Below are positions 1 through 64,000 of a DNA stretch of 64,000 nt, piece by piece; position 1 is the first letter of the stretch, and every line of letters starts with the position of its first letter. The notes below the pieces were generated by a model. It saw only the letters and a list, made by a program, of their open reading frames with translations, made no database searches and was not told the DNA's origin. Both the position numbers and the translations under genes were made by a program. This stretch comes from Blastococcus saxobsidens DD2 (lineage in GTDB: Bacteria > Actinomycetota > Actinomycetes > Mycobacteriales > Geodermatophilaceae), in assembly GCF_000284015.1 (NCBI RefSeq), contig NC_016943.1, positions 1,777,541 to 1,841,540 of the forward strand, read 5' to 3'.

Positions 1-2
1 CG

Positions 3-755
3 ACCGGCGCCTGGACGCTGCCGGAGCTGCAGGACCTGCTCGATGAGTGGCTGCTGGCCGGCTGGCAGACCCGCCCGCACGACGCGTTGCGTGACCCGCT
101 GGCACCGCGGCGGGCGCTCTCGCCGAATGAGATGTATGCCGCGCTGGTCGCCGCCGCTGGCTACCTGCCGCTGACGCTGGCCGGGGAGGACTACCTGGAG
201 CTGCTGCCGGTGGCCTGGCGGGCGATCAACGCCTACGGCATCCGGATCGGCTACCGCACCTACGACAGTCCTGAGCTGGGCCCGTGGCGGCAGCAGCACT
301 CCGGGGTCACCGCCCGCCGCGGGTTGTGGGAGGTGCACTACGACCCTTATGACGCCACGCACGTGTTCGTGCGCACCGCCGAGGGCTGGCTGACGGTGCC
401 GTGGACCCACCTGCCAATGGTCTCGGCGCCGTTCGCCGAGTTCACCTGGCGGCACGCCCGGCGCCTCGCCGCCGAGGCAGGTCGGGACGACACCAACGAG
501 ACCGAGGTCGCCCGGGTGCTCGATGACCTGCTCACCCGGGCGCAGGCCGGCCCGGTGGACAAGGTCAGCGACCGGATCGCCGCCCGCACCCGGGTCGCCG
601 CGGCCGCGCACAGCCCCCCATCCCGGGACGATGACGCGGACGCGGACACCGCCGCGCCGGAGGACGTCGAGCGGGATGACGGCCGCGACGGGCGGCTGGC
701 CACGGTGATCCCGTTCGGGGTCTTCGATGCCGACGCGGAGGCCGACCGGTGGTGA
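3..755 (+). CDS. tniA: Mu/TniA-type transposase, C-terminal part (5' end outside window)
   Basis: The reading frame is open from the first bases, so the N-terminus lies upstream of the window. The visible 250 residues match the C-terminal beta-barrel region of Mu/Tn552/TniA-type DDE transposases (Mu-transpos_C), followed by an acidic, low-complexity tail. The catalytic DDE core is not in the window. The stop overlaps the GTG start of the AAA ATPase gene by 7 bases, as in tniABQ operons. In this family the transposase cuts and joins DNA with a partner ATPase and a target-selection protein. The family call rests on the C-terminal fold, the size and the two downstream partners. Confidence 0.8.
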   Translation, partial: TGAWTLPELQDLLDEWLLAGWQTRPHDALRDPLAPRRALSPNEMYAALVAAAGYLPLTLAGEDYLELLPVAWRAINAYGIRIGYRTYDSPELGPWRQQHSGVTARRGLWEVHYDPYDATHVFVRTAEGWLTVPWTHLPMVSAPFAEFTWRHARRLAAEAGRDDTNETEVARVLDDLLTRAQAGPVDKVSDRIAARTRVAAAAHSPPSRDDDADADTAAPEDVERDDGRDGRLATVIPFGVFDADAEADRW

Positions 756-1819
756 CCGACCCCGACGGCGGCATCGACCCGGGCGGGGTCGAGGATCCGC
801 TGACCACCAAGGAGGGCTGGCGCCGCTTCGTCGACCGGCAGCCGAGCCCGCCGGCGCTGCTCGAGACCGCGGCGCTGGCCGGGCTGCCACCCCGGCAGCG
901 GGAGGCCTACGACCAGGCGCGGCGGGACTACCACGCCGACCTGCCGCTGGCGAACACCCCGACGATCCAGCAGCTGATCGCCACCGCACGGCTACTGGTC
1001 CAGCTCAACCGGCACCAGATCTCCGCCCGCCGCGGGGTGATCGTCTCCGGCGCCTCCGGGACCGGGAAGACGACCGCGCTGACCCAGCTGGGGCGCACCC
1101 ACGAGCGGCGCACCCGCCGGCGCTTTCCCGAGGATGAGCACCGGCTGCCGGTGCTCTACGTGACCGTCCCGCCGGCGGCGACCGCGCGGATGCTGGCCGT
1201 GGAGTTCGCCCGCTTCCTCGGCCTGAGCTTCACCGCCCGGGCGAACCTCACCGACGTCACCGAGGCGGTCTGCACCACCGCCACCCGCACCCGCGTGGAG
1301 CTGGTCTGCGTCGACGAGCTGCACAATCTCAACCTGGCCACCCGCGCCGGCGCGGAAGTCTCCGACCAGCTGAAGTACTTCGCCGAGCGGCTGCCGGCCA
1401 CCTTCTGCTACGCCGGCATCGACGTGGAGGCGCAGGGCCTGTTCGCCGGCGTTCGCGGCCGGCAGATCGCCGGCCGGTTCACCGTCATCCCGGCCACCGC
1501 GTTCGCCTACGGCACCACCGAGCAACGCGAACAGTGGCGCGCGCTGATCGCCACCATGGACGGCACCCTGCGGCTGCACCGCCACCGCCCCGGTGACCTG
1601 CTCGCCCTCGAGGAGCACCTCTACCGGCGCAGCGGCGGGATGATCGGCAGCCTCTCGCAGCTGGTCCGCGGCGCGGCGATCCTGGCCATCGAGGACGGCA
1701 GCGAACGCATCACCCGCGAGCTGCTCGAGACCGTCCCGGTCGACTACGCCGCCGAACGCGCCGCCACCCCGCCCCGGGCGGTCGGCAACCGGGGCGGCCG
1801 GAAGCAGGCCGCGGGCTGA
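749..1819 (+). CDS. tniB: TniB/TnsC-like AAA+ transposition ATPase
   Basis: This 356-residue protein has a Walker A motif GASGTGKT at residues 101-108 and a Walker B strand ending in VDE near residue 190, as in TniB/TnsC (AAA_22-like) ATPases. Family knowledge: these ATPases bind target DNA and activate the DDE transposase. The GTG start overlaps the transposase stop, and the TGA overlaps the ATG of tniQ (ATGA-type junction), so the three genes should be co-translated. No frameshift or missing motif is visible. Confidence 0.9.
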   Translation: MVTDPDGGIDPGGVEDPLTTKEGWRRFVDRQPSPPALLETAALAGLPPRQREAYDQARRDYHADLPLANTPTIQQLIATARLLVQLNRHQISARRGVIVSGASGTGKTTALTQLGRTHERRTRRRFPEDEHRLPVLYVTVPPAATARMLAVEFARFLGLSFTARANLTDVTEAVCTTATRTRVELVCVDELHNLNLATRAGAEVSDQLKYFAERLPATFCYAGIDVEAQGLFAGVRGRQIAGRFTVIPATAFAYGTTEQREQWRALIATMDGTLRLHRHRPGDLLALEEHLYRRSGGMIGSLSQLVRGAAILAIEDGSERITRELLETVPVDYAAERAATPPRAVGNRGGRKQAAG

Positions 1820-3012
1820 TGCCCCCGCTCCGGTTGCCGATCCCGGTCCCGCCGGCCCGGCACGAGACGCTGGCCTCCTACCTTGCGCGGCTGGCGAACC
1901 TGCACGGGATGGCGCCGCGCGAGCTCTGGGAGCCGATCAGCACCCCCCGCCCCGGATCCGCCCGGCGCGACGCCCTCGCGGATCGGCTCGCCGCTCTCAC
2001 CGGCCGCCCAACCTCACACCTCGCCGGGGCGCTGCCCGAGTTGCGCGACCCGCCGCCAGACTGGGCCGCGTGGCGGCACCAGCCCCAGCCCGGCTGCCCC
2101 CGCTGCGACGCCCGGCACGGCGGGGGAGCGGTGGCCCGACTGCTGCCGCACCACCGCTACGTCTGCACCCGCCACCGGTACTGGATCGGGCCCCCGGACG
2201 CCGGCCAGCCGGCCACCGCTCTCGGCGACAACCTCGACGACGACCTCGACGACGTCGTCTGCGCCCAGCGGCGCCACCTGAGGCTGCTGCGCCGACACGG
2301 GCCGGCGGCGACCTTCGACGCGGTGCTGACCGGGTTCCTCATCTGCGGGCACCTGTGGGCCGACCGACCCGACGCCGACACAGTCTCCTGGCAGCTCCGA
2401 TGGGAGGGCCGCACGAAGCTACTCATCCCCGTCGGAGCAGAGGCGGTGACGTTCAGCGCCTCCCGGCTGTTCGCCGCGGTATATCCCGAAGCCGTCACCC
2501 TCGCGGCGGTGCTCGCCTCACCGGCCTGGCGGCGGCTGGCCAGCGGCAGCCCCGAGCAGCAGCGGCGGTTCCGCACCGAGATCGGCCGCCTGCTCGCCCA
2601 CCCCGGCTATCAGCCGCCCGACGGCGGCGACGCGATCGCGCACTGGATGAAATACGACAGCCACCGCCCGCCGAGCCGACCCGAGAAGCTCTTCCCGGAC
2701 ACCCGCGAGTACGGCGCGCTCCGCCCGGCTGGGGCCAGCGCCCAGAGCCAGGCCCGGACCGACCGCAGCGCCTACTGGTTCGGCATCAACCGGCGCGGCG
2801 GCAGCACCCTCCTGCACCACCGCCACATCCGCCCAGTCCTGATCCGCGACTGGTCACCCAGGATGGACGGGATCACCGCCACGATCTTCGCCAGCAGCAC
2901 CACGATCGACCTGCATCGCAAGCCGGAGTCAAGGCTCGACATCGCCGACTCGACGCTACCCACGGAAGACGCCAGCGGCCGCCTGGTCACCGAAAGTGCA
3001 ACCTTGACCTGA
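1819..3012 (+). CDS. tniQ: TniQ/TnsD-like target-selection protein
   Basis: The N-terminal about 180 residues have the TniQ layout: a leading proline-rich strand and a helical 'LASYLARLANLHG'-type segment. A zinc site follows, with C93, C96, C116 and H119 (CPRC ... CTRH). Members of this family direct Tn7- or Tn5053-like elements to particular targets. The remaining about 200 residues are less conserved, which is normal for TniQ proteins that carry element-specific DNA-binding parts. It is the last gene of the tniABQ set and ends 175 bases before the next reading frame. Confidence 0.85.
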   Translation: MPPLRLPIPVPPARHETLASYLARLANLHGMAPRELWEPISTPRPGSARRDALADRLAALTGRPTSHLAGALPELRDPPPDWAAWRHQPQPGCPRCDARHGGGAVARLLPHHRYVCTRHRYWIGPPDAGQPATALGDNLDDDLDDVVCAQRRHLRLLRRHGPAATFDAVLTGFLICGHLWADRPDADTVSWQLRWEGRTKLLIPVGAEAVTFSASRLFAAVYPEAVTLAAVLASPAWRRLASGSPEQQRRFRTEIGRLLAHPGYQPPDGGDAIAHWMKYDSHRPPSRPEKLFPDTREYGALRPAGASAQSQARTDRSAYWFGINRRGGSTLLHHRHIRPVLIRDWSPRMDGITATIFASSTTIDLHRKPESRLDIADSTLPTEDASGRLVTESATLT

Positions 3013-3097
3013 ACAAGATCCGCTCGGGCTGTTCGGATCTACCTTGCGAACCGCAGGTCAGGGACGCCACCCAGCGCAATCTTCGACTGAACAGGAC
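2998..3097. repeat. pair of imperfect 22-bp direct repeats, possible transposon-end sites
   Basis: Two related 22-bp segments begin at 2998 and 3076, 78 bases apart, matching at 16 of 22 positions. Both contain a CTGAACA core preceded by CTT. They straddle the tniQ stop codon. TnsB/TniA-class transposases bind multiple short repeats at the element ends, so these are candidates for end-binding sites. No terminal TGT...ACA junction or target duplication could be defined. Confidence 0.35.
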
Positions 3098-3186
3098 ACT
3101 GCTGGGGGTGACGCTCAGGCGGGGAGTCGTGTCATGAGGGCGTGTGACGATCCGGCGGTCGGTCAGTTGGGCGAGCGGAGGAAGCG

Positions 3187-3594
3187 GTGGTCAGAACGGT
3201 GAGTCGGCAGGCGGCGGCGCTGACGAAGGCGCGGGAGCGACGACGGGCGCTGGACGCCGCCCGTGATGAACAGGACCGTCGGGTCGAGGAGGCGACGGCG
3301 GAGGCGCTCGTGGCCCTGGAGGGGCGACGGGAGGCCGAGCAGGCACTGCAAGCGGCCACGGCGGCACTCGGCGAGACGCTGCGCACGCTGCTCGCCGAGG
3401 ACGTGTCGGTCGAGCGGGCGGCCGCGCTGCTGGAGCTGGATATCGCTGAGGTTCGGCGCCTGACGAAGATGACCGAACGACCCGCGGCCACTCAGGCGGG
3501 ACCGGCGGCGACGGCAGCCTCCGCGAGCTCTAGGTCGAGGGAGGTCGGGGGAGGCAGAAGCGCTTCACGCGATGAGTCGACCTGCAGGCACTGA
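3187..3594 (+). CDS. small coiled-coil protein of unknown function
   Basis: The product has 135 residues. Residues about 8-65 are rich in Glu, Arg, Ala and Gln with heptad character, predicting a long coiled coil. Residues about 75-95 resemble a short helix-turn-helix (SVERAAALLELDIAEVRRLTK-like), then a Ser/Ala-rich tail. The GTG start at 3187 has a good purine-rich ribosome site (GGAGGAAG) upstream. It might be an accessory factor of the neighbouring transposition module, but no function can be named. Its 3' end overlaps the convergent gene at 3565-3801 by 30 bases. Confidence 0.6.
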   Translation: MVRTVSRQAAALTKARERRRALDAARDEQDRRVEEATAEALVALEGRREAEQALQAATAALGETLRTLLAEDVSVERAAALLELDIAEVRRLTKMTERPAATQAGPAATAASASSRSREVGGGRSASRDESTCRH

Positions 3595-3801
3595 CCGTAG
3601 GTAGGTGGAACCTGGGGCGGTTGTGTACCGGATGCCGGCGCGCCACTCGCCGGTTGGCCAGCGAACCCTTTCGAACTGGGAGGCGCGGTACCACCGGCCG
3701 TCATCGTGCAGCACATGGACCGTTCGGGGCGGGTCGAAAGTGCGCCGGCCGGCGTTCGGCTCAAGCACGTCTGCTTCATCGGCAGCAGGGTGCGCTGTCA
3801 T
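3565..3801 (-). CDS. small hypothetical protein with Trp/Tyr-rich beta strands
   Basis: This 78-residue protein has an alternating pattern (VHVLHDDGRWY ... GEWRAGIRYTT ... TYLRSVPAGRL) that suggests a small beta-barrel or SH3-like fold. Such short proteins are common next to actinobacterial mobile genes. It is transcribed toward the coiled-coil gene and overlaps its end. The composition looks like a real protein rather than an antisense shadow, but I cannot assign a role. Confidence 0.55.
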   Translation of the reverse strand: MTAHPAADEADVLEPNAGRRTFDPPRTVHVLHDDGRWYRASQFERVRWPTGEWRAGIRYTTAPGSTYLRSVPAGRLIA

Positions 3802-3897
3802 GCGCGTCGGGCGAGATTGCGCCAGGGGTTGAGCCCTTTCGCGCGTTTTCGTCGACGCGACGTCCCGCTCGACCGGCTTGCCGGGCGGCCCAGTGGC

Positions 3898-4311
3898 TCA
3901 GGCGAGTGCGGCTGCGGCGGGGGTCCGGCCTCCCGGGGCGCCGGTGGCGCTGAGTACGCCGGCCAGGTTGTCGAGGGCGCCGCGGACGAGGGCGTAGTAG
4001 GCCCACACGCCGCGCTTCTCCCGGGTCAGCAGGCCGGCGTCGACGAGCACCTTGCAGTGGTGGGAGACCGTTGGCTGACTCAGGCCCAGGGGCCCGGTGA
4101 GGTCGCACACGCAGGCTTCGCCGGTGCTGCTGCCGGCGATCAGTGACAGCAGCCGCAGCCGAGCGGGGTCGGCCAGTGCCTTGAGTGTCTGGGCCAGCGC
4201 TGCAGCCGCGTCGGCGTTCAGGCCGCCGGTCATTGGGGCCGGAGCGCACGCAGCTGCGTCGGTCGGCTGGTCGAGAACGGTCAGAGCCGCCGGAGTTCGA
4301 CTGCTGTTCAC
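3898..4311 (-). CDS. arsR: ArsR-family arsenite-responsive repressor
   Basis: The winged-helix core of SmtB/ArsR repressors is clear: LADPARLRLLSLI, then the recognition region LSQPTVSHHCKVLVDAGL, then the wing EKRGVWAYYAL. Likely metalloid thiols are C22, C67 and C69 (ACVCDL), plus C86 inside the recognition helix. I chose the GTG at 4311 (137 residues) because the longer frame would run through the operator region. The gene is divergent from acr3, with two dyads at 4332-4379 between them. Expected action: repress itself and acr3-arsC until As(III)/Sb(III) binds. Confidence 0.9.
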   Translation of the reverse strand: MNSSRTPAALTVLDQPTDAAACAPAPMTGGLNADAAAALAQTLKALADPARLRLLSLIAGSSTGEACVCDLTGPLGLSQPTVSHHCKVLVDAGLLTREKRGVWAYYALVRGALDNLAGVLSATGAPGGRTPAAAALA

Positions 4312-4331
4312 CTGGGCAGTGTGCCCCGGAG

Positions 4332-4379
4332 ATTGACGCCTGTCGATGCCCGGTGCACAGTCAATCGACGGCGGTCGAT
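4332..4379. promoter_or_regulatory. tandem ArsR operator (two 16-bp dyads)
   Basis: Two dyads lie in the arsR-acr3 divergent region: ATTGACGCCTGTCGAT at 4332-4347 and the perfect palindrome ATCGACGGCGGTCGAT at 4364-4379. They start 32 bases apart, about three helical turns. The same motif (ATYGAC-N4-GTCRAT) recurs in front of the second arsR at 11678-11730, which supports its use as an ArsR binding site. Confidence 0.75.
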
Positions 4380-4447
4380 GCCTGCCGCGCCCGTCTCGCG
4401 GCCGCGGGGCGGCGACCCCCACCGATTAGGAGAGGTTCGCCGATTCC

Positions 4448-4669
4448 ATGAGTGACACCGTCGCGGAGACCCCGCGGCCGATGACCGACCTCGAGACGCC
4501 GGTGATGGCGCGGCTGTCGACGCTGGACCGGTTCCTGCCGGTCTGGATCATCGCCGCGATGGCGCTCGGTCTGGCACTTGGTCGCTGGGTCCCGGGCGTG
4601 GACGACGCCTTGTCGGCGGTCGAGGTCGGCAACGTCAGTTTGCCGATCGCGGTGGGCCTGCTGCTTATG
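4448..4669 (+). pseudogene. acr3: 5' fragment of ACR3 arsenite efflux gene, cut by IS110-type element
   Basis: The first 74 codons encode the N-terminus of an ACR3 (BASS-superfamily) arsenite permease: a short soluble leader, then LDRFLPVWIIAAMALGLALG and a second helix ending GLLLM. The natural sequence GLLLM-MYPVLAKV is interrupted after this first Met codon by the insertion at 4670-6012. After the junction the frame continues into element DNA and stops at 4876. It sits directly behind the tandem ArsR operator. ACR3 would expel As(III) by proton exchange; this copy cannot make the full carrier. Confidence 0.9.
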
Positions 4670-6012
4670 ACGCTTCTATGCCTCGCGTCAAGCCATGCAG
4701 GTCTGAAGTTGGCGGAAGACAGACCGGCAGACGTAGCGCTTGAGGCAGCGGCGGATCTCTCGGTTGCTGCGTCCTTCTGCGCGCCGGCGGGCGACATAGT
4801 CGCGGGTGGCGGCGTCGTAGCTCATGCGGCTGCGGACGGCGATGTCGAAGGCGCGGTTGAGCTGTCGGTCGCCTGATCGGGACAATCGGTGTCGCGTCGT
4901 GTTTCCCGAGGACGCTGGCAGCGGTGCGATGCCACCCAGGGCTGCGAATGCCGCTTCGGAGCGGATCCGCCCTCGGTGGGAGTACGCGCAGACAATGATC
5001 GCCGCGGTGACCGGTCCAAGTCCGGGAACCTCCTGCAGGCCGGGAGCGAGCTGTTCGGTCAGCTGACGCAGCTCGCGATGATTGGTCTTGAGCGACTCGG
5101 TCTGCTCCAGCACCGCAACCGCGAGACGACGGCCTTCGCGCCGCGCGATGGCCGAGACCTCCGAGGACGCGGCCCGGCTGGTCCGCCAGGCTGCGATGGT
5201 GCGGATCTGGGCGTCGGTCAGGGGCTTGCGCGCGTCAACGCCGAGGTCGACGGCGCGCAGTAGCGCGGTGAGCGCGTTGCGGTTGGCGGTGCGCTGCTGG
5301 TCGATGATCGAGCGGGATGCCAGGAGAATCCGCAGGTCCGTGCGGGTTCCTGACTGACGAGGCCTGGCGAGAGTGTCGTAGTCGCGGCCGATGACCGAAC
5401 GGGCTGCTGCTTCGGCATCGAGGGTGTCGGACTTGCCGGCGTGAGCGTGCGTGGACCGGGCTGCTGGTCGAACCTCCGCGACGTCGAAGCCGCGCTCGAG
5501 CAGAGCTGCGCTGATGCCGGCGCCGTAGGACGAGGTGCCCTCAATGGCAGCGAGAACGCTGCCCTGGCCGCGGCGCACTATCCACCCGATCGCGCGAGCG
5601 TTGCCCGCCTTCGTCGTCGGGAAGGTCGCGGTGTCGATGACTGCTCCCGTGCGGGCGTGCAGGAGGCAGTAGGTGTGCGTGCGGGCGTGGGTGTCGATGC
5701 CGACGACGTGCTCGACGGTCTCGGCGACGATGCTCATGAGTCTCCTTGATCGGGCGCAAGTGAATCGATCAGCTCGGACCCGTGGAGTCGCTCAGAGACA
5801 CATCTGTAATGAGTCACGCCCATCGTTGATCGGTGGGCGGACAGGCTTCTAATCAAGGCATCTGGGCGGGAGGGCCGAACCCCGGCCCGCGCGTGGACAG
5901 GTCATTTTCAAGACACCACCGACGGGCGGTGAGTCGGATATACCCGGAGTCACGCGCGCAGGCCGAGGCCCAGCTTCTCAGCCGGCCACGGGCCAGCCGC
6001 CATCCATTACAG
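4670..6012. mobile_element. IS110-family insertion sequence inside acr3
   Basis: The insertion of about 1.34 kb separates ...GLLLM (ends 4669) from MYPVLAKV (starts 6013). It carries one DEDD transposase on the minus strand and about 275 bases of non-coding DNA at the right end. No terminal inverted repeats or target duplication are evident, typical of IS110 elements. A perfect 12-bp inverted repeat (ACATCTGTAATG at 5800-5811 against CATTACAGATGT at 6005-6016) links the inner non-coding region with the right junction. Boundaries are inferred from acr3 continuity and could shift by up to about 3 bases. Confidence 0.85.
4688..5737 (-). CDS. IS110-family DEDD transposase
   Basis: The 349-residue protein has the N-terminal RuvC-like DEDD region (GIDTHARTH; AAIEGTSSYG; KSDTLDAEAAARS) and the C-terminal Transposase_20 region (LQEVPGLGPVTAAIIV ... 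FAALGGIAPLPASSG) with the usual serine. Length and order match full IS110 transposases, and no stop or frameshift is seen, so the element may still be active. It is transcribed against the acr3 gene it interrupts. Confidence 0.95.
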   Translation of the reverse strand: MSIVAETVEHVVGIDTHARTHTYCLLHARTGAVIDTATFPTTKAGNARAIGWIVRRGQGSVLAAIEGTSSYGAGISAALLERGFDVAEVRPAARSTHAHAGKSDTLDAEAAARSVIGRDYDTLARPRQSGTRTDLRILLASRSIIDQQRTANRNALTALLRAVDLGVDARKPLTDAQIRTIAAWRTSRAASSEVSAIARREGRRLAVAVLEQTESLKTNHRELRQLTEQLAPGLQEVPGLGPVTAAIIVCAYSHRGRIRSEAAFAALGGIAPLPASSGNTTRHRLSRSGDRQLNRAFDIAVRSRMSYDAATRDYVARRRAEGRSNREIRRCLKRYVCRSVFRQLQTCMA

Positions 6013-6915
6013 ATGTACCCGGTGCTGGCCAAAGTCCGGTACTCCGAGCTCGACCGCGTGACCGGTGACCGGAAGCTCCTCGGGGCGAGCCTGGTGCTCA
6101 ACTGGGTGCTCGGTCCGGCGCTGATGTTCGCGCTGGCCTGGCTGCTGCTGCCCGACCTGCCCGAGTACAGGACCGGCCTGATCATCGTGGGTCTGGCGCG
6201 CTGTATCGCGATGGTGCTGATCTGGAATGACCTGTCGTGCGGTGACCGGGAAGCCGGCGCCGTGCTGGTCGCCATCAATTCGGTGTTCCAGATCGTCGCC
6301 TTCGCCGCTCTGGGCTGGTTCTACCTCCAGGTGCTGCCCGGCTGGCTCGGGCTGGAGACCACCTCGGCGGAGTTCAGCTTCTGGGCCATCGTCGTGTCGG
6401 TCCTGGTGTTCCTCGGCATCCCGCTGGTCGCCGGCTTCCTCACCCGCACGCTGGGCGAGCGACGGAAGGGCCGGGACTGGTACGAGGGCACATTCCTGCC
6501 CCGTATCGGCCCGGTCGCGCTCTACGGGCTGCTGTTCACGATCGTCATGCTCTTCGCGCTCCAGGGCGACGCCATCACGTCCAACCCGTGGGACGTCGCC
6601 CGCATTGCGCTGCCGCTGCTGGCCTACTTCTTCCTGATGTTCGGCGGCTCGTTCCTGCTCGGCATGCGCCTGCGGCTGGGCTACGCCAAGACCGCCACGC
6701 TGGCGTTCACCGCGGCCGGGAACAACTTCGAGCTGGCCATCGCCGTCGCCATCGGAACCTTCGGCGTCACCAGCGGTCAGGCACTGGCCGGCGTGGTCGG
6801 GCCGCTCATCGAGGTCCCTGTCCTCGTCGCCCTCGTCTACGTGTCGCTGTGGGCGGCACGGCGCTGGTTCCCCGGCGACCCCACCGTTCCCGCTCCCGTT
6901 CGGAGTTCGCGATGA
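6013..6915 (+). pseudogene. acr3: 3' fragment of ACR3 arsenite efflux gene
   Basis: From MYPVLAKVRYSEL onward the sequence is a continuous ACR3 permease of about 300 residues with many membrane helices. It includes the family segment VGLARCIAMVLIWNDLSCGD, which carries the cysteine central to arsenite transport, and the helix AAGNNFELAIAVAIGTFG. Together with the fragment at 4448-4669 the restored protein would have about 374 residues, the normal ACR3 length. The frame is open upstream into element DNA (from 5833), so a hybrid truncated product is possible but should lack the first two helices. The TGA overlaps the arsC start (ATGA). Confidence 0.9.
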
Positions 6916-7568
6916 CGACGGACAAGTCCCTGCCGGGCCTGCTCACTCCGGAGGCCGCCCTGCACCGGCTGGCCGACGACCTGGCCGCCCGCTTCACCGG
7001 CGTGTTCGCCCGGGAGACCGTCGACCGGTACGTCTTCGAGTCCTACACCGCCCTGCGCCGCACCGCGAAGGTCACCACTCATCTGCCGGCGCTCACCTCC
7101 CGGTTCGCCACCGAGCGGCTCACTGCGCTGGCCCAGGCCAAAGGCGCCATCACCACCGGCGTGCCCGAGGTGCTGTTCGTCTGCGTGCACAACGCCGGCC
7201 GGTCCCAGATGGCCGCCGGTCTGCTGAACGCGCACGCCGCCGGGCGGGTGCACGTCCGCTCGGCCGGCTCCCTGCCGACGGCGCAGATCGACGACGCGGT
7301 GACCGAGGCGATGGCCGAGGTTGGTGTCGACCTCGGTGCGGAGTTCCCCAAGCCGCTGACCGACGACGTCGTGCAGGCCGCCGACGTGGTCATCACGATG
7401 GGCTGCGGCGATGCCTGCCCGGTGTACCCCGGCAAGCGGTACCTGGACTGGGCCGTCCGCGACCCCGCCGGGCTGAGCGTCGGTGAGGTCCGTGCGATCC
7501 GCGCCGACATCGACACCCGGGTCCGCGCATTGCTGGCCGACCTCGTTCCCTCTGCCACCCTCAGCTGA
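6912..7568 (+). CDS. arsC: arsenate reductase (LMW-phosphatase type) with N-terminal helical domain
   Basis: The C-terminal 135 residues are an LMW-phosphatase-fold arsenate reductase: P-loop CVHNAGRS starting at C91, then MGCGDACP and YLDW with the acid residue on the DPAG loop. An extra domain of about 80 residues precedes it (LHRLADDLAARFTG ... RFATERLTALAQAKG), the three-helix dimerisation domain seen in actinobacterial ArsC. Family members reduce arsenate using mycothiol/mycoredoxin or thioredoxin. The ATG overlaps the acr3 stop, so it was co-translated with the exporter before the IS110 insertion. Confidence 0.9.
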   Translation: MTTDKSLPGLLTPEAALHRLADDLAARFTGVFARETVDRYVFESYTALRRTAKVTTHLPALTSRFATERLTALAQAKGAITTGVPEVLFVCVHNAGRSQMAAGLLNAHAAGRVHVRSAGSLPTAQIDDAVTEAMAEVGVDLGAEFPKPLTDDVVQAADVVITMGCGDACPVYPGKRYLDWAVRDPAGLSVGEVRAIRADIDTRVRALLADLVPSATLS

Positions 7569-7581
7569 AAGGGGCCTTGCC

Positions 7582-8004
7582 GTGTCCGAGAAGCCCAGCG
7601 TCCTGTTCGTCTGCGTGCACAACGCCGGCCGGTCCCAGATGGCCGCCGGCTGGCTCACCCACCTGGCCGGGGACGCCGTCGAGGTGCGGTCGGCCGGTTC
7701 GCTGCCCGCCGACCAGGTCAACCCTGCCGCGGTGGAGGCGATGGCCGAGGTCGGCATCGACATCTCCGCTCAGCAGCCGAAGGTGCTGACCACCGAGGCG
7801 GTGGAGGCCTCCGACGTGGTCATCACGATGGGCTGCGGTGACGCCTGCCCGATCTTCCCCGGGAAGCGGTATCTGGACTGGGCGCTGGAGGACCCGGCGG
7901 GGCAGGGCGTCGACGCCGTCCGTCCCATCCGCGACGACATCGAGTTCCGCATCCGCGGGCTGCTGGCCGAGCTCGGCGTGCCGGCGCCGGCCGCCACCCG
8001 CTGA
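7582..8004 (+). CDS. arsC: arsenate reductase, single-domain LMW-phosphatase type
   Basis: This 140-residue protein has the active loop CVHNAGRSQMA near its N-terminus, MGCGDACPIFPGKRYLDW and a DPAG loop. It is closely related to the C-terminal domain of the preceding gene, so the pair looks like a duplication. The GTG at 7582 was chosen because a ribosome site (GAAAGGGG) sits upstream and the protein then starts just before the P-loop strand. It lies 13 bases after the first arsC stop. Expected to convert As(V) to As(III). Confidence 0.9.
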   Translation: MSEKPSVLFVCVHNAGRSQMAAGWLTHLAGDAVEVRSAGSLPADQVNPAAVEAMAEVGIDISAQQPKVLTTEAVEASDVVITMGCGDACPIFPGKRYLDWALEDPAGQGVDAVRPIRDDIEFRIRGLLAELGVPAPAATR

Positions 8005-8029
8005 TGGCCCAGTGGATGGCTCGCGCCCG

Positions 8030-8476
8030 GTGAGCGCGCCACAGGTGCTGTTCGTGTGCGTGAAGAACGCCGGTAAGTCCCAGATGGCGGCCGGGCTGAT
8101 GCGGGCCGCCGCCGGTGACAGCCTCGAGGTCGCTTCGGCGGGCACCCGGCCCGGCGACGCGGTCAACCGACTGTCGGCGCAGTCTCTCCTAGAGGCCGGG
8201 GTCGACATCACCGACTCCCAGCCGCGCCCGATCACTGCCAACCTCATCGCCGCCGCCGACGTGGTCGTCACCCTCGGCGGCGAGGCCCGCATCGACCCCG
8301 ACCTGGTCACTGCCGCCGCCGAGCTCCGTCCGGAAACCCGGTTCGAGACGTGGGTGACCGACGAGCCCTCCGACCGGGGCATCGACGGCATCGAGCGGAT
8401 GCGGCTCGTCCGCGACGACATCGCCGCCCGCGTCGCCGACCTACGCGACCGACTGCTCGCCGCCTCCGCCAGCTGA
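8030..8476 (+). CDS. divergent LMW-phosphatase-fold protein (third ArsC-like)
   Basis: The product has about 148 residues, starting at the GTG at 8030 (an alternative GTG is at 8012). The P-loop is CVKNAGKSQMA rather than CVHNAGRS. The MGCGDACP segment of true ArsC is replaced by TLGGEARIDPD, so the second thiol pair used by thioredoxin-linked ArsC is absent. The C-terminus keeps the VRDDIAARV helix. It could be a phosphatase-like or mycothiol-dependent reductase of altered chemistry. Its end overlaps the convergent MFS gene by 36 bases. Confidence 0.8.
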   Translation: MSAPQVLFVCVKNAGKSQMAAGLMRAAAGDSLEVASAGTRPGDAVNRLSAQSLLEAGVDITDSQPRPITANLIAAADVVVTLGGEARIDPDLVTAAAELRPETRFETWVTDEPSDRGIDGIERMRLVRDDIAARVADLRDRLLAASAS

Positions 8477-9763
8477 GTTCGGCGCCTCCGGTCCGCGGAC
8501 CCGGTGCGCGGCGACCACGAACACCGCGCCGAGCGCCACCATGCAGGCCAGCGCGGTCAGTGCGCCGGTGCGGGACCCGACGACGTCGGCCACCGCGGCG
8601 CCGCCGAACGGTGCCAGCGCAGCAGCAGCGGTGATGGGGGCGGCGAACGCCCCTGCCAGGGAGGCGTAGCGGGCGGGGCCCCACTCCTCGGCGACGACGG
8701 TGGCCTGCAGCAGCGTGCCTGCCCCGCGGACCGCGCCGACCAGCACGGCTACCGCAATCAGTGCCCAGGCCGGTCCGGGCACCGCGGCCAGCAGGCCGAT
8801 GGCGGCCGCCGACGCGGCGACGATGACCACCGCCCGTGTCGCCGGCGCGGTGCGGGCGCTCAGCGGGGCGTAGCCGAGACGCCCCAGCAGTTGTCCGGCA
8901 CCGAGCAGGCCGAGGGTGGTCGCGGCGAGTGAAGCGGACATGCCGCGTTCGGTCAGCAGCGGGATGAGCAGCGTGACGCTGGTGGCGTAAAGCCCGAACG
9001 CCGTCAGCGTCAGCCCGCCGGACAGCAGCCAGAACGCACGGCTGGTCAGCACCGCGCGCACTGCACGGTCACTTTCCGGCGACCCGGCCTCATCGTCGGT
9101 CGTGAGGTGCGCGGTGGAGCGGGTGTCAGTCCAAGGGAGGTCGAGGGCGACCAGGTGCAGCGGCACGGTCACCACGGCGAGCACACCGGCGAGCAGCAGG
9201 TAGGTGTCGCGCCAGCTCAGCTGCTCCAGCAGCAGGCTCGTCAGCGGCGCGAAGACGGTGCTCGCCAGCCCGGCGACCAGGGTCAGCGCGGTCAAGGCCC
9301 GCACCCGGTGCGGGCCGTACCAGCGGGTGAGTGCGGCGAACGCCGGCTGGTACAGCACCGCCGACATCGCGACGCCGGCGACCAGCCACGCCGCGAAGAA
9401 CCAGCTCAGGCCCGGGGACAGTGCGATGGAGGCGATCGCCGCCGCCGCGAGCACCGAGCCGGTGGTCATCACCGGCCGCGGCCCGAACCGGTCCAGCCAC
9501 CGCCCGACCGGAATCCCGGCCAGCGCCGAGGCGATCAGCCCGACGGTGAACGCACCGGTCGTCGCGGTCTCCGACCAGCCGGTGTCGGCGGTGATGGTGA
9601 CCAGCGCGACGGGGAAGGCGTAGTACAGGACGCCCCAGCTGACGACTTGGCCGAGGGCCAGCACCGCGACGATGCGCCAACCCGGGAACGCATCCCCGTC
9701 CGCGCGGATCCCCGCAGAGGGCACGCGGGCGGTGGGCCTCAGCTCCTCCCGGCGGGTCACCAC
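8441..9763 (-). CDS. MFS transporter of the arsenic block
   Basis: From the GTG pair at 9763/9760 the protein has about 440 residues with twelve predicted helices and the MFS loop motif GRWLDRFGPRPV after helix 2. A second half-repeat begins near TSRAFWLLSGGL. The Cys-rich flavoprotein gene lies upstream on the same strand, separated by a hairpin at 9796-9830. MFS genes beside flavoproteins are known in ars clusters, but the substrate (organoarsenical, arsenite conjugate or other) cannot be read from sequence. Confidence 0.8.
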   Translation of the reverse strand: MVTRREELRPTARVPSAGIRADGDAFPGWRIVAVLALGQVVSWGVLYYAFPVALVTITADTGWSETATTGAFTVGLIASALAGIPVGRWLDRFGPRPVMTTGSVLAAAAIASIALSPGLSWFFAAWLVAGVAMSAVLYQPAFAALTRWYGPHRVRALTALTLVAGLASTVFAPLTSLLLEQLSWRDTYLLLAGVLAVVTVPLHLVALDLPWTDTRSTAHLTTDDEAGSPESDRAVRAVLTSRAFWLLSGGLTLTAFGLYATSVTLLIPLLTERGMSASLAATTLGLLGAGQLLGRLGYAPLSARTAPATRAVVIVAASAAAIGLLAAVPGPAWALIAVAVLVGAVRGAGTLLQATVVAEEWGPARYASLAGAFAAPITAAAALAPFGGAAVADVVGSRTGALTALACMVALGAVFVVAAHRVRGPEAPNSAGGGGEQSVA

Positions 9764-9795
9764 GCCAGGCTGCCTGAACCGCGGACGAAGGTAGG

Positions 9796-9830
9796 GACCG
9801 GCTCCCGAAGGTGGCCGCCGGGAGCCGGTC
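9796..9830 (-). terminator. 12-bp stem hairpin after the flavoprotein gene
   Basis: GACCGGCTCCCG (9796-9807) and CGGGAGCCGGTC (9819-9830) form a perfect 12-bp stem with an 11-base loop, ten bases past the flavoprotein stop codon. There is no clear U-tract, as is common in actinobacteria. It probably limits read-through into the MFS gene. Confidence 0.6.
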
Positions 9831-9839
9831 GCCGCAGGG

Positions 9840-11366
9840 TCAGCCGCAGCACGAGCCGCCCGCCTGGCCACGCACCTCGGCCAGCGGCATCCCCCCGCCA
9901 TCGGTGTCGGTCTCCCGGCCGCCTCCCACGCCGGTGGCGAAGCCGACCCGTGCCTCACCGTTGGCCCACGCAGCGTGTGCGGCGTCCACCTCGGCCGGAA
10001 CCTCAGCCGCCGGCGCGGTGCCGCAGCAGCTGCCGCCGGCCGTGGCCGCGTCGTCGTCGGTGAGCGGGAGGGTCACCGAGCACACGCCGGTCTCGGGCAG
10101 CACCAGCTGGACCTCGTCCGCGGCGGCGTCGTCGCCGGCGAGGTGTGCCGCGATGGAGCGGACCTGCTCGTTGCCCGTGGTGATGAGGAACGTCGGCGCG
10201 CGGCCGTAGGACTTCATCCCCACCACGTAGAGGCCGGGCTCGCCGGGGTGGGTGAGTTCGCGGTGGCCGTGCGGCGGCACCGTGCCGCAGGAATGGAACG
10301 CCGGGTCCACGAGCGGCGCCAGCTGCGTGGGCGCCTCCAGGCCGGCATCCAGATCCAGGCGGACCTCGTTCAGCATCGCGACGTCCGGCCGGAAACCGGT
10401 CGCGGCCGCGACGTTGTGCACGCCGGGGATACGCCGTTCGCCATCGGCGGTCCGCCCGACCACGGTCACGGTGCCGTCGCCAGCGAGCTCAAGGCCGGTG
10501 GTGGAGAACCCGGCGTGGTGCTCAATGGCGCCGGAGAGGACCAGGGAGCGGAGGTCGGTGCCCAGCTTGCCGCGGTCGGGCAGCTGGTCGGCCTCGCCAC
10601 CGCCGAACAGCCGCCGGGCGTCGGTGCCGCGGATCGCCCACGCGATCTCCGTTCCGGGCTCCTCGCGGGCCAGCTGCGCGAGGTTGAGCAGCGTGTTGGC
10701 CGCCGAGTGGCCCATCCCGACCAGCAGCGTGCGGCGGCCGGCGAACCGCGCCCGATCGCTGCCCAACACGTCTGGCAGCGGGCCGACCAGCGCGCCGGCG
10801 GCCTCCGCCTCGACCTCACCGATCGCCGGCAGCCCGGAGCCCCCCAGCGGGTTGCGCTGCTCCCAGGTGCCCGAGGCGTCGATGACCGCGGCGGCGCGCA
10901 CGTCAGTGACCGCGCCACTGGCGTCCTGAACCCGCATGAGGAACGGCCGCTGCTCGCGGCCCAGCGTGCGGGACTTGTCCAGCCCGTCGCGCGTCACCGC
11001 CACCACCCGCGTACCGGTACGGACCACGGCATCGCCGAGGACGTCGGCCAGCGGCTCGAGGTAGCCGGCGACCACCTCGGCGCCGGTCGGCGGGACGTCT
11101 CCAGCCGGGCGTGTCCACCCGGTCGGGGCGAGCAGCTTCTCCGCCGTCGGATCGACGATGTACTGCCACGGGGTGAAGGTGCGGATGTGGCCCCAGGCGC
11201 GGATCGCGGCACCGACGTGGTCCCCGGCTTCGAGCACGAGCGGGGTCAGGCCCCGGTCGGTGAGGTGCGCGGCGGCGGCCAGGCCGACGGGGCCGGCGCC
11301 GATGACAACGACCGGCAGGCCGGTCTGCAGAGCAGGAATGCTGGCGGGGGCGGGTGTGCTGGTCAC
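9840..11366 (-). CDS. FAD/NAD(P)H flavoprotein of ars clusters (ArsO-like) with twin GGSCCG motifs
   Basis: About 508 residues from the GTG at 11366. An FAD-binding motif VVVIGAGPVGLAAA is near the N-terminus and an NAD(P)H-binding motif LLVGMGHSAANT lies mid-protein. ATGFRP and the VVGMKSYGRAPTF segment are typical of group B flavin monooxygenases. The C-terminal about 100 residues are unusual: they carry GVCSV, then GGSCCG, and end exactly in GGSCCG. Vicinal cysteines of this kind bind As(III) well, so the tail may capture or sense metalloid (inference). Co-directional with a small Cys-containing gene upstream. Confidence 0.85.
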   Translation of the reverse strand: MTSTPAPASIPALQTGLPVVVIGAGPVGLAAAAHLTDRGLTPLVLEAGDHVGAAIRAWGHIRTFTPWQYIVDPTAEKLLAPTGWTRPAGDVPPTGAEVVAGYLEPLADVLGDAVVRTGTRVVAVTRDGLDKSRTLGREQRPFLMRVQDASGAVTDVRAAAVIDASGTWEQRNPLGGSGLPAIGEVEAEAAGALVGPLPDVLGSDRARFAGRRTLLVGMGHSAANTLLNLAQLAREEPGTEIAWAIRGTDARRLFGGGEADQLPDRGKLGTDLRSLVLSGAIEHHAGFSTTGLELAGDGTVTVVGRTADGERRIPGVHNVAAATGFRPDVAMLNEVRLDLDAGLEAPTQLAPLVDPAFHSCGTVPPHGHRELTHPGEPGLYVVGMKSYGRAPTFLITTGNEQVRSIAAHLAGDDAAADEVQLVLPETGVCSVTLPLTDDDAATAGGSCCGTAPAAEVPAEVDAAHAAWANGEARVGFATGVGGGRETDTDGGGMPLAEVRGQAGGSCCG

Positions 11367-11394
11367 AGGGACGGTCCTCCGGTCGGTGGTCGGG

Positions 11395-11604
11395 TCAGGC
11401 GGTCGCGCAGCAGGCCGGGGAGACGGTGCTGTGGGCGCTGCGGCGGAGTCGAGCGGACGCGTCGAGCGCGCGGCGGGCGGCTCGGGCCCAGCTGCTCGGG
11501 CGGCAGCAGGCGGCGATGGCGGCCAGGCGGGCAGCGCTCGCCTCGCGGCGCAGTTCGGCACCGCGGGTCTCGGCCAGCAGCTCCATGGCATAGGCGGCGA
11601 TCAC
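11395..11604 (-). CDS. small Cys-pair protein upstream of the flavoprotein
   Basis: The 69-residue product starts at the GTG at 11604, which has a strong ribosome site (AGGAAGGAG) a few bases upstream. It begins with a conserved-looking helix (IAAYAMELLAETRGAELRREA) and contains two CC pairs (AACCRPS and PACCATA). It ends 28 bases before the flavoprotein start and is probably the first gene of that operon, reading from the ArsR operators at 11678-11730. Function unknown; the paired cysteines suggest metal contact. Confidence 0.65.
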   Translation of the reverse strand: MIAAYAMELLAETRGAELRREASAARLAAIAACCRPSSWARAARRALDASARLRRSAHSTVSPACCATA

Positions 11605-11677
11605 GTGGGGCTCCTTCCTCACTCCCAGCAGTGAGGCCGGGAGGCGACCTGCTGGCATACGCGTCGTGCAGCGGTAC

Positions 11678-11730
11678 ATTGACGTTGGTCAATACGACGC
11701 ACAGTGCCGGACGTATCGACGGTTGTCAAT
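11678..11730. promoter_or_regulatory. second tandem ArsR operator
   Basis: ATTGACGTTGGTCAAT (11678-11693, a dyad with perfect 6-bp arms) and ATCGACGGTTGTCAAT (11715-11730) lie between the divergent flavoprotein operon and arsR2. Spacing is 37 bases. The motif is the same as at 4332-4379, so the two ArsR proteins may cross-regulate both divergons. Confidence 0.75.
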
Positions 11731-11770
11731 GCGTTGGTGCGATGGGGCGCCGAGATCGAGGAGAGAAGCG

Positions 11771-12127
11771 ATGACCGTGCGGGAGCTGCCGGTGCTCGAC
11801 CAGCCCGAGGCGGTCGCCTGCTGCGCGCCGCTAGCCTCGACGGTGCTCAGCGAACCGGACGCCGAGACGCTCGCCCGGCAGTTCGCCGCGCTGGCCGATC
11901 CCGTGCGCCTGCGGCTGGTGTCACTGCTGGCGACCGCGGAGGGAGGGGCAGTGTGCGCCTGCGACCTGGTCGAGCCCGCCGGTCGCACGCAGGGAACGGT
12001 CAGCTCCCACCTCGGCAAGCTGCGCGATGCCGGGATCGTGGTCAGTGAGAAGCGCGGGCGCAACGTCTGGTACGCCGTCGTGCCCGCTGCGCTGGAGAAT
12101 CTCCGCGGCGCTCTCGCGCAGCGCTGA
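11771..12127 (+). CDS. arsR: ArsR-family repressor 2
   Basis: The product has 118 residues with a standard ArsR core: LADPVRLRLVSLL, recognition helix GTVSSHLGKLRDAGIV and wing SEKRGRNVWYAVV. Candidate metal thiols are the N-terminal CC (VACCAPL) and the CACDL pair before the recognition helix, resembling the three-cysteine site of actinobacterial arsenic sensors. The ATG at 11771 follows GAGGAGAGAAG. It shares the operator region with the flavoprotein operon on the other strand. Confidence 0.9.
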   Translation: MTVRELPVLDQPEAVACCAPLASTVLSEPDAETLARQFAALADPVRLRLVSLLATAEGGAVCACDLVEPAGRTQGTVSSHLGKLRDAGIVVSEKRGRNVWYAVVPAALENLRGALAQR

Positions 12128-12293
12128 CGGCGGATTCAGTCGACGTGCGACATCGACGAAAGGGGAGCACGTCCGGCCTCGGGGTACCGGCTACGTGCCC
12201 TCGCGCGCCAGACTTTCCGCGGCCAAGGCAACCGAACGAGGCGGGGGGCGATCCGCCGTTGTCAGCGGCGCCCTGGCCGGACACCATGACGGC

Positions 12294-12458
12294 GTGCTCG
12301 CACTACCGGCCGTCTTCGCCGCCGTCCCCGGTCTGCGTCGCTGCGGATGCTGCGGCGGCGTGTTCCGCCGCTGGCGGGTGCGCCGTCTGGCCGCTACGCC
12401 AGGTGTTGGAATCTGCGCCGAATGCGCCCACTTCGCGTCCGCTGCCCGGCACGGCTGA
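12294..12458 (+). CDS. zinc-ribbon microprotein (candidate)
   Basis: A 54-residue frame contains CGCCGGVF ... GICAECAHF, a four-cysteine zinc-ribbon pattern (CxxC-x22-CxxC). The start (GTG at 12294) is uncertain. It is 15 bases upstream of the thioredoxin-like gene. A second small zinc ribbon with the same CGCCG ... CxxC plan follows that gene, which argues that both are real. Confidence 0.5.
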   Translation: MLALPAVFAAVPGLRRCGCCGGVFRRWRVRRLAATPGVGICAECAHFASAARHG

Positions 12459-12473
12459 CCGAAAGGGATCCTC

Positions 12474-12773
12474 GTGCGAGTGGAACTGCCGTATTTCGAT
12501 GGCTGCCCGAACTGGCAACTGGCCGACCAGCGGCCACGAGACGCGCTGATACAGGCGGGCCGCGACGACGTGCGAGTGGAGCACCGCCGCGTCACCACGC
12601 CGGAGCAGGCACAGGCCGCTGGATTCCGTGGATCGCCGACGGTGCTGGTGGACGGACGGGACCCGTTCGCAGACCAGGACGCGCCGGTGGGCCTGTCTTG
12701 CAGGGTGTTCCGCACCGAAGCGGGGCTGGCCGGTGCGCCCACAGTCGAGCAGCTATTCAGAGTGCTGTCGTGA
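12474..12773 (+). CDS. thioredoxin-fold small protein
   Basis: The protein has 99 residues. It begins with a beta strand and LPYFDGCPNWQ, continues through VEHRRVTTPEQAQAAGFRGSPTVLVDGRDPF (the cis-Pro segment of thioredoxin folds) and ends GLSCRVFRTEAG ... LFRVL. It has single cysteines at positions 12 and about 76 rather than a CxxC. Such proteins recur in actinobacterial mercury and arsenic clusters, but their substrate is unknown. The GTG start has a GAAAGGGAT ribosome site. It overlaps the next zinc-ribbon gene by four bases. Confidence 0.75.
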   Translation: MRVELPYFDGCPNWQLADQRPRDALIQAGRDDVRVEHRRVTTPEQAQAAGFRGSPTVLVDGRDPFADQDAPVGLSCRVFRTEAGLAGAPTVEQLFRVLS

Positions 12774-12952
12774 AGTTCCCGGGCCGCAGGCTCGCATCGG
12801 GCGGTGCTGAAGTGACGTGCGGCTGCTGTGGGCGGGACCGGCCCCGCACCGGCGTCCACGAACTTGGCGACACCTCCGGCGTGTACGTCTGCTGGCGGTG
12901 CGCGCTGTGGATGGCGGCACGAATCGGCCGCCGCCGCGAGCGCATCAGCTGA
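12770..12952 (+). CDS. zinc-ribbon microprotein
   Basis: This 60-residue product has the pattern TCGCCGRDRP ... VYVCWRCALW, two CxxC knuckles about 22 residues apart, with a basic tail. The GTG start overlaps the TGA of the thioredoxin-like gene (GTGA), indicating translational coupling. Metal-binding or nucleic-acid-binding roles are both possible. It mirrors the candidate at 12294-12458. Confidence 0.65.
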   Translation: MKFPGRRLASGGAEVTCGCCGRDRPRTGVHELGDTSGVYVCWRCALWMAARIGRRRERIS

Positions 12953-12971
12953 CCGCGGACCGGTATGGGCA

Positions 12972-13197
12972 ATGAGCGTCGAGGACAACAAGCAGCTGGT
13001 CGCACGCGCCGTCGCCGAGGTGATCAACGGGAGCAACCTCGACGTGGTCGACCAGCTATACGCCCCCGAGCTTGCCCAGGCCGCACGGGGGTGGGTGGCG
13101 CCGTTCCGCGAGGCGTTCCCAGACGTGCGCATGGAGACGGTCCAGCTGGTTGGCGAGGGCGACACCGTGGTCGGCCACTTCCGCTGCTCCGGCACGC
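12972..13197 (+). pseudogene. 5' fragment of a SnoaL-like ester cyclase gene
   Basis: About 75 codons encode the start of a SnoaL-like polyketide cyclase fold: VEDNKQLVARAVAEVINGSN, LYAPEL, PFREAFPDVRMETVQLVGEGDTVVGHFRCSGT. The family is normally 130-150 residues. After about position 13197 the homology ends abruptly, and the frame runs into DNA that codes on the other strand. It is therefore a truncated gene at a recombination junction. Confidence 0.7.
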
Positions 13198-13329
13198 CGC
13201 GTCTACGAACGGCCGCCATCGGCCGAAGGTCTGCGCGCGGTGCACGGCACGGCCGGCCGCGGTGTTGGCGGCAGTGCAGTCGGTGCACCGGCAGCGGTCC
13301 TTCATGTAGGCGACGCGGGTGCCGTGCAC
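13198..13329 (-). pseudogene. 5' fragment of a phage/actinobacterial Cys-rich DNA-binding-type gene
   Basis: The minus strand encodes HGTRVAYMKDRCRCTDC and then AANTAAGRAVHRAQTFGRWRPFVDA. This is the N-terminal signature of a family of small actinobacterial and phage proteins with a CRCxxC cluster followed by an HTH region. The homology stops at about 13198 exactly where the SnoaL-like fragment stops, so two gene 5' ends are joined head to head. Confidence 0.55.
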
Positions 13330-13548
13330 GTGCCGAGTACGCGGATGAGTGCAGTCCCGCCTCGCCCGACCCTGAGCGCGCTGGACACGGCGACGTGCTC
13401 GCTCGATGGCCTGCCGTCGGGGTCCCTGCCGGCTAGATGACCAATTTTTCAGGATTAGTGGTCGTAGGCGTCAGTGATCGTGGGGATGGTGCGCCGATGT
13501 GGTCTTGTGCCAGATGACGCGGCTAGCGCCAGCACGCGTGGCCCGGCG

Positions 13549-13974
13549 TCAGGTGGTGGGCACGGGCCGCGCAACGACGTCGGCCGGTATCACGTGGCAG
13601 ACGACAGCGGGGTCACAGGTGGCCGGGTCCAGGGTGCCCGCCCGGGAGCGCAGCCGTTCGACGTCCGCCCGTAACGCGGTCAGCTCGGCGATGCGCCGGT
13701 CGAGGTCGGCGGCGTGGCTGTCCAGCAGGGTGAGGACGTGCTGGCACGGAGCTCCGCTGCTCGCCCGTACCGTGATGATCTCGCGGATCTCGGCCAGGCT
13801 GAGCCCGGCGGCTTGGGCCGCTTTGACGAATGCCAACCGGTCGACGGCGTCCTCGTCATAGTTCCGGTAGCCGGAGGGACGCCGAGCCGGTGCGGGAAGC
13901 ACGCCGGCGGATTCGTAGAACCGGATCGTCTTGGTCGTCAGCCCGGTTCGGGCGGCGAGCTGGCCGATACGCAC
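13549..13974 (-). CDS. MerR-family heavy-metal-responsive activator
   Basis: The product has 141 residues: an N-terminal winged helix (IGQLAARTGLTTKTIRFYESAGVLP), a long dimerisation helix and a C-terminal metal loop (TCDPAVVCHVIP), plus APCQHV on the helix. These three cysteine positions parallel those of metal-sensing MerR proteins. It is divergent from merA, and the shared region holds a classic MerR promoter (13991-14021). It is most likely the Hg(II) switch for merA, though the C-x5-C loop is shorter than in enteric MerR and other soft metals are possible. Confidence 0.85.
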   Translation of the reverse strand: MRIGQLAARTGLTTKTIRFYESAGVLPAPARRPSGYRNYDEDAVDRLAFVKAAQAAGLSLAEIREIITVRASSGAPCQHVLTLLDSHAADLDRRIAELTALRADVERLRSRAGTLDPATCDPAVVCHVIPADVVARPVPTT

Positions 13975-13990
13975 CGGCGCACCCTACGAC

Positions 13991-14021
13991 TTGACCTTCC
14001 AGTGCAGTGGAAGCCCTAGCG
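13991..14021 (+). promoter_or_regulatory. MerR-type promoter with overlong spacer and dyad
   Basis: TTGACC (13991-13996) and CTAGCG (14016-14021) are separated by 19 bases, longer than the normal 17. A dyad with arms CTTCCA (13996-14001) and TGGAAG (14008-14013) lies in the spacer. This architecture is the hallmark of promoters activated by MerR-family proteins through DNA unwinding. It drives the reductase gene starting 40 bases downstream. Confidence 0.8.
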
Positions 14022-14060
14022 TCGGCTACCAGATCATCGAGCCAAGCGGAGGAGCGGCAC

Positions 14061-15428
14061 GTGGATGCAGTGGATCTGGTCGTTATCGGAACCGGCGGGG
14101 CGGCGATGGCCGCCGGCATCGAGGCGCGCTCGCGCGGCAAGTCGGCCGTGCTGGTCGAGCATGGACCGCTGGGCGGGACCTGCCTGAACATCGGTTGCGT
14201 ACCGAGCAAGAACCTGCTCGCCGCCGCCGGCCGGCGGCACCGTGCACAGGCCAACCCGTTCCCGGCCGTACCGACCGGCGCCGGCGACGTGGACATGGCC
14301 GCACTGACCGAGCAGAAGCAGGAGCTCATCGACCGGCTGCGGCAGCTCAAGTACGCCGACGTCGCCGAGGCGCACGGTTTCCCCGTCCGGTACGGGCACG
14401 CCCGGTTCGTCGACGAGCAGACCCTCGAGGTCGACGGGCAGCCACTGGTGGCGCCTGCGTACGTGGTGGCCACCGGCGCGGCCCCGCACATCCCCGACCT
14501 GCCTGGCCTGGCCGGCGTCGACTACCTGACCTCCACCACGGCGATGGAGCTGACCCGGCTGCCGGAGTCGCTGGTCGTGCTGGGCGGCGGCTACGTCGGG
14601 CTGGAGCAGGCGCAGCTCTTCGCGCACCTGGGCGTGCAGGTCACCGTCGTAGGCCGATTCGCGCCGCACACGGAGCCCGAGATCGCCGCGGTCTTGCGCG
14701 AGGTGTTCGCCGACGACGGCATCACCGTGGTCGAGGAGCGCGGGGTGGCCGTGGCCGGCAGCGCCGACGGCGTCGTGGTCACGACAAGCGGCGGCCGAGA
14801 GGCGACAGGGCAGCGACTTCTGGTGGCCACCGGCCGGTACGCCGACACCGGCGACCTGGGTCTGGAGGCGGCGGGGGTGAAGACCGATGAGCGGGGCTTC
14901 GTCGTCGTCGACGCCCATCAGCGCACCACGAATCCGCGGATCTTCGCCGCCGGCGACGTGTCCCGAGCGCCGCAGTACGTCTACGTCGCCGCGCAGACCG
15001 GGCACGCCGCTGCCGCAGGAGCGCTCGGTGCGCCGACAACCGTGGACTACCGCGGACTGCCCGGGGTGACGTTCACGACGCCGCAGCTGGGCGGCGCCGG
15101 CCTCACCGAGGAGCAGGCGCTGGCGCGCGGTCACGCCTGCGACTGCCGGGTGCTCGGCGCGCAGGACATCCCGCGGGCGCTGGCCAATCGGGACACCCGG
15201 GGCGCCCTCAAGCTGGTCATCGACGCCGACACCGGACAGGTGCTGGGCGTGCACGCCGCACTCGACGGCGCCGGCGACGTCATGCTTGCCGCCACCTACG
15301 CGATCAAGTTCGGGCTGACCGTCGACGACCTGGCCGACACGTGGGCGCCGTACCTCACGATGAGCGAAGCGCTGCGTATCGCCGCCGGACTGTTCCGCAC
15401 CGACAAGCCGACCAGCTGCTGCGCATGA
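14061..15428 (+). CDS. merA: mercuric reductase
   Basis: A 455-residue FAD pyridine-nucleotide disulfide reductase. An FAD motif (VVIGTGGAAMAAG) is followed by the redox-active disulfide GTCLNIGCVPSK (C41, C46), an NADPH motif (VVLGGGYVGLEQAQ) and the FAD-binding FAAGDVS. The C-terminus ends SCCA, the vicinal cysteine pair that hands Hg(II) to the active site and separates MerA from dihydrolipoamide dehydrogenases. It lacks the N-terminal HMA domain. The GTG start has GGAGGAG upstream. It reduces Hg(II) to Hg(0) in the cytoplasm. No merT, merP or merB is nearby. Confidence 0.92.
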   Translation: MDAVDLVVIGTGGAAMAAGIEARSRGKSAVLVEHGPLGGTCLNIGCVPSKNLLAAAGRRHRAQANPFPAVPTGAGDVDMAALTEQKQELIDRLRQLKYADVAEAHGFPVRYGHARFVDEQTLEVDGQPLVAPAYVVATGAAPHIPDLPGLAGVDYLTSTTAMELTRLPESLVVLGGGYVGLEQAQLFAHLGVQVTVVGRFAPHTEPEIAAVLREVFADDGITVVEERGVAVAGSADGVVVTTSGGREATGQRLLVATGRYADTGDLGLEAAGVKTDERGFVVVDAHQRTTNPRIFAAGDVSRAPQYVYVAAQTGHAAAAGALGAPTTVDYRGLPGVTFTTPQLGGAGLTEEQALARGHACDCRVLGAQDIPRALANRDTRGALKLVIDADTGQVLGVHAALDGAGDVMLAATYAIKFGLTVDDLADTWAPYLTMSEALRIAAGLFRTDKPTSCCA

Positions 15429-15592
15429 GCGGAGGCATCGTGGTGAGCGCTGCGGGTCGGTTGCGTTCACTCAGGTGCCAGTGTCGGAGTGCCTGGACGG
15501 CAGAACGAGGAGGCGCCGACGTTCACCAGGACGGCCAACCCGGCGAGGGCTGAGCGAGGCTTAGCCGCGGACGGTCGGGCAGTGGAACCCCG

Positions 15593-16852
15593 GTGACGAA
15601 GGACAGGAGGGGCGTGGCGGGCGACGAGCGGCGGCCGGGGATGCGCGCCGTGCTGGCCCAGCCGGACTTCCGGCGGCTGTGGACGGCGCGCACGGTCAGC
15701 CAGTGGGGCGACATCTTCAGCTTCGTCGCGCTGGCCATCCTGATCTATCGGCTGACCGGCTCGGGGTTGGGCGTGGCGGGCGTCGTCGTCGCCGAGATCG
15801 TCCCGGTGCTGCTCATCGCCCCGATCGCCGGGGTGGTCGTCGACCGACTGCCCCGCGTCCAGGTGATGGTCGTCGCCGACGTACTCCGCGCCGCCCTGGC
15901 TGGCGTTCTGGTGGTCTGGCACGACGACCCGCTGGTCATCTACGCGGTCGCGTTCGGGCTGTCGGCCGGCGCGGCATTCTTCAACCCGGCCGCCAACAGC
16001 GTGCTGCCCTCGGTCGTGGCCGACCGGGAGATCGTCGCGGCCAACAGCGCCGTCTGGACGGCGGCGGTGCTGTCGCAGATCCTGCTCGCGCCGCTGGCCG
16101 GCGGGCTGGTCGCCGTCGTCGGCCCCGGCTGGGCGTTCGGCGTCAACGCCGCGAGCTTCCTCGTCTCGGCGCTGGCGCTGCGCGGACTGCGGCTGGTCGC
16201 GCCGCCGCGTGAGGTCGGCCGCCGCCGGCTGCTGGCCGAGACCCGCGAGGGTGCGGCGCTGGTCGGCCGGGACCGGCTTCTGCGCGCGCTGGCCATCGGC
16301 CAGCTGCTGGCCGCGCTGTCGGCCGGCGCGACCAGTGCGCTGCTGGTCGTGCTGGCCGCCGAGCACCTGGGCGCGCCGGCGAACGCCTACGGGATCCTGG
16401 TCGGCGCGATCGGCGTGGGTGCCGCCCTGGGCCCCACTCTGCTGCTGCGGCTGATTCCCGACCCCCGGCGCCCGCTGTACGTGTTCGGCCCCTACGTGCT
16501 GCGCGGCCTGGTCGACCTGGTGCTGGCCTCGGTCCGGTCACTGCCGGTCGCCGCCGCCACTCTGGCCGTGTACGGCGTTGGAACCTCCACCGGTGCTGTC
16601 ACCTTCAACAGCCTGCTGCAGTCGCACGTCACCGACGGCACGCGCGGGCGGGTCTTCGCCCTGATGGACCTGCTGTGGCAGACCGGGCGCCTGGCCAGTC
16701 TCGGCGTCGGCGGGCTGCTCGCCGACACCGTGGGCATCCGCGCCGTCTACTACCTCGGCGGCATCCTGCTGCTGCTTGCAGCCGCCGTCGGCTTCGCCGC
16801 CAGCCGCACGCCCCCACCCTCGCACGAGGCAGCCTCCCCGAGTCCGGACTGA
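15593..16852 (+). CDS. MFS transporter (MFS_3/EntS-like)
   Basis: The 419-residue carrier begins with FRRLWTARTVSQWGD and the first helix, then VVVDRLPRVQVMVVADVLRA (the MFS loop 2-3 motif of the MFS_3 group). Ten to twelve helices follow, with FNPAANSVLPSVV and RGRVFALMDLLWQ as family signatures. The relatives include siderophore and drug exporters. It follows merA by 164 bases of DNA with no feature I can support. Substrate unknown. Confidence 0.85.
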   Translation: MTKDRRGVAGDERRPGMRAVLAQPDFRRLWTARTVSQWGDIFSFVALAILIYRLTGSGLGVAGVVVAEIVPVLLIAPIAGVVVDRLPRVQVMVVADVLRAALAGVLVVWHDDPLVIYAVAFGLSAGAAFFNPAANSVLPSVVADREIVAANSAVWTAAVLSQILLAPLAGGLVAVVGPGWAFGVNAASFLVSALALRGLRLVAPPREVGRRRLLAETREGAALVGRDRLLRALAIGQLLAALSAGATSALLVVLAAEHLGAPANAYGILVGAIGVGAALGPTLLLRLIPDPRRPLYVFGPYVLRGLVDLVLASVRSLPVAAATLAVYGVGTSTGAVTFNSLLQSHVTDGTRGRVFALMDLLWQTGRLASLGVGGLLADTVGIRAVYYLGGILLLLAAAVGFAASRTPPPSHEAASPSPD

Positions 16853-16885
16853 GCAACGGCCAGACCCGGTCCGCCGATGTGCACT

Positions 16886-16975
16886 TCAGTGGCTGGGGCC
16901 AGAGCGCACCTGCAGCCCGGTGAGCAGCCCGCGGCCACGGGCTTCGATCTCGTCGCGGATGGACCTCACCGACCA
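16886..16975 (-). pseudogene. C-terminal scrap of an arsC-type gene
   Basis: The minus strand reads VRSIRDEIEARGRGLLTGLQ and then a stop. This strongly resembles the last helix of the LMW-phosphatase ArsC proteins in this window (VRPIRDDIEFRIRGLLAEL). No P-loop lies upstream. The 370-base stretch between the MFS gene and the broken cation-efflux gene otherwise shows nothing recognisable, so this appears to be a scar of past rearrangement. Confidence 0.45.
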
Positions 16976-17226
16976 ACCTCGTGCAGCTGGCTCCTCCAGG
17001 ACAAGTTGAGGTAGTACGTGCCCGGGAAGACAGAACCGGCGTTACCGCAACCCATGGGTGGCCCTGGGTGAGCGGGACTTGATCCTTTTGGTCGCCCGGT
17101 TGCCGCCGACCTGCACCCATCCGCGCAGCCACACCTCGGACGTGTGTCGTCGGGGGTCTCACCAGTTGGAGACGCAGCAGACGCGGCGAGGCCGATTAGG
17201 CCAAGAAACGCCGCACCCTCAAGGGG

Positions 17227-17607
17227 GTGGTCGTCACGTTCCGCGTGCTGGCCGCCTACGTGACGTTCGAGGGCGTTCGCAGCCTCGTGGGCGGCGAGGA
17301 GCCCGGCACGTCGGTTGTCGCCCTGGTACTGCTCGCCGCCTCCATCGTCGTGATGCCGCTCCTGGCTCGCGCCAAGCGCCACGTCGGCGAGCGGCTGCGG
17401 GACCCGCTCATCCTGGCTCACGCAGCCGAGACCCGTATCTGCGTGCTGCTGAGCATCTCCACCTTGCTCGGCCTCGGCCTCTACGCCGTGGTGGGATGGC
17501 CGTGGCTCGACCCGGTGTCCGGCTTTGTCATCGCAGCTTTCTCCGTCCACGAGGGCCGTGAAGCCTGGGAGGGCGAGCTGGACGAGGACGACGAGGAGGA
17601 GACGTGA
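17227..17607 (+). pseudogene. 3' half of a cation-diffusion-facilitator-like transporter gene
   Basis: About 126 codons encode the last three or four helices of a CDF-like cation transporter (RVLAAYVTFEGVRSLVGGEEPG, then LLARAKRHVGERLRDPLILAHAAETR, then WLDPVSGFVIAAFSVHEGREAWEGE). Full proteins have about 200-300 residues, with the metal-binding first helices missing here. Homology begins at the open 5' edge near 17227, so it is N-terminally truncated. Its stop overlaps the start of the ZIP gene (GTGA), so the intact ancestor was coupled to it. Confidence 0.7.
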
Positions 17608-18338
17608 GCGGATACCTGCTCGTCCTCGGCCTCGCGGCCCTGCCCGCGGCCGGGAACTTCGCCGGGGGAGTGCTCGCCGAGACGTTTCGCGTCTCTGAAC
17701 GGACGCTGAGCCTCGCGCTGCACCTCGCGGCCGGCATCGTCCTCGCCGTCGTGGGCCTCGAGTTGATGCCCGAGGCCCTGGCGGCGGATCTCCCGTGGGT
17801 GCCGCTGTTGGCGTTCGTGGGCGGAGGCGCTGCCTTCATCGGCCTGGACCGAGCCATCGGCTTCATCCAGGTGAGGATGGGCGGGGGTGAGAAGCAGGGG
17901 AGCGCACTGGGGATCTTCTCCGGCGTCTCGCTGGACCTGTTCAGCGACGGCGTCATGATCGGCACCGGCACGGTCCTCAACCCGGCTCTGGGCCTTCTCC
18001 TCGCCCTTGGGCAGGTCCCCGCCGATGTCCCGGAGGGCTTCGCGGCCATAGCGACGATGCGCAGGGCCGGCATCAGCCGCGTTCGACGGGTGCTGCTCGC
18101 GGCAGGCTTCGCCGTCCCGATCTTCCTCGGCGCCACGCTCGGCTACTTCGCCCTCCGGGACGCCCCCGAGATCGTCACCCTGTCGGTCCTCGCGTTGACC
18201 GGTGGCGCGCTCACCGCCGTCGTGGTCGAGGAGATGATCGGAGAGGCGCACGAAGGCGAGACCTCACGGCTGGGGCCCATCTTCCTCACCGCCGGGTTCG
18301 CCATCTTCGGTGCCATCTCCGTCTACGTGGGGGCGTGA
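17604..18338 (+). CDS. ZIP-family metal transporter
   Basis: A 244-residue membrane protein with eight predicted helices. The family signatures are HLAAGIVLAVVGLELMPEAL in helix 2, SLDLFSDGVMIGTG in helix 4 (the usual first His is replaced by Asp/Leu) and QVPADVPEGFAAIATM in helix 5 (PEG-A motif). ZIP proteins move Zn, Fe or Mn; some bacterial members serve efflux or have unknown direction. The GTG start overlaps the truncated CDF gene. The altered helix 4 metal ligands leave the substrate open. Confidence 0.8.
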   Translation: MSGYLLVLGLAALPAAGNFAGGVLAETFRVSERTLSLALHLAAGIVLAVVGLELMPEALAADLPWVPLLAFVGGGAAFIGLDRAIGFIQVRMGGGEKQGSALGIFSGVSLDLFSDGVMIGTGTVLNPALGLLLALGQVPADVPEGFAAIATMRRAGISRVRRVLLAAGFAVPIFLGATLGYFALRDAPEIVTLSVLALTGGALTAVVVEEMIGEAHEGETSRLGPIFLTAGFAIFGAISVYVGA

Positions 18339-18408
18339 CCGAGAACGGCCCATGGCGCTGCGGCCAGGCGGGGAAGGCTCCCAGCCGATTCGGCGGTGGC
18401 TCGGCGGG

Positions 18409-18855
18409 TCAGTCCGCTGCCACGGTCATGACGCCGGTCTGCCCCATGCCGATGTGGAACGAGCAGTCGAACAGGTAGTCGCCGGCTTCGTCCACCTCGA
18501 ACTCCACCGTCTCGCTGCGGCCGGGGCCGATGACGGAGATCTCCTCGGTGATGTCCTGCGGGTTGCCCCCGGGAGTGAATCGGAAGCCGTGCGTCAGCTC
18601 ATCGGCGACGCTCTGCACGGTCAAGCGCACCGGCCCGGTTGCCACGGTGACCGTCGCAGGGGTGAACACGTAGTCGTCGCTCACCTGGATGGTCAGCTCC
18701 TGTACGCCGTCGGCGCCCACCGCGACAACTCCCGGGACGGCTGCAGGAACCGGAGAGGAAGCTGCCTGCTCATTCGTCCCGTCGCCTGCGCCGCAGGCGC
18801 TCAACGTCAGCACGAGGAGTCCGACGAGTGCGGAACGTCGGGCCTTGTTGTCCAC
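18409..18855 (-). CDS. cupredoxin-domain lipoprotein
   Basis: From the GTG at 18855 the protein has 148 residues. A short signal with lipobox LTLSAC anchors it outside the membrane. A cupredoxin fold follows with plausible type-1 copper ligands: a His in ELTHGF, then DCSFHIGMGQTGVM (Cys, His, Met). It lies 97 bases after the Dyp peroxidase gene and is probably co-transcribed. The pair recalls the cupredoxin and peroxidase parts of EfeO/EfeB iron systems, without the M75 or permease components. It may pass electrons or copper to partners in the envelope. Confidence 0.8.
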   Translation of the reverse strand: MDNKARRSALVGLLVLTLSACGAGDGTNEQAASSPVPAAVPGVVAVGADGVQELTIQVSDDYVFTPATVTVATGPVRLTVQSVADELTHGFRFTPGGNPQDITEEISVIGPGRSETVEFEVDEAGDYLFDCSFHIGMGQTGVMTVAAD

Positions 18856-18952
18856 TGGTTGTCCTCGCTGAATGTCGTGGTGGGGAGCACAAGAGGCCAA
18901 TGCGGTCGCGGCGGCTGTACCGCGCTTCATTGGGCGGTGATATGGGTCGACG

Positions 18953-20278
18953 TCAGGTGAACAGTGCTCGTCCCCACCAGTCGTCACCGGATTCGACTCC
19001 CGGAGGACAGGCGAAGACCGCCGAGGAGGTGTGCTCGATGAACTGGTTCAGGGCATCGCCGGCCAAGTTCCGCTGCACCTGCACGAAACCCGTCTCCGGG
19101 TTGCGCTGGTACGCGATGAAGAACAGTCCGGCGTCGAGCCGGCCGGATCCGTCCGATCCGTCGACGAAGCTGTAGCCGCGACGGAGGATGGCCGTTCCGG
19201 CGTTCGTCGGGTTGGACAGCGCGACGTGGGAGTCGGCCGGGATGGCCGGCTTGCCGTCGACGACGTGGGTGAGGTCCACCGGGTCGAACTCGGCGCGCTG
19301 CCCCAGCGGCGCGCCGCTACCCTTGCGCCGTCCCATGGCGGCCTCCTGGCGCCCGAGGGGGACGGTGTCCCAGTGCTCGACCAGCATCCGGATGCGTCGG
19401 GTGACCAGGTAGGAGCCGCCGGCCAGCCAGTCCGCTCCCGGCCCACCGTCACCGGGAGCCACCCACACGAACCTGTCGAGGGCTTGCCCGTTCTCGGCCT
19501 TGAGGTTGTTCGTGCCGTCCTTGAAGCCCATCAGGTTGCGCGGCGTGGCCTGCTCGGTGCTGGTCGAGGAAGTCCGGCCGAACCCGAGCTGCGACCAGCG
19601 GACACTGACCACCCCGGCACCCAGCCGCACGAGGTTGCGCACGGCATGCACCGCGACCTGCGGGTCGTTGGCGCAGGCCTGGATGCACAGGTCGCCACCG
19701 CTGATCGCCGGGTCGATCCGATCCCCGGCGAACTCCGGCAGCTCGACCAGCGCCGCGGGCTTGCGTGCGGCCAGGCCGAACCGGTCTCGGCCGTCGGCGG
19801 TGGTGAACAGCGTCGGGCCGAACCCGATGGTCAGCGTCAGCCCCGACGCCGCCAGCCCGAGCGCCTCCCCGGTGTCGTCGGGAGCAGCGTGCTCATTACC
19901 GTCGACGGCCCCGACCGGGCCGGCGTCCTGCCCCGCGGTCATCCGCCGGGCGGCCTCCGTCCAGGTCTTGAGCATCTCGACCAGGTCGTCCCGGCTGTCG
20001 GTGGTGACGTCGAGAGCGATGAAGTGCAGCCGGTCCTGGGCCGGGGTGACGATTCCGGCCTGGTGCCTGCCGGTGAAGGGGATGGCATCCGCAGCATCGG
20101 ATCCGGGGGCAACTGGTGCGGTGGCTGTGCCGGCCGTGGCCCGTCCGAGCACCCCACCGGTGGCTCCGGCAGCGACGATGCCGAGCGTCCCGCCGCCGGC
20201 GAGCCCCAGGAGTCGACGGCGGGACATGCCTCGGGGGTGCGCAGCGTGGCGTTCGCTGGAGTCAAAATCCGTACTCAT
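18953..20278 (-). CDS. efeB: TAT-exported Dyp-type peroxidase (EfeB/deferrochelatase-like)
   Basis: 441 residues from the ATG at 20278. The twin-arginine signal SRRRLLGLAGGG is followed by a hydrophobic run. The Dyp peroxidase core includes GFKDGTNN (GXXDG motif, distal Asp) and a proximal His region around DSHVALSNPTN; length and order fit class A/I EfeB. Such enzymes use haem and peroxide and may strip iron from haem. A copy of the island-wide 19-bp dyad lies 50 bases upstream (20328-20346). Confidence 0.9.
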   Translation of the reverse strand: MSTDFDSSERHAAHPRGMSRRRLLGLAGGGTLGIVAAGATGGVLGRATAGTATAPVAPGSDAADAIPFTGRHQAGIVTPAQDRLHFIALDVTTDSRDDLVEMLKTWTEAARRMTAGQDAGPVGAVDGNEHAAPDDTGEALGLAASGLTLTIGFGPTLFTTADGRDRFGLAARKPAALVELPEFAGDRIDPAISGGDLCIQACANDPQVAVHAVRNLVRLGAGVVSVRWSQLGFGRTSSTSTEQATPRNLMGFKDGTNNLKAENGQALDRFVWVAPGDGGPGADWLAGGSYLVTRRIRMLVEHWDTVPLGRQEAAMGRRKGSGAPLGQRAEFDPVDLTHVVDGKPAIPADSHVALSNPTNAGTAILRRGYSFVDGSDGSGRLDAGLFFIAYQRNPETGFVQVQRNLAGDALNQFIEHTSSAVFACPPGVESGDDWWGRALFT

Positions 20279-20327
20279 GGACGAGAGGCTCGGCCGATCT
20301 GTGCGTCGGGGACAGCTGGCAAGGACC

Positions 20328-20346
20328 CTACTATCGAAGCTAGGAG
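20328..20346. promoter_or_regulatory. 19-bp dyad, copy A
   Basis: CTACTA-TCGAAGC-TAGGAG lies 50 bases upstream of the Dyp peroxidase start (minus strand). It fits the NNACTA-N7-TAGNAG pattern found at fifteen places in this window and proposed to be the operator of the BlaI-like repressor encoded at 50405. Confidence 0.65.
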
Positions 20347-20396
20347 CCGGGTGGGGGCTCCTGCTATTCCTGCCCACCGGAGAAGCGACTTCTCGG

Positions 20397-21272
20397 TCAC
20401 AAGGCGGACGTGCTCAGCCCAGTGGCGCCCAGCCAGGCCCGCAGCCAGATCATGAGAGCGTCCCACCAGCCGGTCAGCAGCAGGATTCCCAGCAAGATCA
20501 TCAAGCCACCGCCGATCCGCATCACAGTCGGGGCGTGACGGCGGGCGAAGGCCGAGAACGTGAGGGCGCGGCGGGCGCCGAGAGCGACCAGGACGAAGGG
20601 GATGCCGAGCCCGAGGCAGTAGGCGAGGGCGAGGACGGCGCCGCGGCCGGCGGATGCCTGGGTGTAGGCGAGGGTGTTCACCGCGGCCAGGGTCGGGCCG
20701 AGGCAGGGCGTCCACCCGAGGCCGAACACGACGCCGAGGACCGGGGCGCCGGCCAGGCCGGCCGGCGGCCGGTGGTGGATGCGGCGTTCGCGCATGAGCC
20801 AGGGGATTGCGCCGAGGAAGGACAGCCCCATCGCGATCACGACGACGCCGGCGACCCGGGTGAGCAGCGGAGCCCACTCCAGCAGCAGCCGGCCCAGGCC
20901 GCCGAACAGTGCGCCGAAGGAGACGAAGACGGCGCTGAAGCCGGCGATGAACAGCAGGGAACCGGCGAGTACCCGGCTGCGGCCGGCGGCTGCCGGCCCG
21001 GCCTGTGATGAGGACGTGCTGCCAGTCTCGGGGGAGCGGTCGGCCGGTGCCGTCCCCGCGGGGCTGCCGCCGGCAGGTTGCGGAACCCGGGGCTGGCCTG
21101 CGGTGGCCTGGGAGCCGGCGAGCCCGGCGACGTAGCTGACGTAACCGGGGATCAGCGGCAGGCAGCACGGGGAGGCGAAGCTGATCAACCCGACGAGCGC
21201 TGCCACCGCGATGGCGAGCAGCAGCGATCCGTCGGTGACGATGCCAGCGAAGGTCGCCGCGAGCTCGCTCAC
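20397..21272 (-). CDS. ccdA: CcdA-type cytochrome c biogenesis / thiol transporter (1)
   Basis: The product has 291 residues with six to seven helices. The DsbD/CcdA signature FASPCCLPLIPGYVSYV in helix 1 carries one redox Cys, and GWTPCLGPTLAAV in helix 4 carries the other. A loop of about 45 residues, rich in Pro/Ser/Gly, follows helix 1. CcdA carries electrons from cytoplasmic thioredoxin to thiol proteins outside the membrane. Its GTG overlaps the stop of the TlpA gene upstream, so the two should work as donor and acceptor. Confidence 0.9.
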   Translation of the reverse strand: MSELAATFAGIVTDGSLLLAIAVAALVGLISFASPCCLPLIPGYVSYVAGLAGSQATAGQPRVPQPAGGSPAGTAPADRSPETGSTSSSQAGPAAAGRSRVLAGSLLFIAGFSAVFVSFGALFGGLGRLLLEWAPLLTRVAGVVVIAMGLSFLGAIPWLMRERRIHHRPPAGLAGAPVLGVVFGLGWTPCLGPTLAAVNTLAYTQASAGRGAVLALAYCLGLGIPFVLVALGARRALTFSAFARRHAPTVMRIGGGLMILLGILLLTGWWDALMIWLRAWLGATGLSTSAL

Positions 21273-21883
21273 GCCTCGGTCTCCTCGATCAGCAGCTCCA
21301 CCGCAGCGCGGAGGTCATCACCGCGGACCTGGCCGGTGTAGACGGCGGCGACCCGGCCGTCGCGGTCCAGCAGGATGGTCGAGGGCACCACGTTGGCCGG
21401 GAACCCGCGGAACGCCATCGCCACCTCGCCGCGCGGATCGAACACCGACGGGTAGGCCACCCCTAGCCGCTCGACGAAGGCGACGGCCATCTGCCGCTGG
21501 TCCTTGACGTCGATGCCGAGGAACTGCGCGCCGCGGTCGGCGACGTCGGCGTGCACGGCCTGGAACTCCGGCGTCTCCACTCGGCACGGTGTGCACCAGG
21601 ATCCCCAGAAGTTGATGACGGCGACGTCTCCGGCGAGGGAGGAGGACTCGAACGGGGTGCCGTCGAGCAGCTCCCCTGAGAACGCAGGGGCCGGCGCGCG
21701 CCGCTCCTCCGGGATCACGGTCGCGGCGGCTGTGGGCTCCCGGAATTCGAACTCACCGGTGCCCCCCTCGTCGCCGGTCAGCCCCGTGGAACAGCCGAGG
21801 AGCGCGGTCGAGCTCAGCGCTCCGGCGGCGATCAGGAAGATGCGACGGTTGAGCATGCGGTCGGAGCCAGCTGTGCTGGTCAC
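21269..21883 (-). CDS. TlpA/ResA-like thiol-disulfide lipoprotein (1)
   Basis: About 204 residues, with a signal RRIFLIAAGALSS ending in lipobox ALLGC. The thioredoxin fold has the active site WGSWCTPC, then cis-Pro segment VVPSTILLD. The start may be the GTG at 21883 or the ATG at 21856, which begins the signal more compactly. Expected role: reduce cysteines of apocytochromes or copper sites in the cell envelope, powered by the overlapping CcdA. Dyad copy L sits 25 bases upstream. Confidence 0.9.
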   Translation of the reverse strand: MTSTAGSDRMLNRRIFLIAAGALSSTALLGCSTGLTGDEGGTGEFEFREPTAAATVIPEERRAPAPAFSGELLDGTPFESSSLAGDVAVINFWGSWCTPCRVETPEFQAVHADVADRGAQFLGIDVKDQRQMAVAFVERLGVAYPSVFDPRGEVAMAFRGFPANVVPSTILLDRDGRVAAVYTGQVRGDDLRAAVELLIEETEA

Positions 21884-21907
21884 CGCGGTCGCCGGTCATC
21901 GCGGGAT

Positions 21908-21926
21908 CGACTAAGCACGCTAGTAA
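21908..21926. promoter_or_regulatory. 19-bp dyad, copy L
   Basis: CGACTA-AGCACGC-TAGTAA lies 25 bases before the TlpA/CcdA operon (minus strand). It is close enough to the start to overlap the promoter, consistent with a repressor site. Confidence 0.65.
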
Positions 21927-21973
21927 GTTACAGGCCCTCCGGTAGCGCCGCGATCGTCCACCGTGTGGGCTGC

Positions 21974-22015
21974 AGCGCATCCGGCCGGCCCCTTTCGGCG
22001 CCGGCCGGATGCGCT
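21974..22015 (-). terminator. perfect 16-bp stem hairpin after the glutaredoxin gene
   Basis: AGCGCATCCGGCCGGC (21974-21989) and GCCGGCCGGATGCGCT (22000-22015) form a perfect 16-bp stem with a 10-base loop. It lies five bases past the stop of the glutaredoxin-like gene and before the TlpA promoter. It is the strongest hairpin I found and should end the ccdA-peroxiredoxin-glutaredoxin transcript. Confidence 0.8.
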
Positions 22016-22019
22016 GGCC

Positions 22020-22325
22020 TCACGAGCTTGACCGTCTCCATCCCCAGCTGGTGCCGCGGTGGTCGTGCGGAGCGTCGTCGCGACGCTGGAGCTCGCGCCT
22101 GAGCTTGCGCTCGGAGAGGCGGCCGAAGGAGAAGAAGTCCCCGTCGACCAGGATGCCGGGGGCGAAGAGGACGCCGTGTCGTTCCCCCAGCGCCCGACCC
22201 TCCTCGGTCTCCAGGCTGATCTCTTCGGTCTCGAACTCCTGTTCCTGGCTCAGCTGGGCCAGCGTCTCCTTGGCCTGTTCGCAGAAGGAGCACGACGTCT
22301 GGGTGAGGAGGGTGACGACGGTCAT
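22020..22325 (-). CDS. glutaredoxin-like protein
   Basis: 101 residues. The fold starts VVTLLTQTSCSFCEQAKETL with a CSFC redox site, then GVLFAPGILVDGDFFSFGR (the thioredoxin-fold cis-Pro strand) and a basic helix, LSERKLRREL. It has no signal peptide, so it probably acts in the cytoplasm. The start overlaps the stop of the peroxiredoxin gene by four bases. It may supply electrons to the membrane carrier encoded two genes upstream. Confidence 0.85.
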   Translation of the reverse strand: MTVVTLLTQTSCSFCEQAKETLAQLSQEQEFETEEISLETEEGRALGERHGVLFAPGILVDGDFFSFGRLSERKLRRELQRRDDAPHDHRGTSWGWRRSSS

Positions 22326-23029
22326 CGGTCGGTCCGGGCGGCCTCGAGGTCGGCGAGGATGGTGTCGACGGGCAGGTACATCGTGTAGTCCGGCGCCCCG
22401 CCGTAGTCGGCCCGCCAGACGATCTCCCCCTGACCGTCGACGAGGATGAAGCTGTGCCCGGCCGTGGTGTCGCCCATCATCCCGTACTTGTTCGCCTCGT
22501 AGGCCTCGATCACGGCCAGGTCAGGGTCAGCCAGTGCGAGGGACTCCAGGCCGTCATCGTCCATCTTCTGGACCAGCAGGTCCTGGGGAGCGTTGGTGAT
22601 GCTGACCAACTGGTCCACGCCGGCCTCCTCCAGCTGGGGGGTCGCCGCCTCGAGGTCCCGGATCTGGTCCCAGCAGGCCTGGCAGCCCAGTCCTTCGTGG
22701 AAGTACAGCAGCACGTTCTCCCCGCGGAAGTCGCTGAGCGATACGTCCTGTCCGTTCGTCCCCGGCAGGGTGAAGTCCGGAGCCTCCTCGCCGGGGCCGG
22801 GTGATCCGACGTCGTAGCGCTCGGGGTCGGCCGCCCCTGCGGAGCTCGTGCTGCTCTGGTAGACGGCGTAGAGGCCGCCGATGACCAGGATCGCCACGAG
22901 CCCAGCAACCACCCAGATCCGGGCCCCACCGCCCCGCTGGTCGCGACGCGCGGCGGCGACGGCTCGTGCGCCTTCGGTGCTCGCGTCTCTGGCGGGGCTC
23001 TTGGTGCTACCGCGTCCACTCATCGTCAT
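22322..23029 (-). CDS. membrane-anchored AhpC/TSA-family peroxiredoxin-like protein
   Basis: From the ATG at 23029 the product has 235 residues: a basic cytoplasmic start, one anchor helix (IWVVAGLVAILVIGGLYAVY) and an external AhpC/TSA domain. The domain begins PGEEAPDFTLPGTNGQDVSLSDFRG, with the reactive site EGLGCQACW (CxxC instead of the usual peroxidatic TxxC) and a C-terminal GHSFILVDGQGEIVWRADYGG. The CxxC points to a thiol reductase or peroxidase fed by the neighbouring CcdA-like protein. It overlaps that gene's stop (ATGA). Confidence 0.85.
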   Translation of the reverse strand: MTMSGRGSTKSPARDASTEGARAVAAARRDQRGGGARIWVVAGLVAILVIGGLYAVYQSSTSSAGAADPERYDVGSPGPGEEAPDFTLPGTNGQDVSLSDFRGENVLLYFHEGLGCQACWDQIRDLEAATPQLEEAGVDQLVSITNAPQDLLVQKMDDDGLESLALADPDLAVIEAYEANKYGMMGDTTAGHSFILVDGQGEIVWRADYGGAPDYTMYLPVDTILADLEAARTDR

Positions 23030-23964
23030 GATCTCCCGGTCGGTGAGGTCTCGGTCGGTTCGACGGCGCGGTCCTCGCCATCGGTCGGGTTGGTCGGCGA
23101 GGGGTCGGTCTCCGAGCCGCGGCTGCGCACGGCGCGCAGGACGAGCACTGCCAGTGCGCCGAAGACGAGGGCCGCGGAGAGCCAGCCGGGGATGAACGAC
23201 AGGGCGTCCTCGACCTGGGCGGCAGCGTGCCCGAGGGCTGCGGTCAGGCGGATCTGCCACTCGCCGGTCGCCATGCCCTGCCCGGCAAGGGCCAGGACCA
23301 TGGTCAGCGCACCCATCAGGATCATGAGCACGGCGGAGAGCAGCGTGGAGAGGAGAACGGTGCGGCGCAGCCGGCCGGCCCGGAGGGTCACCGTTCGGCT
23401 GGCCAGCAGGCGCGTCTTGCCCCAGTCCCGGCGATCCCACAGCAGAGCGATCACGGTCAGCGGCGCCACCATGCCGAAGACGTAGGCGATCCCGACGGCC
23501 AGGGCCGCCGGGAAGGACGCGACTGCTCCCGACACCGCTGCGACGCCGGCCAGGACGGGAGCGCAGCAGGCGCTGGCTGCCCCCGAGAAGGCGCCGAGGC
23601 TGTACACCGAGCGCAGGCCGCTACCGCCGCCCGTGCGCATGGACGGCATGGGCAGCATGAACTTCCAACCGTTGAGCATCGCCAGACCGGCGAGCACCAT
23701 GAGGCCACCACCGATCGAGAAGATGATCGCGTGCTGCTCGTTGAGCAGCCGGCTCAGGAACGACGCGCCCAGGGCGATGGGCAGGATCACCGTTCCGACC
23801 CCGGCGGCGAAGACGACGGTCATGAGGACCAGGCGCGAGCGCTGTCGGAAGCTCGAGGCGAAGTAGGCCGGGAGCATGACGGACACGCAGCACGGAGCGA
23901 GGAGTGCGAGCACGCCTCCGATGAAGGAGGCGAGCACCGTCGTGGACAGCAAGAGGTCCTGCAT
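23026..23964 (-). CDS. CcdA-like membrane thiol transporter with two CC pairs (2)
   Basis: 312 residues from the ATG at 23964, seven to eight helices. The pore cysteines appear as CC pairs: LLAPCCVSVMLPAYF in helix 1 and SGAASACCAPVLAGV in helix 4, rather than the PCxxP / TPCxGP of ordinary CcdA. A C-terminal Asp/Glu/Thr-rich tail follows the last helix. It heads the ccdA-peroxiredoxin-glutaredoxin operon and reads away from three 19-bp dyads at 24074-24151. The likely job is to move reducing power outward to the peroxiredoxin-like partner. Confidence 0.8.
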   Translation of the reverse strand: MQDLLLSTTVLASFIGGVLALLAPCCVSVMLPAYFASSFRQRSRLVLMTVVFAAGVGTVILPIALGASFLSRLLNEQHAIIFSIGGGLMVLAGLAMLNGWKFMLPMPSMRTGGGSGLRSVYSLGAFSGAASACCAPVLAGVAAVSGAVASFPAALAVGIAYVFGMVAPLTVIALLWDRRDWGKTRLLASRTVTLRAGRLRRTVLLSTLLSAVLMILMGALTMVLALAGQGMATGEWQIRLTAALGHAAAQVEDALSFIPGWLSAALVFGALAVLVLRAVRSRGSETDPSPTNPTDGEDRAVEPTETSPTGRS

Positions 23965-24073
23965 CGTCACTTCCAGCTGACTCGGATGGGAGGGCGGACC
24001 TCTGGTGGCCGGATGGGCGCTACCGGAGACGGCCGCACGAAGGAACTGCGGCGCGTTCCCGCTCCCGCGAAGT

Positions 24074-24151
24074 CCACTATGACACATAGGAGTCGGCTCG
24101 ACCACTATGACGAATAGGAGTCGGGGTCGACACCACTATCCTTCTTAGGAG
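24074..24151. promoter_or_regulatory. three 19-bp dyads in the ccdA2 / small membrane protein divergon
   Basis: CCACTA-TGACACA-TAGGAG (24074-24092), CCACTA-TGACGAA-TAGGAG (24102-24120) and CCACTA-TCCTTCT-TAGGAG (24133-24151) are spaced 28 and 31 bases apart. The last also begins a larger dyad ending ATAGTGG. The identical arms CCACTA and TAGGAG across three copies with unrelated centres are strong evidence of a protein site, placed between two divergent transcription units. Confidence 0.8.
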
Positions 24152-24194
24152 ATAGTGGGTCGTCGCGCCACCGGGGCGCCCGAACGGAGGAACC

Positions 24195-24422
24195 ATGTCC
24201 GAGTCGCTCTACCTGCTTGCCCTCCTGGCCTGTCCCGTGGGGATGGGCCTGATGATGTGGATGATGATGAAGATGCAGCGGCCGTCCGCCGCTGCGGCCG
24301 CGGAGAGCCCTGCCGAGACGACCGTCGAGAAGCAGGCTGAGCTCATCAAGCTGCGCGCCGAGATCGACCAGCTGCGCGCCGAGCGCCGGGACGACTCCAA
24401 GCCGGCCGGCTGGGCTCTCTGA
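24195..24422 (+). CDS. small Met-rich membrane protein with coiled-coil tail
   Basis: 75 residues. One membrane helix carries ACPVGMGLMMWMMMKM, followed by an Ala/Glu linker and a charged coiled coil (KLRAEIDQLRAE). The ATG has a GGAGGAA ribosome site. A related protein is encoded at 31494-31817: both share the ACP-x2-MG-x-MMW-x-M element and a C-terminal coiled coil, and both sit just after a 19-bp dyad. Methionines facing the membrane interior may bind Cu(I). The family function is unknown. Confidence 0.75.
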   Translation: MSESLYLLALLACPVGMGLMMWMMMKMQRPSAAAAAESPAETTVEKQAELIKLRAEIDQLRAERRDDSKPAGWAL

Positions 24423-24607
24423 CTGCTGCGCCGGTACAGCGTGGACTCACAGGACGCGCGCACGCTGGTGTCGACGCTTGGGCCGCCACCTCGTGCAGTG
24501 AGCGCATCGCGACCACACATCCGGCACACGGATTCTTCACATCCGGTGGGCACTGTGGAGTCAGGTCGCTCACCGGCGGCCTGTCGCCTACCGAGGAGAA
24601 GAGTCTC

Positions 24608-25006
24608 TTGAGCAAGCGCACGATCATCGCTGTCGCCACCGGTGTCATTGCCGGTGCCACCGTGGTGGGGGTTCCCGCCTTCGCCTACGCCGACGCCGCT
24701 TCGGAAACCGGGGCAGCGGATTCCCACATGGAGTCGGTGATGGACGATCCGGCCTTCTACGACCGCATGATGGCCGCCATGTCCGACATGATGTCCGACC
24801 CGCAGATGCAGGAGGAGATGCGGGACCACATGCGAACCATGATGGAGGGCATGTCCTCGATGGAGGGCATGGAGGACATGCACGGTCACATGGACGGCAT
24901 GGGCGGCGGCATGGGCGGCGGCATGGGCGGCGGCATGGGCGGCGGCATGGGCGGCGGCATGGGCGGAGAGTCCTCCGACGACGCCGGCGACTCGGCTACC
25001 CCCTGA
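24608..25006 (+). CDS. secreted Met-rich protein with MGGG repeats
   Basis: 132 residues, starting from TTG at 24608, which has an AGGAG ribosome site nine bases upstream. A Sec signal (ATGVIAGATVVGVPAFAYADA) is followed by a region with dense MxxM and DMM patterns (MMAAMSDMMSDPQMQEEMRDHM). A run of five MGGG units and an acidic end follow. Such Met/His/Asp-rich exported proteins bind Cu(I)/Cu(II) in copper-resistance loci; here it would act as an extracytoplasmic copper buffer (inference). Confidence 0.8.
   Translation: MSKRTIIAVATGVIAGATVVGVPAFAYADAASETGAADSHMESVMDDPAFYDRMMAAMSDMMSDPQMQEEMRDHMRTMMEGMSSMEGMEDMHGHMDGMGGGMGGGMGGGMGGGMGGGMGGESSDDAGDSATP
24899..24958 (+). repeat. five exact 12-bp tandem repeats (ATGGGCGGCGGC)
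   Basis: The unit ATGGGCGGCGGC occurs five times without a mismatch inside the Met-rich protein gene, encoding (MGGG)5. The next partial copy continues ATGGGCGGA. Exact DNA identity shows recent slippage, so copy number is likely to vary among strains and alter the number of Met sites in frame. Confidence 0.95.
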
Positions 25007-25039
25007 CACCTCCGGCGGAGGGCGCGTTCCTCCCGGTGT

Positions 25040-25064
25040 CTCCTGGCGCTACGAGGGCCAGGAG
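25040..25064 (+). terminator. hairpin after the Met-rich protein gene
   Basis: CTCCTGGC (25040-25047) pairs with GCCAGGAG (25057-25064) across a nine-base loop, about 35 bases past the stop codon at 25006. No T-tract follows. It may be a terminator or attenuator before the lgt gene. Confidence 0.45.
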
Positions 25065-25165
25065 CGCCTTAACGGAACCCCGATGAGTCCCGAGCGATCG
25101 AGACCGACCGCATCGACCGAGCTGACCAGCGTTCGGTCGCACATCATTGACAGAGAGGCACACCC

Positions 25166-25927
25166 GTGCGGCCCGTCCTGTTCGAGGTCTTCGGTTTCCC
25201 GATCAACAGCTACGGCGTCAGCAAGGCCGCCGCCGCACTGGTGGCGGGGTACCTGCTGGCCCGTGAGTTCCGACGCTTGGGATGGAATCCCGACCGCGCC
25301 TGGTCGATCATCATCGCGGCGACCGTCATGGGATTCGTCGGCGGCAAGCTGTACTACCTCGCCGAGCACGCCGGAAGCCTGTCACTGCACTCGTTCGGAG
25401 GGTCGGGGTTCACCTGGTACGGCGGCCTGATCGCCGGGGTCGTGACCGTCGTGGTGATGGCGCGCCGGTACGAGCTCCCGCTCGGTCAACTGGCGGGGAT
25501 CGCGGCCGCCCCGCTGTCCTTCGCGTACGGCGTCGGCCGCATCGGGTGCTTCTTGTCCGGAGATGGCTCGTACGGGCAGCCGTCGGATCTCCCCTGGGCG
25601 GTCGCCTTCCCGAACGGGATGATGCCCACCATGGTGCCCGTGCATCCCGCCGCCCTGTACGAAGCGCTCTTCGCGCTCGCACTGGGCGGGGTTCTGTGGG
25701 CGCTGCGCACCCGGTGGGCACCGCTGCACGTCTTCGGCCTGTACGCGGTGCTCAGTGGAGTTGCACGGTTCCTCGTCGAGGAGATCCGTCTCAACGAGGA
25801 GGTCCTGTTCGGGCTGACCCAGCCACAGCTCTGGTCCCTGATTCTTGCCGCGGTCGGCGTCGGTCTCCTGGTGACCGGGAGGCGTAGCCCGTCCGAGAAG
25901 GAGCCGGCCGCGTCCGCGGCCGCCTGA
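25166..25927 (+). CDS. lgt: prolipoprotein diacylglyceryl transferase family protein (1)
   Basis: 253 residues with seven predicted helices. Lgt landmarks are SYGVSKAAAALVAGYLLARE, WYGGLIAG, the signature GRIGCFLSGDGSYG (GRxGNF in housekeeping Lgt; Asn is Cys here), VHPAALYE and a final GVARFLVEEIR. Lgt puts the diacylglycerol group on lipobox cysteines. A dedicated copy makes sense beside the many lipoproteins of this island, but the changed signature could mean altered activity. It is followed three bases later by the response-regulator frame. Confidence 0.85.
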   Translation: MRPVLFEVFGFPINSYGVSKAAAALVAGYLLAREFRRLGWNPDRAWSIIIAATVMGFVGGKLYYLAEHAGSLSLHSFGGSGFTWYGGLIAGVVTVVVMARRYELPLGQLAGIAAAPLSFAYGVGRIGCFLSGDGSYGQPSDLPWAVAFPNGMMPTMVPVHPAALYEALFALALGGVLWALRTRWAPLHVFGLYAVLSGVARFLVEEIRLNEEVLFGLTQPQLWSLILAAVGVGLLVTGRRSPSEKEPAASAAA

Positions 25928-25930
25928 GTC

Positions 25931-26662
25931 GTGGAGTCCGGCTTCGGCGGTGAACAAGTTACGACAGCCAGCGGAACCGTCCTCGTGGTCGACGACGAGG
26001 CAAAGATCCGGGAACTCGTCGGTGCCTACCTAGAGCGCGAGGGCTACCACGTCCTCCTCGCTCAGAACGGTCTGGACGCGCTGCGCCTGGTCGAACGCCT
26101 CCGCCCCGATCTGCTGGTCCTCGACCTGGGGCTGCCCGACATCCCGGGAGAAGAGCTTCTCCGCCTGCTGCGCCGGTCCAGCGACGTCCCTGTGGTGATG
26201 CTGACCGCCCGGGCCAGCGAGGGAGATCGCGTGGCGGGCCTGCGTCTGGGCGCCGATGACTACGTGACCAAGCCCTTCAGCCCGCGAGAGCTCGTCGCGC
26301 GAGTCGGGGCCGTCCTCCGCCGCGCCGGCGGCGGACGGCCCGGTCGCGTTCCGACCTTCGCCAGTGGCCGGCTGGCCATCGACCAGGAGAGCCGGGAGGT
26401 GACTCTCGACGGGAAGTCGATCGAGCTGACCCGCACGGAGTTCGACTTGCTCGTGATCCTGTCGTCCCGTCCCGGGCGGGCGTGGACGCGCGCCGAACTG
26501 ATCAGTCGCCTGCAGGGCCACGGCTTCGATGGGTACGACCGCACGGTGGACGTGCACGTCAAGAACCTGCGGCGGAAGCTCGGCGACCGTTCCCGGCGTC
26601 CGAGCTTCGTCCTGACGGTTGCCGGGATCGGCTACAAGTTCGGGGCGCCCGCCGATGAGTAG
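25931..26662 (+). CDS. OmpR-family response regulator
   Basis: 243 residues: receiver domain with acidic pocket (VVDDEAKIREL), phospho-acceptor Asp in LVLDLGLPD, a switch Thr in MLTARASEGD and Lys in VTKPFSP. The C-terminal winged helix contains IELTRTEFDLLVILSS and the recognition helix YDRTVDVHVKNLRRKL. The stop overlaps the kinase start. The pair probably responds to envelope copper like CopRS/CusRS; its binding site is not defined here. Confidence 0.9.
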   Translation: MESGFGGEQVTTASGTVLVVDDEAKIRELVGAYLEREGYHVLLAQNGLDALRLVERLRPDLLVLDLGLPDIPGEELLRLLRRSSDVPVVMLTARASEGDRVAGLRLGADDYVTKPFSPRELVARVGAVLRRAGGGRPGRVPTFASGRLAIDQESREVTLDGKSIELTRTEFDLLVILSSRPGRAWTRAELISRLQGHGFDGYDRTVDVHVKNLRRKLGDRSRRPSFVLTVAGIGYKFGAPADE

Positions 26663-28100
26663 TTCCCTGGCCCGGCGACTGGGCCTGGGCTTCGCGGCGA
26701 TCGCGCTCGTCGCGGCCCTCCTGGCCGCCCTGTTGGTCAATCTCGCGTTCAGCAGCCGGTTCGAGTCCTACCTCGACCAGCAACGGTCGGCTCGGGTGGA
26801 CCAGATCGCTGCTGCGGTCACCGGTTCGTACGTGTCCGCGGAGGGCTGGGACCCCGAGCGTCTCGACCAGCTCGGGCCGGCGATGTCCATGGCCGGTGCC
26901 GAGGTCCGCCTGGTCGATGCGGCGGGGGAGACGGTCTGGCCGACCGCAGGCAGCACCACCAGCGAGATGGCGCAGATGCATCGGGAGATGATGGCGGCGG
27001 GACCACTGGCCGACCCGGTCACCGTTCCGATCACCGTCGACGGGCAGCCGCGGGGAACCCTGCAGGTCGCGCTCCCCGAGGGCAGTGTGCCGCTCGCTGA
27101 TCGGCAGCTCCGCAGCTCCGTGAATCGGCTGCTGTTCGTGGGCGGACTCGCCGTAGCGCTGATCGCCTCGGTCCTGGGCCTGCTGTTCGCCCGGCGGGTC
27201 ACCCGCCCGCTCGCGGAGCTGACCGCAGCAGCTGATGATCTGCGCGCCGGTGACCGTGGCCGGCGGGCCATGGTGAGCGGGCGCGATGAAGTTGCCGAGC
27301 TGGCGACGGCGTTCAACGAGCTGGCCGCCTCCGCCGAACGGCAGGAGGCGCTCCGGCAGTCCTTCGCCGCGGACGTCGCCCATGAACTGCGCACGCCGCT
27401 GGCCATCCTGCGCAGCCAGCTCGAAGCCGTCCAGGACGGCGTCCTCGACCTGACGCCCGCTCTAGTCTCCTCCCTGCACGAGGAGACCCTGCGGCTCGGG
27501 CGCCTCGTCGCCGACCTGGAGACCCTCACCCGCGACGACCACAACTCCTTCTCCCTGGAGCGCGTCACCCTCGATCTGGCCGAACTGGTGCGATCGGTCG
27601 CTGCGGGTTTCCAGCACCGCTTCGCCGAGCGTGGTCTCCAGCTGGACCTACGACTGACCCCAGCGCCGGTCTGCGGTGACCGGGTCAGGCTGGCCCAGGT
27701 GGTGACCAACCTGCTCGGCAACGCGGTGAAGTTCGTCCCGGTGGGCGGCCGGGTGACCGTGACCACCGGCACCCAGGGTGATGCGGTGCACCTGGAAGTA
27801 AGTGACGACGGGCCGGGGATTCCGGACGCGGAACTCCCGCAGGTCTTCGACAGGTACTTCCGAGGACGGGGTGCACGGGCCAACGGCTCGGGGATCGGGC
27901 TGGCGGTCGTGGCCACCCTCGTCCGCGCGCATGGCGGAGGGGTGAGCGCCACGAACGCACCCGACGGAGGGGCCGTCTTCACCATCACGTTCCCACTCGC
28001 GGAGCCCTCAGGTTCCGCAACGGCATCAGCACGTCCGCAGTCCGCAGTCGCCCGGGGTCCACTGCCCGAGTCCTCGACGGCTCCACTTCTTCAGGAGTGA
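26655..28100 (+). CDS. sensor histidine kinase with Met-rich sensor loop
   Basis: 481 residues from the ATG at 26655. Two membrane helices (residues about 10-32 and 160-180) enclose an external sensor with EMAQMHREMMAAG, a likely copper-binding Met/His cluster. A HAMP domain (ARRVTRPLAELTAAADDLRAGD) is followed by the phospho-acceptor box SFAADVAHELRTPLA and an ATPase domain with N-box NLLGNAVKF and G-boxes DDGPGIPD and GSGIGLAVV. All catalytic parts are present. Translationally coupled to the response regulator. Confidence 0.92.
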   Translation: MSSSLARRLGLGFAAIALVAALLAALLVNLAFSSRFESYLDQQRSARVDQIAAAVTGSYVSAEGWDPERLDQLGPAMSMAGAEVRLVDAAGETVWPTAGSTTSEMAQMHREMMAAGPLADPVTVPITVDGQPRGTLQVALPEGSVPLADRQLRSSVNRLLFVGGLAVALIASVLGLLFARRVTRPLAELTAAADDLRAGDRGRRAMVSGRDEVAELATAFNELAASAERQEALRQSFAADVAHELRTPLAILRSQLEAVQDGVLDLTPALVSSLHEETLRLGRLVADLETLTRDDHNSFSLERVTLDLAELVRSVAAGFQHRFAERGLQLDLRLTPAPVCGDRVRLAQVVTNLLGNAVKFVPVGGRVTVTTGTQGDAVHLEVSDDGPGIPDAELPQVFDRYFRGRGARANGSGIGLAVVATLVRAHGGGVSATNAPDGGAVFTITFPLAEPSGSATASARPQSAVARGPLPESSTAPLLQE

Positions 28101-28102
28101 CC

Positions 28103-28747
28103 ATGGCACCACGCAGAAGAGCGGAGGCGGCGCCGCCCACGACCGAGCGCGTGCGCGCCGTCTACGAGCGGCAGGCCGCGCACTACGACGCTGTGATCAC
28201 GGTCGCCGAGTGGCTGCTGTTCCGGGGCGGCCGGTCGTGGGCCTGTCGGCAGGTCCGGGGGAGGGTCCTCGAGGTCGGCGTGGGCACCGGGCGGAACCTC
28301 CCGCTGTTCCCTCCGGACGTCGAGCTGACCGGTATCGAGCTGAGTCCGGCCATGCTGGCCCGGGCTGAGGCGCGCGCCGCGCAGCTGGCCCGGCCGGTAG
28401 ATCTGTGCCTGGGCGACGCGCAGCGACTGCCTTTCCCCGACTCCAGCTTCGACTCGGTGATCGCCACCCTGACCTTGTGCAGCATCCCCGACGACCGAGC
28501 CGCAGTCGCCGAGATGGCTCGGGTGCTGCGGCCGGGCGGCCGCCTGGTGCTGCTCGATCACGTCGCCAGTCCCCTCCCGGCGATCCGGCGGGTTCAGCGT
28601 TTGCTGGAACCGGCCTTCCTGCGCCTGGCCGCCGACCACCTGCTGCGGGAGCCCGATGTGGCGGTGCGGGCCGCCGGGCTGGAGATCGAGCATCTGCGTC
28701 GCTCGAAGCTGGGCATCGTCATGCGGCTGACGTGCACCAAGCCGTGA
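28103..28747 (+). CDS. class I SAM-dependent methyltransferase
   Basis: 214 residues. The SAM-binding glycine motif VLEVGVGTGRNLPLF, then GIELSPAMLARA and ARVLRPGGRLVLLDHV, follow the Methyltransf_11/25 plan (UbiE-like). The start with AAHYDAVITVAEWLLF resembles phospholipid or quinone methyltransferases. It follows the kinase gene by two bases, with an AGGAG site. No arsenite-methylating Cys set is evident, so ArsM is unlikely; the acceptor is unknown, and a lipid or quinone in copper-stressed membranes is possible. Confidence 0.8.
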   Translation: MAPRRRAEAAPPTTERVRAVYERQAAHYDAVITVAEWLLFRGGRSWACRQVRGRVLEVGVGTGRNLPLFPPDVELTGIELSPAMLARAEARAAQLARPVDLCLGDAQRLPFPDSSFDSVIATLTLCSIPDDRAAVAEMARVLRPGGRLVLLDHVASPLPAIRRVQRLLEPAFLRLAADHLLREPDVAVRAAGLEIEHLRRSKLGIVMRLTCTKP

Positions 28748-28832
28748 GCCACTCCCATTGCCCTGTGCCCTCGGCGCGCCTGGCCCGTTGACACCGCTTC
28801 ACAGCTCCCGTTCGCACCGAAGAGACAGGACC

Positions 28833-29402
28833 ATGTCGCTCTTGCTCCGCCTGGCAACCCTGGCCGCCGTCGTCCTCACCGTCCTCGGACTGGGGATCGG
28901 CAGCGCGTCAGCTCACGCTGAACTCGCCACCTCCGAGCCGAGCGAGGCGCAGACGCTGACCACACCGCCCCGGCAGATCACCCTGACCTTCACCGAGGCG
29001 GTCCGGGCTGGCTCGGCCGAGGTCGTGGTCCGCGGCGCCGACGGGCGTTCCGTCACTACCGGCCCCGCTACCGAGACCGATGCCGTGGTGCGGCAGCCGG
29101 TGGACCTCAGCAGCGATGGGTCCTACCTGGTTGCCTACCGAGTCGTCTCGCAGGACGGGCACCCGGTGACCGGGGAGCTCACCTTCAGCTACGCCGGGGC
29201 CGAATCCTCCGACGCCGGGCCGACCGGAGTGGCGAGTTCGACGGACTCCCCGGAGCCGCCGGTGACGCAAGCCGCCGCTGAGGAGGTGGCCGTGGCCGAC
29301 GGCGGGGCCGGTGCAGGGCTGTGGTGGATGCTCGGCGTCTCAGTGGCCGTCGTCGCCGGTCTCGGCATGCTGGCCCTGCGCCGACGAGGGCCTCGGGGCT
29401 GA
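28833..29402 (+). CDS. copC: CopC-domain copper-binding protein
   Basis: 189 residues: a Sec signal ends SASAHAEL, so mature His1 is available for the brace-type Cu(II) site. The CopC beta-barrel contains EPSEAQTLTTPPRQITLTFTEAV and SQDGHPVTGELTFSY, where D-x-HP supplies the other ligands. A linker and a C-terminal anchor helix ending in RRRGPRG hold it at the membrane. It precedes the CopD-CtaG gene by 11 bases and would hand copper to it. Confidence 0.92.
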   Translation: MSLLLRLATLAAVVLTVLGLGIGSASAHAELATSEPSEAQTLTTPPRQITLTFTEAVRAGSAEVVVRGADGRSVTTGPATETDAVVRQPVDLSSDGSYLVAYRVVSQDGHPVTGELTFSYAGAESSDAGPTGVASSTDSPEPPVTQAAAEEVAVADGGAGAGLWWMLGVSVAVVAGLGMLALRRRGPRG

Positions 29403-29413
29403 GCGAGAACCAC

Positions 29414-31381
29414 ATGGCTGACTCTCTCGTGACTGCGCAGGCAGCCGACCGCATGCGCAGCCGCTGGCCGGTCCTCCTTCCGGCGGCCGCCGCGGCGCTG
29501 CTGTTGACCTGGCTGACCTTGTCGGCCGGGTCCGAAGAGGAGTCGTCGGTCGCCGGGCTGCCCGGGTCCGATGCAGGGGCGGCCTGGCTCGTGCCCATGG
29601 TGCAGCTGCTGAACGACCTGGCTGCGGTCATGACCGCCGGATGCCTGCTGGGTGCGGCGGTCCTCCTACCGGGCGACCGGTTGCTCGCTGCCGCCGGTTA
29701 CCGGTGGGTGCGCACCGCCGGGTGGTCGGCTCTGGTGTGGAGCCTGCTGTCGCTGGCCGCGGTTCCGGCGCTGCTGGCCGAGTTCCTCGGACGAGGATTG
29801 TCGGGAGTCACGCCGACGGCGGTCGTCCAGTTCGTGGCGGACAGCCCTCAGGCCCAGGCCCGACTCGTCGTGGCTGTCCTCGCTGCGGTGCTCGCCATGG
29901 CCGCCAGGGTGATCCTCTCCATGGGCGGGACGCTCGGTCTGCTCCTGGTCGCCCTGCTCGCCGCGCTTCCGCCGGCCCTTGTCGGGCACGCCGGCGGCAC
30001 CGGCGGGATCTACGGCCCGACCGCGGTCGCTCTGCACGTCCTGGGCGTGGTCCTGTGGGCGGGAGGACTGGTCGCCCTCCTGGTCTGCCGCTCGATCAGT
30101 GTCGGAGCCGCCGGTGCCGCCGTCTCCCGGTTCAGCCGGCTCGCCGGACCGCTGGCGTTGCTCGTCGGTGGGAGCGGGGTACTCACCGCGCTGACCCGGC
30201 TGTCCGACCCGGCACAGGCGCTGGGCTCCAGCTATGGGTTGCTGGTCATGATCAAGCTGGTGGCGTTCGTGGGCTTGATCGTGGTCGGGGCGTGGCATCG
30301 GCGCTGGACCATGCCTGCCCTCGTCGCCGGACGTCCGGCAGCGTTCCTCCGGCTGCTCTCCGTGGAGGTGGTGCTCTTCGGAGCCACCATGGGGGTGGCC
30401 GTCGGCCTCAGCCGCACACCGCCCCCGACGCCCCCCGCCGCGGCCCAGGGCGGCGGAAGCCATGCCGCTGCTGACGTCGTCGTGCCGGCCCCGCCGTCGC
30501 CCGCCGCGTTGCTGGACGTCCATCCGGGCCTCGTGTTCCCCGTCCTGACCGCAGCGGCGATCGGGTTGTATCTCGCCGGCGTCCGGCGGATGTCCGCCCG
30601 AGGACGTCCGTGGCCAAGGCTGCGGACCCTCGCCTGGTCCGCGAGCTGGGCGCTGGTCCTCCTCGTGACCAGCAGCGGGCTCGCCGGCTATGGCGGGGTG
30701 CTGTCGAGCGTGCACGTCCTCCAGCACTTCACCCTGTCCCTCGCCGCGCCGCTGCTGATGGTGCTGGCCCGACCGGGCCGGCTTGCCATGACCGCCCTGC
30801 GGCCCTCGACGGGGCAGGACCTGCGAGGACCGCGGGAGTGGCTGGTGGCGCTCCGTGGTCGTCCGGTGATGGGGGCAGCTCTGCACCCGATGGTCGCTCT
30901 ACCGGTCTACCTGGTGGTGAACCACTCCGTCTACGTCTCCGGGCTGTACGGCTGGCTACTACGGTCCGAGGCCGCCGACGTCGTCTTCTTCACCCTGTTC
31001 CTGATCAGTGGGACGCTCTTCTTCCGCGCGCTGCTCGGCCCCGCCGGACCGGACACCGCAACGGCGCCGAGACCCCCCGTCGTCCTCGCCGCGCTGGCAG
31101 GGTGGGCGGCCGTCCACGGTGCGGTTGCGCTCGTGGTGCTCCGCAGCGGCCCGCTCCTGGCCGCCGAGTGGTGGAGTCAGCTGCTACGCCTCTGGGGGCC
31201 GATGCCGATCGAGGACCAGCAGACCGCCGGACGGATCGCGGCGACCTACGGGGTGGCCATGCTCTTCGCCACCGTCCTCGCCATCCTGTGGCGGCGAAGC
31301 CGTCGGCCGGGGGCGCCTCCGGCCGCTGCATGCAGCGCCGCACCTGTCCAGGGCGCGCCACAGGTGCAGGGGACCCGCTGA
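29414..31381 (+). CDS. copD: CopD - CtaG (caa3 assembly) fusion membrane protein
   Basis: 655 residues with about fifteen helices. The N-terminal half is CopD-like (VGHAGG, ALHVLGVVLWAGGLVALL, RFSRLAGPLAL). After a Pro-rich linker and a His/Ala segment the second half is a CtaG/caa3-type domain: LSSVHVLQHFTLSLAAPLLMVLARP, AALHPMVALPVYLVVNHSVYVSGLY and PMPIEDQQTAGRIAATYGVAMLFA. Actinobacteria often fuse these. It should import or transfer copper across the membrane toward oxidase or cuproprotein assembly. Confidence 0.92.
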   Translation: MADSLVTAQAADRMRSRWPVLLPAAAAALLLTWLTLSAGSEEESSVAGLPGSDAGAAWLVPMVQLLNDLAAVMTAGCLLGAAVLLPGDRLLAAAGYRWVRTAGWSALVWSLLSLAAVPALLAEFLGRGLSGVTPTAVVQFVADSPQAQARLVVAVLAAVLAMAARVILSMGGTLGLLLVALLAALPPALVGHAGGTGGIYGPTAVALHVLGVVLWAGGLVALLVCRSISVGAAGAAVSRFSRLAGPLALLVGGSGVLTALTRLSDPAQALGSSYGLLVMIKLVAFVGLIVVGAWHRRWTMPALVAGRPAAFLRLLSVEVVLFGATMGVAVGLSRTPPPTPPAAAQGGGSHAAADVVVPAPPSPAALLDVHPGLVFPVLTAAAIGLYLAGVRRMSARGRPWPRLRTLAWSASWALVLLVTSSGLAGYGGVLSSVHVLQHFTLSLAAPLLMVLARPGRLAMTALRPSTGQDLRGPREWLVALRGRPVMGAALHPMVALPVYLVVNHSVYVSGLYGWLLRSEAADVVFFTLFLISGTLFFRALLGPAGPDTATAPRPPVVLAALAGWAAVHGAVALVVLRSGPLLAAEWWSQLLRLWGPMPIEDQQTAGRIAATYGVAMLFATVLAILWRRSRRPGAPPAAACSAAPVQGAPQVQGTR

Positions 31382-31440
31382 TCGCCACGCCGGGGCAACA
31401 AGCCGGCGGATGCGCTTGCGGGGCCGTCCGGCGATCGGCT

Positions 31441-31459
31441 TTACTAGCCTGGATAGTAG
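31441..31459. promoter_or_regulatory. 19-bp dyad, copy C
   Basis: TTACTA-GCCTGGA-TAGTAG sits 35 bases before the ATG of the DUF2933-like gene at 31494. It has the full TAGTAG right arm and places that short gene in the proposed BlaI regulon. Confidence 0.7.
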
Positions 31460-31493
31460 TAAGACCACGTCTGCGAGCGCAGGGAGAAACGAC

Positions 31494-31817
31494 ATGCTCA
31501 GGTCGATGCGGTGCTGCCTGAACCCGAAGGTCATCGGGGGTCTGATCGCCGCAGGCGTGGCGCTCTGGCTGATGGCCCCGGCCGCCAGTACCGCGGCACT
31601 TCCGCTGCTCATCGCGCTGGTCTGCCCCCTGTCCATGGGCGTGATGATGTGGCAGATGAATCGCGGCGGCGGTAGTTGTGGCGCCTCGAGTGGGGGCCGC
31701 TCTGCGGCAGCCCCCTCCGTCGACGTCGACGAGGAGCTGCGGCAGGCGCGCGAGGAGGTCTCGATCGCCCGGGCCCGCCAGCAGCTGGGTGACCGGGGCA
31801 ATCAGGCGCCCGCCTGA
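31494..31817 (+). CDS. DUF2933-like small membrane protein
   Basis: 107 residues: CCLNPKVIGGLIAAGVALWLMAP (first helix after a CC pair), then LPLLIALVCPLSMGVMMWQM (second helix) and a GGGSCGASSGG linker, ending in a charged coiled coil. This matches the DUF2933 plan often found in copper and silver loci. It shares the CPxxMGxMMWxM element with the protein at 24195. Function unknown; the Cys/Met content suggests Cu(I) contact. Ribosome site AGGGAG. Confidence 0.8.
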   Translation: MLRSMRCCLNPKVIGGLIAAGVALWLMAPAASTAALPLLIALVCPLSMGVMMWQMNRGGGSCGASSGGRSAAAPSVDVDEELRQAREEVSIARARQQLGDRGNQAPA

Positions 31818-31931
31818 CAGGGCAGGCGCGCCGCTGACGCGGGCGCCCACCGGCGGGACGGACTCTCACCGCGCTACGAGGCGTGTGGTGGGGCCCTCTC
31901 GGGGTGGTGACCGCGGAGGCGGTCACACCGT

Positions 31932-32849
31932 TCAGGACGAGGACGTGGCGACGTAGGAGATGATCGTCGCCATGCCGGTGCCCATGTGGTAGGCGTTGTG
32001 GCAGTGGGTCAGCCACTGACCCGGATTGTCGGCCGTGAAGTCGACGATCACCCGTTCCCCCGGCGCCACCATCACCGTGTCCTTCACCGCACCGGCGAAC
32101 AAGGGGAGGCGGTTCCGCGCCGGATCTCGCAGGTCACCGGCAGTTGCTCCCGGGAAGAGGTCACCAGAACCTCGCACGGTGAAACTGTGGCCGTGCACAT
32201 GCATCGGGTGGTACATCGGAGTCTGGTTGACCAGCTCCAGTCGGACCCGCTGGCCCTCCCGGATGGCCGCGGGCGTGATGCCGGAGAAGGGGCGCCGGTG
32301 GTCGTAGCTCTGGGCATTGATGCGCCAGGCGAAGCTGAACATGTCTCCGGTGAGATGGAGGGTGTGGGTCACGTCCGGGGGCAGGTCGTCCTGGTCAACG
32401 GTGGGCGCCGCGCGGAGGTCGGTGAGCCGGAGCAGTCGCCCACTCAGCTCACGGGGAGCCGCAGCGGCTGACGGGGCTGCACCGCTGGCAGTGCGGACCA
32501 CTCCGAGCGCCTGGGCCCCATGGCCTTCTGCCACCGCCACCAGCGGGAAGGCCCCGTCTCCGAGGGTGACGAGCACGTCATAGCGCTCGCCGGCGCCGAT
32601 GTGGAGGTTGTCGACCGTGATCGGCTCGACCGGGAACCCGTCGGTATGGGTGACGGTCAGCCGGTGGCCTCCGAGAGCTACCCGGAAGGTGGTCGTCCCG
32701 GCGGCACTGATCAGCCGGATTCGTGCTCGTTGACCCGGCCTGGCGGCGAACGTCTCGGGGTCCGTGGGCAGGTGCCCGTTCAGGAGGTAGAACGGGTACC
32801 GCACGCTGTCGGCCATGCGCGACGCTGCGGACACTGGCGTCTCGGAACC
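31932..32849 (-). pseudogene. 3' half of a multicopper oxidase gene
   Basis: About 305 codons encode cupredoxin domains 2-3 of a CopA/CueO-type multicopper oxidase. YPFYLLNGHLP and VDNLHIGAGERYDVLV precede the copper motifs HPMHVHGH and HCHNAYHMGTGM (T1 Cys and Met plus T2/T3 His). The 5' half lies beyond the IS3-type insertion at 32850-34376. The two HxH motifs needed for the trinuclear centre are in that separate half, so neither piece alone can be a working oxidase. Confidence 0.9.
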
Positions 32850-32876
32850 TGTCAAGCCGGTTGAGACAAGATCGCG

Positions 32877-33899
32877 TTAGTTGTTCTGGATGAGGGCCTC
32901 CCTGCTGGGCTGGTTGATCCAGGCGGCGGTCGGCAGCGGTGGCGGGGTGGGGCGCCGGTGGCCGAAGCGGGTGGGGTTGGCCGCGTAGGCCGCTGCCAGG
33001 GTCGCGGCCCGCTGGGCGCGGACCTCACCGGCGGTGCCGTGGTGCACCGAGGCCGGGGTGTGCAGCCCGAGCCCGGAGTGGCGGTGGTCGTGGTTGTAGT
33101 AGGCGAAGAACGCCTCGCAGAACGCGCGGGCGTCGGCCAGGCAGCCGAACCGGTCGGGGAAGACCGGGGCGTACTTCAGCGTCTTGAACGCCGACTCGCT
33201 GAACGGGTTGTCGTTGGAGACGTGCGGCCGGGAGTGGGAGCGGGCCACGCCGAGGTCGACCAGCAGCTGGGCGACCGGCTTGGAGGTCATTGAGGTGCCG
33301 CGGTCGGCGTGCACGCTGCCCGGAGCGCCGTGCACGGCGACCGCGTCGGCGATCAGGGCCTTGGCGATGTCGGCGTCCTCGCGGGCGGCGACGGTCCAGC
33401 CCACGACGTAGCGGGAGAAGATGTCGAGCACGACGTAGAGGTCGTAGTAGACGCCGCGCTGCGGTCCGCGCAGCTTGGTGATGTCCCAGCTCCACACCTG
33501 CCCTGGCGCGGTGGCCAGCAGCTCGGGCTTGGCCCGCGGCGGATGGGTGGCCTGCCGGCGCCGCTCCCGGGACTGCCCGGCCGTGCGCAGCAGCCGGTGC
33601 ATGGTCGACATCGAGCACAGGTAGCTGCCCTCGTCCAGCAGCGTCGCCCAGCACTGGGCCACGGACTTGTCGGCGAACCGGGCGCTGTTGAGCGTGGCCA
33701 GCACCTGCTCCCGCTCGGCGTCGGTGAGCGCGTTCGGCGGTGCCGACCGCGGCGGCTTGTCCTGCCGGGGCGCCGGTGGAATCTGGGCGCGGTAGTGCGT
33801 TGCGCGTGACCAGCCCAGCAGCGCACACGCCTGCGTGGTCGAGGTGTGCGCGGCCAGCTCGGCCACCGCTGGGGCGATCACTTCTTCGACGGCTTGTCG
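32877..33899 (-). CDS. IS3-family transposase OrfB (DDE integrase part)
   Basis: The frame is open from 34106, but conserved sequence begins near 33899 (about 341 residues). An HTH-type segment (TSTTQACALLGWSRATHYRA) precedes the rve integrase core, with DDE residues in VWSWDITKLRG, GSVHADRGTSM and NPFSESAFKTLKY, then FCEAFFAYYNHDHRHSGLG. It is normally made as an OrfAB fusion by frameshifting near the end of orfA; no independent start codon is convincing. Confidence 0.9.
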   Translation of the reverse strand, partial: RQAVEEVIAPAVAELAAHTSTTQACALLGWSRATHYRAQIPPAPRQDKPPRSAPPNALTDAEREQVLATLNSARFADKSVAQCWATLLDEGSYLCSMSTMHRLLRTAGQSRERRRQATHPPRAKPELLATAPGQVWSWDITKLRGPQRGVYYDLYVVLDIFSRYVVGWTVAAREDADIAKALIADAVAVHGAPGSVHADRGTSMTSKPVAQLLVDLGVARSHSRPHVSNDNPFSESAFKTLKYAPVFPDRFGCLADARAFCEAFFAYYNHDHRHSGLGLHTPASVHHGTAGEVRAQRAATLAAAYAANPTRFGHRRPTPPPLPTAAWINQPSREALIQNN

Positions 33900-34315
33900 G
33901 TGTCCGCGCTCTCGGAGAGCAGTTCCAAGAGCGCGTGTGCTTTTCCCACAACGTCCAGGGCGGCCTTGGTCTTGGCCAGCTCGGCCTCGGCCCGCTCCGC
34001 GCGGGCCCGCAGCCGCTCGAGCTCGACCTGCTCCGGCGTTCGCTTGGCCGGCCGCGGGCGGCTCTCCAGCCCGGCCAGGGCGCCGGCGTCGCGGGCGCGG
34101 CGCCACTCGACCAGGTGCGAGGAGTACAGGCCTTCCCGGCGCAGCAGCGCGCCCCGCTGGCCGGGCTCGGTGGCGTCGTACTCGGCCAGGATCTGCAGCT
34201 TGTACTCGGCGGTGAAGGAACGCCGCCGGGGACGCTCGGCTCGAGGACTCACCTGTCCATCGTCGGTCACTGGCGCAGCGGAAAGGTCTGCCGTCGTCAT
34301 CGTCATCGTGATCAA
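33878..34315 (-). CDS. IS3-family transposase OrfA
   Basis: 145 residues with the HTH_Tnp_1 region (RRSFTAEYKLQILAEYDATEPGQRGALLRREGLYSSHLVEWRRAR). A leucine-zipper-like coiled coil (ELERLRARAERAEAELAKTKAALDVVGKA) follows, as is standard for OrfA. It overlaps the start of the OrfB homology by about 20 bases. It binds the IS ends and, fused to OrfB, forms the transposase. Confidence 0.9.
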   Translation of the reverse strand: MITMTMTTADLSAAPVTDDGQVSPRAERPRRRSFTAEYKLQILAEYDATEPGQRGALLRREGLYSSHLVEWRRARDAGALAGLESRPRPAKRTPEQVELERLRARAERAEAELAKTKAALDVVGKAHALLELLSESADTDKPSKK

Positions 34316-34376
34316 CCTGTCTCGCCCTGTGCGGAGGGAGAAAGAACTACCCGAGGTGTCTCACGTCAGCCTGACG

Positions 34377-35146
34377 CACAGGGTCTGCCCTGCCGGAGTG
34401 TTGGTCATCTCAGCGGTCTGGTGGTAGTCCCAAGACGCTGACCGGTCCTCGATCTGTCCCGCCTGGACGGGAACCTTGTAGCTCGCTTCCATGTCTCCAT
34501 TGCGGAGCTCGGACAAGACCTCATCGGGGGTCCCCGCGGCGCCGTCGATCCAGTCGTCGAGGACGACCACGAACTCCACGTCGTAGTCGCCGGCTTCCCG
34601 CGGATCGTCGATGATCAGCGGCGCGAAGAGGCCCCGTTCGCGTTGCATGCCCACGTGCGGATGGAACCAGTAGGTCCCCGGATCGGGAGCGACAAAGGAG
34701 TAACGCATCGTTTCGCCCGGGGGGATGACGGGTTGCGTCAGGTGGGGCACGCCGTCCATGTCGTTCCGGAGCCGAAGTCCGTGCCAGTGCACGGTGGTCG
34801 GCTCGGGCAGCCTGTTGTGGACGTCCACGTCGAGCAGGTCTCCGGCGGTACAGCGCAGGGGCCGCCCTGGCACCTGGTCGCCATACGCCCACGTGCGAAC
34901 GACGCGTCCACCCAGGTCGACTTCGACCGGCGCCGGGGTCACCGACGCACGGACGCGACGGCCGGTGCCTCGGGCGAGGCGGGCCTGCTCAACACGGCGC
35001 ACCGCATCGGAGCCGGCCAGCACCCGTCCCTCCGCTGCGGTGGCCGTCGCGGGCAAGGCCGCCCATGTGCCACCGGTCGCCGCCATTCCGGCCAGCCCCA
35101 CCGCCCCGAGAAGCAGTCCGCGCCGAGAGATCGAGGGGCCGGTCAC
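34377..35146 (-). pseudogene. 5' half of a TAT-exported multicopper oxidase gene
   Basis: The fragment starts with a twin-arginine signal (SRRGLLLGAVGLAGMAA). Cupredoxin domain 1 has TVHWHGLRLRNDMDGVPHLTQ and YWFHPHVGMQRERG, the first two HxH copper motifs. It ends at the IS3-type right terminus, reading a few element codons before a stop at 34361. Together with 31932-32849 the restored gene would give about 560 residues with all four copper motifs. It once read away from the three dyads at 35303-35406. Confidence 0.9.
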
Positions 35147-35302
35147 CTGCCACCGTCCTTGTCGTCGGTCGTGTCGATGTGGTCACAAACAGCCGCCGGC
35201 GGCCGTCCGGACGGCGTGCCGCCATGAACTCCGCTGGCGGCTACCGCCCGGCGGCGGGGCTTCCGTGGTGCGGACCAGCGCTCTCCGTCCATGACGCGAG
35301 AG

Positions 35303-35406
35303 ATACTACGCGTTCTAGTAGACCTGGACACCCTTCGCGAGTGGGCGCCCGGCTCGGAGCCTCTACGTAGCGACCTAGTAGTAGTCTCTACGTAGCGCCA
35401 TAGTAG
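35303..35406. promoter_or_regulatory. three 19-bp dyads between the oxidase gene and lgt2
   Basis: ATACTA-CGCGTTC-TAGTAG (35303-35321), CTACGT-AGCGACC-TAGTAG (35363-35381) and CTACGT-AGCGCCA-TAGTAG (35388-35406). The last two are 25 bases apart and share a left arm variant (CTACGT). They sit in the 354-base divergent region (35147-35500) between the multicopper oxidase and the second Lgt-family gene, which otherwise holds no gene I can support. Confidence 0.8.
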
Positions 35407-35500
35407 GGCTGGCTGGCGCGCGGCTGATCGAGCGTCCGCTGGGCGACTCGGTGGAGCCGGCCCCCCACACGGCCGACCCGATCTCGCGAGGTGGAATTCC

Positions 35501-37033
35501 ATGTCCAGGAAGCGTTCACCCCGGGCCGAACCGTCCCGGTCCGGGAGGCCAGGGCAGGGCTCGAGGCCCCGGGTCACCACTCCGGCCCAGGGGGTGACTC
35601 CGCCGCGCCCTGTCGCCCGCCGTGCGCCGGCGCCTCTGCAGGCATTCCAGCGCCCACAGGCCCCGCGGTCGAGGTCCGCCGCGCCGTCGCTCCCGGTGGT
35701 CCTGCCGGCGAGGAAGGCACCGCGAGTACCCCCGACGCATCCGGGCCCCGCTGTTCAGGGGACGTCGGCCTCCCCGGGAGCCTCGCCCCGGCCCGCGATG
35801 TCCGGGACGGTGACCGCAGCCCCCTCCGCGAGCGCGAGGCTCGGTCCATCTGCGCCGCCGGTCCCGGGTCCTCCCCGGTCATCGGCACCGGAGACCGTCA
35901 CCCCGGTGCGCCATCCTGTCCTGGCCCCGGACATGCCTGCGGGCGCGGTCCAGGTCATGTCCTGGTCGTGCGAGTCCATGGAGGACGTCGATCCCCAGGC
36001 GCTCGGGGTGACCTACTGGTTCGACGCCGCGGCCAGTGGTGCCCCCTATCCGGTCAGTGTGCGATTCAGCGGTAGGCGGCTGGCCGGACCCGATATCCCG
36101 GGTAGGGGCGACGAGTTCGAGGTCGTGCACACCCTGGACGAGGTGCTCCCGGGAAGCGGTCGGGTCGCCGTGACCGCCCGTGTCCCCGGCCTAGCGCCGG
36201 GGGAGTGGGAGGTCACCGCGACCCCCGTCGTCCGGCACGCCCCTGCAGACTCCGCTCCGCCTTCGGCTCTGCCTCCCGGGCCACTTCCCCGTGGGACGAC
36301 CGTCGGGAGGACGACCTTCAAGCCCGTGGCCGATGTCCGGGCGCCAGGGGTCCGGATCGGAGCCTGGCCCGCTCTGGTGACCCTCGGCTGGCTGTTCGCA
36401 CTGGCTCTCCAAGGTGTGCTGGCGGCGGATCGCGACCTGCCGGTCGTGCGACTGCTCCTGGTGTCCGTGCTGGCGAGCCTGATCGGGTTGGTGGGCGCCA
36501 AGGTCTACTACCTCCTCACCCACCGGGAGGAGAGGCCCAACCCCCTGACCGCGGGAATGTCGGTCCAGGGCTTCGTGATCGCAGGGATTGGCTCGGTGAT
36601 CCTGGGAAGCTGGTGGGCGGGGATCCCGGTGGGCCAGATGCTCGACGTGACGGCGCCGGGGCTGCTGGTGGGCATGACCATCGGGCGCCTGGGGTGCTTC
36701 CTCGGGGGGTGCTGCGTGGGGCGCCCCACGGCGTCTCGGTGGGGCATCTGGTCCTCCGATCGCCGCGTGGGCGTGCGCCGGATCCCGGTGCAGCTGCTCG
36801 AGTCGAGCATGGCCGGCCTCATCGCCGCAGCGACGCTCGTGGCAGTGGTGCTGACCGACCCCCGGGTGGACGGACTGCTCTTCATGGCCGGGCTGGCGGC
36901 CTACACCTTCGGGCGCCAGTTGCTGTTCCCGCTGCGGGGGCTGCCGCGGCAGACGAAGCACGGCCGCAGGCTGACTCTCGCAGTCGCCGGACTCGTGCTG
37001 CTGGCGGCACTTTCGGTACTGGTGAGCGTCTGA
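35501..37033 (+). CDS. Lgt-family membrane protein with long Pro-rich and beta-domain N-terminus (2)
   Basis: 510 residues. Residues 1-145 are Pro/Ser/Arg-rich and disordered. Residues about 147-245 form an all-beta, Ig-like segment (VTYWFDAAASGAPYPVSVRFSGRR ... GEWEVTATPV). The remaining part is a seven-helix Lgt-like domain with AKVYYLLTHR, GRLGCFLGGCCVGRPT and IPVQLLESS in place of the Lgt HPxxLYE. It lacks the usual Lgt His/Asn residues, so true acyl transfer is doubtful. It precedes the ccmFHI operon. The ATG at 35501 has an AGGTGGA site. Confidence 0.8.
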   Translation: MSRKRSPRAEPSRSGRPGQGSRPRVTTPAQGVTPPRPVARRAPAPLQAFQRPQAPRSRSAAPSLPVVLPARKAPRVPPTHPGPAVQGTSASPGASPRPAMSGTVTAAPSASARLGPSAPPVPGPPRSSAPETVTPVRHPVLAPDMPAGAVQVMSWSCESMEDVDPQALGVTYWFDAAASGAPYPVSVRFSGRRLAGPDIPGRGDEFEVVHTLDEVLPGSGRVAVTARVPGLAPGEWEVTATPVVRHAPADSAPPSALPPGPLPRGTTVGRTTFKPVADVRAPGVRIGAWPALVTLGWLFALALQGVLAADRDLPVVRLLLVSVLASLIGLVGAKVYYLLTHREERPNPLTAGMSVQGFVIAGIGSVILGSWWAGIPVGQMLDVTAPGLLVGMTIGRLGCFLGGCCVGRPTASRWGIWSSDRRVGVRRIPVQLLESSMAGLIAAATLVAVVLTDPRVDGLLFMAGLAAYTFGRQLLFPLRGLPRQTKHGRRLTLAVAGLVLLAALSVLVSV

Positions 37034-37379
37034 CCCGGCGGACCGCCGAGCTCGAGGTCCGGCCGACGGCGGGACCGTCGTCCTGCTCGGCGGACCGGTA
37101 TCGCGGGCCCCTGCGTCCCTGGAGGTGTCGACGCTCGCACTGTTCTCCTATGTGCCATAGTTGCCAGTCGCCACTGCGCGTCGCCTCCGTGGGAGCGGCT
37201 GTCGCTCCGCCGGACAGCGCCCAGGGGATCTGCGCTTCGATGCTGGACTCGGATGAGGGAGGTCGCGCCCTGATGTGCTGGGGGAGCGATGCGCTGAGGT
37301 TCGCGGCGGCTACCGGCGCGCGGGCTCAGCGAGGCACGGACGACATGGCCACGGTCGGGCCACAGGTCGGGGTGCGCCG
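37034..37379. other. intergenic region before ccmF
   Basis: These 346 bases between lgt2 and ccmF hold dyad copy F (37145-37163). Short frames in all phases look non-coding. I see no RNA structure or further gene that I can support. Confidence 0.5.
37145..37163. promoter_or_regulatory. 19-bp dyad, copy F
   Basis: CTCCTA-TGTGCCA-TAGTTG lies 217 bases before ccmF. It has one mismatch in each arm relative to CTACTA/TAGTAG but keeps the N7 spacing. If functional, the ccmF transcript has a long leader. Confidence 0.5.
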
Positions 37380-39428
37380 GTGATCCTCGCGGCCGCCGGC
37401 TGGGCAGGTGTCATGCTCGGCCTCGCCAGCTCCATCGCGCTGGCGGTCTTCGGCTTCCGAGCGCTGCGCACCCCTCACCGGGCGACGCGGGGTCAGCTGC
37501 AACAGCCGGTCGTCGGCATGGTGGCGGGCGCGGCGGTGGCGTTCATCGCGTTGGAGCTCGCGCTGCTCACCGACGACTTCGCGGTGTCCTTCGTCGCCGG
37601 GAACAGCTCGCGGGCGACGCCGGTGCTGTTCAAGTTGACCGCAGCCTGGTCGGCGCTGGAAGGCAGCATCGTGCTGTGGGTCGCGGTGCTGGCCGGTTTC
37701 ACCGCCGTGGTGCTACGGCAGGTCCGCTCGGTCGATGACCGGCTCGGCACGGGCGCGCTGGCGGTGATGGGCCTGGTCGCCACCTTCTTCTTCGGGCTGG
37801 TCTCCACCGTGGCGAACCCGTTCGAGGTGATCGCCCAGCCGCCGGCCGACGGCCCCGGGCCCAACGCACTCCTGCAGAACCACCTCCTGGTCGCTCTCCA
37901 CCCGCCGTTGCTGTACCTGGGGTACGTCGGGTTCACCGTGCCCTTCGCGTTCGCCATGTCGGCCCTGCTGACCCGAACGCCGGGAATCGACTGGCTGCGG
38001 CGCACCCGCCGGGCCAACCTGGTCGCCTGGTCCTTCCTGTCCGCCGGGTTGGTCCTCGGCGCCTGGTGGTCCTACGAGGTGCTGGGCTGGGGTGGCTTCT
38101 GGGCGTGGGACCCGGTGGAGAACGCCGCGCTGATCCCGTGGCTGACGGCGACCGCCTTCATCCACTCGGCCGTTGTCCAGGTCCGGCGCGGGATTCTCCA
38201 GTCCTGGAACTTCGTCCTCGTGCTGACGACCTTCGCCCTGACGATCCTGGGGACCTTCCTCACCCGGTCCTCGGTGGTCGCCTCGGTGCACAGCTTCACC
38301 CAGTCTCCGGTGGGCCCGGCGCTGCTCGGCTTCTTCGTCGTCGTGGTCGTCGGCGGGTTCACCCTGTTCGCCCTGCGCGCACCGCGGCTGGCTTCACCTG
38401 ACCGGCTGGAGTCACTGGCCAGCCGCGAGGGAGCGTTCCTCGTGAACAACCTGCTGCTCTCCCTCTTCGCCTTCGTCGTGCTGCTGGGCACCCTGTATCC
38501 GGTCTTCGTCGAGGCGTTCACGGGGGCGCAGACGTCGGTCGGACGTCCCTTCTTCGACCGGATGGCGGTGCCCATCTCCTTCGCCCTGCTGCTCGCGATG
38601 GGAGTGGGGCCGTTCACCCCGTACCGGGCTGCCAACGGCCGGCTGCTGTGGTCGCGGCTGCGCCCGGCCCTGCTGGCCGGCAGCGTCGTCAGCGCCGCAC
38701 TCGTGGTGGCCGGAGTCCGGTCGGTCGCGGTCGTCGCCGTGGCCCTGCTGGCGACGGCGATCGTGGCAGCCAGTGCGCGGCAACTGCTCACCAGCGCGCC
38801 CGATCGTCGGCCGGCCACCCTGTTCCGGATCGTCCGTCGGCAGCGCGGTTACTGGGGTGGGCAGATCTCCCACATCGGTCTGGTGCTGATCGCCCTCGCC
38901 ATCGCCGTCTCTGCCGACCTGTCCGAGCGCACGACGGCCACCTTGCGGCAGGGGGAATCGGTGGAGTTCGGCGGTTACACGGTGACCTACACCGGCAACG
39001 AGACCATCCAGCGATCCCACCGCACCGAGGTGGCGGCGGAGTTCCAGATCCGCGAGGGCGCCGACGTGGTCCGGATCGCCGGGCCCTCGCTCAACCAGTA
39101 CCCCAGCCAGCAGCAGGCGGTGGCAACGCCGTCGGTCTGGTCCACACCGCGCGAGGACATCTACGTCGCCCTCACCTCGCTGGAGGACGGTCAGGTGTCG
39201 GTGAACCTCTACCGCTATCCGCTGATGTGGACCCTGTGGGCCGGCGGTCTCCTGGTTGCCGCCGGCGGCTTCTGGGCGGTGGGCGGCAGGCCTCGGCGAC
39301 GCGTCCGCGACACGACTTCTGCCGCCGAGGCGAGTGCCCCTGAGAACTCCGACGCGGGCCCTCCGCAGGCTGTCGCGGTGCTGTCCGACCCGCCGCCCGA
39401 GCAGGGCGAGGGGCGGAACCATGCCTGA
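37380..39428 (+). CDS. ccmF: cytochrome c haem lyase CcmF
   Basis: 682 residues from the GTG at 37380, about fifteen helices. The haem-handling WWD motif GWGGFWAWDPVENAA is complete, and the paired external histidines are in HPPLLYLGYVGF and FIHSAVV. The NLLLSLFAFVVLLGTLYPV and GGQISHIGLVLI helices are as in CcmF. CcmF reduces holo-CcmE haem and attaches it to apocytochrome with CcmH/I. It overlaps ccmH by eight bases. No separate ATG fits better. Confidence 0.95.
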   Translation: MILAAAGWAGVMLGLASSIALAVFGFRALRTPHRATRGQLQQPVVGMVAGAAVAFIALELALLTDDFAVSFVAGNSSRATPVLFKLTAAWSALEGSIVLWVAVLAGFTAVVLRQVRSVDDRLGTGALAVMGLVATFFFGLVSTVANPFEVIAQPPADGPGPNALLQNHLLVALHPPLLYLGYVGFTVPFAFAMSALLTRTPGIDWLRRTRRANLVAWSFLSAGLVLGAWWSYEVLGWGGFWAWDPVENAALIPWLTATAFIHSAVVQVRRGILQSWNFVLVLTTFALTILGTFLTRSSVVASVHSFTQSPVGPALLGFFVVVVVGGFTLFALRAPRLASPDRLESLASREGAFLVNNLLLSLFAFVVLLGTLYPVFVEAFTGAQTSVGRPFFDRMAVPISFALLLAMGVGPFTPYRAANGRLLWSRLRPALLAGSVVSAALVVAGVRSVAVVAVALLATAIVAASARQLLTSAPDRRPATLFRIVRRQRGYWGGQISHIGLVLIALAIAVSADLSERTTATLRQGESVEFGGYTVTYTGNETIQRSHRTEVAAEFQIREGADVVRIAGPSLNQYPSQQQAVATPSVWSTPREDIYVALTSLEDGQVSVNLYRYPLMWTLWAGGLLVAAGGFWAVGGRPRRRVRDTTSAAEASAPENSDAGPPQAVAVLSDPPPEQGEGRNHA

Positions 39429-39906
39429 CCGCCGCCGGGTGGGTGCGACGTCGGCTCTGGTGCTCGCCTTGCTGACCGTCACCGTGGTCGGTTTGTTCAC
39501 GGCCGGTTCCGGTCCGCGTGATCGGGTCGCCGAGCTGGAGGGCCAGCTGCGCTGCCCGGTGTGCAAGTCGGTCTCGATCGCCGAATCCCCGTCGGAGACC
39601 GCGGTGGCCATGCGGCGCAGCGTGGTCGAGCAGGTGGCGGCGGGCCGCTCCGATGCCGAGATCCTGCAGTACTTCGAGGCGCGCTACGGGGAATGGGTCC
39701 TCCTGGACCCGCCCGCGCAGGGGCGCGGCGTCTGGCTGCTGGTGCTGCCAGCCGTCGTCGCCGTCGGGGGCCTGGCCCTGGTCCTGACCCGGGCACGGCG
39801 TTCCCCGGCCGTGCCGGAACTGTCCGATGACGACCGGGACCGGGTCGCTGCCGCTCTCGCCGACGCGCGGACCCGCCGCCACCAGGACGAGGACGACGAA
39901 CCGTGA
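39421..39906 (+). CDS. ccmH: CcmH apocytochrome thiol protein
   Basis: 161 residues. An N-terminal helix is followed by the diagnostic LRCPVCKSVSIAES redox motif (LRCxxC), then the three-helix bundle SDAEILQYFEARYGEWVLLDPP. A second membrane helix and a charged cytoplasmic tail close the protein. It reduces the CXXCH of apocytochrome c before haem attachment. Overlaps ccmF (ATG inside its end) and ccmI (GTGA). Confidence 0.95.
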   Translation: MPDRRRVGATSALVLALLTVTVVGLFTAGSGPRDRVAELEGQLRCPVCKSVSIAESPSETAVAMRRSVVEQVAAGRSDAEILQYFEARYGEWVLLDPPAQGRGVWLLVLPAVVAVGGLALVLTRARRSPAVPELSDDDRDRVAAALADARTRRHQDEDDEP

Positions 39907-40733
39907 GCCGTGAGGAACTGGAGGAGCGGCGCGACCATGCGTTGCGGGATCTCGACGAGCTCGAGCGCCAGCACGCCGAGGGAGAGCTGACCGACGCCGA
40001 CGTCGCGCGGCTGCGTTCCCGCTACGAGGCCGAGGCCGCGGCCGCCATCCGGGGCCTGGAGGAGACGGAACCGGAGCCGTCTCCGGACGCGGGCAGGGCA
40101 GGGCGCGGGGCTGTCCGGGCACGTCGAGCTGCCTACCTGGTCACCCTGGCGGCCGCCGTCGTCGCCGCCACGGTGCTCTTGCCGCAGTCGGTGCTGGACC
40201 GCCCCGCCGGGGGGTTCGTCACGGGCAACGAGCTGGACGGCACCCCGGCTTCCACGGCAGAGGATCCGGTGAGTGGTGGACGTGACCTCTCCACGGTGAC
40301 CAACAGCGAGATGGAGGCCGTGGTACAGGCCAATCCGGATGTCATGGGGATGCGGTTGGCCCTGGCCAGGCGCTACGTGGAGGCCGGCGACCTGTCCTCG
40401 GCGCTGCCGCACTTCGTCGAGGTCCTGCGCCGGGAGCCGGACAATGCGCTGGCCCAGGCTTACCTCGGCTATGCCTACTTGCTCGCCGAACAGCCGGAGA
40501 AGGCGCAGGGCTACATCACCGAGGCGCGGCGGCTGGACCCGGCATTGCTGGACGCACAGTGGTTTGAAGCGAATCTGTGGCTCTACGGATTCGATGACCC
40601 CGCCGGCGCACTTGACGTGCTCGCCGAGATGGCCGCGCGCCCCGACATTCCCCCGGACGTCCGCGGTCAGGTCGAGGAGCTGACCGCGGAGGCGCAGGCG
40701 GCGCTCGACGGGACCGGAGGTGACGGCGGGTGA
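39903..40733 (+). CDS. ccmI: CcmI-like TPR protein
   Basis: 276 residues: a cytoplasmic N-terminal helical stretch (EELEERRDHALRDLDELERQHAEGELT), typical of CcmI N-termini. One membrane helix (about residues 80-97) and external TPR helices (MRLALARRYVEAGDLSSALPHFVEVLRREPDN ...) follow. It should chaperone apocytochrome c for CcmFH. Its start overlaps ccmH and its stop overlaps ccmG, giving one tight operon. Confidence 0.85.
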   Translation: MSREELEERRDHALRDLDELERQHAEGELTDADVARLRSRYEAEAAAAIRGLEETEPEPSPDAGRAGRGAVRARRAAYLVTLAAAVVAATVLLPQSVLDRPAGGFVTGNELDGTPASTAEDPVSGGRDLSTVTNSEMEAVVQANPDVMGMRLALARRYVEAGDLSSALPHFVEVLRREPDNALAQAYLGYAYLLAEQPEKAQGYITEARRLDPALLDAQWFEANLWLYGFDDPAGALDVLAEMAARPDIPPDVRGQVEELTAEAQAALDGTGGDGG

Positions 40734-41413
40734 AGGACCTCACAGCACCGGGGTCGGTGGTGGCGCCGGAGGAGTCACCGGATGCGGTGAAGCCGGCGCG
40801 ACGGGGACGCGCCGTCCGCTGGGCTGCAGTGGTCGTGGCGGTCGCCGCCGTCGCCACCGGTGTGGTCTTCGGCAGCCGGCTGGACGCCGACCCGTCGCTG
40901 GTCGAAACCCCGCTGATCGGTACGGCCGTCCCAGACCTGGAGCTGCCCGCCCTGGAGGGCGGCGCGCCCCTGCGGTTCTCCGATCTCCAGGGCGAGGTCG
41001 TCGTCGTCAACTTCTGGGCGTCGTGGTGCGTGGCCTGCCGTGAGGAGCACCCGGCGCTGCTGGCCGTGGCCGAGACCTACCGGGCTGCCGGCGTCACCTT
41101 CGTCGGCATCGTCTACCAGGACAAGAAGGACGCCGCGGTCGGCTTCCTCGACGAGATGGGTCGCGGCGGTGACAACTACCGCTACGTCACCGACCCGGAC
41201 TCCACCGCCGCGCTCGACTTCGGTGTCTTCGGCGTTCCCGAGACCTTCATCATCGACCGCGACGGCGTCATCCGAGGCAAGATCACCGGCGCCTCCACCT
41301 TCCCTCTCCTGGCCGGCGCGGTCGAGGAAGTGCTGGCTGGGCGGGAGCCGCAGTCCCGGACCTCCGGTTCGGTGCAGCCTGCGCCGGGGGAGCCGTACGT
41401 GGATCGGGAGTAG
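40730..41413 (+). CDS. ccmG: CcmG/DsbE-type thiol-disulfide oxidoreductase
   Basis: 227 residues: one N-terminal anchor helix, then a thioredoxin fold with active site FWASWCVACREEHP. CcmG-specific features are GIVYQDKKDAAVGFL and GVFGVPETFIIDRDG with the cis-Pro. It keeps CcmH and apocytochrome thiols reduced. The GTG overlaps the ccmI stop; it is the last gene of the ccmFHIG operon. Confidence 0.92.
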   Translation: MKDLTAPGSVVAPEESPDAVKPARRGRAVRWAAVVVAVAAVATGVVFGSRLDADPSLVETPLIGTAVPDLELPALEGGAPLRFSDLQGEVVVVNFWASWCVACREEHPALLAVAETYRAAGVTFVGIVYQDKKDAAVGFLDEMGRGGDNYRYVTDPDSTAALDFGVFGVPETFIIDRDGVIRGKITGASTFPLLAGAVEEVLAGREPQSRTSGSVQPAPGEPYVDRE

Positions 41414-41929
41414 CGCGGCTCGGGACCGGCTGCGCTGGCCGCAGTTCTGCGGGACTGGGGGCGGGCGCGTGTGCACCGTCAGCTGTTGGAACCGTATCGA
41501 TCTGCGGTGTCGATGTGCCGGGACTCGGCTGCACCACGCTGTCCACTGAACCGCCTCGGGACTGATGGGGGCGCTGGGTGCCCCGGGTCTGGCGGAGTCG
41601 GGTTGCTGAACCCTTGGGACACAACGATTTCTCCTGGGTCCCGAATCCATCGACGACAGCCAGCCAAGGGCGCTGTGCCAACGACGTCGGTTGTGCCAGC
41701 TGTCGAGCGGCTCGAACATCACTTCTGCCCGCCTGCGGGCACGCGAGTTCGGCGTCACCCTTCTGCAGGCCGCCCCACCGGCTACTCGGCGATCGTGCTC
41801 CCGATGAGCGCGTCGTCGAGAGCAGCCAACTCGGAGCACTATTGTCAGGTACAGACGCTTCAGTCGGCGGGACTGCCACGCCATCCTGATTGGCAAGCCA
41901 ATGCCGCTGGGTTGATCGGAGGATGCGGG
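41414..41929. other. 516-base region without a supportable gene
   Basis: Base composition is lower in GC than its flanks and codon patterns in all frames look random. Several open frames exist on both strands (for example 41283-41879 minus), but none shows family sequence, domain pattern or good start site. It may be decayed coding DNA left by the events that made the IS scars at 44.2-45.0 kb. Confidence 0.4.
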
Positions 41930-42376
41930 ATGGTCGCCGTCGTCGCCTCGTCGTGGCCTCGAGTGGTCCGGCGGCTTCTCAGCGCTCTTCTTGTTGGTGT
42001 GACCACTGTGTTGTGCTCTGCGTCGGTGGCATCGGCGGCGACTCCGATGCACATGGCGGGTGTCGTCGACCATGCGGGAATGCCGGCCGAGCACCGGTCC
42101 GGCATGGCGTCCTCCGACGAGTCGGTGGACGCGCCTGCGGCGTCGGACATGTCGTTCGGTTGCCCCGGCAGCGGGCAGGCCGGCGGCGCCTGCGGTCAGG
42201 CACAAGTGAGCCTGGCAGCGTCGCCTGCCGCGACGACGTATGCGTCGCCTGCTCCCGTGGCGTGCCACCCCGTCACGGACCCACCCCGTGTGCCGGTCGA
42301 GCTGTTCGCCGACGAGGCACCACATCAATGGTTCGCCCAGCCGGATCTCACCCGTCTGTGCGTGAGCCTCGTCTAG
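41930..42376 (+). CDS. exported small Met/His-containing protein, DUF6153-like
   Basis: 148 residues. A signal sequence VVRRLLSALLVGVTTVLCSASVASA precedes a mature part with TPMHMAGVVDHAGMPAEHRSGM and one Cys pair region (FGCPGSGQAGGACG). It ends PDLTRLCVSLV, like actinobacterial DUF6153 proteins. The ATG at 41930 follows GGAGGAT. It precedes the SafE-cupredoxin gene by 126 bases. The Met/His cluster suggests copper binding outside the cell; no enzyme role is visible. Confidence 0.65.
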   Translation: MVAVVASSWPRVVRRLLSALLVGVTTVLCSASVASAATPMHMAGVVDHAGMPAEHRSGMASSDESVDAPAASDMSFGCPGSGQAGGACGQAQVSLAASPAATTYASPAPVACHPVTDPPRVPVELFADEAPHQWFAQPDLTRLCVSLV

Positions 42377-42502
42377 GACATCGGCGGGGCGTCGCTCTTC
42401 GCTTGAGCGAACGCCGGCTTTGCCGTCCTGTCCGTGCGGGCACCTGAGACTGCGACCAATCGGCGCGCCCGGTTGCCTGCTCCTGAGTCCGGAGCACTTC
42501 TG

Positions 42503-43759
42503 ATGTCTGTCAATGCACTGTTTTTCACCGGTCTCACCACCGGTCTGATCGCCGGGGGTGCGTCCTGCGCCGCCGTACAAGGTGGTCTCTTGGCTGGTGC
42601 ACTCACCGGTCGAACCCCCGCAGCGCCTGTTTCCTCAGCGAGGAGCAACACCGGGCCGCAAGCAAGAAGGACCCGGCCGGCTTCGAGTGGCTACGACGAC
42701 ACGGCGGCCATTGGGAGCGTCGGTCCGGGCAACCGCGGGAAACCGCCGGTCCCAAGGAGGAAAAATCCGGGTCGTGGCACAGCGGAGTCCAGTGCCACCG
42801 CGACGCTCGTACGTGGCAAACCGGTCGCTGTACCTAAGCCGCCACCGCAGTCGCTGCGGGCCCCGCTGACGGCGTTCCTGGGAGCCAAGCTTGTCTCCCA
42901 CACCCTGCTGGGTGCCGCCCTCGGGGCATTCGGGGCGGCTCTGGAGCCCGGCCCCAAACTGCGGGGGTCCTTCCTGGTGCTGGCCGCGCTGCTGATGCTG
43001 CTCTTCGCCCTGGACATGTTCGGGGTACGCGCGGTGCACAAGCTGGTTCCGCGTCCACCAGCGTCCTGGGGCAAGCTGGTGCGCCGCACCACACGGAAAC
43101 AATCGGCAGGCATTTCGCTGGCCAAGCCGGCCGTGCTGGGCTTTCTCACCGTGCTCCTGCCCTGTGGGGTCACGATGAGCGTGGCGCTGCTGGCCATCAC
43201 ATCGGGTTCAGTGGCGGCGGGTGCTGCTGTCATGGCCGGGTTCGTGCTGGGGACCGCGCCACTCTTCGCCGTGCTCGGGTTTCTGCTGCGCAAGTCCACC
43301 AAGGTGGTGCAGGGCCGGCTGACCAAAGTCACCGGCGTTGTGGTGTTGCTGGTTGCGCTGTGGACGATGTCCTCGGGGCTGCGGGTAGGCGGATGGTTCG
43401 ACGTCACCTCCCTCGCCGCGTCGAGCAGCACGTCAGCGGGCTCGACTGAGTCGGCCGGGGCGGTGACCACCGACGCCACCGGCAGCCAGGTCATCACGTT
43501 GGACGTCACGGACTACGCCTACGAGCCCGCACGGGTGGAGGCGAAGGCGGGTGTGCCCACCACCTTGGTGCTGCGCACCAACGACACGCAAGGGTGCACC
43601 CGGGCATTCGTCATTCCCAGCGGTGGCTTCCAGCAGGTGCTGCCCGCCACCGGCAACACCGAAGTACCGCTCGGCAAGCCTCAACCCGGAATCCTCCGTT
43701 ACACCTGCTCCATGGGCATGTACGGCGGTTCGATCGACTTCACCGGAGATAGTTCATGA
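42503..43759 (+). CDS. SafE/TauE-like (DsbD-type) membrane protein fused to cupredoxin
   Basis: 418 residues from the ATG at 42503. Helix 1 has TGLIAGGASCAAVQGGLLAG (one pore Cys). After a basic, Pro-rich loop come four to five helices with VLLPCGVTMSVALLAI (second pore Cys), a CcdA/DsbD-like arrangement. The C-terminal 100 residues are a cupredoxin: VTDYAYEPARVEAKAGVPTTLVL, then CTRAFVIP and YTCSMGMYGGSI (Cys and Met ligands). It may link thiol transport with copper loading. Its stop overlaps the HMA gene (ATGA). Confidence 0.85.
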   Translation: MSVNALFFTGLTTGLIAGGASCAAVQGGLLAGALTGRTPAAPVSSARSNTGPQARRTRPASSGYDDTAAIGSVGPGNRGKPPVPRRKNPGRGTAESSATATLVRGKPVAVPKPPPQSLRAPLTAFLGAKLVSHTLLGAALGAFGAALEPGPKLRGSFLVLAALLMLLFALDMFGVRAVHKLVPRPPASWGKLVRRTTRKQSAGISLAKPAVLGFLTVLLPCGVTMSVALLAITSGSVAAGAAVMAGFVLGTAPLFAVLGFLLRKSTKVVQGRLTKVTGVVVLLVALWTMSSGLRVGGWFDVTSLAASSSTSAGSTESAGAVTTDATGSQVITLDVTDYAYEPARVEAKAGVPTTLVLRTNDTQGCTRAFVIPSGGFQQVLPATGNTEVPLGKPQPGILRYTCSMGMYGGSIDFTGDSS

Positions 43760-43974
43760 GTCGCACCCTGGAGTTTCGCGTCACCGGCATGCACTGCGGC
43801 AGCTGCGGCATGCTGATCGACGACGCGGTGGAAGAACTGGACGGAGTGACCTCGTCCACCACCGACGCCCGCGCCGAGCGCACCGTCGTCGAGCTCGACG
43901 ACGTCAGTCCCATCGACGACGAGGACATCATCGCCGCCATCGAAGAAGCCGGATATCGCGCGGTGAGAGCATGA
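43756..43974 (+). CDS. CopZ-like HMA metallochaperone
   Basis: 72 residues with a single HMA fold. The metal loop is VTGMHCGSCGMLIDDAV, and EAGYRAV ends the last strand. It should carry Cu(I) to a P-type ATPase. It overlaps the cupredoxin-fusion stop, and its own stop overlaps the start of a broken copA-type gene (ATGA), so the natural partner pump has been lost. Confidence 0.9.
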   Translation: MSRTLEFRVTGMHCGSCGMLIDDAVEELDGVTSSTTDARAERTVVELDDVSPIDDEDIIAAIEEAGYRAVRA

Positions 43975-44213
43975 CGACCACAAGGCGCGCCCGGGATCAG
44001 GCAGCGCCGGAGTTGGGCCCTCTCAAGGTGTGGATCGGCGGGACGACCTGCGCGTCGTGAGCGGCGCGGATCGAAAAGAAGCTCAATCGAATGGACGGTG
44101 CAACTGCGGCGGTGGACTACGCCACCGAAGAGGCGTCGGTCGCCTACGACGGCGCGGATGTGACGCCGACTGAGAGTGAGGATGTGGGCGAGCCCCGCAG
44201 CGATCGATCCTGA
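43971..44213 (+). pseudogene. broken start of a CopA-type P1B-ATPase gene
   Basis: The frame encodes MTTTRRARDQ, then KVWIGGTTCAS, then TGA. It continues AARIEKKLNRMDGATAAVDY and ATEEASVAYDGADVTP. Compared with the intact CopA at 55111 ([16 protein letters not shown]), the TGA at 44058-44060 replaces exactly the second Cys of CxxC. Homology ends near 44180, after only the HMA domain. Simple decay is most likely, since the rest of the ATPase is missing. Confidence 0.8.
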
Positions 44214-44316
44214 TCCAGTGACTGACTGACTTCGGGCCTTCGAGTCGATCTGTCGGTTCGGCCGCTTCGGGGCTCGCCTGCACTCGCCGGTCGAGGGTTC
44301 GCGAAGTGGCCCCCGG

Positions 44317-44605
44317 TCAGGCGGACGCCCCTGCCTGTGTCACCTGCTGCGTGATGATCTTCTCGTAGGTCGCCGGGTTGAGGTTGTCCCGGCGGCTGTG
44401 CCGACGCCTCGGGTTCTAGAAGCCCTCGATGTAGCTGAAGACCCCATGTCCGGCTCGTGTCGGGTCGGCCAGGCCCGCTGGTAGACCAGCTTCTCCTTCG
44501 GCGTGGCGAAGAACAACTCGACCATCGCATCGTGGTACGCGCTGCCTACGAGGCCCATCGAGGCGAGCACGCCAGAGCTGCGCAGCGTCTTGCCGAAGTT
44601 GCAGC
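44317..44605 (-). pseudogene. remnant of an IS3-family transposase (OrfB C-terminus)
   Basis: The minus strand shows, across shifted frames, TLRSSGVLASMGLVGSAYHDAMVELFFATPKEKLVYQRAWPTRHE and then IEGF-stop-NPRRRHSRRDNLNPATYEKI. This is the end of an IS3-type OrfB with an in-frame TAG and frameshifts. It is a different element from the intact IS3 at 32850. It probably helped truncate the copA-like gene. Confidence 0.75.
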
Positions 44606-44689
44606 CGGGGTATCGGGCGGAGTCAGCTGGTCGTCGCAACACCTCGAGCAGGAGGTCGCGCGGTGGATGTTCGGACTCGTCAGCGGAAG

Positions 44690-45000
44690 GTGCAGGAGTA
44701 CCGCGTGCAGATCCCCTGGCCGGGACGCCCAACGGTGGCCTGGGGGGACGATCGGGTGCGATTCTGGTCGCCATCGCGCGGGGGGTGATGACTGAGACCG
44801 CGGACGCCGGGGCCGGCGTGTCAGGGGCGGTGGCCTTCCGCTGGTTCTGAACCGCGGGCGGGGGGGATCCTGCGCTGGCGCCGACGGTCTCAGGCCGGTA
44901 TCTGTCGTTCGCCGAGCGCGAGGGCATCGTAATGGTCCGGGTTCAGCAACTCGGGGTCTGGAGATGGCCCCGGTTGGGGGTCACCCGTCCACGATCTCAC
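44690..45000 (+). pseudogene. remnant of an IS30-family transposase
   Basis: The plus strand reads VQIPWPGRPTVAWGDD, then TADAGAGVSGAVAFRWF, a stop, and TVSGRYLSFAEREGIVMVRVQQLGVWRW. This is the N-terminal region and HTH of actinobacterial IS30-type transposases, with frameshifts and a stop. No DDE core remains. Together with the IS3 scrap it shows repeated insertion and deletion between copA-like and ccdA3 DNA. Confidence 0.7.
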
Positions 45001-45016
45001 GAGAAGTTCGCCGGGC

Positions 45017-45772
45017 TCAGATCGGCGGCCAGCCGAACTGGGCGTAGAAGGCCAGCATTCCGCTCATCAGCCGCGTCCAGCTGCCCGTGGCGATGCCGAT
45101 GCCCATGGCGATGAGGAGCACTCCGCCGAAGACCTCGATCTTCCGGGAGTTGCGCCGGAGCCAGTCCAGGCGCAGCCGGCCGCGCCGGACCCCGAGGGCG
45201 ACGAGCAGAAAGGGGATGCCCAGACCGATGGAGTAGAGCAGCAGGAGCAGGGCGCCCCGTGCGACGGTCCCCGACCCCGCGGCGGTGGTGAGGATGGCGG
45301 CCAGCACGGGGCCGACGCACGGCGTCCACCCGAAGGCGAAGGCCGCGCCGAGCGCGAGTGCGCTGCCCGGACCGCGCCCCATCCGGCTGAGATCCATGCG
45401 CACCTGGCGGTGCAGCAGCGGCAGCCGCAGGACACCCGCCGTGGCCAGCCCCATCGCAACGATGAACACGCCCCCGACGACGTTGACGGTCGCCCGGTGT
45501 TGAGCCAGGAGCAGCGCCAGGCTGGAGGCGGTCGCACCCAGGGCGGTGAACACGATGGTGAAGCCGAGCACGAAGAGAAGTGACCCAGCCAGCACCCGGT
45601 CACGGGTGGGCGCAGAGGTAGTCCCACCGGTCGCGGCCGCCGGGACGCCGACGGGCGGAGCCAGGCTGGACACGTAGGAGACGTAGCCGGGCAGCAGTGG
45701 CAGCGCGCACGGCGAGGTGAACGACACCACGCCCGCGATCAGCGACAGGAAGGCCAGCGGTAGGAGATCCAC
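45017..45772 (-). CDS. ccdA: CcdA-type cytochrome c biogenesis protein (3)
   Basis: 251 residues with six helices. The signatures SFTSPCALPLLPGYVSYV and FGWTPCVGPVLAAIL carry the two redox cysteines. It ends the minus-strand ccmABCDE-tlpA-ccdA operon, 12 bases after the TlpA gene. It would deliver electrons to the adjacent TlpA and to CcmG/CcmH, completing the reducing arm of the System I pathway. Confidence 0.92.
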   Translation of the reverse strand: MDLLPLAFLSLIAGVVSFTSPCALPLLPGYVSYVSSLAPPVGVPAAATGGTTSAPTRDRVLAGSLLFVLGFTIVFTALGATASSLALLLAQHRATVNVVGGVFIVAMGLATAGVLRLPLLHRQVRMDLSRMGRGPGSALALGAAFAFGWTPCVGPVLAAILTTAAGSGTVARGALLLLLYSIGLGIPFLLVALGVRRGRLRLDWLRRNSRKIEVFGGVLLIAMGIGIATGSWTRLMSGMLAFYAQFGWPPI

Positions 45773-45784
45773 AGACGGCGCTGC

Positions 45785-46441
45785 TCAGTCGGTGGCCGCG
45801 GACGAGCCGTCGGCGAGCTGGACCCCTAGCCGCTCGGTGAGCAGCGTGCGCAGATGTTCCTGGTCCGTCGCGCCGATGACCTTGTCGACGATCTCTCCGT
45901 CGGGGGCGAGGACCAGGGTGGTGGGCACCCCGGGGCTGGGCAGCAGATCGAGCGACCGGCCCGATGGGTCGTACAGGTTGGCATGGGTGACGCCGAGGTC
46001 GTCCAGCAGGAACCGCGCCGGCCGCTCCCCATCCTTGGCGTTGACGCCGAGGAACAGCACCTGGTCCCCCACCTCGTCGGCGAGGCGCTGCAACTCCGGC
46101 ATCTCCTCGCGGCAGATCCCGCACCACGACGCCCAGAAGGTGAGGACGACCGGAACCGCGGGCAGCTCCCGTAGCGCCAGTTCGGTCGGCTGGCCCAGAC
46201 AGGTCAGGGTGACGTCGGGGAGCTGGGTGCCCGCGCCGCCGCCCGCCTCCAGCGGTTCCGGGCACGGGGCCATCGGGGGAAGGTCGCCTTCCTGGGCCTG
46301 GGACTGGACACCGCTCGGTGATTCACCGGGGCTGGTGCATGCCGTGGTGAGCAGCGCAGCGGCGACCGAGGCCCGACCGGCCCGCGCAGGTGACCGCTTC
46401 CGGGCGCCGGATGCTCGAGAATCTGCCAAATGGACCGTCAC
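45785..46441 (-). CDS. TlpA-like thioredoxin-fold protein (2)
   Basis: 218 residues. The N-terminus is basic with a short hydrophobic run and a possible lipobox (LLTTAC). A CxE pattern region (APCPEPL ... LTCLGQPTELAL) precedes the active site FWASWCGICREEMPEL and the cis-Pro segment GVPTTLVL. The start overlaps the ccmE stop. The extra cysteines upstream of the thioredoxin core are also present in the TlpA at 52772, so the two are related. Confidence 0.88.
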   Translation of the reverse strand: MTVHLADSRASGARKRSPARAGRASVAAALLTTACTSPGESPSGVQSQAQEGDLPPMAPCPEPLEAGGGAGTQLPDVTLTCLGQPTELALRELPAVPVVLTFWASWCGICREEMPELQRLADEVGDQVLFLGVNAKDGERPARFLLDDLGVTHANLYDPSGRSLDLLPSPGVPTTLVLAPDGEIVDKVIGATDQEHLRTLLTERLGVQLADGSSAATD

Positions 46442-46857
46442 GGCGCCCCGTCGCCGGGTTCACCCTCGGCGCTGTCCGGGGCCTGGTAGTTCTCGTCGTG
46501 CTTGATGATCATGGTGTCGGACCGGAACGTGTCACCGTCCCAGGCTCCCTCCATCACCACTCCGATGCCGGGGCGGAACAGCTGTGCGGGGGACCCCCGG
46601 TAGGCCACCGGCACTTCCGCGGGGCCGGAGACGACCACGAAGCGCAGCCCGTCGTCCGTCGTCTCCACGCTGCCGTCCTGCACTAGACCGCCGATCTGAA
46701 AGCGCCTGCCGTCCTCGAAGTCGGCCTTCTGCGCGAGCGCCTCGTGCGGCGTCAGGAAGTACACGAGGTTCCCGTTGATGTTCCCGACGAAGAGGACGCC
46801 CAGCAGGATCCCCGCGACGCCGAGCACCGAGACGGCCAGCAGGCGGTATCGCTTCAT
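46438..46857 (-). CDS. ccmE: haem chaperone CcmE
   Basis: 139 residues from the ATG at 46857: one N-terminal anchor helix, then the CcmE OB-fold (VYFLTPHEALAQ, RRFQIGGLVQDGSV, FVVVSGPAEVPVAYRGSPAQLFRPG, VVMEGAW). The haem-attachment motif is IIKHDENYQAP, with the covalent His and following Tyr. Archaeal and some bacterial CcmE use Cys instead; this one is the His type. Overlaps ccmD by four bases. Confidence 0.95.
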   Translation of the reverse strand: MKRYRLLAVSVLGVAGILLGVLFVGNINGNLVYFLTPHEALAQKADFEDGRRFQIGGLVQDGSVETTDDGLRFVVVSGPAEVPVAYRGSPAQLFRPGIGVVMEGAWDGDTFRSDTMIIKHDENYQAPDSAEGEPGDGAP

Positions 46858-46976
46858 CGGATCTTCTCGATCCGCCGGGTGGCCTCGCTCAGCCGGTGCC
46901 GCAACCAGGCGGCGTAGCCGCCCATGGCCCCGTAGGCGACGCTGAATCCCAGCGCCACCCATGCCCACTCAGACAT
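46854..46976 (-). CDS. ccmD: CcmD, 40-residue System I subunit
   Basis: A tiny gene between ccmC and ccmE encodes MSEWAWVALGFSVAYGAMGG and then YAAWLRHRLSEATRRIEKIR: one membrane helix followed by a basic helix, exactly the CcmD plan. Its ATG overlaps the ccmC stop by eight bases and its TGA overlaps the ccmE ATG (ATGA). CcmD links CcmC and CcmE during release of holo-CcmE. Position, size and topology all agree. Confidence 0.85.
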   Translation of the reverse strand: MSEWAWVALGFSVAYGAMGGYAAWLRHRLSEATRRIEKIR

Positions 46977-47703
46977 GGTTCGGGAACTCCTTCCGGTAGT
47001 CAGGGGTGGTGACGGCCTCCCCGGCGAGCTCGCCGGCGGCCCCGTCGTGCGCGGCGTCGTAGGCCTCCTCGGCGACCGCCAGCCGGATGCGTGCGCGCAA
47101 CAGAACGACGTAGACCAGCGTGAAGGCGAGGACGTTCAGCAGCAGGGCGGCGAGCATCCATTCGTCGATCGTGGGGGCCGCCGGCTTGAGCACCGTCGGC
47201 GGCTGGTGCACCGCCCGCCACCACACCACGGACATGTGGACGACCGGGATCTGCGCGAAGGCCAGGACGCCGAACACGGCGCTCCGCCGCGCTCGCACCG
47301 TGGCATCCACGGTCGCCCGACGCAGCGCCAGGTAGCCCAGGTAGACGAAGAACATCATGGCCGTCGTGACCAGCCGGGGATCCCAGGTCCACCAGACCCC
47401 CCAGACCGGCTTCCCCCAGATGGAGCCGAGCGCGATGGTGAGTCCGGTGAAGAAGACCCCGACCTCCGCACTGGCCGAAGCGAGCCGGTCCAGGGACGCC
47501 CGGCGCTTCCACAGCCACGCCGCGCTGGCGCCGAACGTGATGGCAAAGCTGAGGTAGGCGAGCCACGCTGCCGGGACGTGGACGTACATCAGTCGCTGCA
47601 GATTGCCCTGCAGCCGGTCGGGGGGAGCGGTGAGCGCTGCGGCCAGAGCGCCGGCCATGGCGACGATGGTGACGGCGGTCAGCCGGCGAAAGACGGACCT
47701 CAC
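46969..47703 (-). CDS. ccmC: haem delivery protein CcmC
   Basis: 244 residues from the GTG at 47703, six helices. The WWD motif is WGKPVWGVWWTWDPRLV and the flanking haem histidines are in MYVHVPAAW and VVHMSVVWWRAVHQPPTV. CcmC places haem on CcmE. Its start overlaps the ccmB stop. The C-terminal tail (GAAGELAGEAVTTPDYRKEFPNHV-type) is longer than in proteobacteria. Confidence 0.95.
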   Translation of the reverse strand: MRSVFRRLTAVTIVAMAGALAAALTAPPDRLQGNLQRLMYVHVPAAWLAYLSFAITFGASAAWLWKRRASLDRLASASAEVGVFFTGLTIALGSIWGKPVWGVWWTWDPRLVTTAMMFFVYLGYLALRRATVDATVRARRSAVFGVLAFAQIPVVHMSVVWWRAVHQPPTVLKPAAPTIDEWMLAALLLNVLAFTLVYVVLLRARIRLAVAEEAYDAAHDGAAGELAGEAVTTPDYRKEFPNHV

Positions 47704-48374
47704 GAGAACTCCTCGAGGGATCGAGCGAAGAGCGCAACCGCGAGTGCGGCGACGATGTCGACGAGCAGCAGCAGGGCCAGCCAGTTCCACGGTTCCCGGC
47801 CATAGCGAACCGACTCGGCCACCTGCGTGGCCGACAGAAGCAGGGGAAGCGCGAGCGGCAAGACCAGAAGGGGCCCGAGGGTCGTGCGGCCGGCCAGTCC
47901 CTGCGCCAGAGCCCCGGCCAAGGTGCCGAGCACGGCCAGCCCGGCAGCGACCAGCGGCAGGACGGCGAGCAGCCAGGGCCAGCTGTCGAGGGGTGGGTCG
48001 TAGATCATGACCGCGACCGGCAGCAACGTCAGCTCGAACGCCAGCAGGAGCACGGCGCTGGCTGCCGCCCGCCCCGCCAGCCGGACGACGGGATGCACTC
48101 CAGTGAGCCGGAGCAGGGCCACCTGCGCGGCTGTGTCCGCGGTGCTCTGCCGCAGGCTGACCAGCACCCCGAAGAGAAGCACCACGACCCAGTAGATGCC
48201 GTAGCCGACGGACCGCAGCAGGGGGACGTCGGTGCCGATGGCGAGCGGGACGAGCAACAGCGCCACCCCGCCGAACGGTGCGGTGACCAGCAGAGCCTCG
48301 CCGGCTCGTCCCTCGAGGAGGAGGTCCTTGCGGGCCAGCTCCAGGACCTGCCGTGCCGGAGGCGGCGGGGTCAC
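47700..48374 (-). CDS. ccmB: CcmB ABC-transporter permease
   Basis: 224 residues from the GTG at 48374 with six predicted helices and the CcmB start LARKDLLLEGRAGEALLVTAPFG. With CcmA it forms the ATP-driven complex needed to free holo-CcmE from CcmC. Start and stop overlap ccmA and ccmC. Sequence conservation in this family is modest; operon position makes the call firm. Confidence 0.9.
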   Translation of the reverse strand: MTPPPPARQVLELARKDLLLEGRAGEALLVTAPFGGVALLLVPLAIGTDVPLLRSVGYGIYWVVVLLFGVLVSLRQSTADTAAQVALLRLTGVHPVVRLAGRAAASAVLLLAFELTLLPVAVMIYDPPLDSWPWLLAVLPLVAAGLAVLGTLAGALAQGLAGRTTLGPLLVLPLALPLLLSATQVAESVRYGREPWNWLALLLLVDIVAALAVALFARSLEEFS

Positions 48375-49042
48375 CGGGCCGCCTGCGCGGGCACGGGCGT
48401 GGCCGAGGGGAGGGCGTCGTGAAGACTCCCCGCCTGGAGATCCAGGACTCGGTCGACGGCCGCGTCGAGCCGGGCACGATCGTGGGAGACGACGACTGCG
48501 GCACCTCCGCGAGCGCACACGTCGTCGATGACCGCATCGACCAGGCCGGCCGAGCCGCTGTCCAGCCCGGCGTGCGGTTCGTCGAGCAGGAGGAGGGCAG
48601 GCGTGCTGAGGATGGCGCGGGCGAGCTCCGTCCGGCGCTGCATCCCCTGCGAGCAGCGGTCCGCGGGTCGGTCCGCGGCCCGACCCAGTCCGACTGCGTC
48701 CAGGGCCGTGCTGACGGCCGACACATCGACACCGGTCAGACGACAGAAGAAGCGCAGGTTCTCGGCCAGCGTCAGCCGGGGATAGAGCGCGGGTGAGTGC
48801 CCGATCAGGCCGATGCGAGGACGGATCCTCTCGCACTCACGGCTGCCCAGCGTCGAACCGAATACCCGACCGGTGCCGGCGGTAGGGGAGAGAAGAGTGG
48901 CCAGCAGGCGCAACAGCGTGCTCTTGCCCGACCCGTTCGCCCCGATCACCCCCACTGATTCGCCCGCTCCCACGGTGAGCGTCAGGTCCCGGAGGACCGG
49001 TGTGCGCTCGACCGAGACCGCGATGCCGTGCAGCTCGATCAC
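48371..49042 (-). CDS. ccmA: CcmA ABC-transporter ATPase
   Basis: 223 residues from the GTG at 49042: Walker A GANGSGKST, Q-loop region IGLIGHSPALYPRLTLAENL, signature CSQGMQRR (a variant of LSGGQ usual in CcmA), Walker B LLLLDEP and the switch His in VVVSHD. First gene of the minus-strand ccm operon. The 321 bases upstream hold dyad copy G and no gene. Confidence 0.92.
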   Translation of the reverse strand: MIELHGIAVSVERTPVLRDLTLTVGAGESVGVIGANGSGKSTLLRLLATLLSPTAGTGRVFGSTLGSRECERIRPRIGLIGHSPALYPRLTLAENLRFFCRLTGVDVSAVSTALDAVGLGRAADRPADRCSQGMQRRTELARAILSTPALLLLDEPHAGLDSGSAGLVDAVIDDVCARGGAAVVVSHDRARLDAAVDRVLDLQAGSLHDALPSATPVPAQAAR

Positions 49043-49224
49043 CGCATCCGGGTGAGCCTGCCGCCCAGCAGGGCAGGCGTCGTACGGCAGCCGGGAAGCG
49101 GGGGACACGGTCAGCCTCGACCTTCTTCGGCGCCGGGGAGGGGAGTGCTCAACGTCAACAGCAGTACGCAGGTAGATAGTACGGACGTGGGTAGTAGTGA
49201 CAGCGGCCGGGGCGGCGGCGGGCT

Positions 49225-49243
49225 CTACTAGGCGCAATCGTAG
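49225..49243. promoter_or_regulatory. 19-bp dyad, copy G
   Basis: CTACTA-GGCGCAA-TCGTAG lies between ccmA (minus) and the sulfurtransferase gene (plus). Further half-site-like TAGTA blocks at about 49175 and 49192 suggest additional weak sites in the same divergon, whose 321 bases show no gene. Confidence 0.65.
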
Positions 49244-49363
49244 TAGCCTGGATCTCGAACCGGCGCCGGCAGCGGAGAGCGCAGGATCGGTCCGCGGGCG
49301 CCGGTTGTGGATGTCCGCGTGCACCGCCTGAAAATGTGAACATCCGACCAGAAGGAGATCTCC

Positions 49364-50191
49364 ATGAGCCGTAACGACGTGCTCGTCACCGTCGACTGGG
49401 TCCAGGAGAACCTGGGCCAGCCCGGCATCGTCTTCGTCGAGGTCGACGAGGACACCACCGCCTACGACGGCGGCCACATCGAGGGCGCCGTCAAGCTGGA
49501 CTGGAAGACCGACCTCCAGGACCCGCTGCGCCGCGACTACCTCGACAAGTCTGCCTTCGAGGCGCTGCTGTCGTCCCACGGCATCAGCAACGACGACACC
49601 GTGGTGCTCTACGGCGGCAACAACAACTGGTTCGCCGCCTACGCCTACTGGTACTTCAAGATCTACGGCCACCGCGACGTCAAGCTGATGGACGGCGGCC
49701 GCAAGAAGTGGGAACTCGACGGCCGCCCGCTGTCGAATGACGCTCCTCAGCGCCCGGCTATCCAGTACCAGGCCGCCGAGCCGGACCTGTCCATCCGCGC
49801 GTTCCGCGACGAGGTCGTCGCCTCTATCGGCTCGAAGAACCTCGTCGACGTGCGCTCGCCCGACGAGTTCTCCGGCAAGATCCTCGCCCCCGCCCACCTG
49901 CCCCAGGAGCAGTCGCAGCGGGCCGGTCACGTGCCCACGGCGATCAACATCCCGTGGAGCAAGGCCGCCAACGAGGACGGCACCTTCAAGAGCGACGAGC
50001 AGCTGGCCGCGCTCTACGGCGAGCAGGGCTTCGATGACAGCAGGGAGACCATCGCCTACTGCCGCATCGGCGAGCGCTCCAGCCACACCTGGTTCGTGCT
50101 CAGCGAGCTGCTCGGTAAGAAGAACGTCAAGAACTACGACGGCAGCTGGGTCGAGTACGGCTCGCTCGTCGGCGTTCCGATCGAGAAGTGA
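49364..50191 (+). CDS. thiosulfate sulfurtransferase (rhodanese), two-domain
   Basis: 275 residues with two rhodanese domains. The first is inactive (no Cys at its loop: VVLYGGNNNWFAAY). The second has the active loop AYCRIGERSSHTW. Conserved DGGHIEGAVKLDW, MDGGRKKWELDGR and VDVRSPDEFSGK fit SseA/CysA-type actinobacterial enzymes. It transfers sulfane sulfur to cyanide or thiols and may repair Fe-S or handle sulfur from copper-damaged centres. ATG with AGAAGGAGA site. Confidence 0.93.
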   Translation: MSRNDVLVTVDWVQENLGQPGIVFVEVDEDTTAYDGGHIEGAVKLDWKTDLQDPLRRDYLDKSAFEALLSSHGISNDDTVVLYGGNNNWFAAYAYWYFKIYGHRDVKLMDGGRKKWELDGRPLSNDAPQRPAIQYQAAEPDLSIRAFRDEVVASIGSKNLVDVRSPDEFSGKILAPAHLPQEQSQRAGHVPTAINIPWSKAANEDGTFKSDEQLAALYGEQGFDDSRETIAYCRIGERSSHTWFVLSELLGKKNVKNYDGSWVEYGSLVGVPIEK

Positions 50192-50363
50192 GCCAGAGCG
50201 TCCGCGGCCCCTCGCTGCCGTCGCGGGCGGGGGTCGCGCCGCGGCGTCGCGGATGGCGGGGTCGGGCGGTGTGCCGGGATGGTGCCGCGCGTGCGGTGCG
50301 CTAGGTCCTCACCGCAGTGTGCGCGGCCTCGCCGTCTCATCGCCCGGTCAGGGAACAGCATGA

Positions 50364-50382
50364 CGACTAACCGAGCTAGTAC
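50364..50382. promoter_or_regulatory. 19-bp dyad, copy H (blaI autoregulation)
   Basis: CGACTA-ACCGAGC-TAGTAC ends 22 bases before the GTG of the BlaI-like gene. Presence of the common motif at the promoter of the only BlaI/CopY-class repressor in the window is the main reason to assign the motif to that protein. Confidence 0.7.
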
Positions 50383-50404
50383 AGTGTGAGCGCTGGTCTG
50401 TCCT

Positions 50405-50833
50405 GTGTCGGATGTGCCGACTGGTGTAAAGCGGTCTCAGCGATCGATTGATGGGGAGATGCCGGTGCGACCGTTCGGTGACCTGGAAGCTGTGGTCATG
50501 CAGTGCCTGTGGCGGCGAGGCGCGCCGGCGACCGTCCGTGAAGTGCTCGGTGAGCTGAACGGCTCGCGCTCCCTCGCGTACACCACCGTCATGACCGTCA
50601 TGGACAACCTGCACCGCAAGGGTCAGCTTCAGCGGCAGATGGAGGGGCGTGCCTGGCACTACACCCCCACCCGCACGTGGAGCGAGCACTCGGCGGCACT
50701 TCTCCAGGAAGTCCTCGAGGAAGCGAGCGACCGGGACGCGGTGCTGATGCACTTCGTCGCCGATCTGGACCAGGACGGGGTGGCCAAGCTCCGCGCGGCG
50801 GTGGAAGCTGCCCGTCGCGCTGACGCCCCCTGA
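50405..50833 (+). CDS. BlaI/MecI/CopY-family repressor
   Basis: 142 residues from the GTG at 50405 (an inner ATG at 50459 is also possible). The winged helix is typical: FGDLEAVVMQCLWRRGAPATVREVLGEL, recognition part SLAYTTVMTVMDNLHRKGQLQRQMEGRAWHYTPTRT, then a C-terminal dimerisation helix. No CopY-type CxCx4CxC zinc/copper hook is present, so it is of the BlaI type, inactivated by proteolysis. Overlaps the M56 protease gene by one base. Proposed master repressor of the copper/thiol region. Confidence 0.9.
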   Translation: MSDVPTGVKRSQRSIDGEMPVRPFGDLEAVVMQCLWRRGAPATVREVLGELNGSRSLAYTTVMTVMDNLHRKGQLQRQMEGRAWHYTPTRTWSEHSAALLQEVLEEASDRDAVLMHFVADLDQDGVAKLRAAVEAARRADAP

Positions 50834-51792
50834 TGGTCAGCGCAGGCCTGCTCGCTTTCGCGGTCGTCCTGGCCGTCCTGGCGCCCAGGATGGTCGGTGC
50901 AGCCTGGGCTGATCGCGCACCCCGGCTCGCGGTCTGCGCCTGGCAAGCGACCTCGGTCGGGGTCGTGTTTGCGACGGTCCTCGCAGGTTTGACGCTGCTC
51001 GTGCCGGCCACCGCGATCAGCGGGGGACTCGCTGCGTTGCTCGACGCCTGCGCCACGACGATTGCAAATGTCTACAGCTCGCCCGGTCAGGTGCCCGGGA
51101 TCGTGCTCGGCGGGCTTCTGGCCGTTGTGGTGCCCTCGCGTCTCGCCTTTGTGGCGGTGAGGCAGGTCCGGCGTGACCGTCTGGAGCGACAGCGATTGCG
51201 GTCGTCGGTGCTGGTGGGTGCCCATCCCAGCCCCTTCCTCGGTGCCCACGTTGTGAACTCTTCTCAAGCGGCCGCCTTCTGCATCCCCGGTCGGCACCGC
51301 ACGATCGTGCTGACCAGCGCGGCTCTCGAGGGACTGTCCGATGAGGAGTTGGCCGGGGTCCTGGCACACGAACGGGCACACCTGCGTGGCCGCCACCACC
51401 TCCCTGTGACCGCGGCCCGCATCCTCGGTCGCGCGTTCCCGCGCCTTCCGGTGTTCGCCCGTGCCAGGGCGGAGACCGAACGGCTCGTCGAGCTGTTGGC
51501 CGACGATGCCGCCGCGCGCGAGGTCGACCGGGTCGAGGTTGCATCTGCGTTGGTCAGCCTGGCGGGCATGAAGGCTCCGGCCGTCGTCATGGCGGCGGCG
51601 CAGGCCGCGGGGGCGGTCCGGGTGAACCGGCTGCTCAGGCCTGTTCAGCCCCTTGCGCCGATCCATGGATTCCTCGCCGTTGTCACCGCTGCCTCGGTCG
51701 TCGCTGCACCCTTGGCCGTTGCGCTGTGGCCCCTGCTGTCCGCTGCGTCGAGCGGGCTGTGCCTGCTGCCCGGCGAGGCGTGGTGGGCCTGA
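50833..51792 (+). CDS. M56 (BlaR1-like) membrane metalloprotease
   Basis: 319 residues: four or five helices with the zinc protease motif VLAHERAHLRGRH (H179, E180, H183) on the cytoplasmic side and a downstream Glu-bearing helix LVELLADDAAAREV as third ligand. Unlike staphylococcal BlaR1 it has no penicillin-binding sensor domain, only short loops. In this arrangement the protease usually cleaves the partner repressor on a membrane signal; here that signal may be copper or thiol damage (inference). Confidence 0.9.
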   Translation: MVSAGLLAFAVVLAVLAPRMVGAAWADRAPRLAVCAWQATSVGVVFATVLAGLTLLVPATAISGGLAALLDACATTIANVYSSPGQVPGIVLGGLLAVVVPSRLAFVAVRQVRRDRLERQRLRSSVLVGAHPSPFLGAHVVNSSQAAAFCIPGRHRTIVLTSAALEGLSDEELAGVLAHERAHLRGRHHLPVTAARILGRAFPRLPVFARARAETERLVELLADDAAAREVDRVEVASALVSLAGMKAPAVVMAAAQAAGAVRVNRLLRPVQPLAPIHGFLAVVTAASVVAAPLAVALWPLLSAASSGLCLLPGEAWWA

Positions 51793-51854
51793 GCGGCCAG
51801 CACCATCACACGTTTGCGCGACTGCCGCTTTGTCCTCGATCGATGGGAGTTTGA

Positions 51855-52772
51855 ATGTCGCCGATCGCCCTGCTCCCTTTCCGGGATGGCCGGCCCTGCA
51901 ACACGGTGGCGGGTCGCGGGGGTCGTGGCCGGCGCCACGCAACCGTTGCCGTGGCCATCGCCGGTGCACTACTCGTCGCCGGCTGCACGGGTGACGCTGG
52001 CGACGCCGCGGCCGGTCCGGTCGGTGATGACCTCACCCTCGAGCACGTGCACGGGCTGGGGGTGGACCCGGCGGACGGCGCTTTGTACGCCGGCACCCAC
52101 TACGGTCTGATGAAGGTGTCGCCGGACGGGGAGCTGACCCGGGTGGCCGACCGCATTCAGGACTTCATGGGCTTCACCGTCGTCGGCCCGGAGCACTACC
52201 TCGCCAGCGGTCACCCGGGGGAAGGACAATCCGGTCCAAGCAACCTGGGCCTGATCGAGAGCACCGACGGCGGGCAGACCTGGACGACGTTGTCGCTGGC
52301 GGGTGAAGCGGACTTCCATGCGCTCGATGCCACCCGGGGGCAGATCTACGGCCACAGCGGCGGCAGGTTGCTGGTGAGCGAGAACGGAACCGAGTGGACC
52401 GATCGGGGCGAGATGGACATCGCCGACGTTGCCGTGGATCCGTATGTCTCCTCGCGAGTACTGGTAACCACGGAGGAGGGTCTGGCCCTCAGCGAGGATT
52501 CCGGTGAGACCTTCGAGGTGGTTCCGGAGAGCCCTGTCTTGTTGCTCGTCGACTTCTCCCTGAGCGCCGGTGAGGCGGTGGGCATCTCGCCGGAGGGCAT
52601 CGTGTATGCCAGCACGGACGGCGGACAGACATGGATGGAGCGTGGAGATGTCGGTGCCGAGCCGGAGGCGCTGGGCGTGAACGCTGAGGACGTCTACGTC
52701 GCCGTTGACGGCGCCATTCTCATCTCGACCGATGGTGGAGCGACCTTTACGGACCTGTACCGGGGGGAGTGA
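51855..52772 (+). CDS. F510_1955-type BNR-repeat lipoprotein
   Basis: 305 residues. A basic N-terminus and hydrophobic run end in lipobox LLVAGC. The body is a beta-propeller with Asp-box repeats (STDGGQTW twice, SEDSGETF, STDGGATF) and the opening LEHVHGLGVDPADGALYAGTHYGL. This is the plan of exported proteins annotated as F510_1955 family glycosylhydrolases, which lack proven glycosidase action and often accompany copper genes. It is followed by an overlapping TlpA gene, suggesting a joint envelope function. Confidence 0.85.
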   Translation: MSPIALLPFRDGRPCNTVAGRGGRGRRHATVAVAIAGALLVAGCTGDAGDAAAGPVGDDLTLEHVHGLGVDPADGALYAGTHYGLMKVSPDGELTRVADRIQDFMGFTVVGPEHYLASGHPGEGQSGPSNLGLIESTDGGQTWTTLSLAGEADFHALDATRGQIYGHSGGRLLVSENGTEWTDRGEMDIADVAVDPYVSSRVLVTTEEGLALSEDSGETFEVVPESPVLLLVDFSLSAGEAVGISPEGIVYASTDGGQTWMERGDVGAEPEALGVNAEDVYVAVDGAILISTDGGATFTDLYRGE

Positions 52773-53350
52773 TGAAGCCGCGAGGCCTCGGCGTACTGCT
52801 GGCACTCGGTCTGCTCGCCGGCTGTAGTTCCGATGCGACCCCGGCCGGCGACTCCGGAGAGTCTCCGGGCTCAGGGACGCTGCCCGTGGAGACCGCGCCA
52901 CCCTGCGAGGAGCTTCCCGAACAGCCCGCGGCGCCGGGCGCCGAAGCTCTGCCATCTCTCACGCTTCCGTGCCTCGGCCCCGGTCCCGACATCTCGTTGG
53001 ACCGGCTCACCGGTCGACCCACCCTGGTGAACCTCTGGGCGACATGGTGCCTCCCCTGCCGCGAGGAGATGCCACTGCTCCAGGAGACCTACGCGCGGCA
53101 CGGGCAGGACGTGCGCTTCCTCGGCATCGACACCCAAGACGACCCCGAAGCGGCCGCCGCATTCCTGAGCGACCTCGGGATCGGCTATCCCCACGCGGTG
53201 GATGCGGACGCCGAGCTACTACGCGAGCTCGGCGTGCGAGGCCTCCCCGTGACGCTCGCGGTCGACGAGCAAGGGCGCGTCGTCGACCGCCGGGTGGGCC
53301 AGTTGACGCCGGAGGAGCTGCAAGAGCTGATCGACACCTTGCTGGCCTGA
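52772..53350 (+). CDS. TlpA-like thiol-disulfide lipoprotein (3)
   Basis: 192 residues from the ATG at 52772 (GGGGGGAG site). A short signal with lipobox GLLAGC is followed by a Pro/Glu linker with PPCEELP and LTLPCLGPGPDISL cysteines. The thioredoxin core has LWATWCLPCREEMPL and the cis-Pro segment GVRGLPVTLAVD. It shares the pre-core cysteines with the TlpA at 45785. Its start overlaps the BNR lipoprotein stop. Confidence 0.9.
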   Translation: MKPRGLGVLLALGLLAGCSSDATPAGDSGESPGSGTLPVETAPPCEELPEQPAAPGAEALPSLTLPCLGPGPDISLDRLTGRPTLVNLWATWCLPCREEMPLLQETYARHGQDVRFLGIDTQDDPEAAAAFLSDLGIGYPHAVDADAELLRELGVRGLPVTLAVDEQGRVVDRRVGQLTPEELQELIDTLLA

Positions 53351-53541
53351 GCTGAGCCTGGGACGGCGCAAACGACGGGCCCGAGCAGCTGGCCCGGGAC
53401 TTCGCCAGGCGGTGCGCACCGGCGGCGTAGGGCATCGCTACGTCCTGACGGCGGCATGTACAGCGTGGAACGCCGCCATCCGGCGCGGAACTCGCGAGCA
53501 GATGCGGGTGCCAGGAAATTGCGCCACGGAGCTCGAAGCGG

Positions 53542-53805
53542 TCAGTTTTCGCGCAGGTCCTGCAACCGCCGGCGGAACTCGTCGGTGTCCAACTCGCCGC
53601 GGGCATACCGCATCCGGACTTCGTCTTCCGCCGACGAGTCCTCGCGGCGACCAGAGCCCCCTCGGGGCGCGTCCGTCGGCCGACGGGTTGCACGCACCAC
53701 CAGCACGACTGCGACTGCGATCAAGGCGATCAGCAGCGCCGTCCAGAGGAGCATGCCCAGGCCCATGCCCATCATGCCCATCATGCCCATGTCTCCACCC
53801 ATCAC
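53542..53805 (-). CDS. SHOCT-domain membrane protein with Met-rich N-terminus
   Basis: 87 residues from the GTG at 53805, which has an AGGAGG site. The start is MGGDMGMMGMMGMGLGM and runs into one membrane helix. A basic linker and a SHOCT motif (VRMRYARGELDTDEFRRRLQDL) end the protein. Such proteins accompany copper-transport genes; the Met cluster may touch Cu(I) at the outer face. Dyad copy I lies 35 bases upstream. Confidence 0.8.
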   Translation of the reverse strand: MMGGDMGMMGMMGMGLGMLLWTALLIALIAVAVVLVVRATRRPTDAPRGGSGRREDSSAEDEVRMRYARGELDTDEFRRRLQDLREN

Positions 53806-53839
53806 GCCGACAACCTCCTGTTGAACCTCGATCGGACTT

Positions 53840-53858
53840 GTACTAAATGCCATAGTAG
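53840..53858. promoter_or_regulatory. 19-bp dyad, copy I
   Basis: GTACTA-AATGCCA-TAGTAG lies 35 bases before the SHOCT gene (minus strand), at promoter distance. Five of six left-arm and all right-arm bases match CTACTA/TAGTAG. Confidence 0.7.
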
Positions 53859-54162
53859 ACTTGGGCCCGTGAGGCCCGGGCGGTGGTCTCACCGCTGAAT
53901 CGTCGTTGCCCGCTATCGCCTCGGTCTATCCGCCACGAGAGCGCCGGCGTCGCCGAAGGGGCTGTCCATGCGCGGAGAGATGTACGAGTTCCCCTGCCGC
54001 CATTGGGCTGCACGGATCTCCGACGCAGCGCGACGACCGTCGGGTGGTCCACCGAGCCGTCCTGCCGCCCTGGCCACGAGACGTAGGAGCGCGGCCCCCG
54101 CCTCTCCGGGCCGCCGCTGCAGCAGTCCTTGAAGTGAGCGGACAACTGCGAAACCAGCCGGA
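53859..54162. other. about 300 bases upstream of csoR without a supportable gene
   Basis: Minus-strand frames cross this stretch, but they have irregular composition and no recognisable family. The region probably holds the SHOCT promoter at its left edge and the csoR promoter at its right edge. Confidence 0.4.
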
Positions 54163-54179
54163 ATAGGGTAGGGGGGTAT
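54163..54179. promoter_or_regulatory. candidate CsoR operator
   Basis: ATAGGGTAGGGGGGTAT is an AT-bounded G-tract element 43 bases before csoR. CsoR proteins bind such G/C-tract operators and release them on Cu(I) binding. Self-regulation of csoR-copZ-copA is therefore likely, separate from the 19-bp dyad regulon. Confidence 0.6.
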
Positions 54180-54221
54180 CGTGTTCCCCGTGCTATAGGA
54201 CAACTTCGAGGGGGAGGGTGC

Positions 54222-54527
54222 ATGGAGTCCACGCAGGACGTGAGGCGCCAGGGCTACATCCGTCGCAAGGACGACTACCTGAATCGACTCCGGCGGATCG
54301 AGGGCCAGGCTCGTGGACTTCAGCGGATGGTCGAGGACGAGAAGTACTGCATCGACATCCTCACCCAGGTCTCGGCCGCCACCAAGGCGCTGCAATCGGT
54401 GGCGCTGGGCCTACTCGAAGAGCATCTCCGCCACTGCGTCGTCCAGGCCGCCGAGGCCGGCGGCCGAGACGCCGAGGACAAAGTGCGCGAGGCTTCCGAC
54501 GCCGTCGCCCGGCTCGTGCGGTCGTGA
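54222..54527 (+). CDS. csoR: CsoR copper-sensing repressor
   Basis: 101 residues, all-helical DUF156 fold: YLNRLRRIEGQARGLQRMVEDEKYCIDILTQVSAATKAL, then LLEEHLRHCV. The Cu(I) ligands of CsoR are present with exact spacing (C43, H68, C72, the same 25- and 4-residue gaps as in Mycobacterium tuberculosis CsoR). It represses the copZ-copA genes downstream until copper binds. Confidence 0.95.
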   Translation: MESTQDVRRQGYIRRKDDYLNRLRRIEGQARGLQRMVEDEKYCIDILTQVSAATKALQSVALGLLEEHLRHCVVQAAEAGGRDAEDKVREASDAVARLVRS

Positions 54528-54612
54528 GGTACCCATGGGCAGCGGTCCACCCCCGCGATGGCCGGAACCTCCGGCGAACCTGCACATTCACGAATGAAAG
54601 GACACCGGTTCC

Positions 54613-54822
54613 ATGAGCACCTCGACCTACACCGTCGTCGGCATGACCTGCGGACACTGCGTCTCCGCCGTGACCGAGGAGGTGAACGAGCTGCCCGGCG
54701 TCACAGCCGTACAGGTGGATCTAGCCAGCGGGGGACTCACCGTCAGCAGCGACACCGCGATCGATGAGGCCGCCGTACGTTCAGCTGTGCAAGAGGCGGG
54801 CTACGAACTGGTCGGCCACTAA
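54613..54822 (+). CDS. copZ: CopZ-type copper chaperone
   Basis: 69 residues, one HMA fold with metal loop VVGMTCGHCVSAVTEEV and a C-terminal EAGYELVGH. It delivers Cu(I) to CopA encoded 288 bases further on. It is distinct from the CopZ-like protein at 43756 (GMHCGSCG). Ribosome site GAAAGGA. Confidence 0.95.
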   Translation: MSTSTYTVVGMTCGHCVSAVTEEVNELPGVTAVQVDLASGGLTVSSDTAIDEAAVRSAVQEAGYELVGH

Positions 54823-55110
54823 GCGCCCAGGCCCGCCACCTCGCCCATGGGCGGGAGTGCTTCGACCAGCTTCCCGGCCTGACATCGCGTTCCGAGGCGG
54901 GGTCCGCTGCCGGCTCTGGGCCCACCGATGGATCGGCCCGGTCGGCCAGCGAACGAGCAACCGCCTCGGCTCCGTGCACGACCGCGCCACGGTGCACATG
55001 CAGGGCCACGCCGTCCGTCGGATTCACCTGGACGCGGCCGGCCATCGCCGCCATTCCGGTGTGCTGCCACCAGGCGCCCTCACCGGCACACCTCGCTACA
55101 AGGAGAATTG

Positions 55111-57477
55111 ATGAGCTCCGCAACCCGTGATGGCACCACGCCGGCTGGTGAAGGACAGATCGAGCTGGGCATCAGTGGCATGACCTGTGCGTCCTGCGCC
55201 GCGCGGATCGAGAAGCGGCTGAACAAGCTGGACGGCGTCACGGCTACCGTCAACTACGCGACCGAGAAGGCGAGAGTCAGCTACGCCCCGGGAGTGACTC
55301 CGGAGGACCTCCTGGCCGCGGTTCAGAAGGTCGGCTACACGGCTCGCCTGCCCGAGCCGCCCCGGTCGGCGGCCGACGACACCGAGTCCGGCCCGGCTCC
55401 CGACGACGACGTGCGCGAGCTCCGCCACCGGCTGCTGGTCTCGACCGCGCTGACGATCCCGGTGATCGCCATGGCGATGATCCCGGCCCTGCAATTCACC
55501 TACTGGCAGTGGTTGTCCCTGACCCTGGCCGCTCCGGTGGTCGTGTGGGGCGGTTGGCGGTTCCACGAAGCGGCATGGGCGAACCTGCGCCACCGCGCGG
55601 CCACCATGGACACTCTCATCTCGATGGGCACGCTGGCCGCTCTCGGCTGGTCGGTGTATGCGCTCTTCTTCGGGACCGCCGGCGTCCCGGGCCTGACCCA
55701 CGAGTTCGAGTTCACCGTGGCGCACACCGACGGCAGCGCCAACATCTATCTGGAGGCAGCCTCGGGTATTGCCACCGCGTTGCTCGCGGGGCGCTACTTC
55801 GAGGCGCGCGCCAAGCGGCGTTCGGGTGCGGCGCTGCGCGCGCTCCTCGAGCTCGGCGCCAAGGAGGTGTCCGTCCTGCGGGGCGGGCAGGAACACCGGA
55901 TCCCCGTCGACCAGCTCGCGGTCGGTGACCTGTTCGTCGTCCGCCCGGGGGAGAAGATCGCCACCGACGGCGTGATCACCGAGGGATCCTCCGCGGTAGA
56001 CGCGTCCATGGTCACCGGTGAGTCGGTACCCGTGGAGGTCGGGCCCGACGACGCGGTCGTCGGCGCCACGGTGAACGCCGGTGGTCGTCTCGTCGTGCGC
56101 GCGACCCGCGTCGGTGGCGATACCCAGCTGGCGCAGATGGCTCGGCTGGTCGAGGAGGCCCAGAACGGCAAGGCGGAAGTCCAGCGCCTCGCGGACCGCA
56201 TCTCCGGGATCTTCGTCCCGATAGTCATCACGCTCGCGGTGGCGACCCTGGTCTTCTGGCTCGCGACCGGCGGTGGCGTGGGCATGGCCTTCACGGCGGC
56301 TGTCGCCGTGTTGATCATCGCCTGCCCCTGCGCCCTGGGTCTGGCCACCCCCACAGCGCTGATGGTCGGTACCGGCCGCGGGGCTCAACTGGGCATCCTC
56401 ATCAAGGGCCCGGAGGTGCTCGAGTCCACCCGCCGGGTGGACACCGTCGTCCTCGACAAGACCGGCACGGTCACCACCGGGCGGATGACGCTGCTCGACG
56501 TCGCCGTCGCTCCGGGAGAAGACGTCAACGAGGTGCTGCGCCTCGCAGGCGCGCTGGAGAACGCCTCGGAACACCCGATCGCTCAGGCCATCGCCGCCGG
56601 TGCCGCACAGCGGGTGGGGCAGCTCCCGAGCGTGGAGGGCTTCACGAACATCGAGGGGCTCGGCGTCCAGGGCGTCGTGGACGGCCACGCGGTCCTGGTG
56701 GGACGCGTCCGGCTGTTCGACGACTGGGCGCAGCAGCTACCCGCCGACCTCCAGCAGGCCAAGGCTGCAGCCGAGGGGGAGGGCAGGACCGCCGTCGTGG
56801 TCGGCTGGGACGGCGCCGCCCGCGGCGTCCTCGTCGTGGCCGACGCCATCAAGCCGACCTCGGCCCAGGCCATCCGGCAGTTTCGCGACCTCGGACTCAC
56901 GCCCATCCTGCTCACGGGGGACAACAAGACCGTCGCCCGCTCGGTCGCCCAGCAGGTCGGCATCGACGAGGTGTTCGCCGAGGTCCTCCCGCAGGACAAG
57001 GTCGATGTCGTCAAGCGACTCCAGGACCAGGGCAAGGTCGTGGCGATGGTCGGTGACGGGGTGAACGACGCCGCCGCCCTTGCTCAGGCGGACCTCGGGC
57101 TGGCCATGGGGACCGGCACGGACGTCGCCATCGAGGCGAGCGACCTGACCCTCGTCCGCGGCGATCTTCGGGCTGCCGCGGACGCCATCCGGCTGGCACG
57201 CAAGACCCTGTCCACCATCAAGGGCAACCTGTTCTGGGCCTTCGCGTACAACGTCGCGGCACTTCCGCTGGCGGCCGCTGGGCTGCTGAACCCGCTCATC
57301 GCCGGGGCGGCGATGGCCTTCAGTTCGGTGTTCGTCGTGTCCAACAGCCTGCGGCTGCGCCGGTTCAAGGCTCTGGCGTCGGACAGCATCGACGGGGGAG
57401 CGGGGTCAGACCGCTCCGCGGAGAAGGCCACGGTGACCGACGGAGCCGTTCCGGGGTCCAGCGTCTCCTCGCGCTGA
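55111..57477 (+). CDS. copA: Cu(I)-exporting P1B-type ATPase CopA
   Basis: 788 residues. An N-terminal HMA domain has [20 protein letters not shown]. Eight helices follow, with the transport motif [13 protein letters not shown], phosphorylation site [16 protein letters not shown] loop, HP motif ([10 protein letters not shown]) and [16 protein letters not shown]. The last helices have [13 protein letters not shown] and [15 protein letters not shown] (P1B-1 signature). It pumps Cu(I) out of the cytoplasm. ATG with AAGGAG. The 288 bases before it hold no clear gene. Confidence 0.97.
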
Positions 57478-57580
57478 GGTCCTGTCGGCTGCCTGGCGAA
57501 CAGGGCGGCGCCGAGGAAGTCGACCGGACGCCTTCCCGGCTGACGCGGGAGAGCGCCTGGTCGGCCTTCCCCGGTGGGAC

Positions 57581-59188
57581 CTACGGGGTTCCCGGCGCCC
57601 GCCGCAGTCGGCATCGCAACGCGGTCCCCACCAGGATGACGGCCGCGAGCGCGATCACCGGCAGATCCCCGAAACGGGCGTACGGCGTCAACCCGACGCG
57701 GAGCGGAACCGTCTCCTCGAGGAGCGCTGCCGTCCCCAGGCCGCTCCTGGCGAGCACCTTTCCGCTGGGCAGGATGACGGCGGAGTAACCGGTGGGTGCG
57801 GCCTGCAGGAGCGTGCGGCCGAACTCCCGGGCCCGCAGCCGAGCGGCGGCGAGCTCGGCTGCCGGCACCTCCTCGGTGACGAAGGATGCGGCGTTGGTAG
57901 GAACCAGGACCATCTGCCCGCCCGCAGCCACGGCCTCCCGGACGCGGTCGGCGAAGAAGACCTCGTAGGAGATGACCACCCCGAGCGGCCCGGCGGGTGA
58001 CTCGAGGAGTGCCTCCCCCTCGCCGACGATCGCATCCCGCGGAACCAGGGCCGTGGCATCGGTGACTTCTTCCAGGAGACCTCGGGCCGGGATGTACTCC
58101 CCGAACGGCACCCGATGCTCCTTCTCGTACCGGGCCAGCCGCTCGCCGTCCGGTCCCCAGAGGACCGCGGCGTTGCGAAATCCGTCGTCCTCGGTTTCGA
58201 CTATGCCGACGACAACGGATGCGTCCAGGCCCCGGGCGAGCTCGCCCAGCGCAGCTCCGGTCGGCGTTGCCCCGACCGGCCCCTCGACGTGGACGACGTT
58301 CTCCGGAAGCAGTACGAGATCGGGGGAGCCGCTGATGTCTCGGGCCAGATCGAGGTGGCGCTCGGTGACCGCGGACAGGTCCGAGTCGACCGCCCGCTCG
58401 CCGCGCGGACCACCCCCCTGTACGACGACTGCATCCAAGGTTCCCGCATCACGACTCGTGATGCTCGAACCGGCGACGACTGGGAGCACACTGACGGCCA
58501 GAGCCCCGCCGGCAGCAACGGCCCGGCGGCGACGATCCGGCAGGACGAACAGCGCCGCAAGCGCGACTCCCGCAGCTGCCGCCGTGCCGGCGACCAGCAA
58601 CGAGCCACCGAGTCCGGCCGCACCGAGAAACGGACCGTCGGGTTGACTCAGTGAGAACGCAACGAGGGGGAAGCCGCCCCACGGGAATCGGGCCTGCGCC
58701 GCCTCGAGCAGCACGAGGGCGGCCGGGAGCGCCCACCACCCACTGGACCAACTGCCGTGCGTGGCCGAGGGGACCAGGGCGGCGGCCCCGGCGAGTAGCC
58801 CGGCCTCGAGGGCCGCCACCCCGAGATAGCCGGCGACGTGGAACTCGAGCAGCCACGGAAGCGTGGCCCCGTAGAACACCAGACCGGTCATCGCGCCGAA
58901 CAGCAGCCGGTCCCGCAGCGGCCGGCCGTGCAGCGCGATGGTCAGCGCCGCAGCGCCCACCGACAGCAGTGGCCACCACCCCCGCGGCGGGGCAGCCAGT
59001 GCCCAGGCGGCTCCGGCAGCAACGGCGAGGGCCATGCCCACCAGCCGGTTCGCCACTCCGCCGTCCCGTGTCACCCGGGCGTCAGTGGGGGCCCTGTCTG
59101 ACGTCACGGGCGGGGATGGTTGTCTCACCGACTCCTCCCCGTGAGCGGCGAGCGGGAAATCAAGGTCCGGAAGTGCACCCGAGGGCAC
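57581..59188 (-). CDS. lnt: Lnt-like apolipoprotein N-acyltransferase with Ser for the catalytic Cys
   Basis: About 535 residues from a GTG at 59188 (inner starts possible). About seven helices, then a nitrilase-fold domain. The triad aligns as E296 (LLPENVV), K356 (RYEKEHRVPFGEYIP) and S407 (VVISYEVFFADRVRE), where E. coli Lnt has E267, K335 and C387 with almost the same spacing. Loss of the thiol nucleophile would block the thioester intermediate, so it is inactive, altered, or uses Ser. It follows sco1 by 61 bases. Confidence 0.85.
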   Translation of the reverse strand: MPSGALPDLDFPLAAHGEESVRQPSPPVTSDRAPTDARVTRDGGVANRLVGMALAVAAGAAWALAAPPRGWWPLLSVGAAALTIALHGRPLRDRLLFGAMTGLVFYGATLPWLLEFHVAGYLGVAALEAGLLAGAAALVPSATHGSWSSGWWALPAALVLLEAAQARFPWGGFPLVAFSLSQPDGPFLGAAGLGGSLLVAGTAAAAGVALAALFVLPDRRRRAVAAGGALAVSVLPVVAGSSITSRDAGTLDAVVVQGGGPRGERAVDSDLSAVTERHLDLARDISGSPDLVLLPENVVHVEGPVGATPTGAALGELARGLDASVVVGIVETEDDGFRNAAVLWGPDGERLARYEKEHRVPFGEYIPARGLLEEVTDATALVPRDAIVGEGEALLESPAGPLGVVISYEVFFADRVREAVAAGGQMVLVPTNAASFVTEEVPAAELAAARLRAREFGRTLLQAAPTGYSAVILPSGKVLARSGLGTAALLEETVPLRVGLTPYARFGDLPVIALAAVILVGTALRCRLRRAPGTP

Positions 59189-59249
59189 GAGAAGTCCCTG
59201 TGCAGAGGACCTCGGCCTCGCTCACCCTGGGCCCGGCTGGATCCCGCCG

Positions 59250-59948
59250 TCACCCGGCAGCGGCGAGCTCGGTGAGGTCTTCTGCGTACTGCTCGGGTGT
59301 CGTGCCGCCGGTGTAGACGATCGAGCGGTCGCCCGGGCCCCAGATGTAGACGGCACCAGCGTGGTCGATCCCGTACTCCTGGTGGGCATCGTCCCCGTCG
59401 TGGGGATGTGCCGGGGCGTCGGAGGCGGCGGGGACCTGTGCGGTCTCGGGGAGGTACAACTCGGTGAGCGCAGCCGCTGTGGCTTCGCTTCCCCCGATGA
59501 GCCCGGTGAATTCCGGGTCGAACCGGTCGAGCCACTCACGCAGGGCCGCCGGGGTGTCCCGAGCCGGGTCCTCGGTCACGAAGAGGACCTGCACGTGGTC
59601 CTGCAGCTCCGGTTCCAGCATCTCCCGGGCCAGTGAGAGGTCGGCCATCGTCGTGGGACACAGATCCGGACAGTGCGTATAGCCGAAGAACAACACCGTG
59701 ACTTCGTCATCCGGCCGCTCGCTGAGGTCGAACACCTCCCCACTCGTCGTGAGGAGCTCCAGGTTCGGACGAGGCCGCGGGGGATCCATCACCGTCCCGT
59801 GGAAGCCGTCGTCTTCCGTGGTGATGGTTATCCCGTTTTCCGCTGAAGCGTCCACCGGGTCGGTGGCGTCGGCACCACAACCGGCCAACATCAGGCTGCC
59901 GAGGAGAACGGCAGCGCTCGCTGCCGTGCGACCGCGGACCACGCGCAC
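59250..59948 (-). CDS. Sco1/SenC/PrrC-family copper lipoprotein
   Basis: 232 residues from the GTG at 59948 (GGGAGG site). A signal ends in lipobox LMLAGC. The thioredoxin-like core has the Sco copper motif FGYTHCPDLCPTTM (CxxxC) and the distal His in GIDHAGAVYIWG. An extra His/Asp patch (APAHPHDGDDAHQEYG) precedes it and may bind metal. Sco proteins load Cu(A) of cytochrome oxidase or act as thiol reductases. Dyad copy J lies 44 bases upstream. Confidence 0.92.
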   Translation of the reverse strand: MRVVRGRTAASAAVLLGSLMLAGCGADATDPVDASAENGITITTEDDGFHGTVMDPPRPRPNLELLTTSGEVFDLSERPDDEVTVLFFGYTHCPDLCPTTMADLSLAREMLEPELQDHVQVLFVTEDPARDTPAALREWLDRFDPEFTGLIGGSEATAAALTELYLPETAQVPAASDAPAHPHDGDDAHQEYGIDHAGAVYIWGPGDRSIVYTGGTTPEQYAEDLTELAAAG

Positions 59949-59991
59949 GGAACCTCCCGAGTAGTACGAGGTGGCCGCGACGGGATGCTGA

Positions 59992-60010
59992 CCCCTAGGC
60001 GACATAGTAA
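59992..60010. promoter_or_regulatory. 19-bp dyad, copy J
   Basis: CCCCTA-GGCGACA-TAGTAA sits 44 bases before sco1 (minus strand) in the 311-base sco1/CBS divergon (59949-60259), which has no gene of its own. Confidence 0.6.
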
Positions 60011-60204
60011 GCAGCGGCTCGTGGAGCCATCTCACCTGCCAGGTTAGGTCCGGAGCACACGGTCACCAGGGCAGACCGGCGCACTCAGGTCGGCATCCCG
60101 GTACGGGTGCCAGGAGCGGGACCGGCCTTCACCCGCGTACAGAGACGTGCACGGCCGGCCGGACCGGCAGCGTCGACAGAGAAGTCGACAGCCACGAGTA
60201 CCGA

Positions 60205-60223
60205 GTACGAGTCCGGGTAGTAG
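60205..60223. promoter_or_regulatory. 19-bp dyad, copy K
   Basis: GTACGA-GTCCGGG-TAGTAG lies 37 bases before the CBS-domain gene (plus strand). The left arm is weaker, but the right arm is perfect and the position is promoter-like. Confidence 0.55.
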
Positions 60224-60259
60224 CCGAGGGTCCGTTGCAACGACCATAGGGAGTGCCCA

Positions 60260-60691
60260 GTGCGCGTATCCGACGTCATGACCGCTGACCCGACCTGCTG
60301 TTCGCCGGAGACGACGGTCCGGGAAGCCGCTGAGCTGATGGCCGACAACGATTGCGGCTGCCTGCCCGTCGTGGACGAGGACCGCCACGTGGTGGGGGTG
60401 GTGACCGATCGGGACATCACCTGTCGGTGCGTGGCCCAGGGCAAGGACCCGGAAACGCCGGTCGCTGAGGTGATGACGTCCCAGGCCAGCTGTTGCGGTC
60501 CGGACGACGACGTCGATGAGGTTGCTCGGATCCTGAGCGACAGCAAGATCCGGCGGGTGCCGGTGGTCGACGCCGGCGGCTGCTGCGTCGGCATGGTTGC
60601 CCAAGCTGATCTCGCCCGTACGGACCAGCAGCAGGCCGGCGACGTGGTCGGCGAAGTCTCGGAGGGAACCGACTCGCCCTCCCGGGCCTGA
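60260..60691 (+). CDS. cysteine-rich CBS-pair protein
   Basis: 143 residues. Two CBS motifs are clear (VSDVMTADP ... CLPVVDEDRHVVGVVTDRDI and VAEVMTS ... RRVPVVDAGG). Ten cysteines are inserted at equivalent loops: TCCS, DCGC, TCRC, SCCG and GGCC. Ordinary CBS pairs of this size have few or none, so the protein may bind Cu(I) or zinc at the CBS interface. It starts at GTG after AGGGAG. Confidence 0.85.
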   Translation: MRVSDVMTADPTCCSPETTVREAAELMADNDCGCLPVVDEDRHVVGVVTDRDITCRCVAQGKDPETPVAEVMTSQASCCGPDDDVDEVARILSDSKIRRVPVVDAGGCCVGMVAQADLARTDQQQAGDVVGEVSEGTDSPSRA

Positions 60692-60808
60692 CGCTGGAGT
60701 CGCCAGTGCGGCATTGCGGATGAGACCGAGGTTCTGTCGTGCCGCGCCGGTGCCGCCCGGCGGCATGAGTGCCATCCGCTCCGATCGCATCCGCACGGAA
60801 GGACCGCG

Positions 60809-62182
60809 ATGACCGTCGTAGAGACCATCGAGACATCCAGCCTGGGTGACCGCAGCTACCTGGCGACGGACGGCGAGGTTGCGGTGGTGGTTGACCCGCA
60901 GCGCGACATCGACCGGGTGCTGACCCTGGTCGACGCGCAGGGGCTGCAGGTGACCCACGTGCTGGAGACGCACATCCACAACGACTATCTGACCGGCGGG
61001 CTCGAGCTCGCCGCTCGGACGGGCGCCGTCTACGTCCTGCCGGCCGACAGCGGGGCGGAGTTCGACCACCTCAGCGTCAAGGACGGTGACGTGCTGGAGG
61101 CCGGGGCGATGCGACTCCGGGTCCTGCACACCCCCGGCCACACCCACCACCACGTCAGCTACGCCCTCCACGAGGCCGACGGGCAGGCCGTTGGCGTGTT
61201 CACCGGTGGATCGATGCTCTTCGGGGCGACCGGGCGCACCGACCTGGTCAGCCCCGAGGACACCACCGGCCTGACCCACGCCCAGTACCACTCGGTGCAG
61301 CGGCTCGTCCGCGAGCTACCGGCCGAGGCGGAGGTCTTCCCCACCCACGGCTTCGGCAGCTTCTGCTCCGCGACTCCGACCAGTGGCACCGCCTCGACGG
61401 TGGGGGAGCAGGTCGGGGCCAACCCTGCCCTGACCCTGGCGGAGCAGGAGTACGTCGACGCCCTGCTGGCCGGACTCGACGTCTATCCGGCCTACTACGC
61501 GCGGATGGGTCCGATCAACCGCAGTGGCCCGCCGGCGGTCGACCTCTCCCTCCCACAGCGGGTCGACGGCGCTGAGTTGCGCCGGCGGATCCAGGCCGGA
61601 GAGTGGATTGTGGACCTGCGTCACCGGGTGGCCTTCGCGGCCGGTCACCTGCCTGAGTCGCTGAACTTCGAGCTCGGTGACAACCTCGTCACCTACCTCG
61701 GCTGGCTCTACCGCTGGGACGCCCCGCTCACCCTGATCGGGGAGAGCGAGCACCAGATTGCCGACGCTCGGCGGGAGCTGGTCCGGATCGGCATCGACGA
61801 GCTGGCCGGCGCCGCGATCGATGACATGGAAGGCCTGGCCGATGACGGGGCGCTGCGCTCCTACCGGGTGAGCGACTTCGCCGGCCTGGCCGCCGAGCTC
61901 GAATGCGGGCCGGTGCAGATCCTCGATGCTCGCCGCGACGACGAGCGCGCCGCCGGGTTCGTTCGGAGCTCTCGGCACATGCCCCTGCACCAGCTCGCCG
62001 ACCGCCTCGATGAGGTTCCCCAGGGCGAGGTCTGGGTCTACTGCGGGTCGGGCTACCGGGCTTCCATCGCCGCCTCGGTCCTCGACCGACCCGGCCGCCA
62101 GGTCGTGCTGGTCGACGACGACTACGGCAGCGCCAAGGAGCTCGGTCTGGAGGACGAACCCCGTGGTGGAGACCGACGGTGA
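60809..62182 (+). CDS. persulfide dioxygenase-like MBL protein fused to two rhodanese domains
   Basis: 457 residues. The metallo-beta-lactamase domain has THIHNDYLTGG (ETHE1-type variant of HxHxDH), TPGHTHHHVSY and PTHGFGSFC. A first rhodanese domain without catalytic Cys follows (VDLRHRVAFAAGHLPESLN). A second has the active Cys in VWVYCGSGYRAS. Such fusions oxidise glutathione- or mycothiol-persulfide and shuttle sulfur. Beside the sulfurtransferase at 49364 it supports a sulfide/persulfide detox role in the island. Confidence 0.92.
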   Translation: MTVVETIETSSLGDRSYLATDGEVAVVVDPQRDIDRVLTLVDAQGLQVTHVLETHIHNDYLTGGLELAARTGAVYVLPADSGAEFDHLSVKDGDVLEAGAMRLRVLHTPGHTHHHVSYALHEADGQAVGVFTGGSMLFGATGRTDLVSPEDTTGLTHAQYHSVQRLVRELPAEAEVFPTHGFGSFCSATPTSGTASTVGEQVGANPALTLAEQEYVDALLAGLDVYPAYYARMGPINRSGPPAVDLSLPQRVDGAELRRRIQAGEWIVDLRHRVAFAAGHLPESLNFELGDNLVTYLGWLYRWDAPLTLIGESEHQIADARRELVRIGIDELAGAAIDDMEGLADDGALRSYRVSDFAGLAAELECGPVQILDARRDDERAAGFVRSSRHMPLHQLADRLDEVPQGEVWVYCGSGYRASIAASVLDRPGRQVVLVDDDYGSAKELGLEDEPRGGDRR

Positions 62183-62297
62183 TGACGGCGGACTCACGGG
62201 CTACCGGGATTGCATCGTCCCGTCTGGGAGTTCGCGGCAGTGAGCACGGGCGAGCAGGACGCCGCACCTGTCTCGCGGGCTCGGCAAGGAGGAGAGC

Positions 62298-64000
62298 GTG
62301 ACCACCACTGAGCTGCTCGTCGTCGCCGGGGGCGTCGCCCTGATGGGCGTTCTGGCCTGGTACTTCTTCGCCCCACGCAAGGCCACGCACGCCCAGGTCC
62401 AAGGCGGGCGTCAGGTCGTCGACATCACGGTCAAGGGCGGATACTCACCGAGCCTCATCCGGGTCCAGGCCGGCACCCCGGTGCAGCTGCGGTTCCATCG
62501 CCAGGAGAACAGCGATTGCACAGCCCGGGTGGTGTTCCCCGACCTGCGCAAGAGCGCCTCGCTGGCCGCCTTCGGCACGACGACGCTGGATCTCGCCATC
62601 GACCAACCCGGTGAATACGGCTGGGCGTGCGGGATGAACATGCTGCACGGCACCCTCATCGCCGAGGAAGGCGGCGACGGTGACGGGCTCCGCGCCAAGG
62701 CCGAGCGGGCCGAGACGCCCTTGGCGTCGCCAGACCAAGGCGGCGACGAGGTTGTCGAGGCCGCCCGGGGCGTCACGCAGGAGAACCGGGAAACCGCTCG
62801 CGCCGTCGGCGTCGGGCCCCGGGTGGACGACGTCGCGACGTGTGAACGGGCCGAATTCCTGCTGCCCGGCGCGCTCCGCAGCCTGCCCACCGACGTGGCA
62901 CGCGCGGAAGCCCAGCTGCGAGCTGTCGGGGGTGTCGACTCCGCCCAGGTGAACTTCGGCGCGGAACGCGCGGTGATCATGTACTACCCGACGCTGGTCG
63001 ACGTGGAGGGGCTGACGGAGGCGGTCGCGGCCGCCACCGGCTTCCCGGCCCGGCTCCGGGCCGAACCCGGAGCCGCCTCGACCGAGGACGCCGAGGCGGA
63101 GGCGCGCCGAGAGGAGGTCCGCGACCTGACCCGGCGCGTCGCCGTCGGTGCAGTTCTGAGCCTGCCGGTGGTGTACGCGACGATGGTCGGGCACTTCATC
63201 GGCGGCCAGTACGTGCCCGATCTCCTCGAGAATCCGTACATCCAGCTGCTGCTGACCCTGCCGGTGTTCTTCTGGGTCGGCTGGCCGATCCACACCACCG
63301 GATGGCGGGCACTGCTCAACCGCAGTGCCGAGATGAACAGCCTCATCACGCTGGGGACGATCGCCGCGTTCGGCTACAGCCTCGTGGTCACTGTCGTGCC
63401 AGGGGTTCTGCCCGAGGACGTGCGCGAGGTCTACTACGAGGTCGTCTCGGTCATCATCACGCTGATCCTCCTCGGCCGGCTGGTCGAGGCCCGCGCCCGA
63501 GCCGGCACCGGTGACGCCATTCGTGCCCTGGTCGAGCTCACCCCGGCCACGGCGCGCGTGCTCCGTGACGGCCAGGAGGTCGAGGTCGGCGTCGACGAGG
63601 TCGAGGTCGGCGACGACGTGCGCGTTCGACCTGGCGAGAAGATCCCGGTGGATGGCGAGATCGTCGACGGCGGCTCCACGATCGACGAGTCGATGGTCAC
63701 CGGTGAGAGCGTCCCGGTCAGCAAGGCGGCCGGCGACGAGGTCATCGGTGCCACGGTGAACCAGACCGGCGCCTTCACGATGCGGGCGACCAGGGTGGGC
63801 TCGGAGACCGCCCTTGCCCAGATCATCAAGCTGGTCCAGGAGGCGCAGTCCTCCAAGGCACCGATCCAGCGGCTCGTCGATGCCGTCGCGAGCTACTTCG
63901 TGCCGGCGGTGGTCTTCATCGCCATCGCCACGTTCGTGTTGTGGTTCGTGTTCGGCCCGGCCCTGACCCTCGCAGTGATCGCTACGGTCAGCGTGCTGAT
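62298..64000 (+). CDS. cupredoxin-HMA-P1B-type ATPase fusion (3' end outside window)
   Basis: The frame is open from the GTG at 62298 (AAGGAGGAG site) to the end, 567 codons. Order: one anchor helix (residues 5-25); a cupredoxin-like domain ([23 protein letters not shown] ... [10 protein letters not shown] ... [10 protein letters not shown]); a charged linker; an HMA-like fold lacking its CxxC ([21 protein letters not shown]). P1B-ATPase helices and the actuator ([12 protein letters not shown]) follow, ending before the transport CPx and phosphorylation motifs. It is a second metal pump, probably for Cu. Confidence 0.92.

Follow-up and report, generated by a model that had tools for sequence, protein, structure and literature searches.

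The closest described relatives of the locus studied here are regulators of the BlaI family. The mycobacterial BlaI regulon (Rv1846c/Rv1845c) is said to have been described by Sala and colleagues in 2009, and the partner of this BlaI is a sensorless M56 protein. To our knowledge, the stimulus of such sensorless actinobacterial BlaI/M56 pairs is largely open. Two papers list several targets of the mycobacterial repressor, including ATP-synthase genes (PMC12565901, PMC7924339), and a third places the cleavage site of Staphylococcus aureus BlaI at Asn101-Phe102 (PMC9834060). Copper acts on CopY, which is homologous to BlaI, via C-terminal Cys-X-Cys motifs, and the CopY/CopR operator is RNYKACANNTGTMRNY, i.e. 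KACANNTGTM (PMC7253601). A literature search covering titles and the openings of abstracts returned no description of the BlaI regulon analysed here, which lies in a 64,000-nt stretch of Blastococcus saxobsidens DD2 DNA (the window).

Dyad elements and the genes behind them in the window

The initial annotation had listed 15 copies of a dyad, CTACTA-N7-TAGTAG, and each of them is present when re-read from the sequence. The pattern CTACTANNNNNNNTAGTAG matches 14 of the 15 sites with at most two mismatches, and the site at 59992 has three. In 100 dinucleotide shuffles, the same search yields a mean of 0.05 matches and a maximum of 2. A scoring matrix of the arms only, trained on the 15 window sites, gives them scores of 16.4-23.3, while the best remaining position in the window reaches 14.6, and a first-order Markov model predicts 0.02 positions scoring at least 16 per 64 kb.

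These predicted operators stand in front of redox, copper and cytochrome genes. The first (20328-20346) lies before the gene of an EfeB-like DyP peroxidase (18953-20278, minus strand), 49 bp from its start at 20278. The second (21908-21926) precedes tlpA1-ccdA1, which encode a TlpA-like thioredoxin (21269-21883, minus) and a CcdA/DsbD_TM protein (20397-21272, minus), and the same arrangement is found in locus L057. A triple site (24074-24092, 24102-24120 and 24133-24151) is located between the minus-strand ccdA2-redoxin-grx operon and a plus-strand gene for a small Met-rich membrane protein (24195-24422). The operon comprises a polytopic membrane protein (23026-23970) that has no Pfam match and groups with CcdA-type proteins, an AhpC/TSA redoxin (22322-23029) and a glutaredoxin-like protein (22020-22325); Lgt (25166-25927, plus), the second gene behind the triple site, is a putative member of the regulon. 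Three further sites (35303-35321, 35363-35381 and 35388-35406) separate the 5' half of a multicopper oxidase gene interrupted by an insertion sequence (N-terminal half at 34361-35146, minus) from lgt2 (35501-37033, plus). Site 37145-37163 precedes the ccmF-ccmH-ccmI-ccmG operon (37275-41413, plus), and site 49225-49243 lies between the ccmA-ccmB-(ccmC)-ccmE operon (46438-49102, minus; ccmC assigned by position, with no Pfam match) and a rhodanese sulfurtransferase gene (49364-50191, plus). The remaining targets are a Met-rich SHOCT protein (53542-53808, minus; SHOCT E=1.5e-5, below the Pfam cut-off), whose gene has site 53840-53858 just upstream, 364 bp from csoR; Sco1/SenC (59250-59948, minus), behind the weaker site 59992-60010; and a CBS-domain protein (60260-60691, plus), behind site 60205-60223.

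Some details of the earlier description need correction. Site 31441-31459 precedes a small Met/Cys-rich membrane ORF (31494-31817, plus) and not the start of the oxidase. The statement that all sites are intergenic depends on the choice of start codons: four of the 15 (20328, 24074, 24102 and 59992) fall within the longest reading of a neighbouring ORF, each upstream of a later in-frame start.

Distribution in the genome, the family and the class

A scan of the whole genome (4,875,340 bp) finds six positions with at most one mismatch, five of them in the window; the sixth is at C1:1871097, 30 kb past the window. At up to two mismatches there are 26 positions, namely 14 in the window, two just outside it (1843968 and 1871097) and 10 scattered ones, eight of which have matrix scores below 16, the other two scoring 18.0 and 18.4. 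The motif is thus almost confined to the window region; equal frequency elsewhere, which the initial annotation had named as a refutation, is not observed. The set also continues beyond the window with two further sites.

Among 112 genomes of the family Geodermatophilaceae, the motif occurs in all 41 that carry a BlaI of the A/B type, as in the window, versus seven of the 71 that lack one, where a one-mismatch match is present (Fisher p about 1e-23). The linkage also holds inside each of the five genera having both states. In 26 of 30 family loci the BlaI match has a site no more than 250 bp upstream, and no gene stands directly behind a site more often than blaI (33 of 109 pooled loci). In other actinobacterial families the same site stands beside BlaI relatives, as a scan of related islands suggested by the initial annotation shows: of 67 loci fetched around BlaI relatives, 57 have sites at the 7-bp spacing (156 in total), and the remaining 10 have no site scoring at least 16 in the fetched stretch. 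When the spacer is varied from 0 to 15 in these 67 loci, the fifteen other spacers give 0-11 sites each, except for spacer 10 with 55 sites in 33 loci, which we read as a putative echo, in a register shifted by 3 bp, of extended TAC/GTA repeats. A reversed-motif control gives 13 sites in 12 loci. In a bait-free sample of the class (296 genomes), at least 28 of 44 exact motif positions are within 20 kb of a BlaI match; among the matches listed, 16 of the 44 are not near BlaI and four are in genomes without a BlaI match.

The patchy, island-like distribution would suit a chance motif or a mobile repeat carried with the island, a reading that we find barely conceivable. In the pooled sites, which were chosen with the window-derived matrix, the arms are conserved, unlike the 7 central bp and the flanking bases, which show weak conservation or none; most other spacers are rare; and sites accompany BlaI in loci of many actinobacterial genera. 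Moreover, 277 of 336 pooled sites are strictly intergenic versus 30% of random positions, a share indicating that our gene calls, made with a simple GC-frame script and not a trained gene finder, miss genes. Chance or low complexity is rejected by the shuffles, the Markov model, the spacer series and the reversed control. Among 128 oriented sites, TANNNT is enriched inside the site at offsets 1, 4 and 16, with 54, 29 and 29 cases (against about 1.3 per offset), which might fit an operator overlapping the -10 box, part of the signal being contributed by the arm sequence itself. The pooled counts of conservation, genes behind sites and intergenic share exclude 10 named Geodermatophilaceae loci and L096; six of the 10 and L096 are duplicate contigs in the set, and L100, L101, L103 and L105 were excluded without that reason.

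The main pooled targets are genes for TlpA/CcdA, Sco1, DsbA-like proteins, ResB, COX1, multicopper oxidase, CsoR and NlpC/P60 proteins, named from matches to window proteins or from one representative per cluster, and the lists are biased toward blaI neighbours because the loci were fetched around blaI. Together these genes suggest a signal connected with copper, extracytoplasmic thiols and the assembly of cytochromes and oxidases. The copper genes would suit CsoR or a response regulator as the binder of the dyads. CsoR (54222) and the response regulator (25931) are both encoded within the island, and five loci have csoR immediately after a site. The window CsoR, however, has Cys-His-Cys at the Cu(I)-binding positions, CsoR operators are of another type than the CTACTA-N7-TAGTAG dyad, and seven islands (L062-L065, L067, L071 and L074) have sites and BlaI with no homologue of this CsoR or of the response regulator in the fetched stretch. 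Since the loci were fetched around BlaI, these islands indicate that the two regulators are dispensable and do not by themselves establish a role for BlaI; binding by either regulator is very unlikely.

The BlaI-type repressor, its paralogue and the partner protease

The BlaI-type repressor is encoded at 50465-50833 (plus strand; start chosen by comparison with relatives). It matches PF03965 (Penicillinase_R, winged helix) above the cut-off (E=1.2e-24, scanned from 50405), and its PDB matches are 2g9w, presumably M. tuberculosis BlaI, together with MecI and BlaI. As initially annotated, a copy of the dyad (50364-50382) occupies the blaI-protease promoter, a predicted autoregulatory site; the classical BlaI operator TACA-NN-TGTA was not found at this promoter. 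A second BlaI of the family, a core type divergent from cydA, serves as a paralogue control because both its operator and its recognition helix differ. Its predicted operator, TTCTAC-N5-GTAGAA, is present in 19 of 20 stretches and occurs one to three times without mismatch in 87 of the 112 family genomes, and its helix reads LALTTVHTVLxRLEQKG in the alignment versus LAYTTVMTVxxNLHRKG of the A/B type. Near-confinement in the genome, presence/absence linkage, blaI promoters, spacing and paralogue contrast all agree with the proposal that BlaI is the reader of the dyads, and the 15 sites are very probably read by the repressor encoded among them.

The BlaI could in principle bind the dyads and, like CopY, itself sense a ligand or metal, with no proteolysis involved. 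We consider this unlikely. The window BlaI lacks a C-terminal Cys-X-Cys, in agreement with the initial claim that it has no metal hook; its one cysteine is near the N-terminus, no invariant cysteine was found in two BlaI alignments (A1 and A2), and KACANNTGTM shows no agreement with the 15 window sites. Direct copper sensing of the CopY kind was rejected on the absence of a conserved cysteine. Phe98, at the P1' position of the predicted cleavage site, is invariant in 18 aligned BlaI rows and stands opposite Phe102 of the S. aureus protein in the alignment, and a protease match shares the stretch with BlaI in 107 of 113 loci (absent from six), with HExxH in 106 of the 107.

In the window this partner, a predicted polytopic membrane zinc protease (M56/M48-like; 50833-51792, plus), starts in overlap with the blaI stop and carries the motif HERAH. 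H179, E180, H183 and E220, i.e. HExxH and a downstream Glu, are invariant in 37 protease sequences. The protein scores 16.6 bits with the Pfam M56 profile, below the cut-off of 31, and 41.5 bits with M48, above the cut-off; the five PDB matches of the protein are to M48/HtpX/Ste24-like structures and do not include BlaR1. Sensing of beta-lactams or cell-wall damage, the classical BlaI/BlaR1 function, with the copper genes as bystanders, could account for the 16 loci in which a site precedes a gene for an NlpC/P60-type protein, a label based on one typed representative. The protease, as had been claimed, lacks a beta-lactam sensor: the C-terminal penicillin-binding domain is absent, and the 319-aa protein ends at its last hydrophobic span. 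Its relatives measure about 290-350 aa where the start can be placed, no beta-lactamase was found among the typed representatives of genes behind sites, and typed targets are mostly copper, thiol and cytochrome genes, making this function decidedly improbable here.

Two cysteines, Cys73 and Cys310 in the window, are conserved in most proteases of A/B-type pairs, and both columns are absent in all 18 cydA-paired proteases examined. For this comparison five matches were removed (two with a short N-terminal part, two whose segment lacks HExxH and one from the end of a contig), and dropping identical rows reduced 109 sequences to 102. Both cysteines are probably located at the outer membrane face, and the pair is a candidate thiol or copper sensor.

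Proposed circuit and comparison with known systems

From these comparisons we infer BlaI binding, repression, proteolysis and a signal, and we are fairly confident of a circuit in which the dyads are BlaI operators, BlaI represses, the sensorless membrane protease cleaves BlaI and the targets are derepressed jointly. A BlaI dimer on CTACTA-N7-TAGTAG would cover each target promoter as well as the promoter of its own operon. The BlaR1-like protease (50833-51792) would sense an extracytoplasmic disturbance and cut BlaI between His97 and Phe98, the counterpart of Asn101-Phe102 in the S. aureus protein. Cleavage would then release copper handling together with extracytoplasmic thiol repair by TlpA, CcdA, glutaredoxin and rhodanese, and also Sco1 and the maturation of cytochrome c and of lipoproteins. 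This would make a single repressor the link between metal handling, redox repair in the envelope and the assembly of cytochromes.

More tentatively, the protease may read the extracytoplasmic thiol state or Cu(I) via its cysteine pair, in a system widespread in actinobacteria. The first cysteine would sit in the loop equivalent to the BlaR1 signalling loop EL1 and the second where the last membrane span ends on the outer side. Destruction of BlaI would raise the copper, disulfide-repair and cytochrome-assembly operons together, and the TlpA/CcdA targets could reset the protease cysteines, closing a feedback loop. The operator, the paralogue contrast, the target list and two candidate sensor residues, all obtained from sequence, make the question of the stimulus directly testable, and the operator allows DUF3105, DUF6153, SHOCT and small Met-rich neighbours to be assigned to this response.

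The mycobacterial BlaI pair resembles the window pair in its sensorless partner and multiple targets, but the target genes differ. In one family of the same order, seven core BlaI genes have a recognition helix resembling that of 2g9w, and in five of the seven TACTA-N7-TAGTA, with no or one mismatch, lies at most 80 bp upstream of the match against a background of 0.03 per 200 bp, a predicted operator geometry equal to that of the window; the seven proteases examined for this type all lack both extracytoplasmic cysteines, whereas the window protease has both. The core pair at cydA shares the pair architecture and the geometry of the dyad centre with the window pair, and differs in its operator and in proteases without both cysteines. 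BlaI/BlaR1 and MecI/MecR1 of S. aureus likewise combine a repressor with a membrane zinc protease, HExxH and a P1' Phe, but their operator is TACA/TGTA, BlaR1 and MecR1 carry the sensor domain that the window protease lacks, and S. aureus BlaI and MecI have one or two targets compared with the 15 predicted operators here. CopY/CopR are BlaI homologues with copper-related targets, as is the window BlaI, while their operator and C-terminal Cys-X-Cys are both absent from the window system. The actinobacterial RicR/CsoR copper regulons also provide a multi-operon copper response, and they do so with another repressor family, operator and mode of sensing.

Dyad sites in the window and in the genome

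The initial annotation had described a 15-site regulon of the dyad CTACTA-N7-TAGTAG, probably run by a BlaI/M56 pair, and all 15 positions were found in the window sequence. With up to two mismatches there are 14 window sites, compared with 0.05 expected from shuffles, and the site at 59992 has three mismatches. In an arms-only matrix, for which the threshold for a site was set at 16, the 15 sites score 16.4-23.3 and the best other place in the window scores 14.6. In the whole 4.88-Mb genome, up to one mismatch gives six places, of which five are in the window and the sixth, at 1871097, is 30 kb downstream of it; up to two mismatches give 26 places, comprising 14 in the window, two just past it (1843968 and 1871097), and 10 scattered places, of which eight fall under the matrix threshold and the other two score 18.0 and 18.4. 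Because the genome-wide scan and the matrix put most places in or near the window, the motif is not equally frequent elsewhere, and a refutation of the regulon on that ground fails. One of the two outside sites (C1:1843968, L075:2428; C1:1871097, L076:9557) precedes a DUF3105 gene; the other sits some 50 bp ahead of a small ORF that resembles a zinc-finger anti-sigma factor. The sequence of the C1:1871097 site is identical in another genome (G005).

Linkage of putative operators to BlaI groups

The genome holds one strong Penicillinase_R gene, that of the window, and a marginal one at 701692 (23.5 bits; cut-off 22.6). Among the matches listed for 112 Geodermatophilaceae genomes, BlaI homologues form three groups by identity to the window BlaI: A (63-100%), B (about 43-50%), and C (about 34-43%, in many genomes). 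A/B presence was called at a best E <= 1e-22 among the matches listed, and the motif was counted independently with up to one mismatch. The motif is present in 41/41 A/B genomes versus 7/71 others (Fisher p = 1.1e-23), and at two or more places in 38/41 versus 1/71 (p = 3.5e-25). Within the five mixed genera, the counts for A/B versus non-A/B genomes are 17/17 vs 0/6, 6/6 vs 0/10, 5/5 vs 4/21, 5/5 vs 0/4, and 8/8 vs 1/15; two more A/B-negative genomes with a match belong to a genus having no A/B genome. Of the 30 family loci, 26 have a site no more than 250 bp upstream of the BlaI match; the four without one are L010, L019, L025, and L033. The BlaI of locus L096 is 98% identical to that of the window. 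Genome G012 (C6 and C10; L057-L061) has A-type and B-type BlaI islands together, and the two repressors may cross-regulate, since both islands carry many copies of the same operator.

Searching with the BlaI alignment gave 80 named loci (80 listed of 587 matches), 67 of which, totalling 766,776 bases, are not titled Geodermatophilaceae. In these 67, spacer 7 yields 156 sites in 57 loci, compared with 55 sites in 33 loci for spacer 10, 0-11 sites for each of the other spacers from 0 to 15, and 13 sites for the reversed control; no site was found in L119, L122, L123, L135, L138, L139, L142, L144, L170, and L173. In 296 genomes of the class sampled without bait there are 44 exact motif places, at least 28 of them no more than 20 kb from a listed BlaI. 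The 16 places away from a listed BlaI include eight in a single family (f2) of the order to which the window belongs and four in genomes with no BlaI among the matches listed. Of seven core BlaI genes of f2 examined, five (L200, L202, L206, L207, and L209) carry TACTA-N7-TAGTA, of the same geometry as the window operator, with 0-1 mismatch at 61-80 bp upstream of the match (background 0.03 per 200 bp), so the dyad geometry may predate this island.

Group C BlaI, sampled in 20 stretches, belongs to a second BlaI/protease pair of the Geodermatophilaceae (L037-L056, L176-L193), whose separate operator, TTCTAC-N5-GTAGAA, is usually present two or three times. Exact copies occur in 19/20 stretches, mostly two or more in each; the exception, L041, holds a different paralogue. 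A divergent cydA-like reading (QFGITT..) was seen in 11 of the 12 stretches checked, and this pair looks like a regulator of cytochrome bd. The exact operator occurs in 87/112 family genomes at one to three copies per genome; the window's genome has no exact site and no group C BlaI among the matches listed. When centred on the dyad, the A/B and C operators have CTA/TAG in common at positions 4-6, with differences at positions 3 and 7. The recognition helix is LAYTTVMTV..NLHRKG in A/B and LALTTVHTVL.RLEQKG in C. Direct recognition by BlaI predicts that operator and helix vary jointly, and the joint change agrees with this.

Genes behind the sites

In the window and 108 loci, with a simple gene caller, 336 sites were pooled; 277 are strictly intergenic, versus 30% of random places, and for 254 a gene start is within reach. 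The list of targets is skewed towards genes near blaI, and names come from one representative per cluster or from window homologues. Directly behind sites are BlaI (33 loci), TlpA-like (18), NlpC/P60 (16), Sco1 (11), BNR-repeat and DsbA-like (10 each), CcdA (8), small Met-rich (7), and DUF3105 (6) genes; Lgt2, multicopper oxidase, Lnt, DUF6153, CsoR, DUF305, and ResB (5 each); SHOCT, COX1, an ECF sigma factor, and an untyped 82-residue protein (4 each); and, among those with 3 loci, DyP peroxidase, CcmA, a ZIP transporter, cation efflux, and Cys-rich DUF326. The ECF sigma factor gene, typed from one representative (L134:3707-4312), comes immediately after a site in four loci, so in some genera the regulon may be extended by a sigma factor.

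The window multicopper oxidase gene (31932-35146) is split by an insertion sequence that carries an rve integrase (32877-34106, minus strand); in G012 (L058), both oxidase segments are matched with no integrase match between them. Adjoining the CBS gene, 60809-62182 encodes a metallo-beta-lactamase-fold and rhodanese fusion that we read as persulfide dioxygenase-like, which, together with the rhodanese at 49364, hints at persulfide handling by the island.

The probable protease switch and comparison with known systems

As initially proposed, the window BlaI (50465..50833, plus strand) has no metal hook: CopY has a Cys-X-Cys tail, as described in PMC7253601, whereas this BlaI does not. The next gene (50833..51792, plus strand) encodes a 319-residue membrane protease in which the beta-lactam sensor domain is absent, also as proposed. 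It scores over the Pfam M48 cut-off and below that of M56, so "BlaR1-like" is a functional label and not formal membership. All 37 relatives compared keep HExxH and Glu220. A protease match occurs in the same stretch in 107/113 BlaI loci, with HExxH in 106 of the 107; the six without a match are L113, L133, L139, L140, L142, and L173, some on short contigs. In L145 (Amycolatopsis tucumanensis ABO), the protease next to BlaI lies in two segments whose matched pieces have no HExxH, and it is possibly broken or misassembled. Staphylococcus aureus BlaI is reported to be cut by the protease there between Asn101 and Phe102 (PMC9834060); Phe98 of the window BlaI aligns with Phe102 and is invariant in 18 BlaI rows. 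Judged from these features, the adjoining HExxH protease, the conserved Phe98 at the predicted cleavage site, and the missing Cys-X-Cys tail, the likeliest switch is proteolytic derepression, in which the membrane protease would cut BlaI and so derepress the operators.

An alignment of 102 distinct proteases has Cys73 in 85% of them and Cys310 in 84%, counted by column; a slightly looser test finds both in 81 and one or both missing in 21. Neither column is occupied in the cydA-paired proteases (0/18), and a looser tail test flags four of the 18, with the cysteine elsewhere. Within the same order, three accessory proteases (L194, L195, and L198) have both cysteines and seven core ones have neither. 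The contrast in cysteine content as a whole spans a few clades rather than many independent events. By a crude hydropathy window, Cys73 is at the edge between hydrophobic spans 2 and 3 and Cys310 towards the end of the final span (271-314). By analogy with BlaR1, whose EL1 loop is described as relaying the signal (PMC9834060), Cys73 would occupy the EL1 equivalent, and the two cysteines would lie close to the outer face. The two cysteines are a possible sensor, through a disulfide or by binding Cu(I), either of which would be in keeping with targets for disulfide reduction and copper handling.

In mycobacteria, BlaI is reported to bind the Rv1303 promoter, and Rv1303 shares a transcript with ATP synthase genes (PMC12565901); a copper starvation study describes cytochrome bd and ATP-synthesis operons as higher in a sigC mutant and calls rv1305 and atpE predicted BlaI members (PMC7924339). 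Together with the cydA-divergent pair, these data suggest that actinobacterial sensorless BlaI/M56 pairs act in respiratory and envelope stress and that this branch has specialised in copper and thiols. CTACTA-N7-TAGTAG is quite possibly a variant of the mycobacterial BlaI operator.
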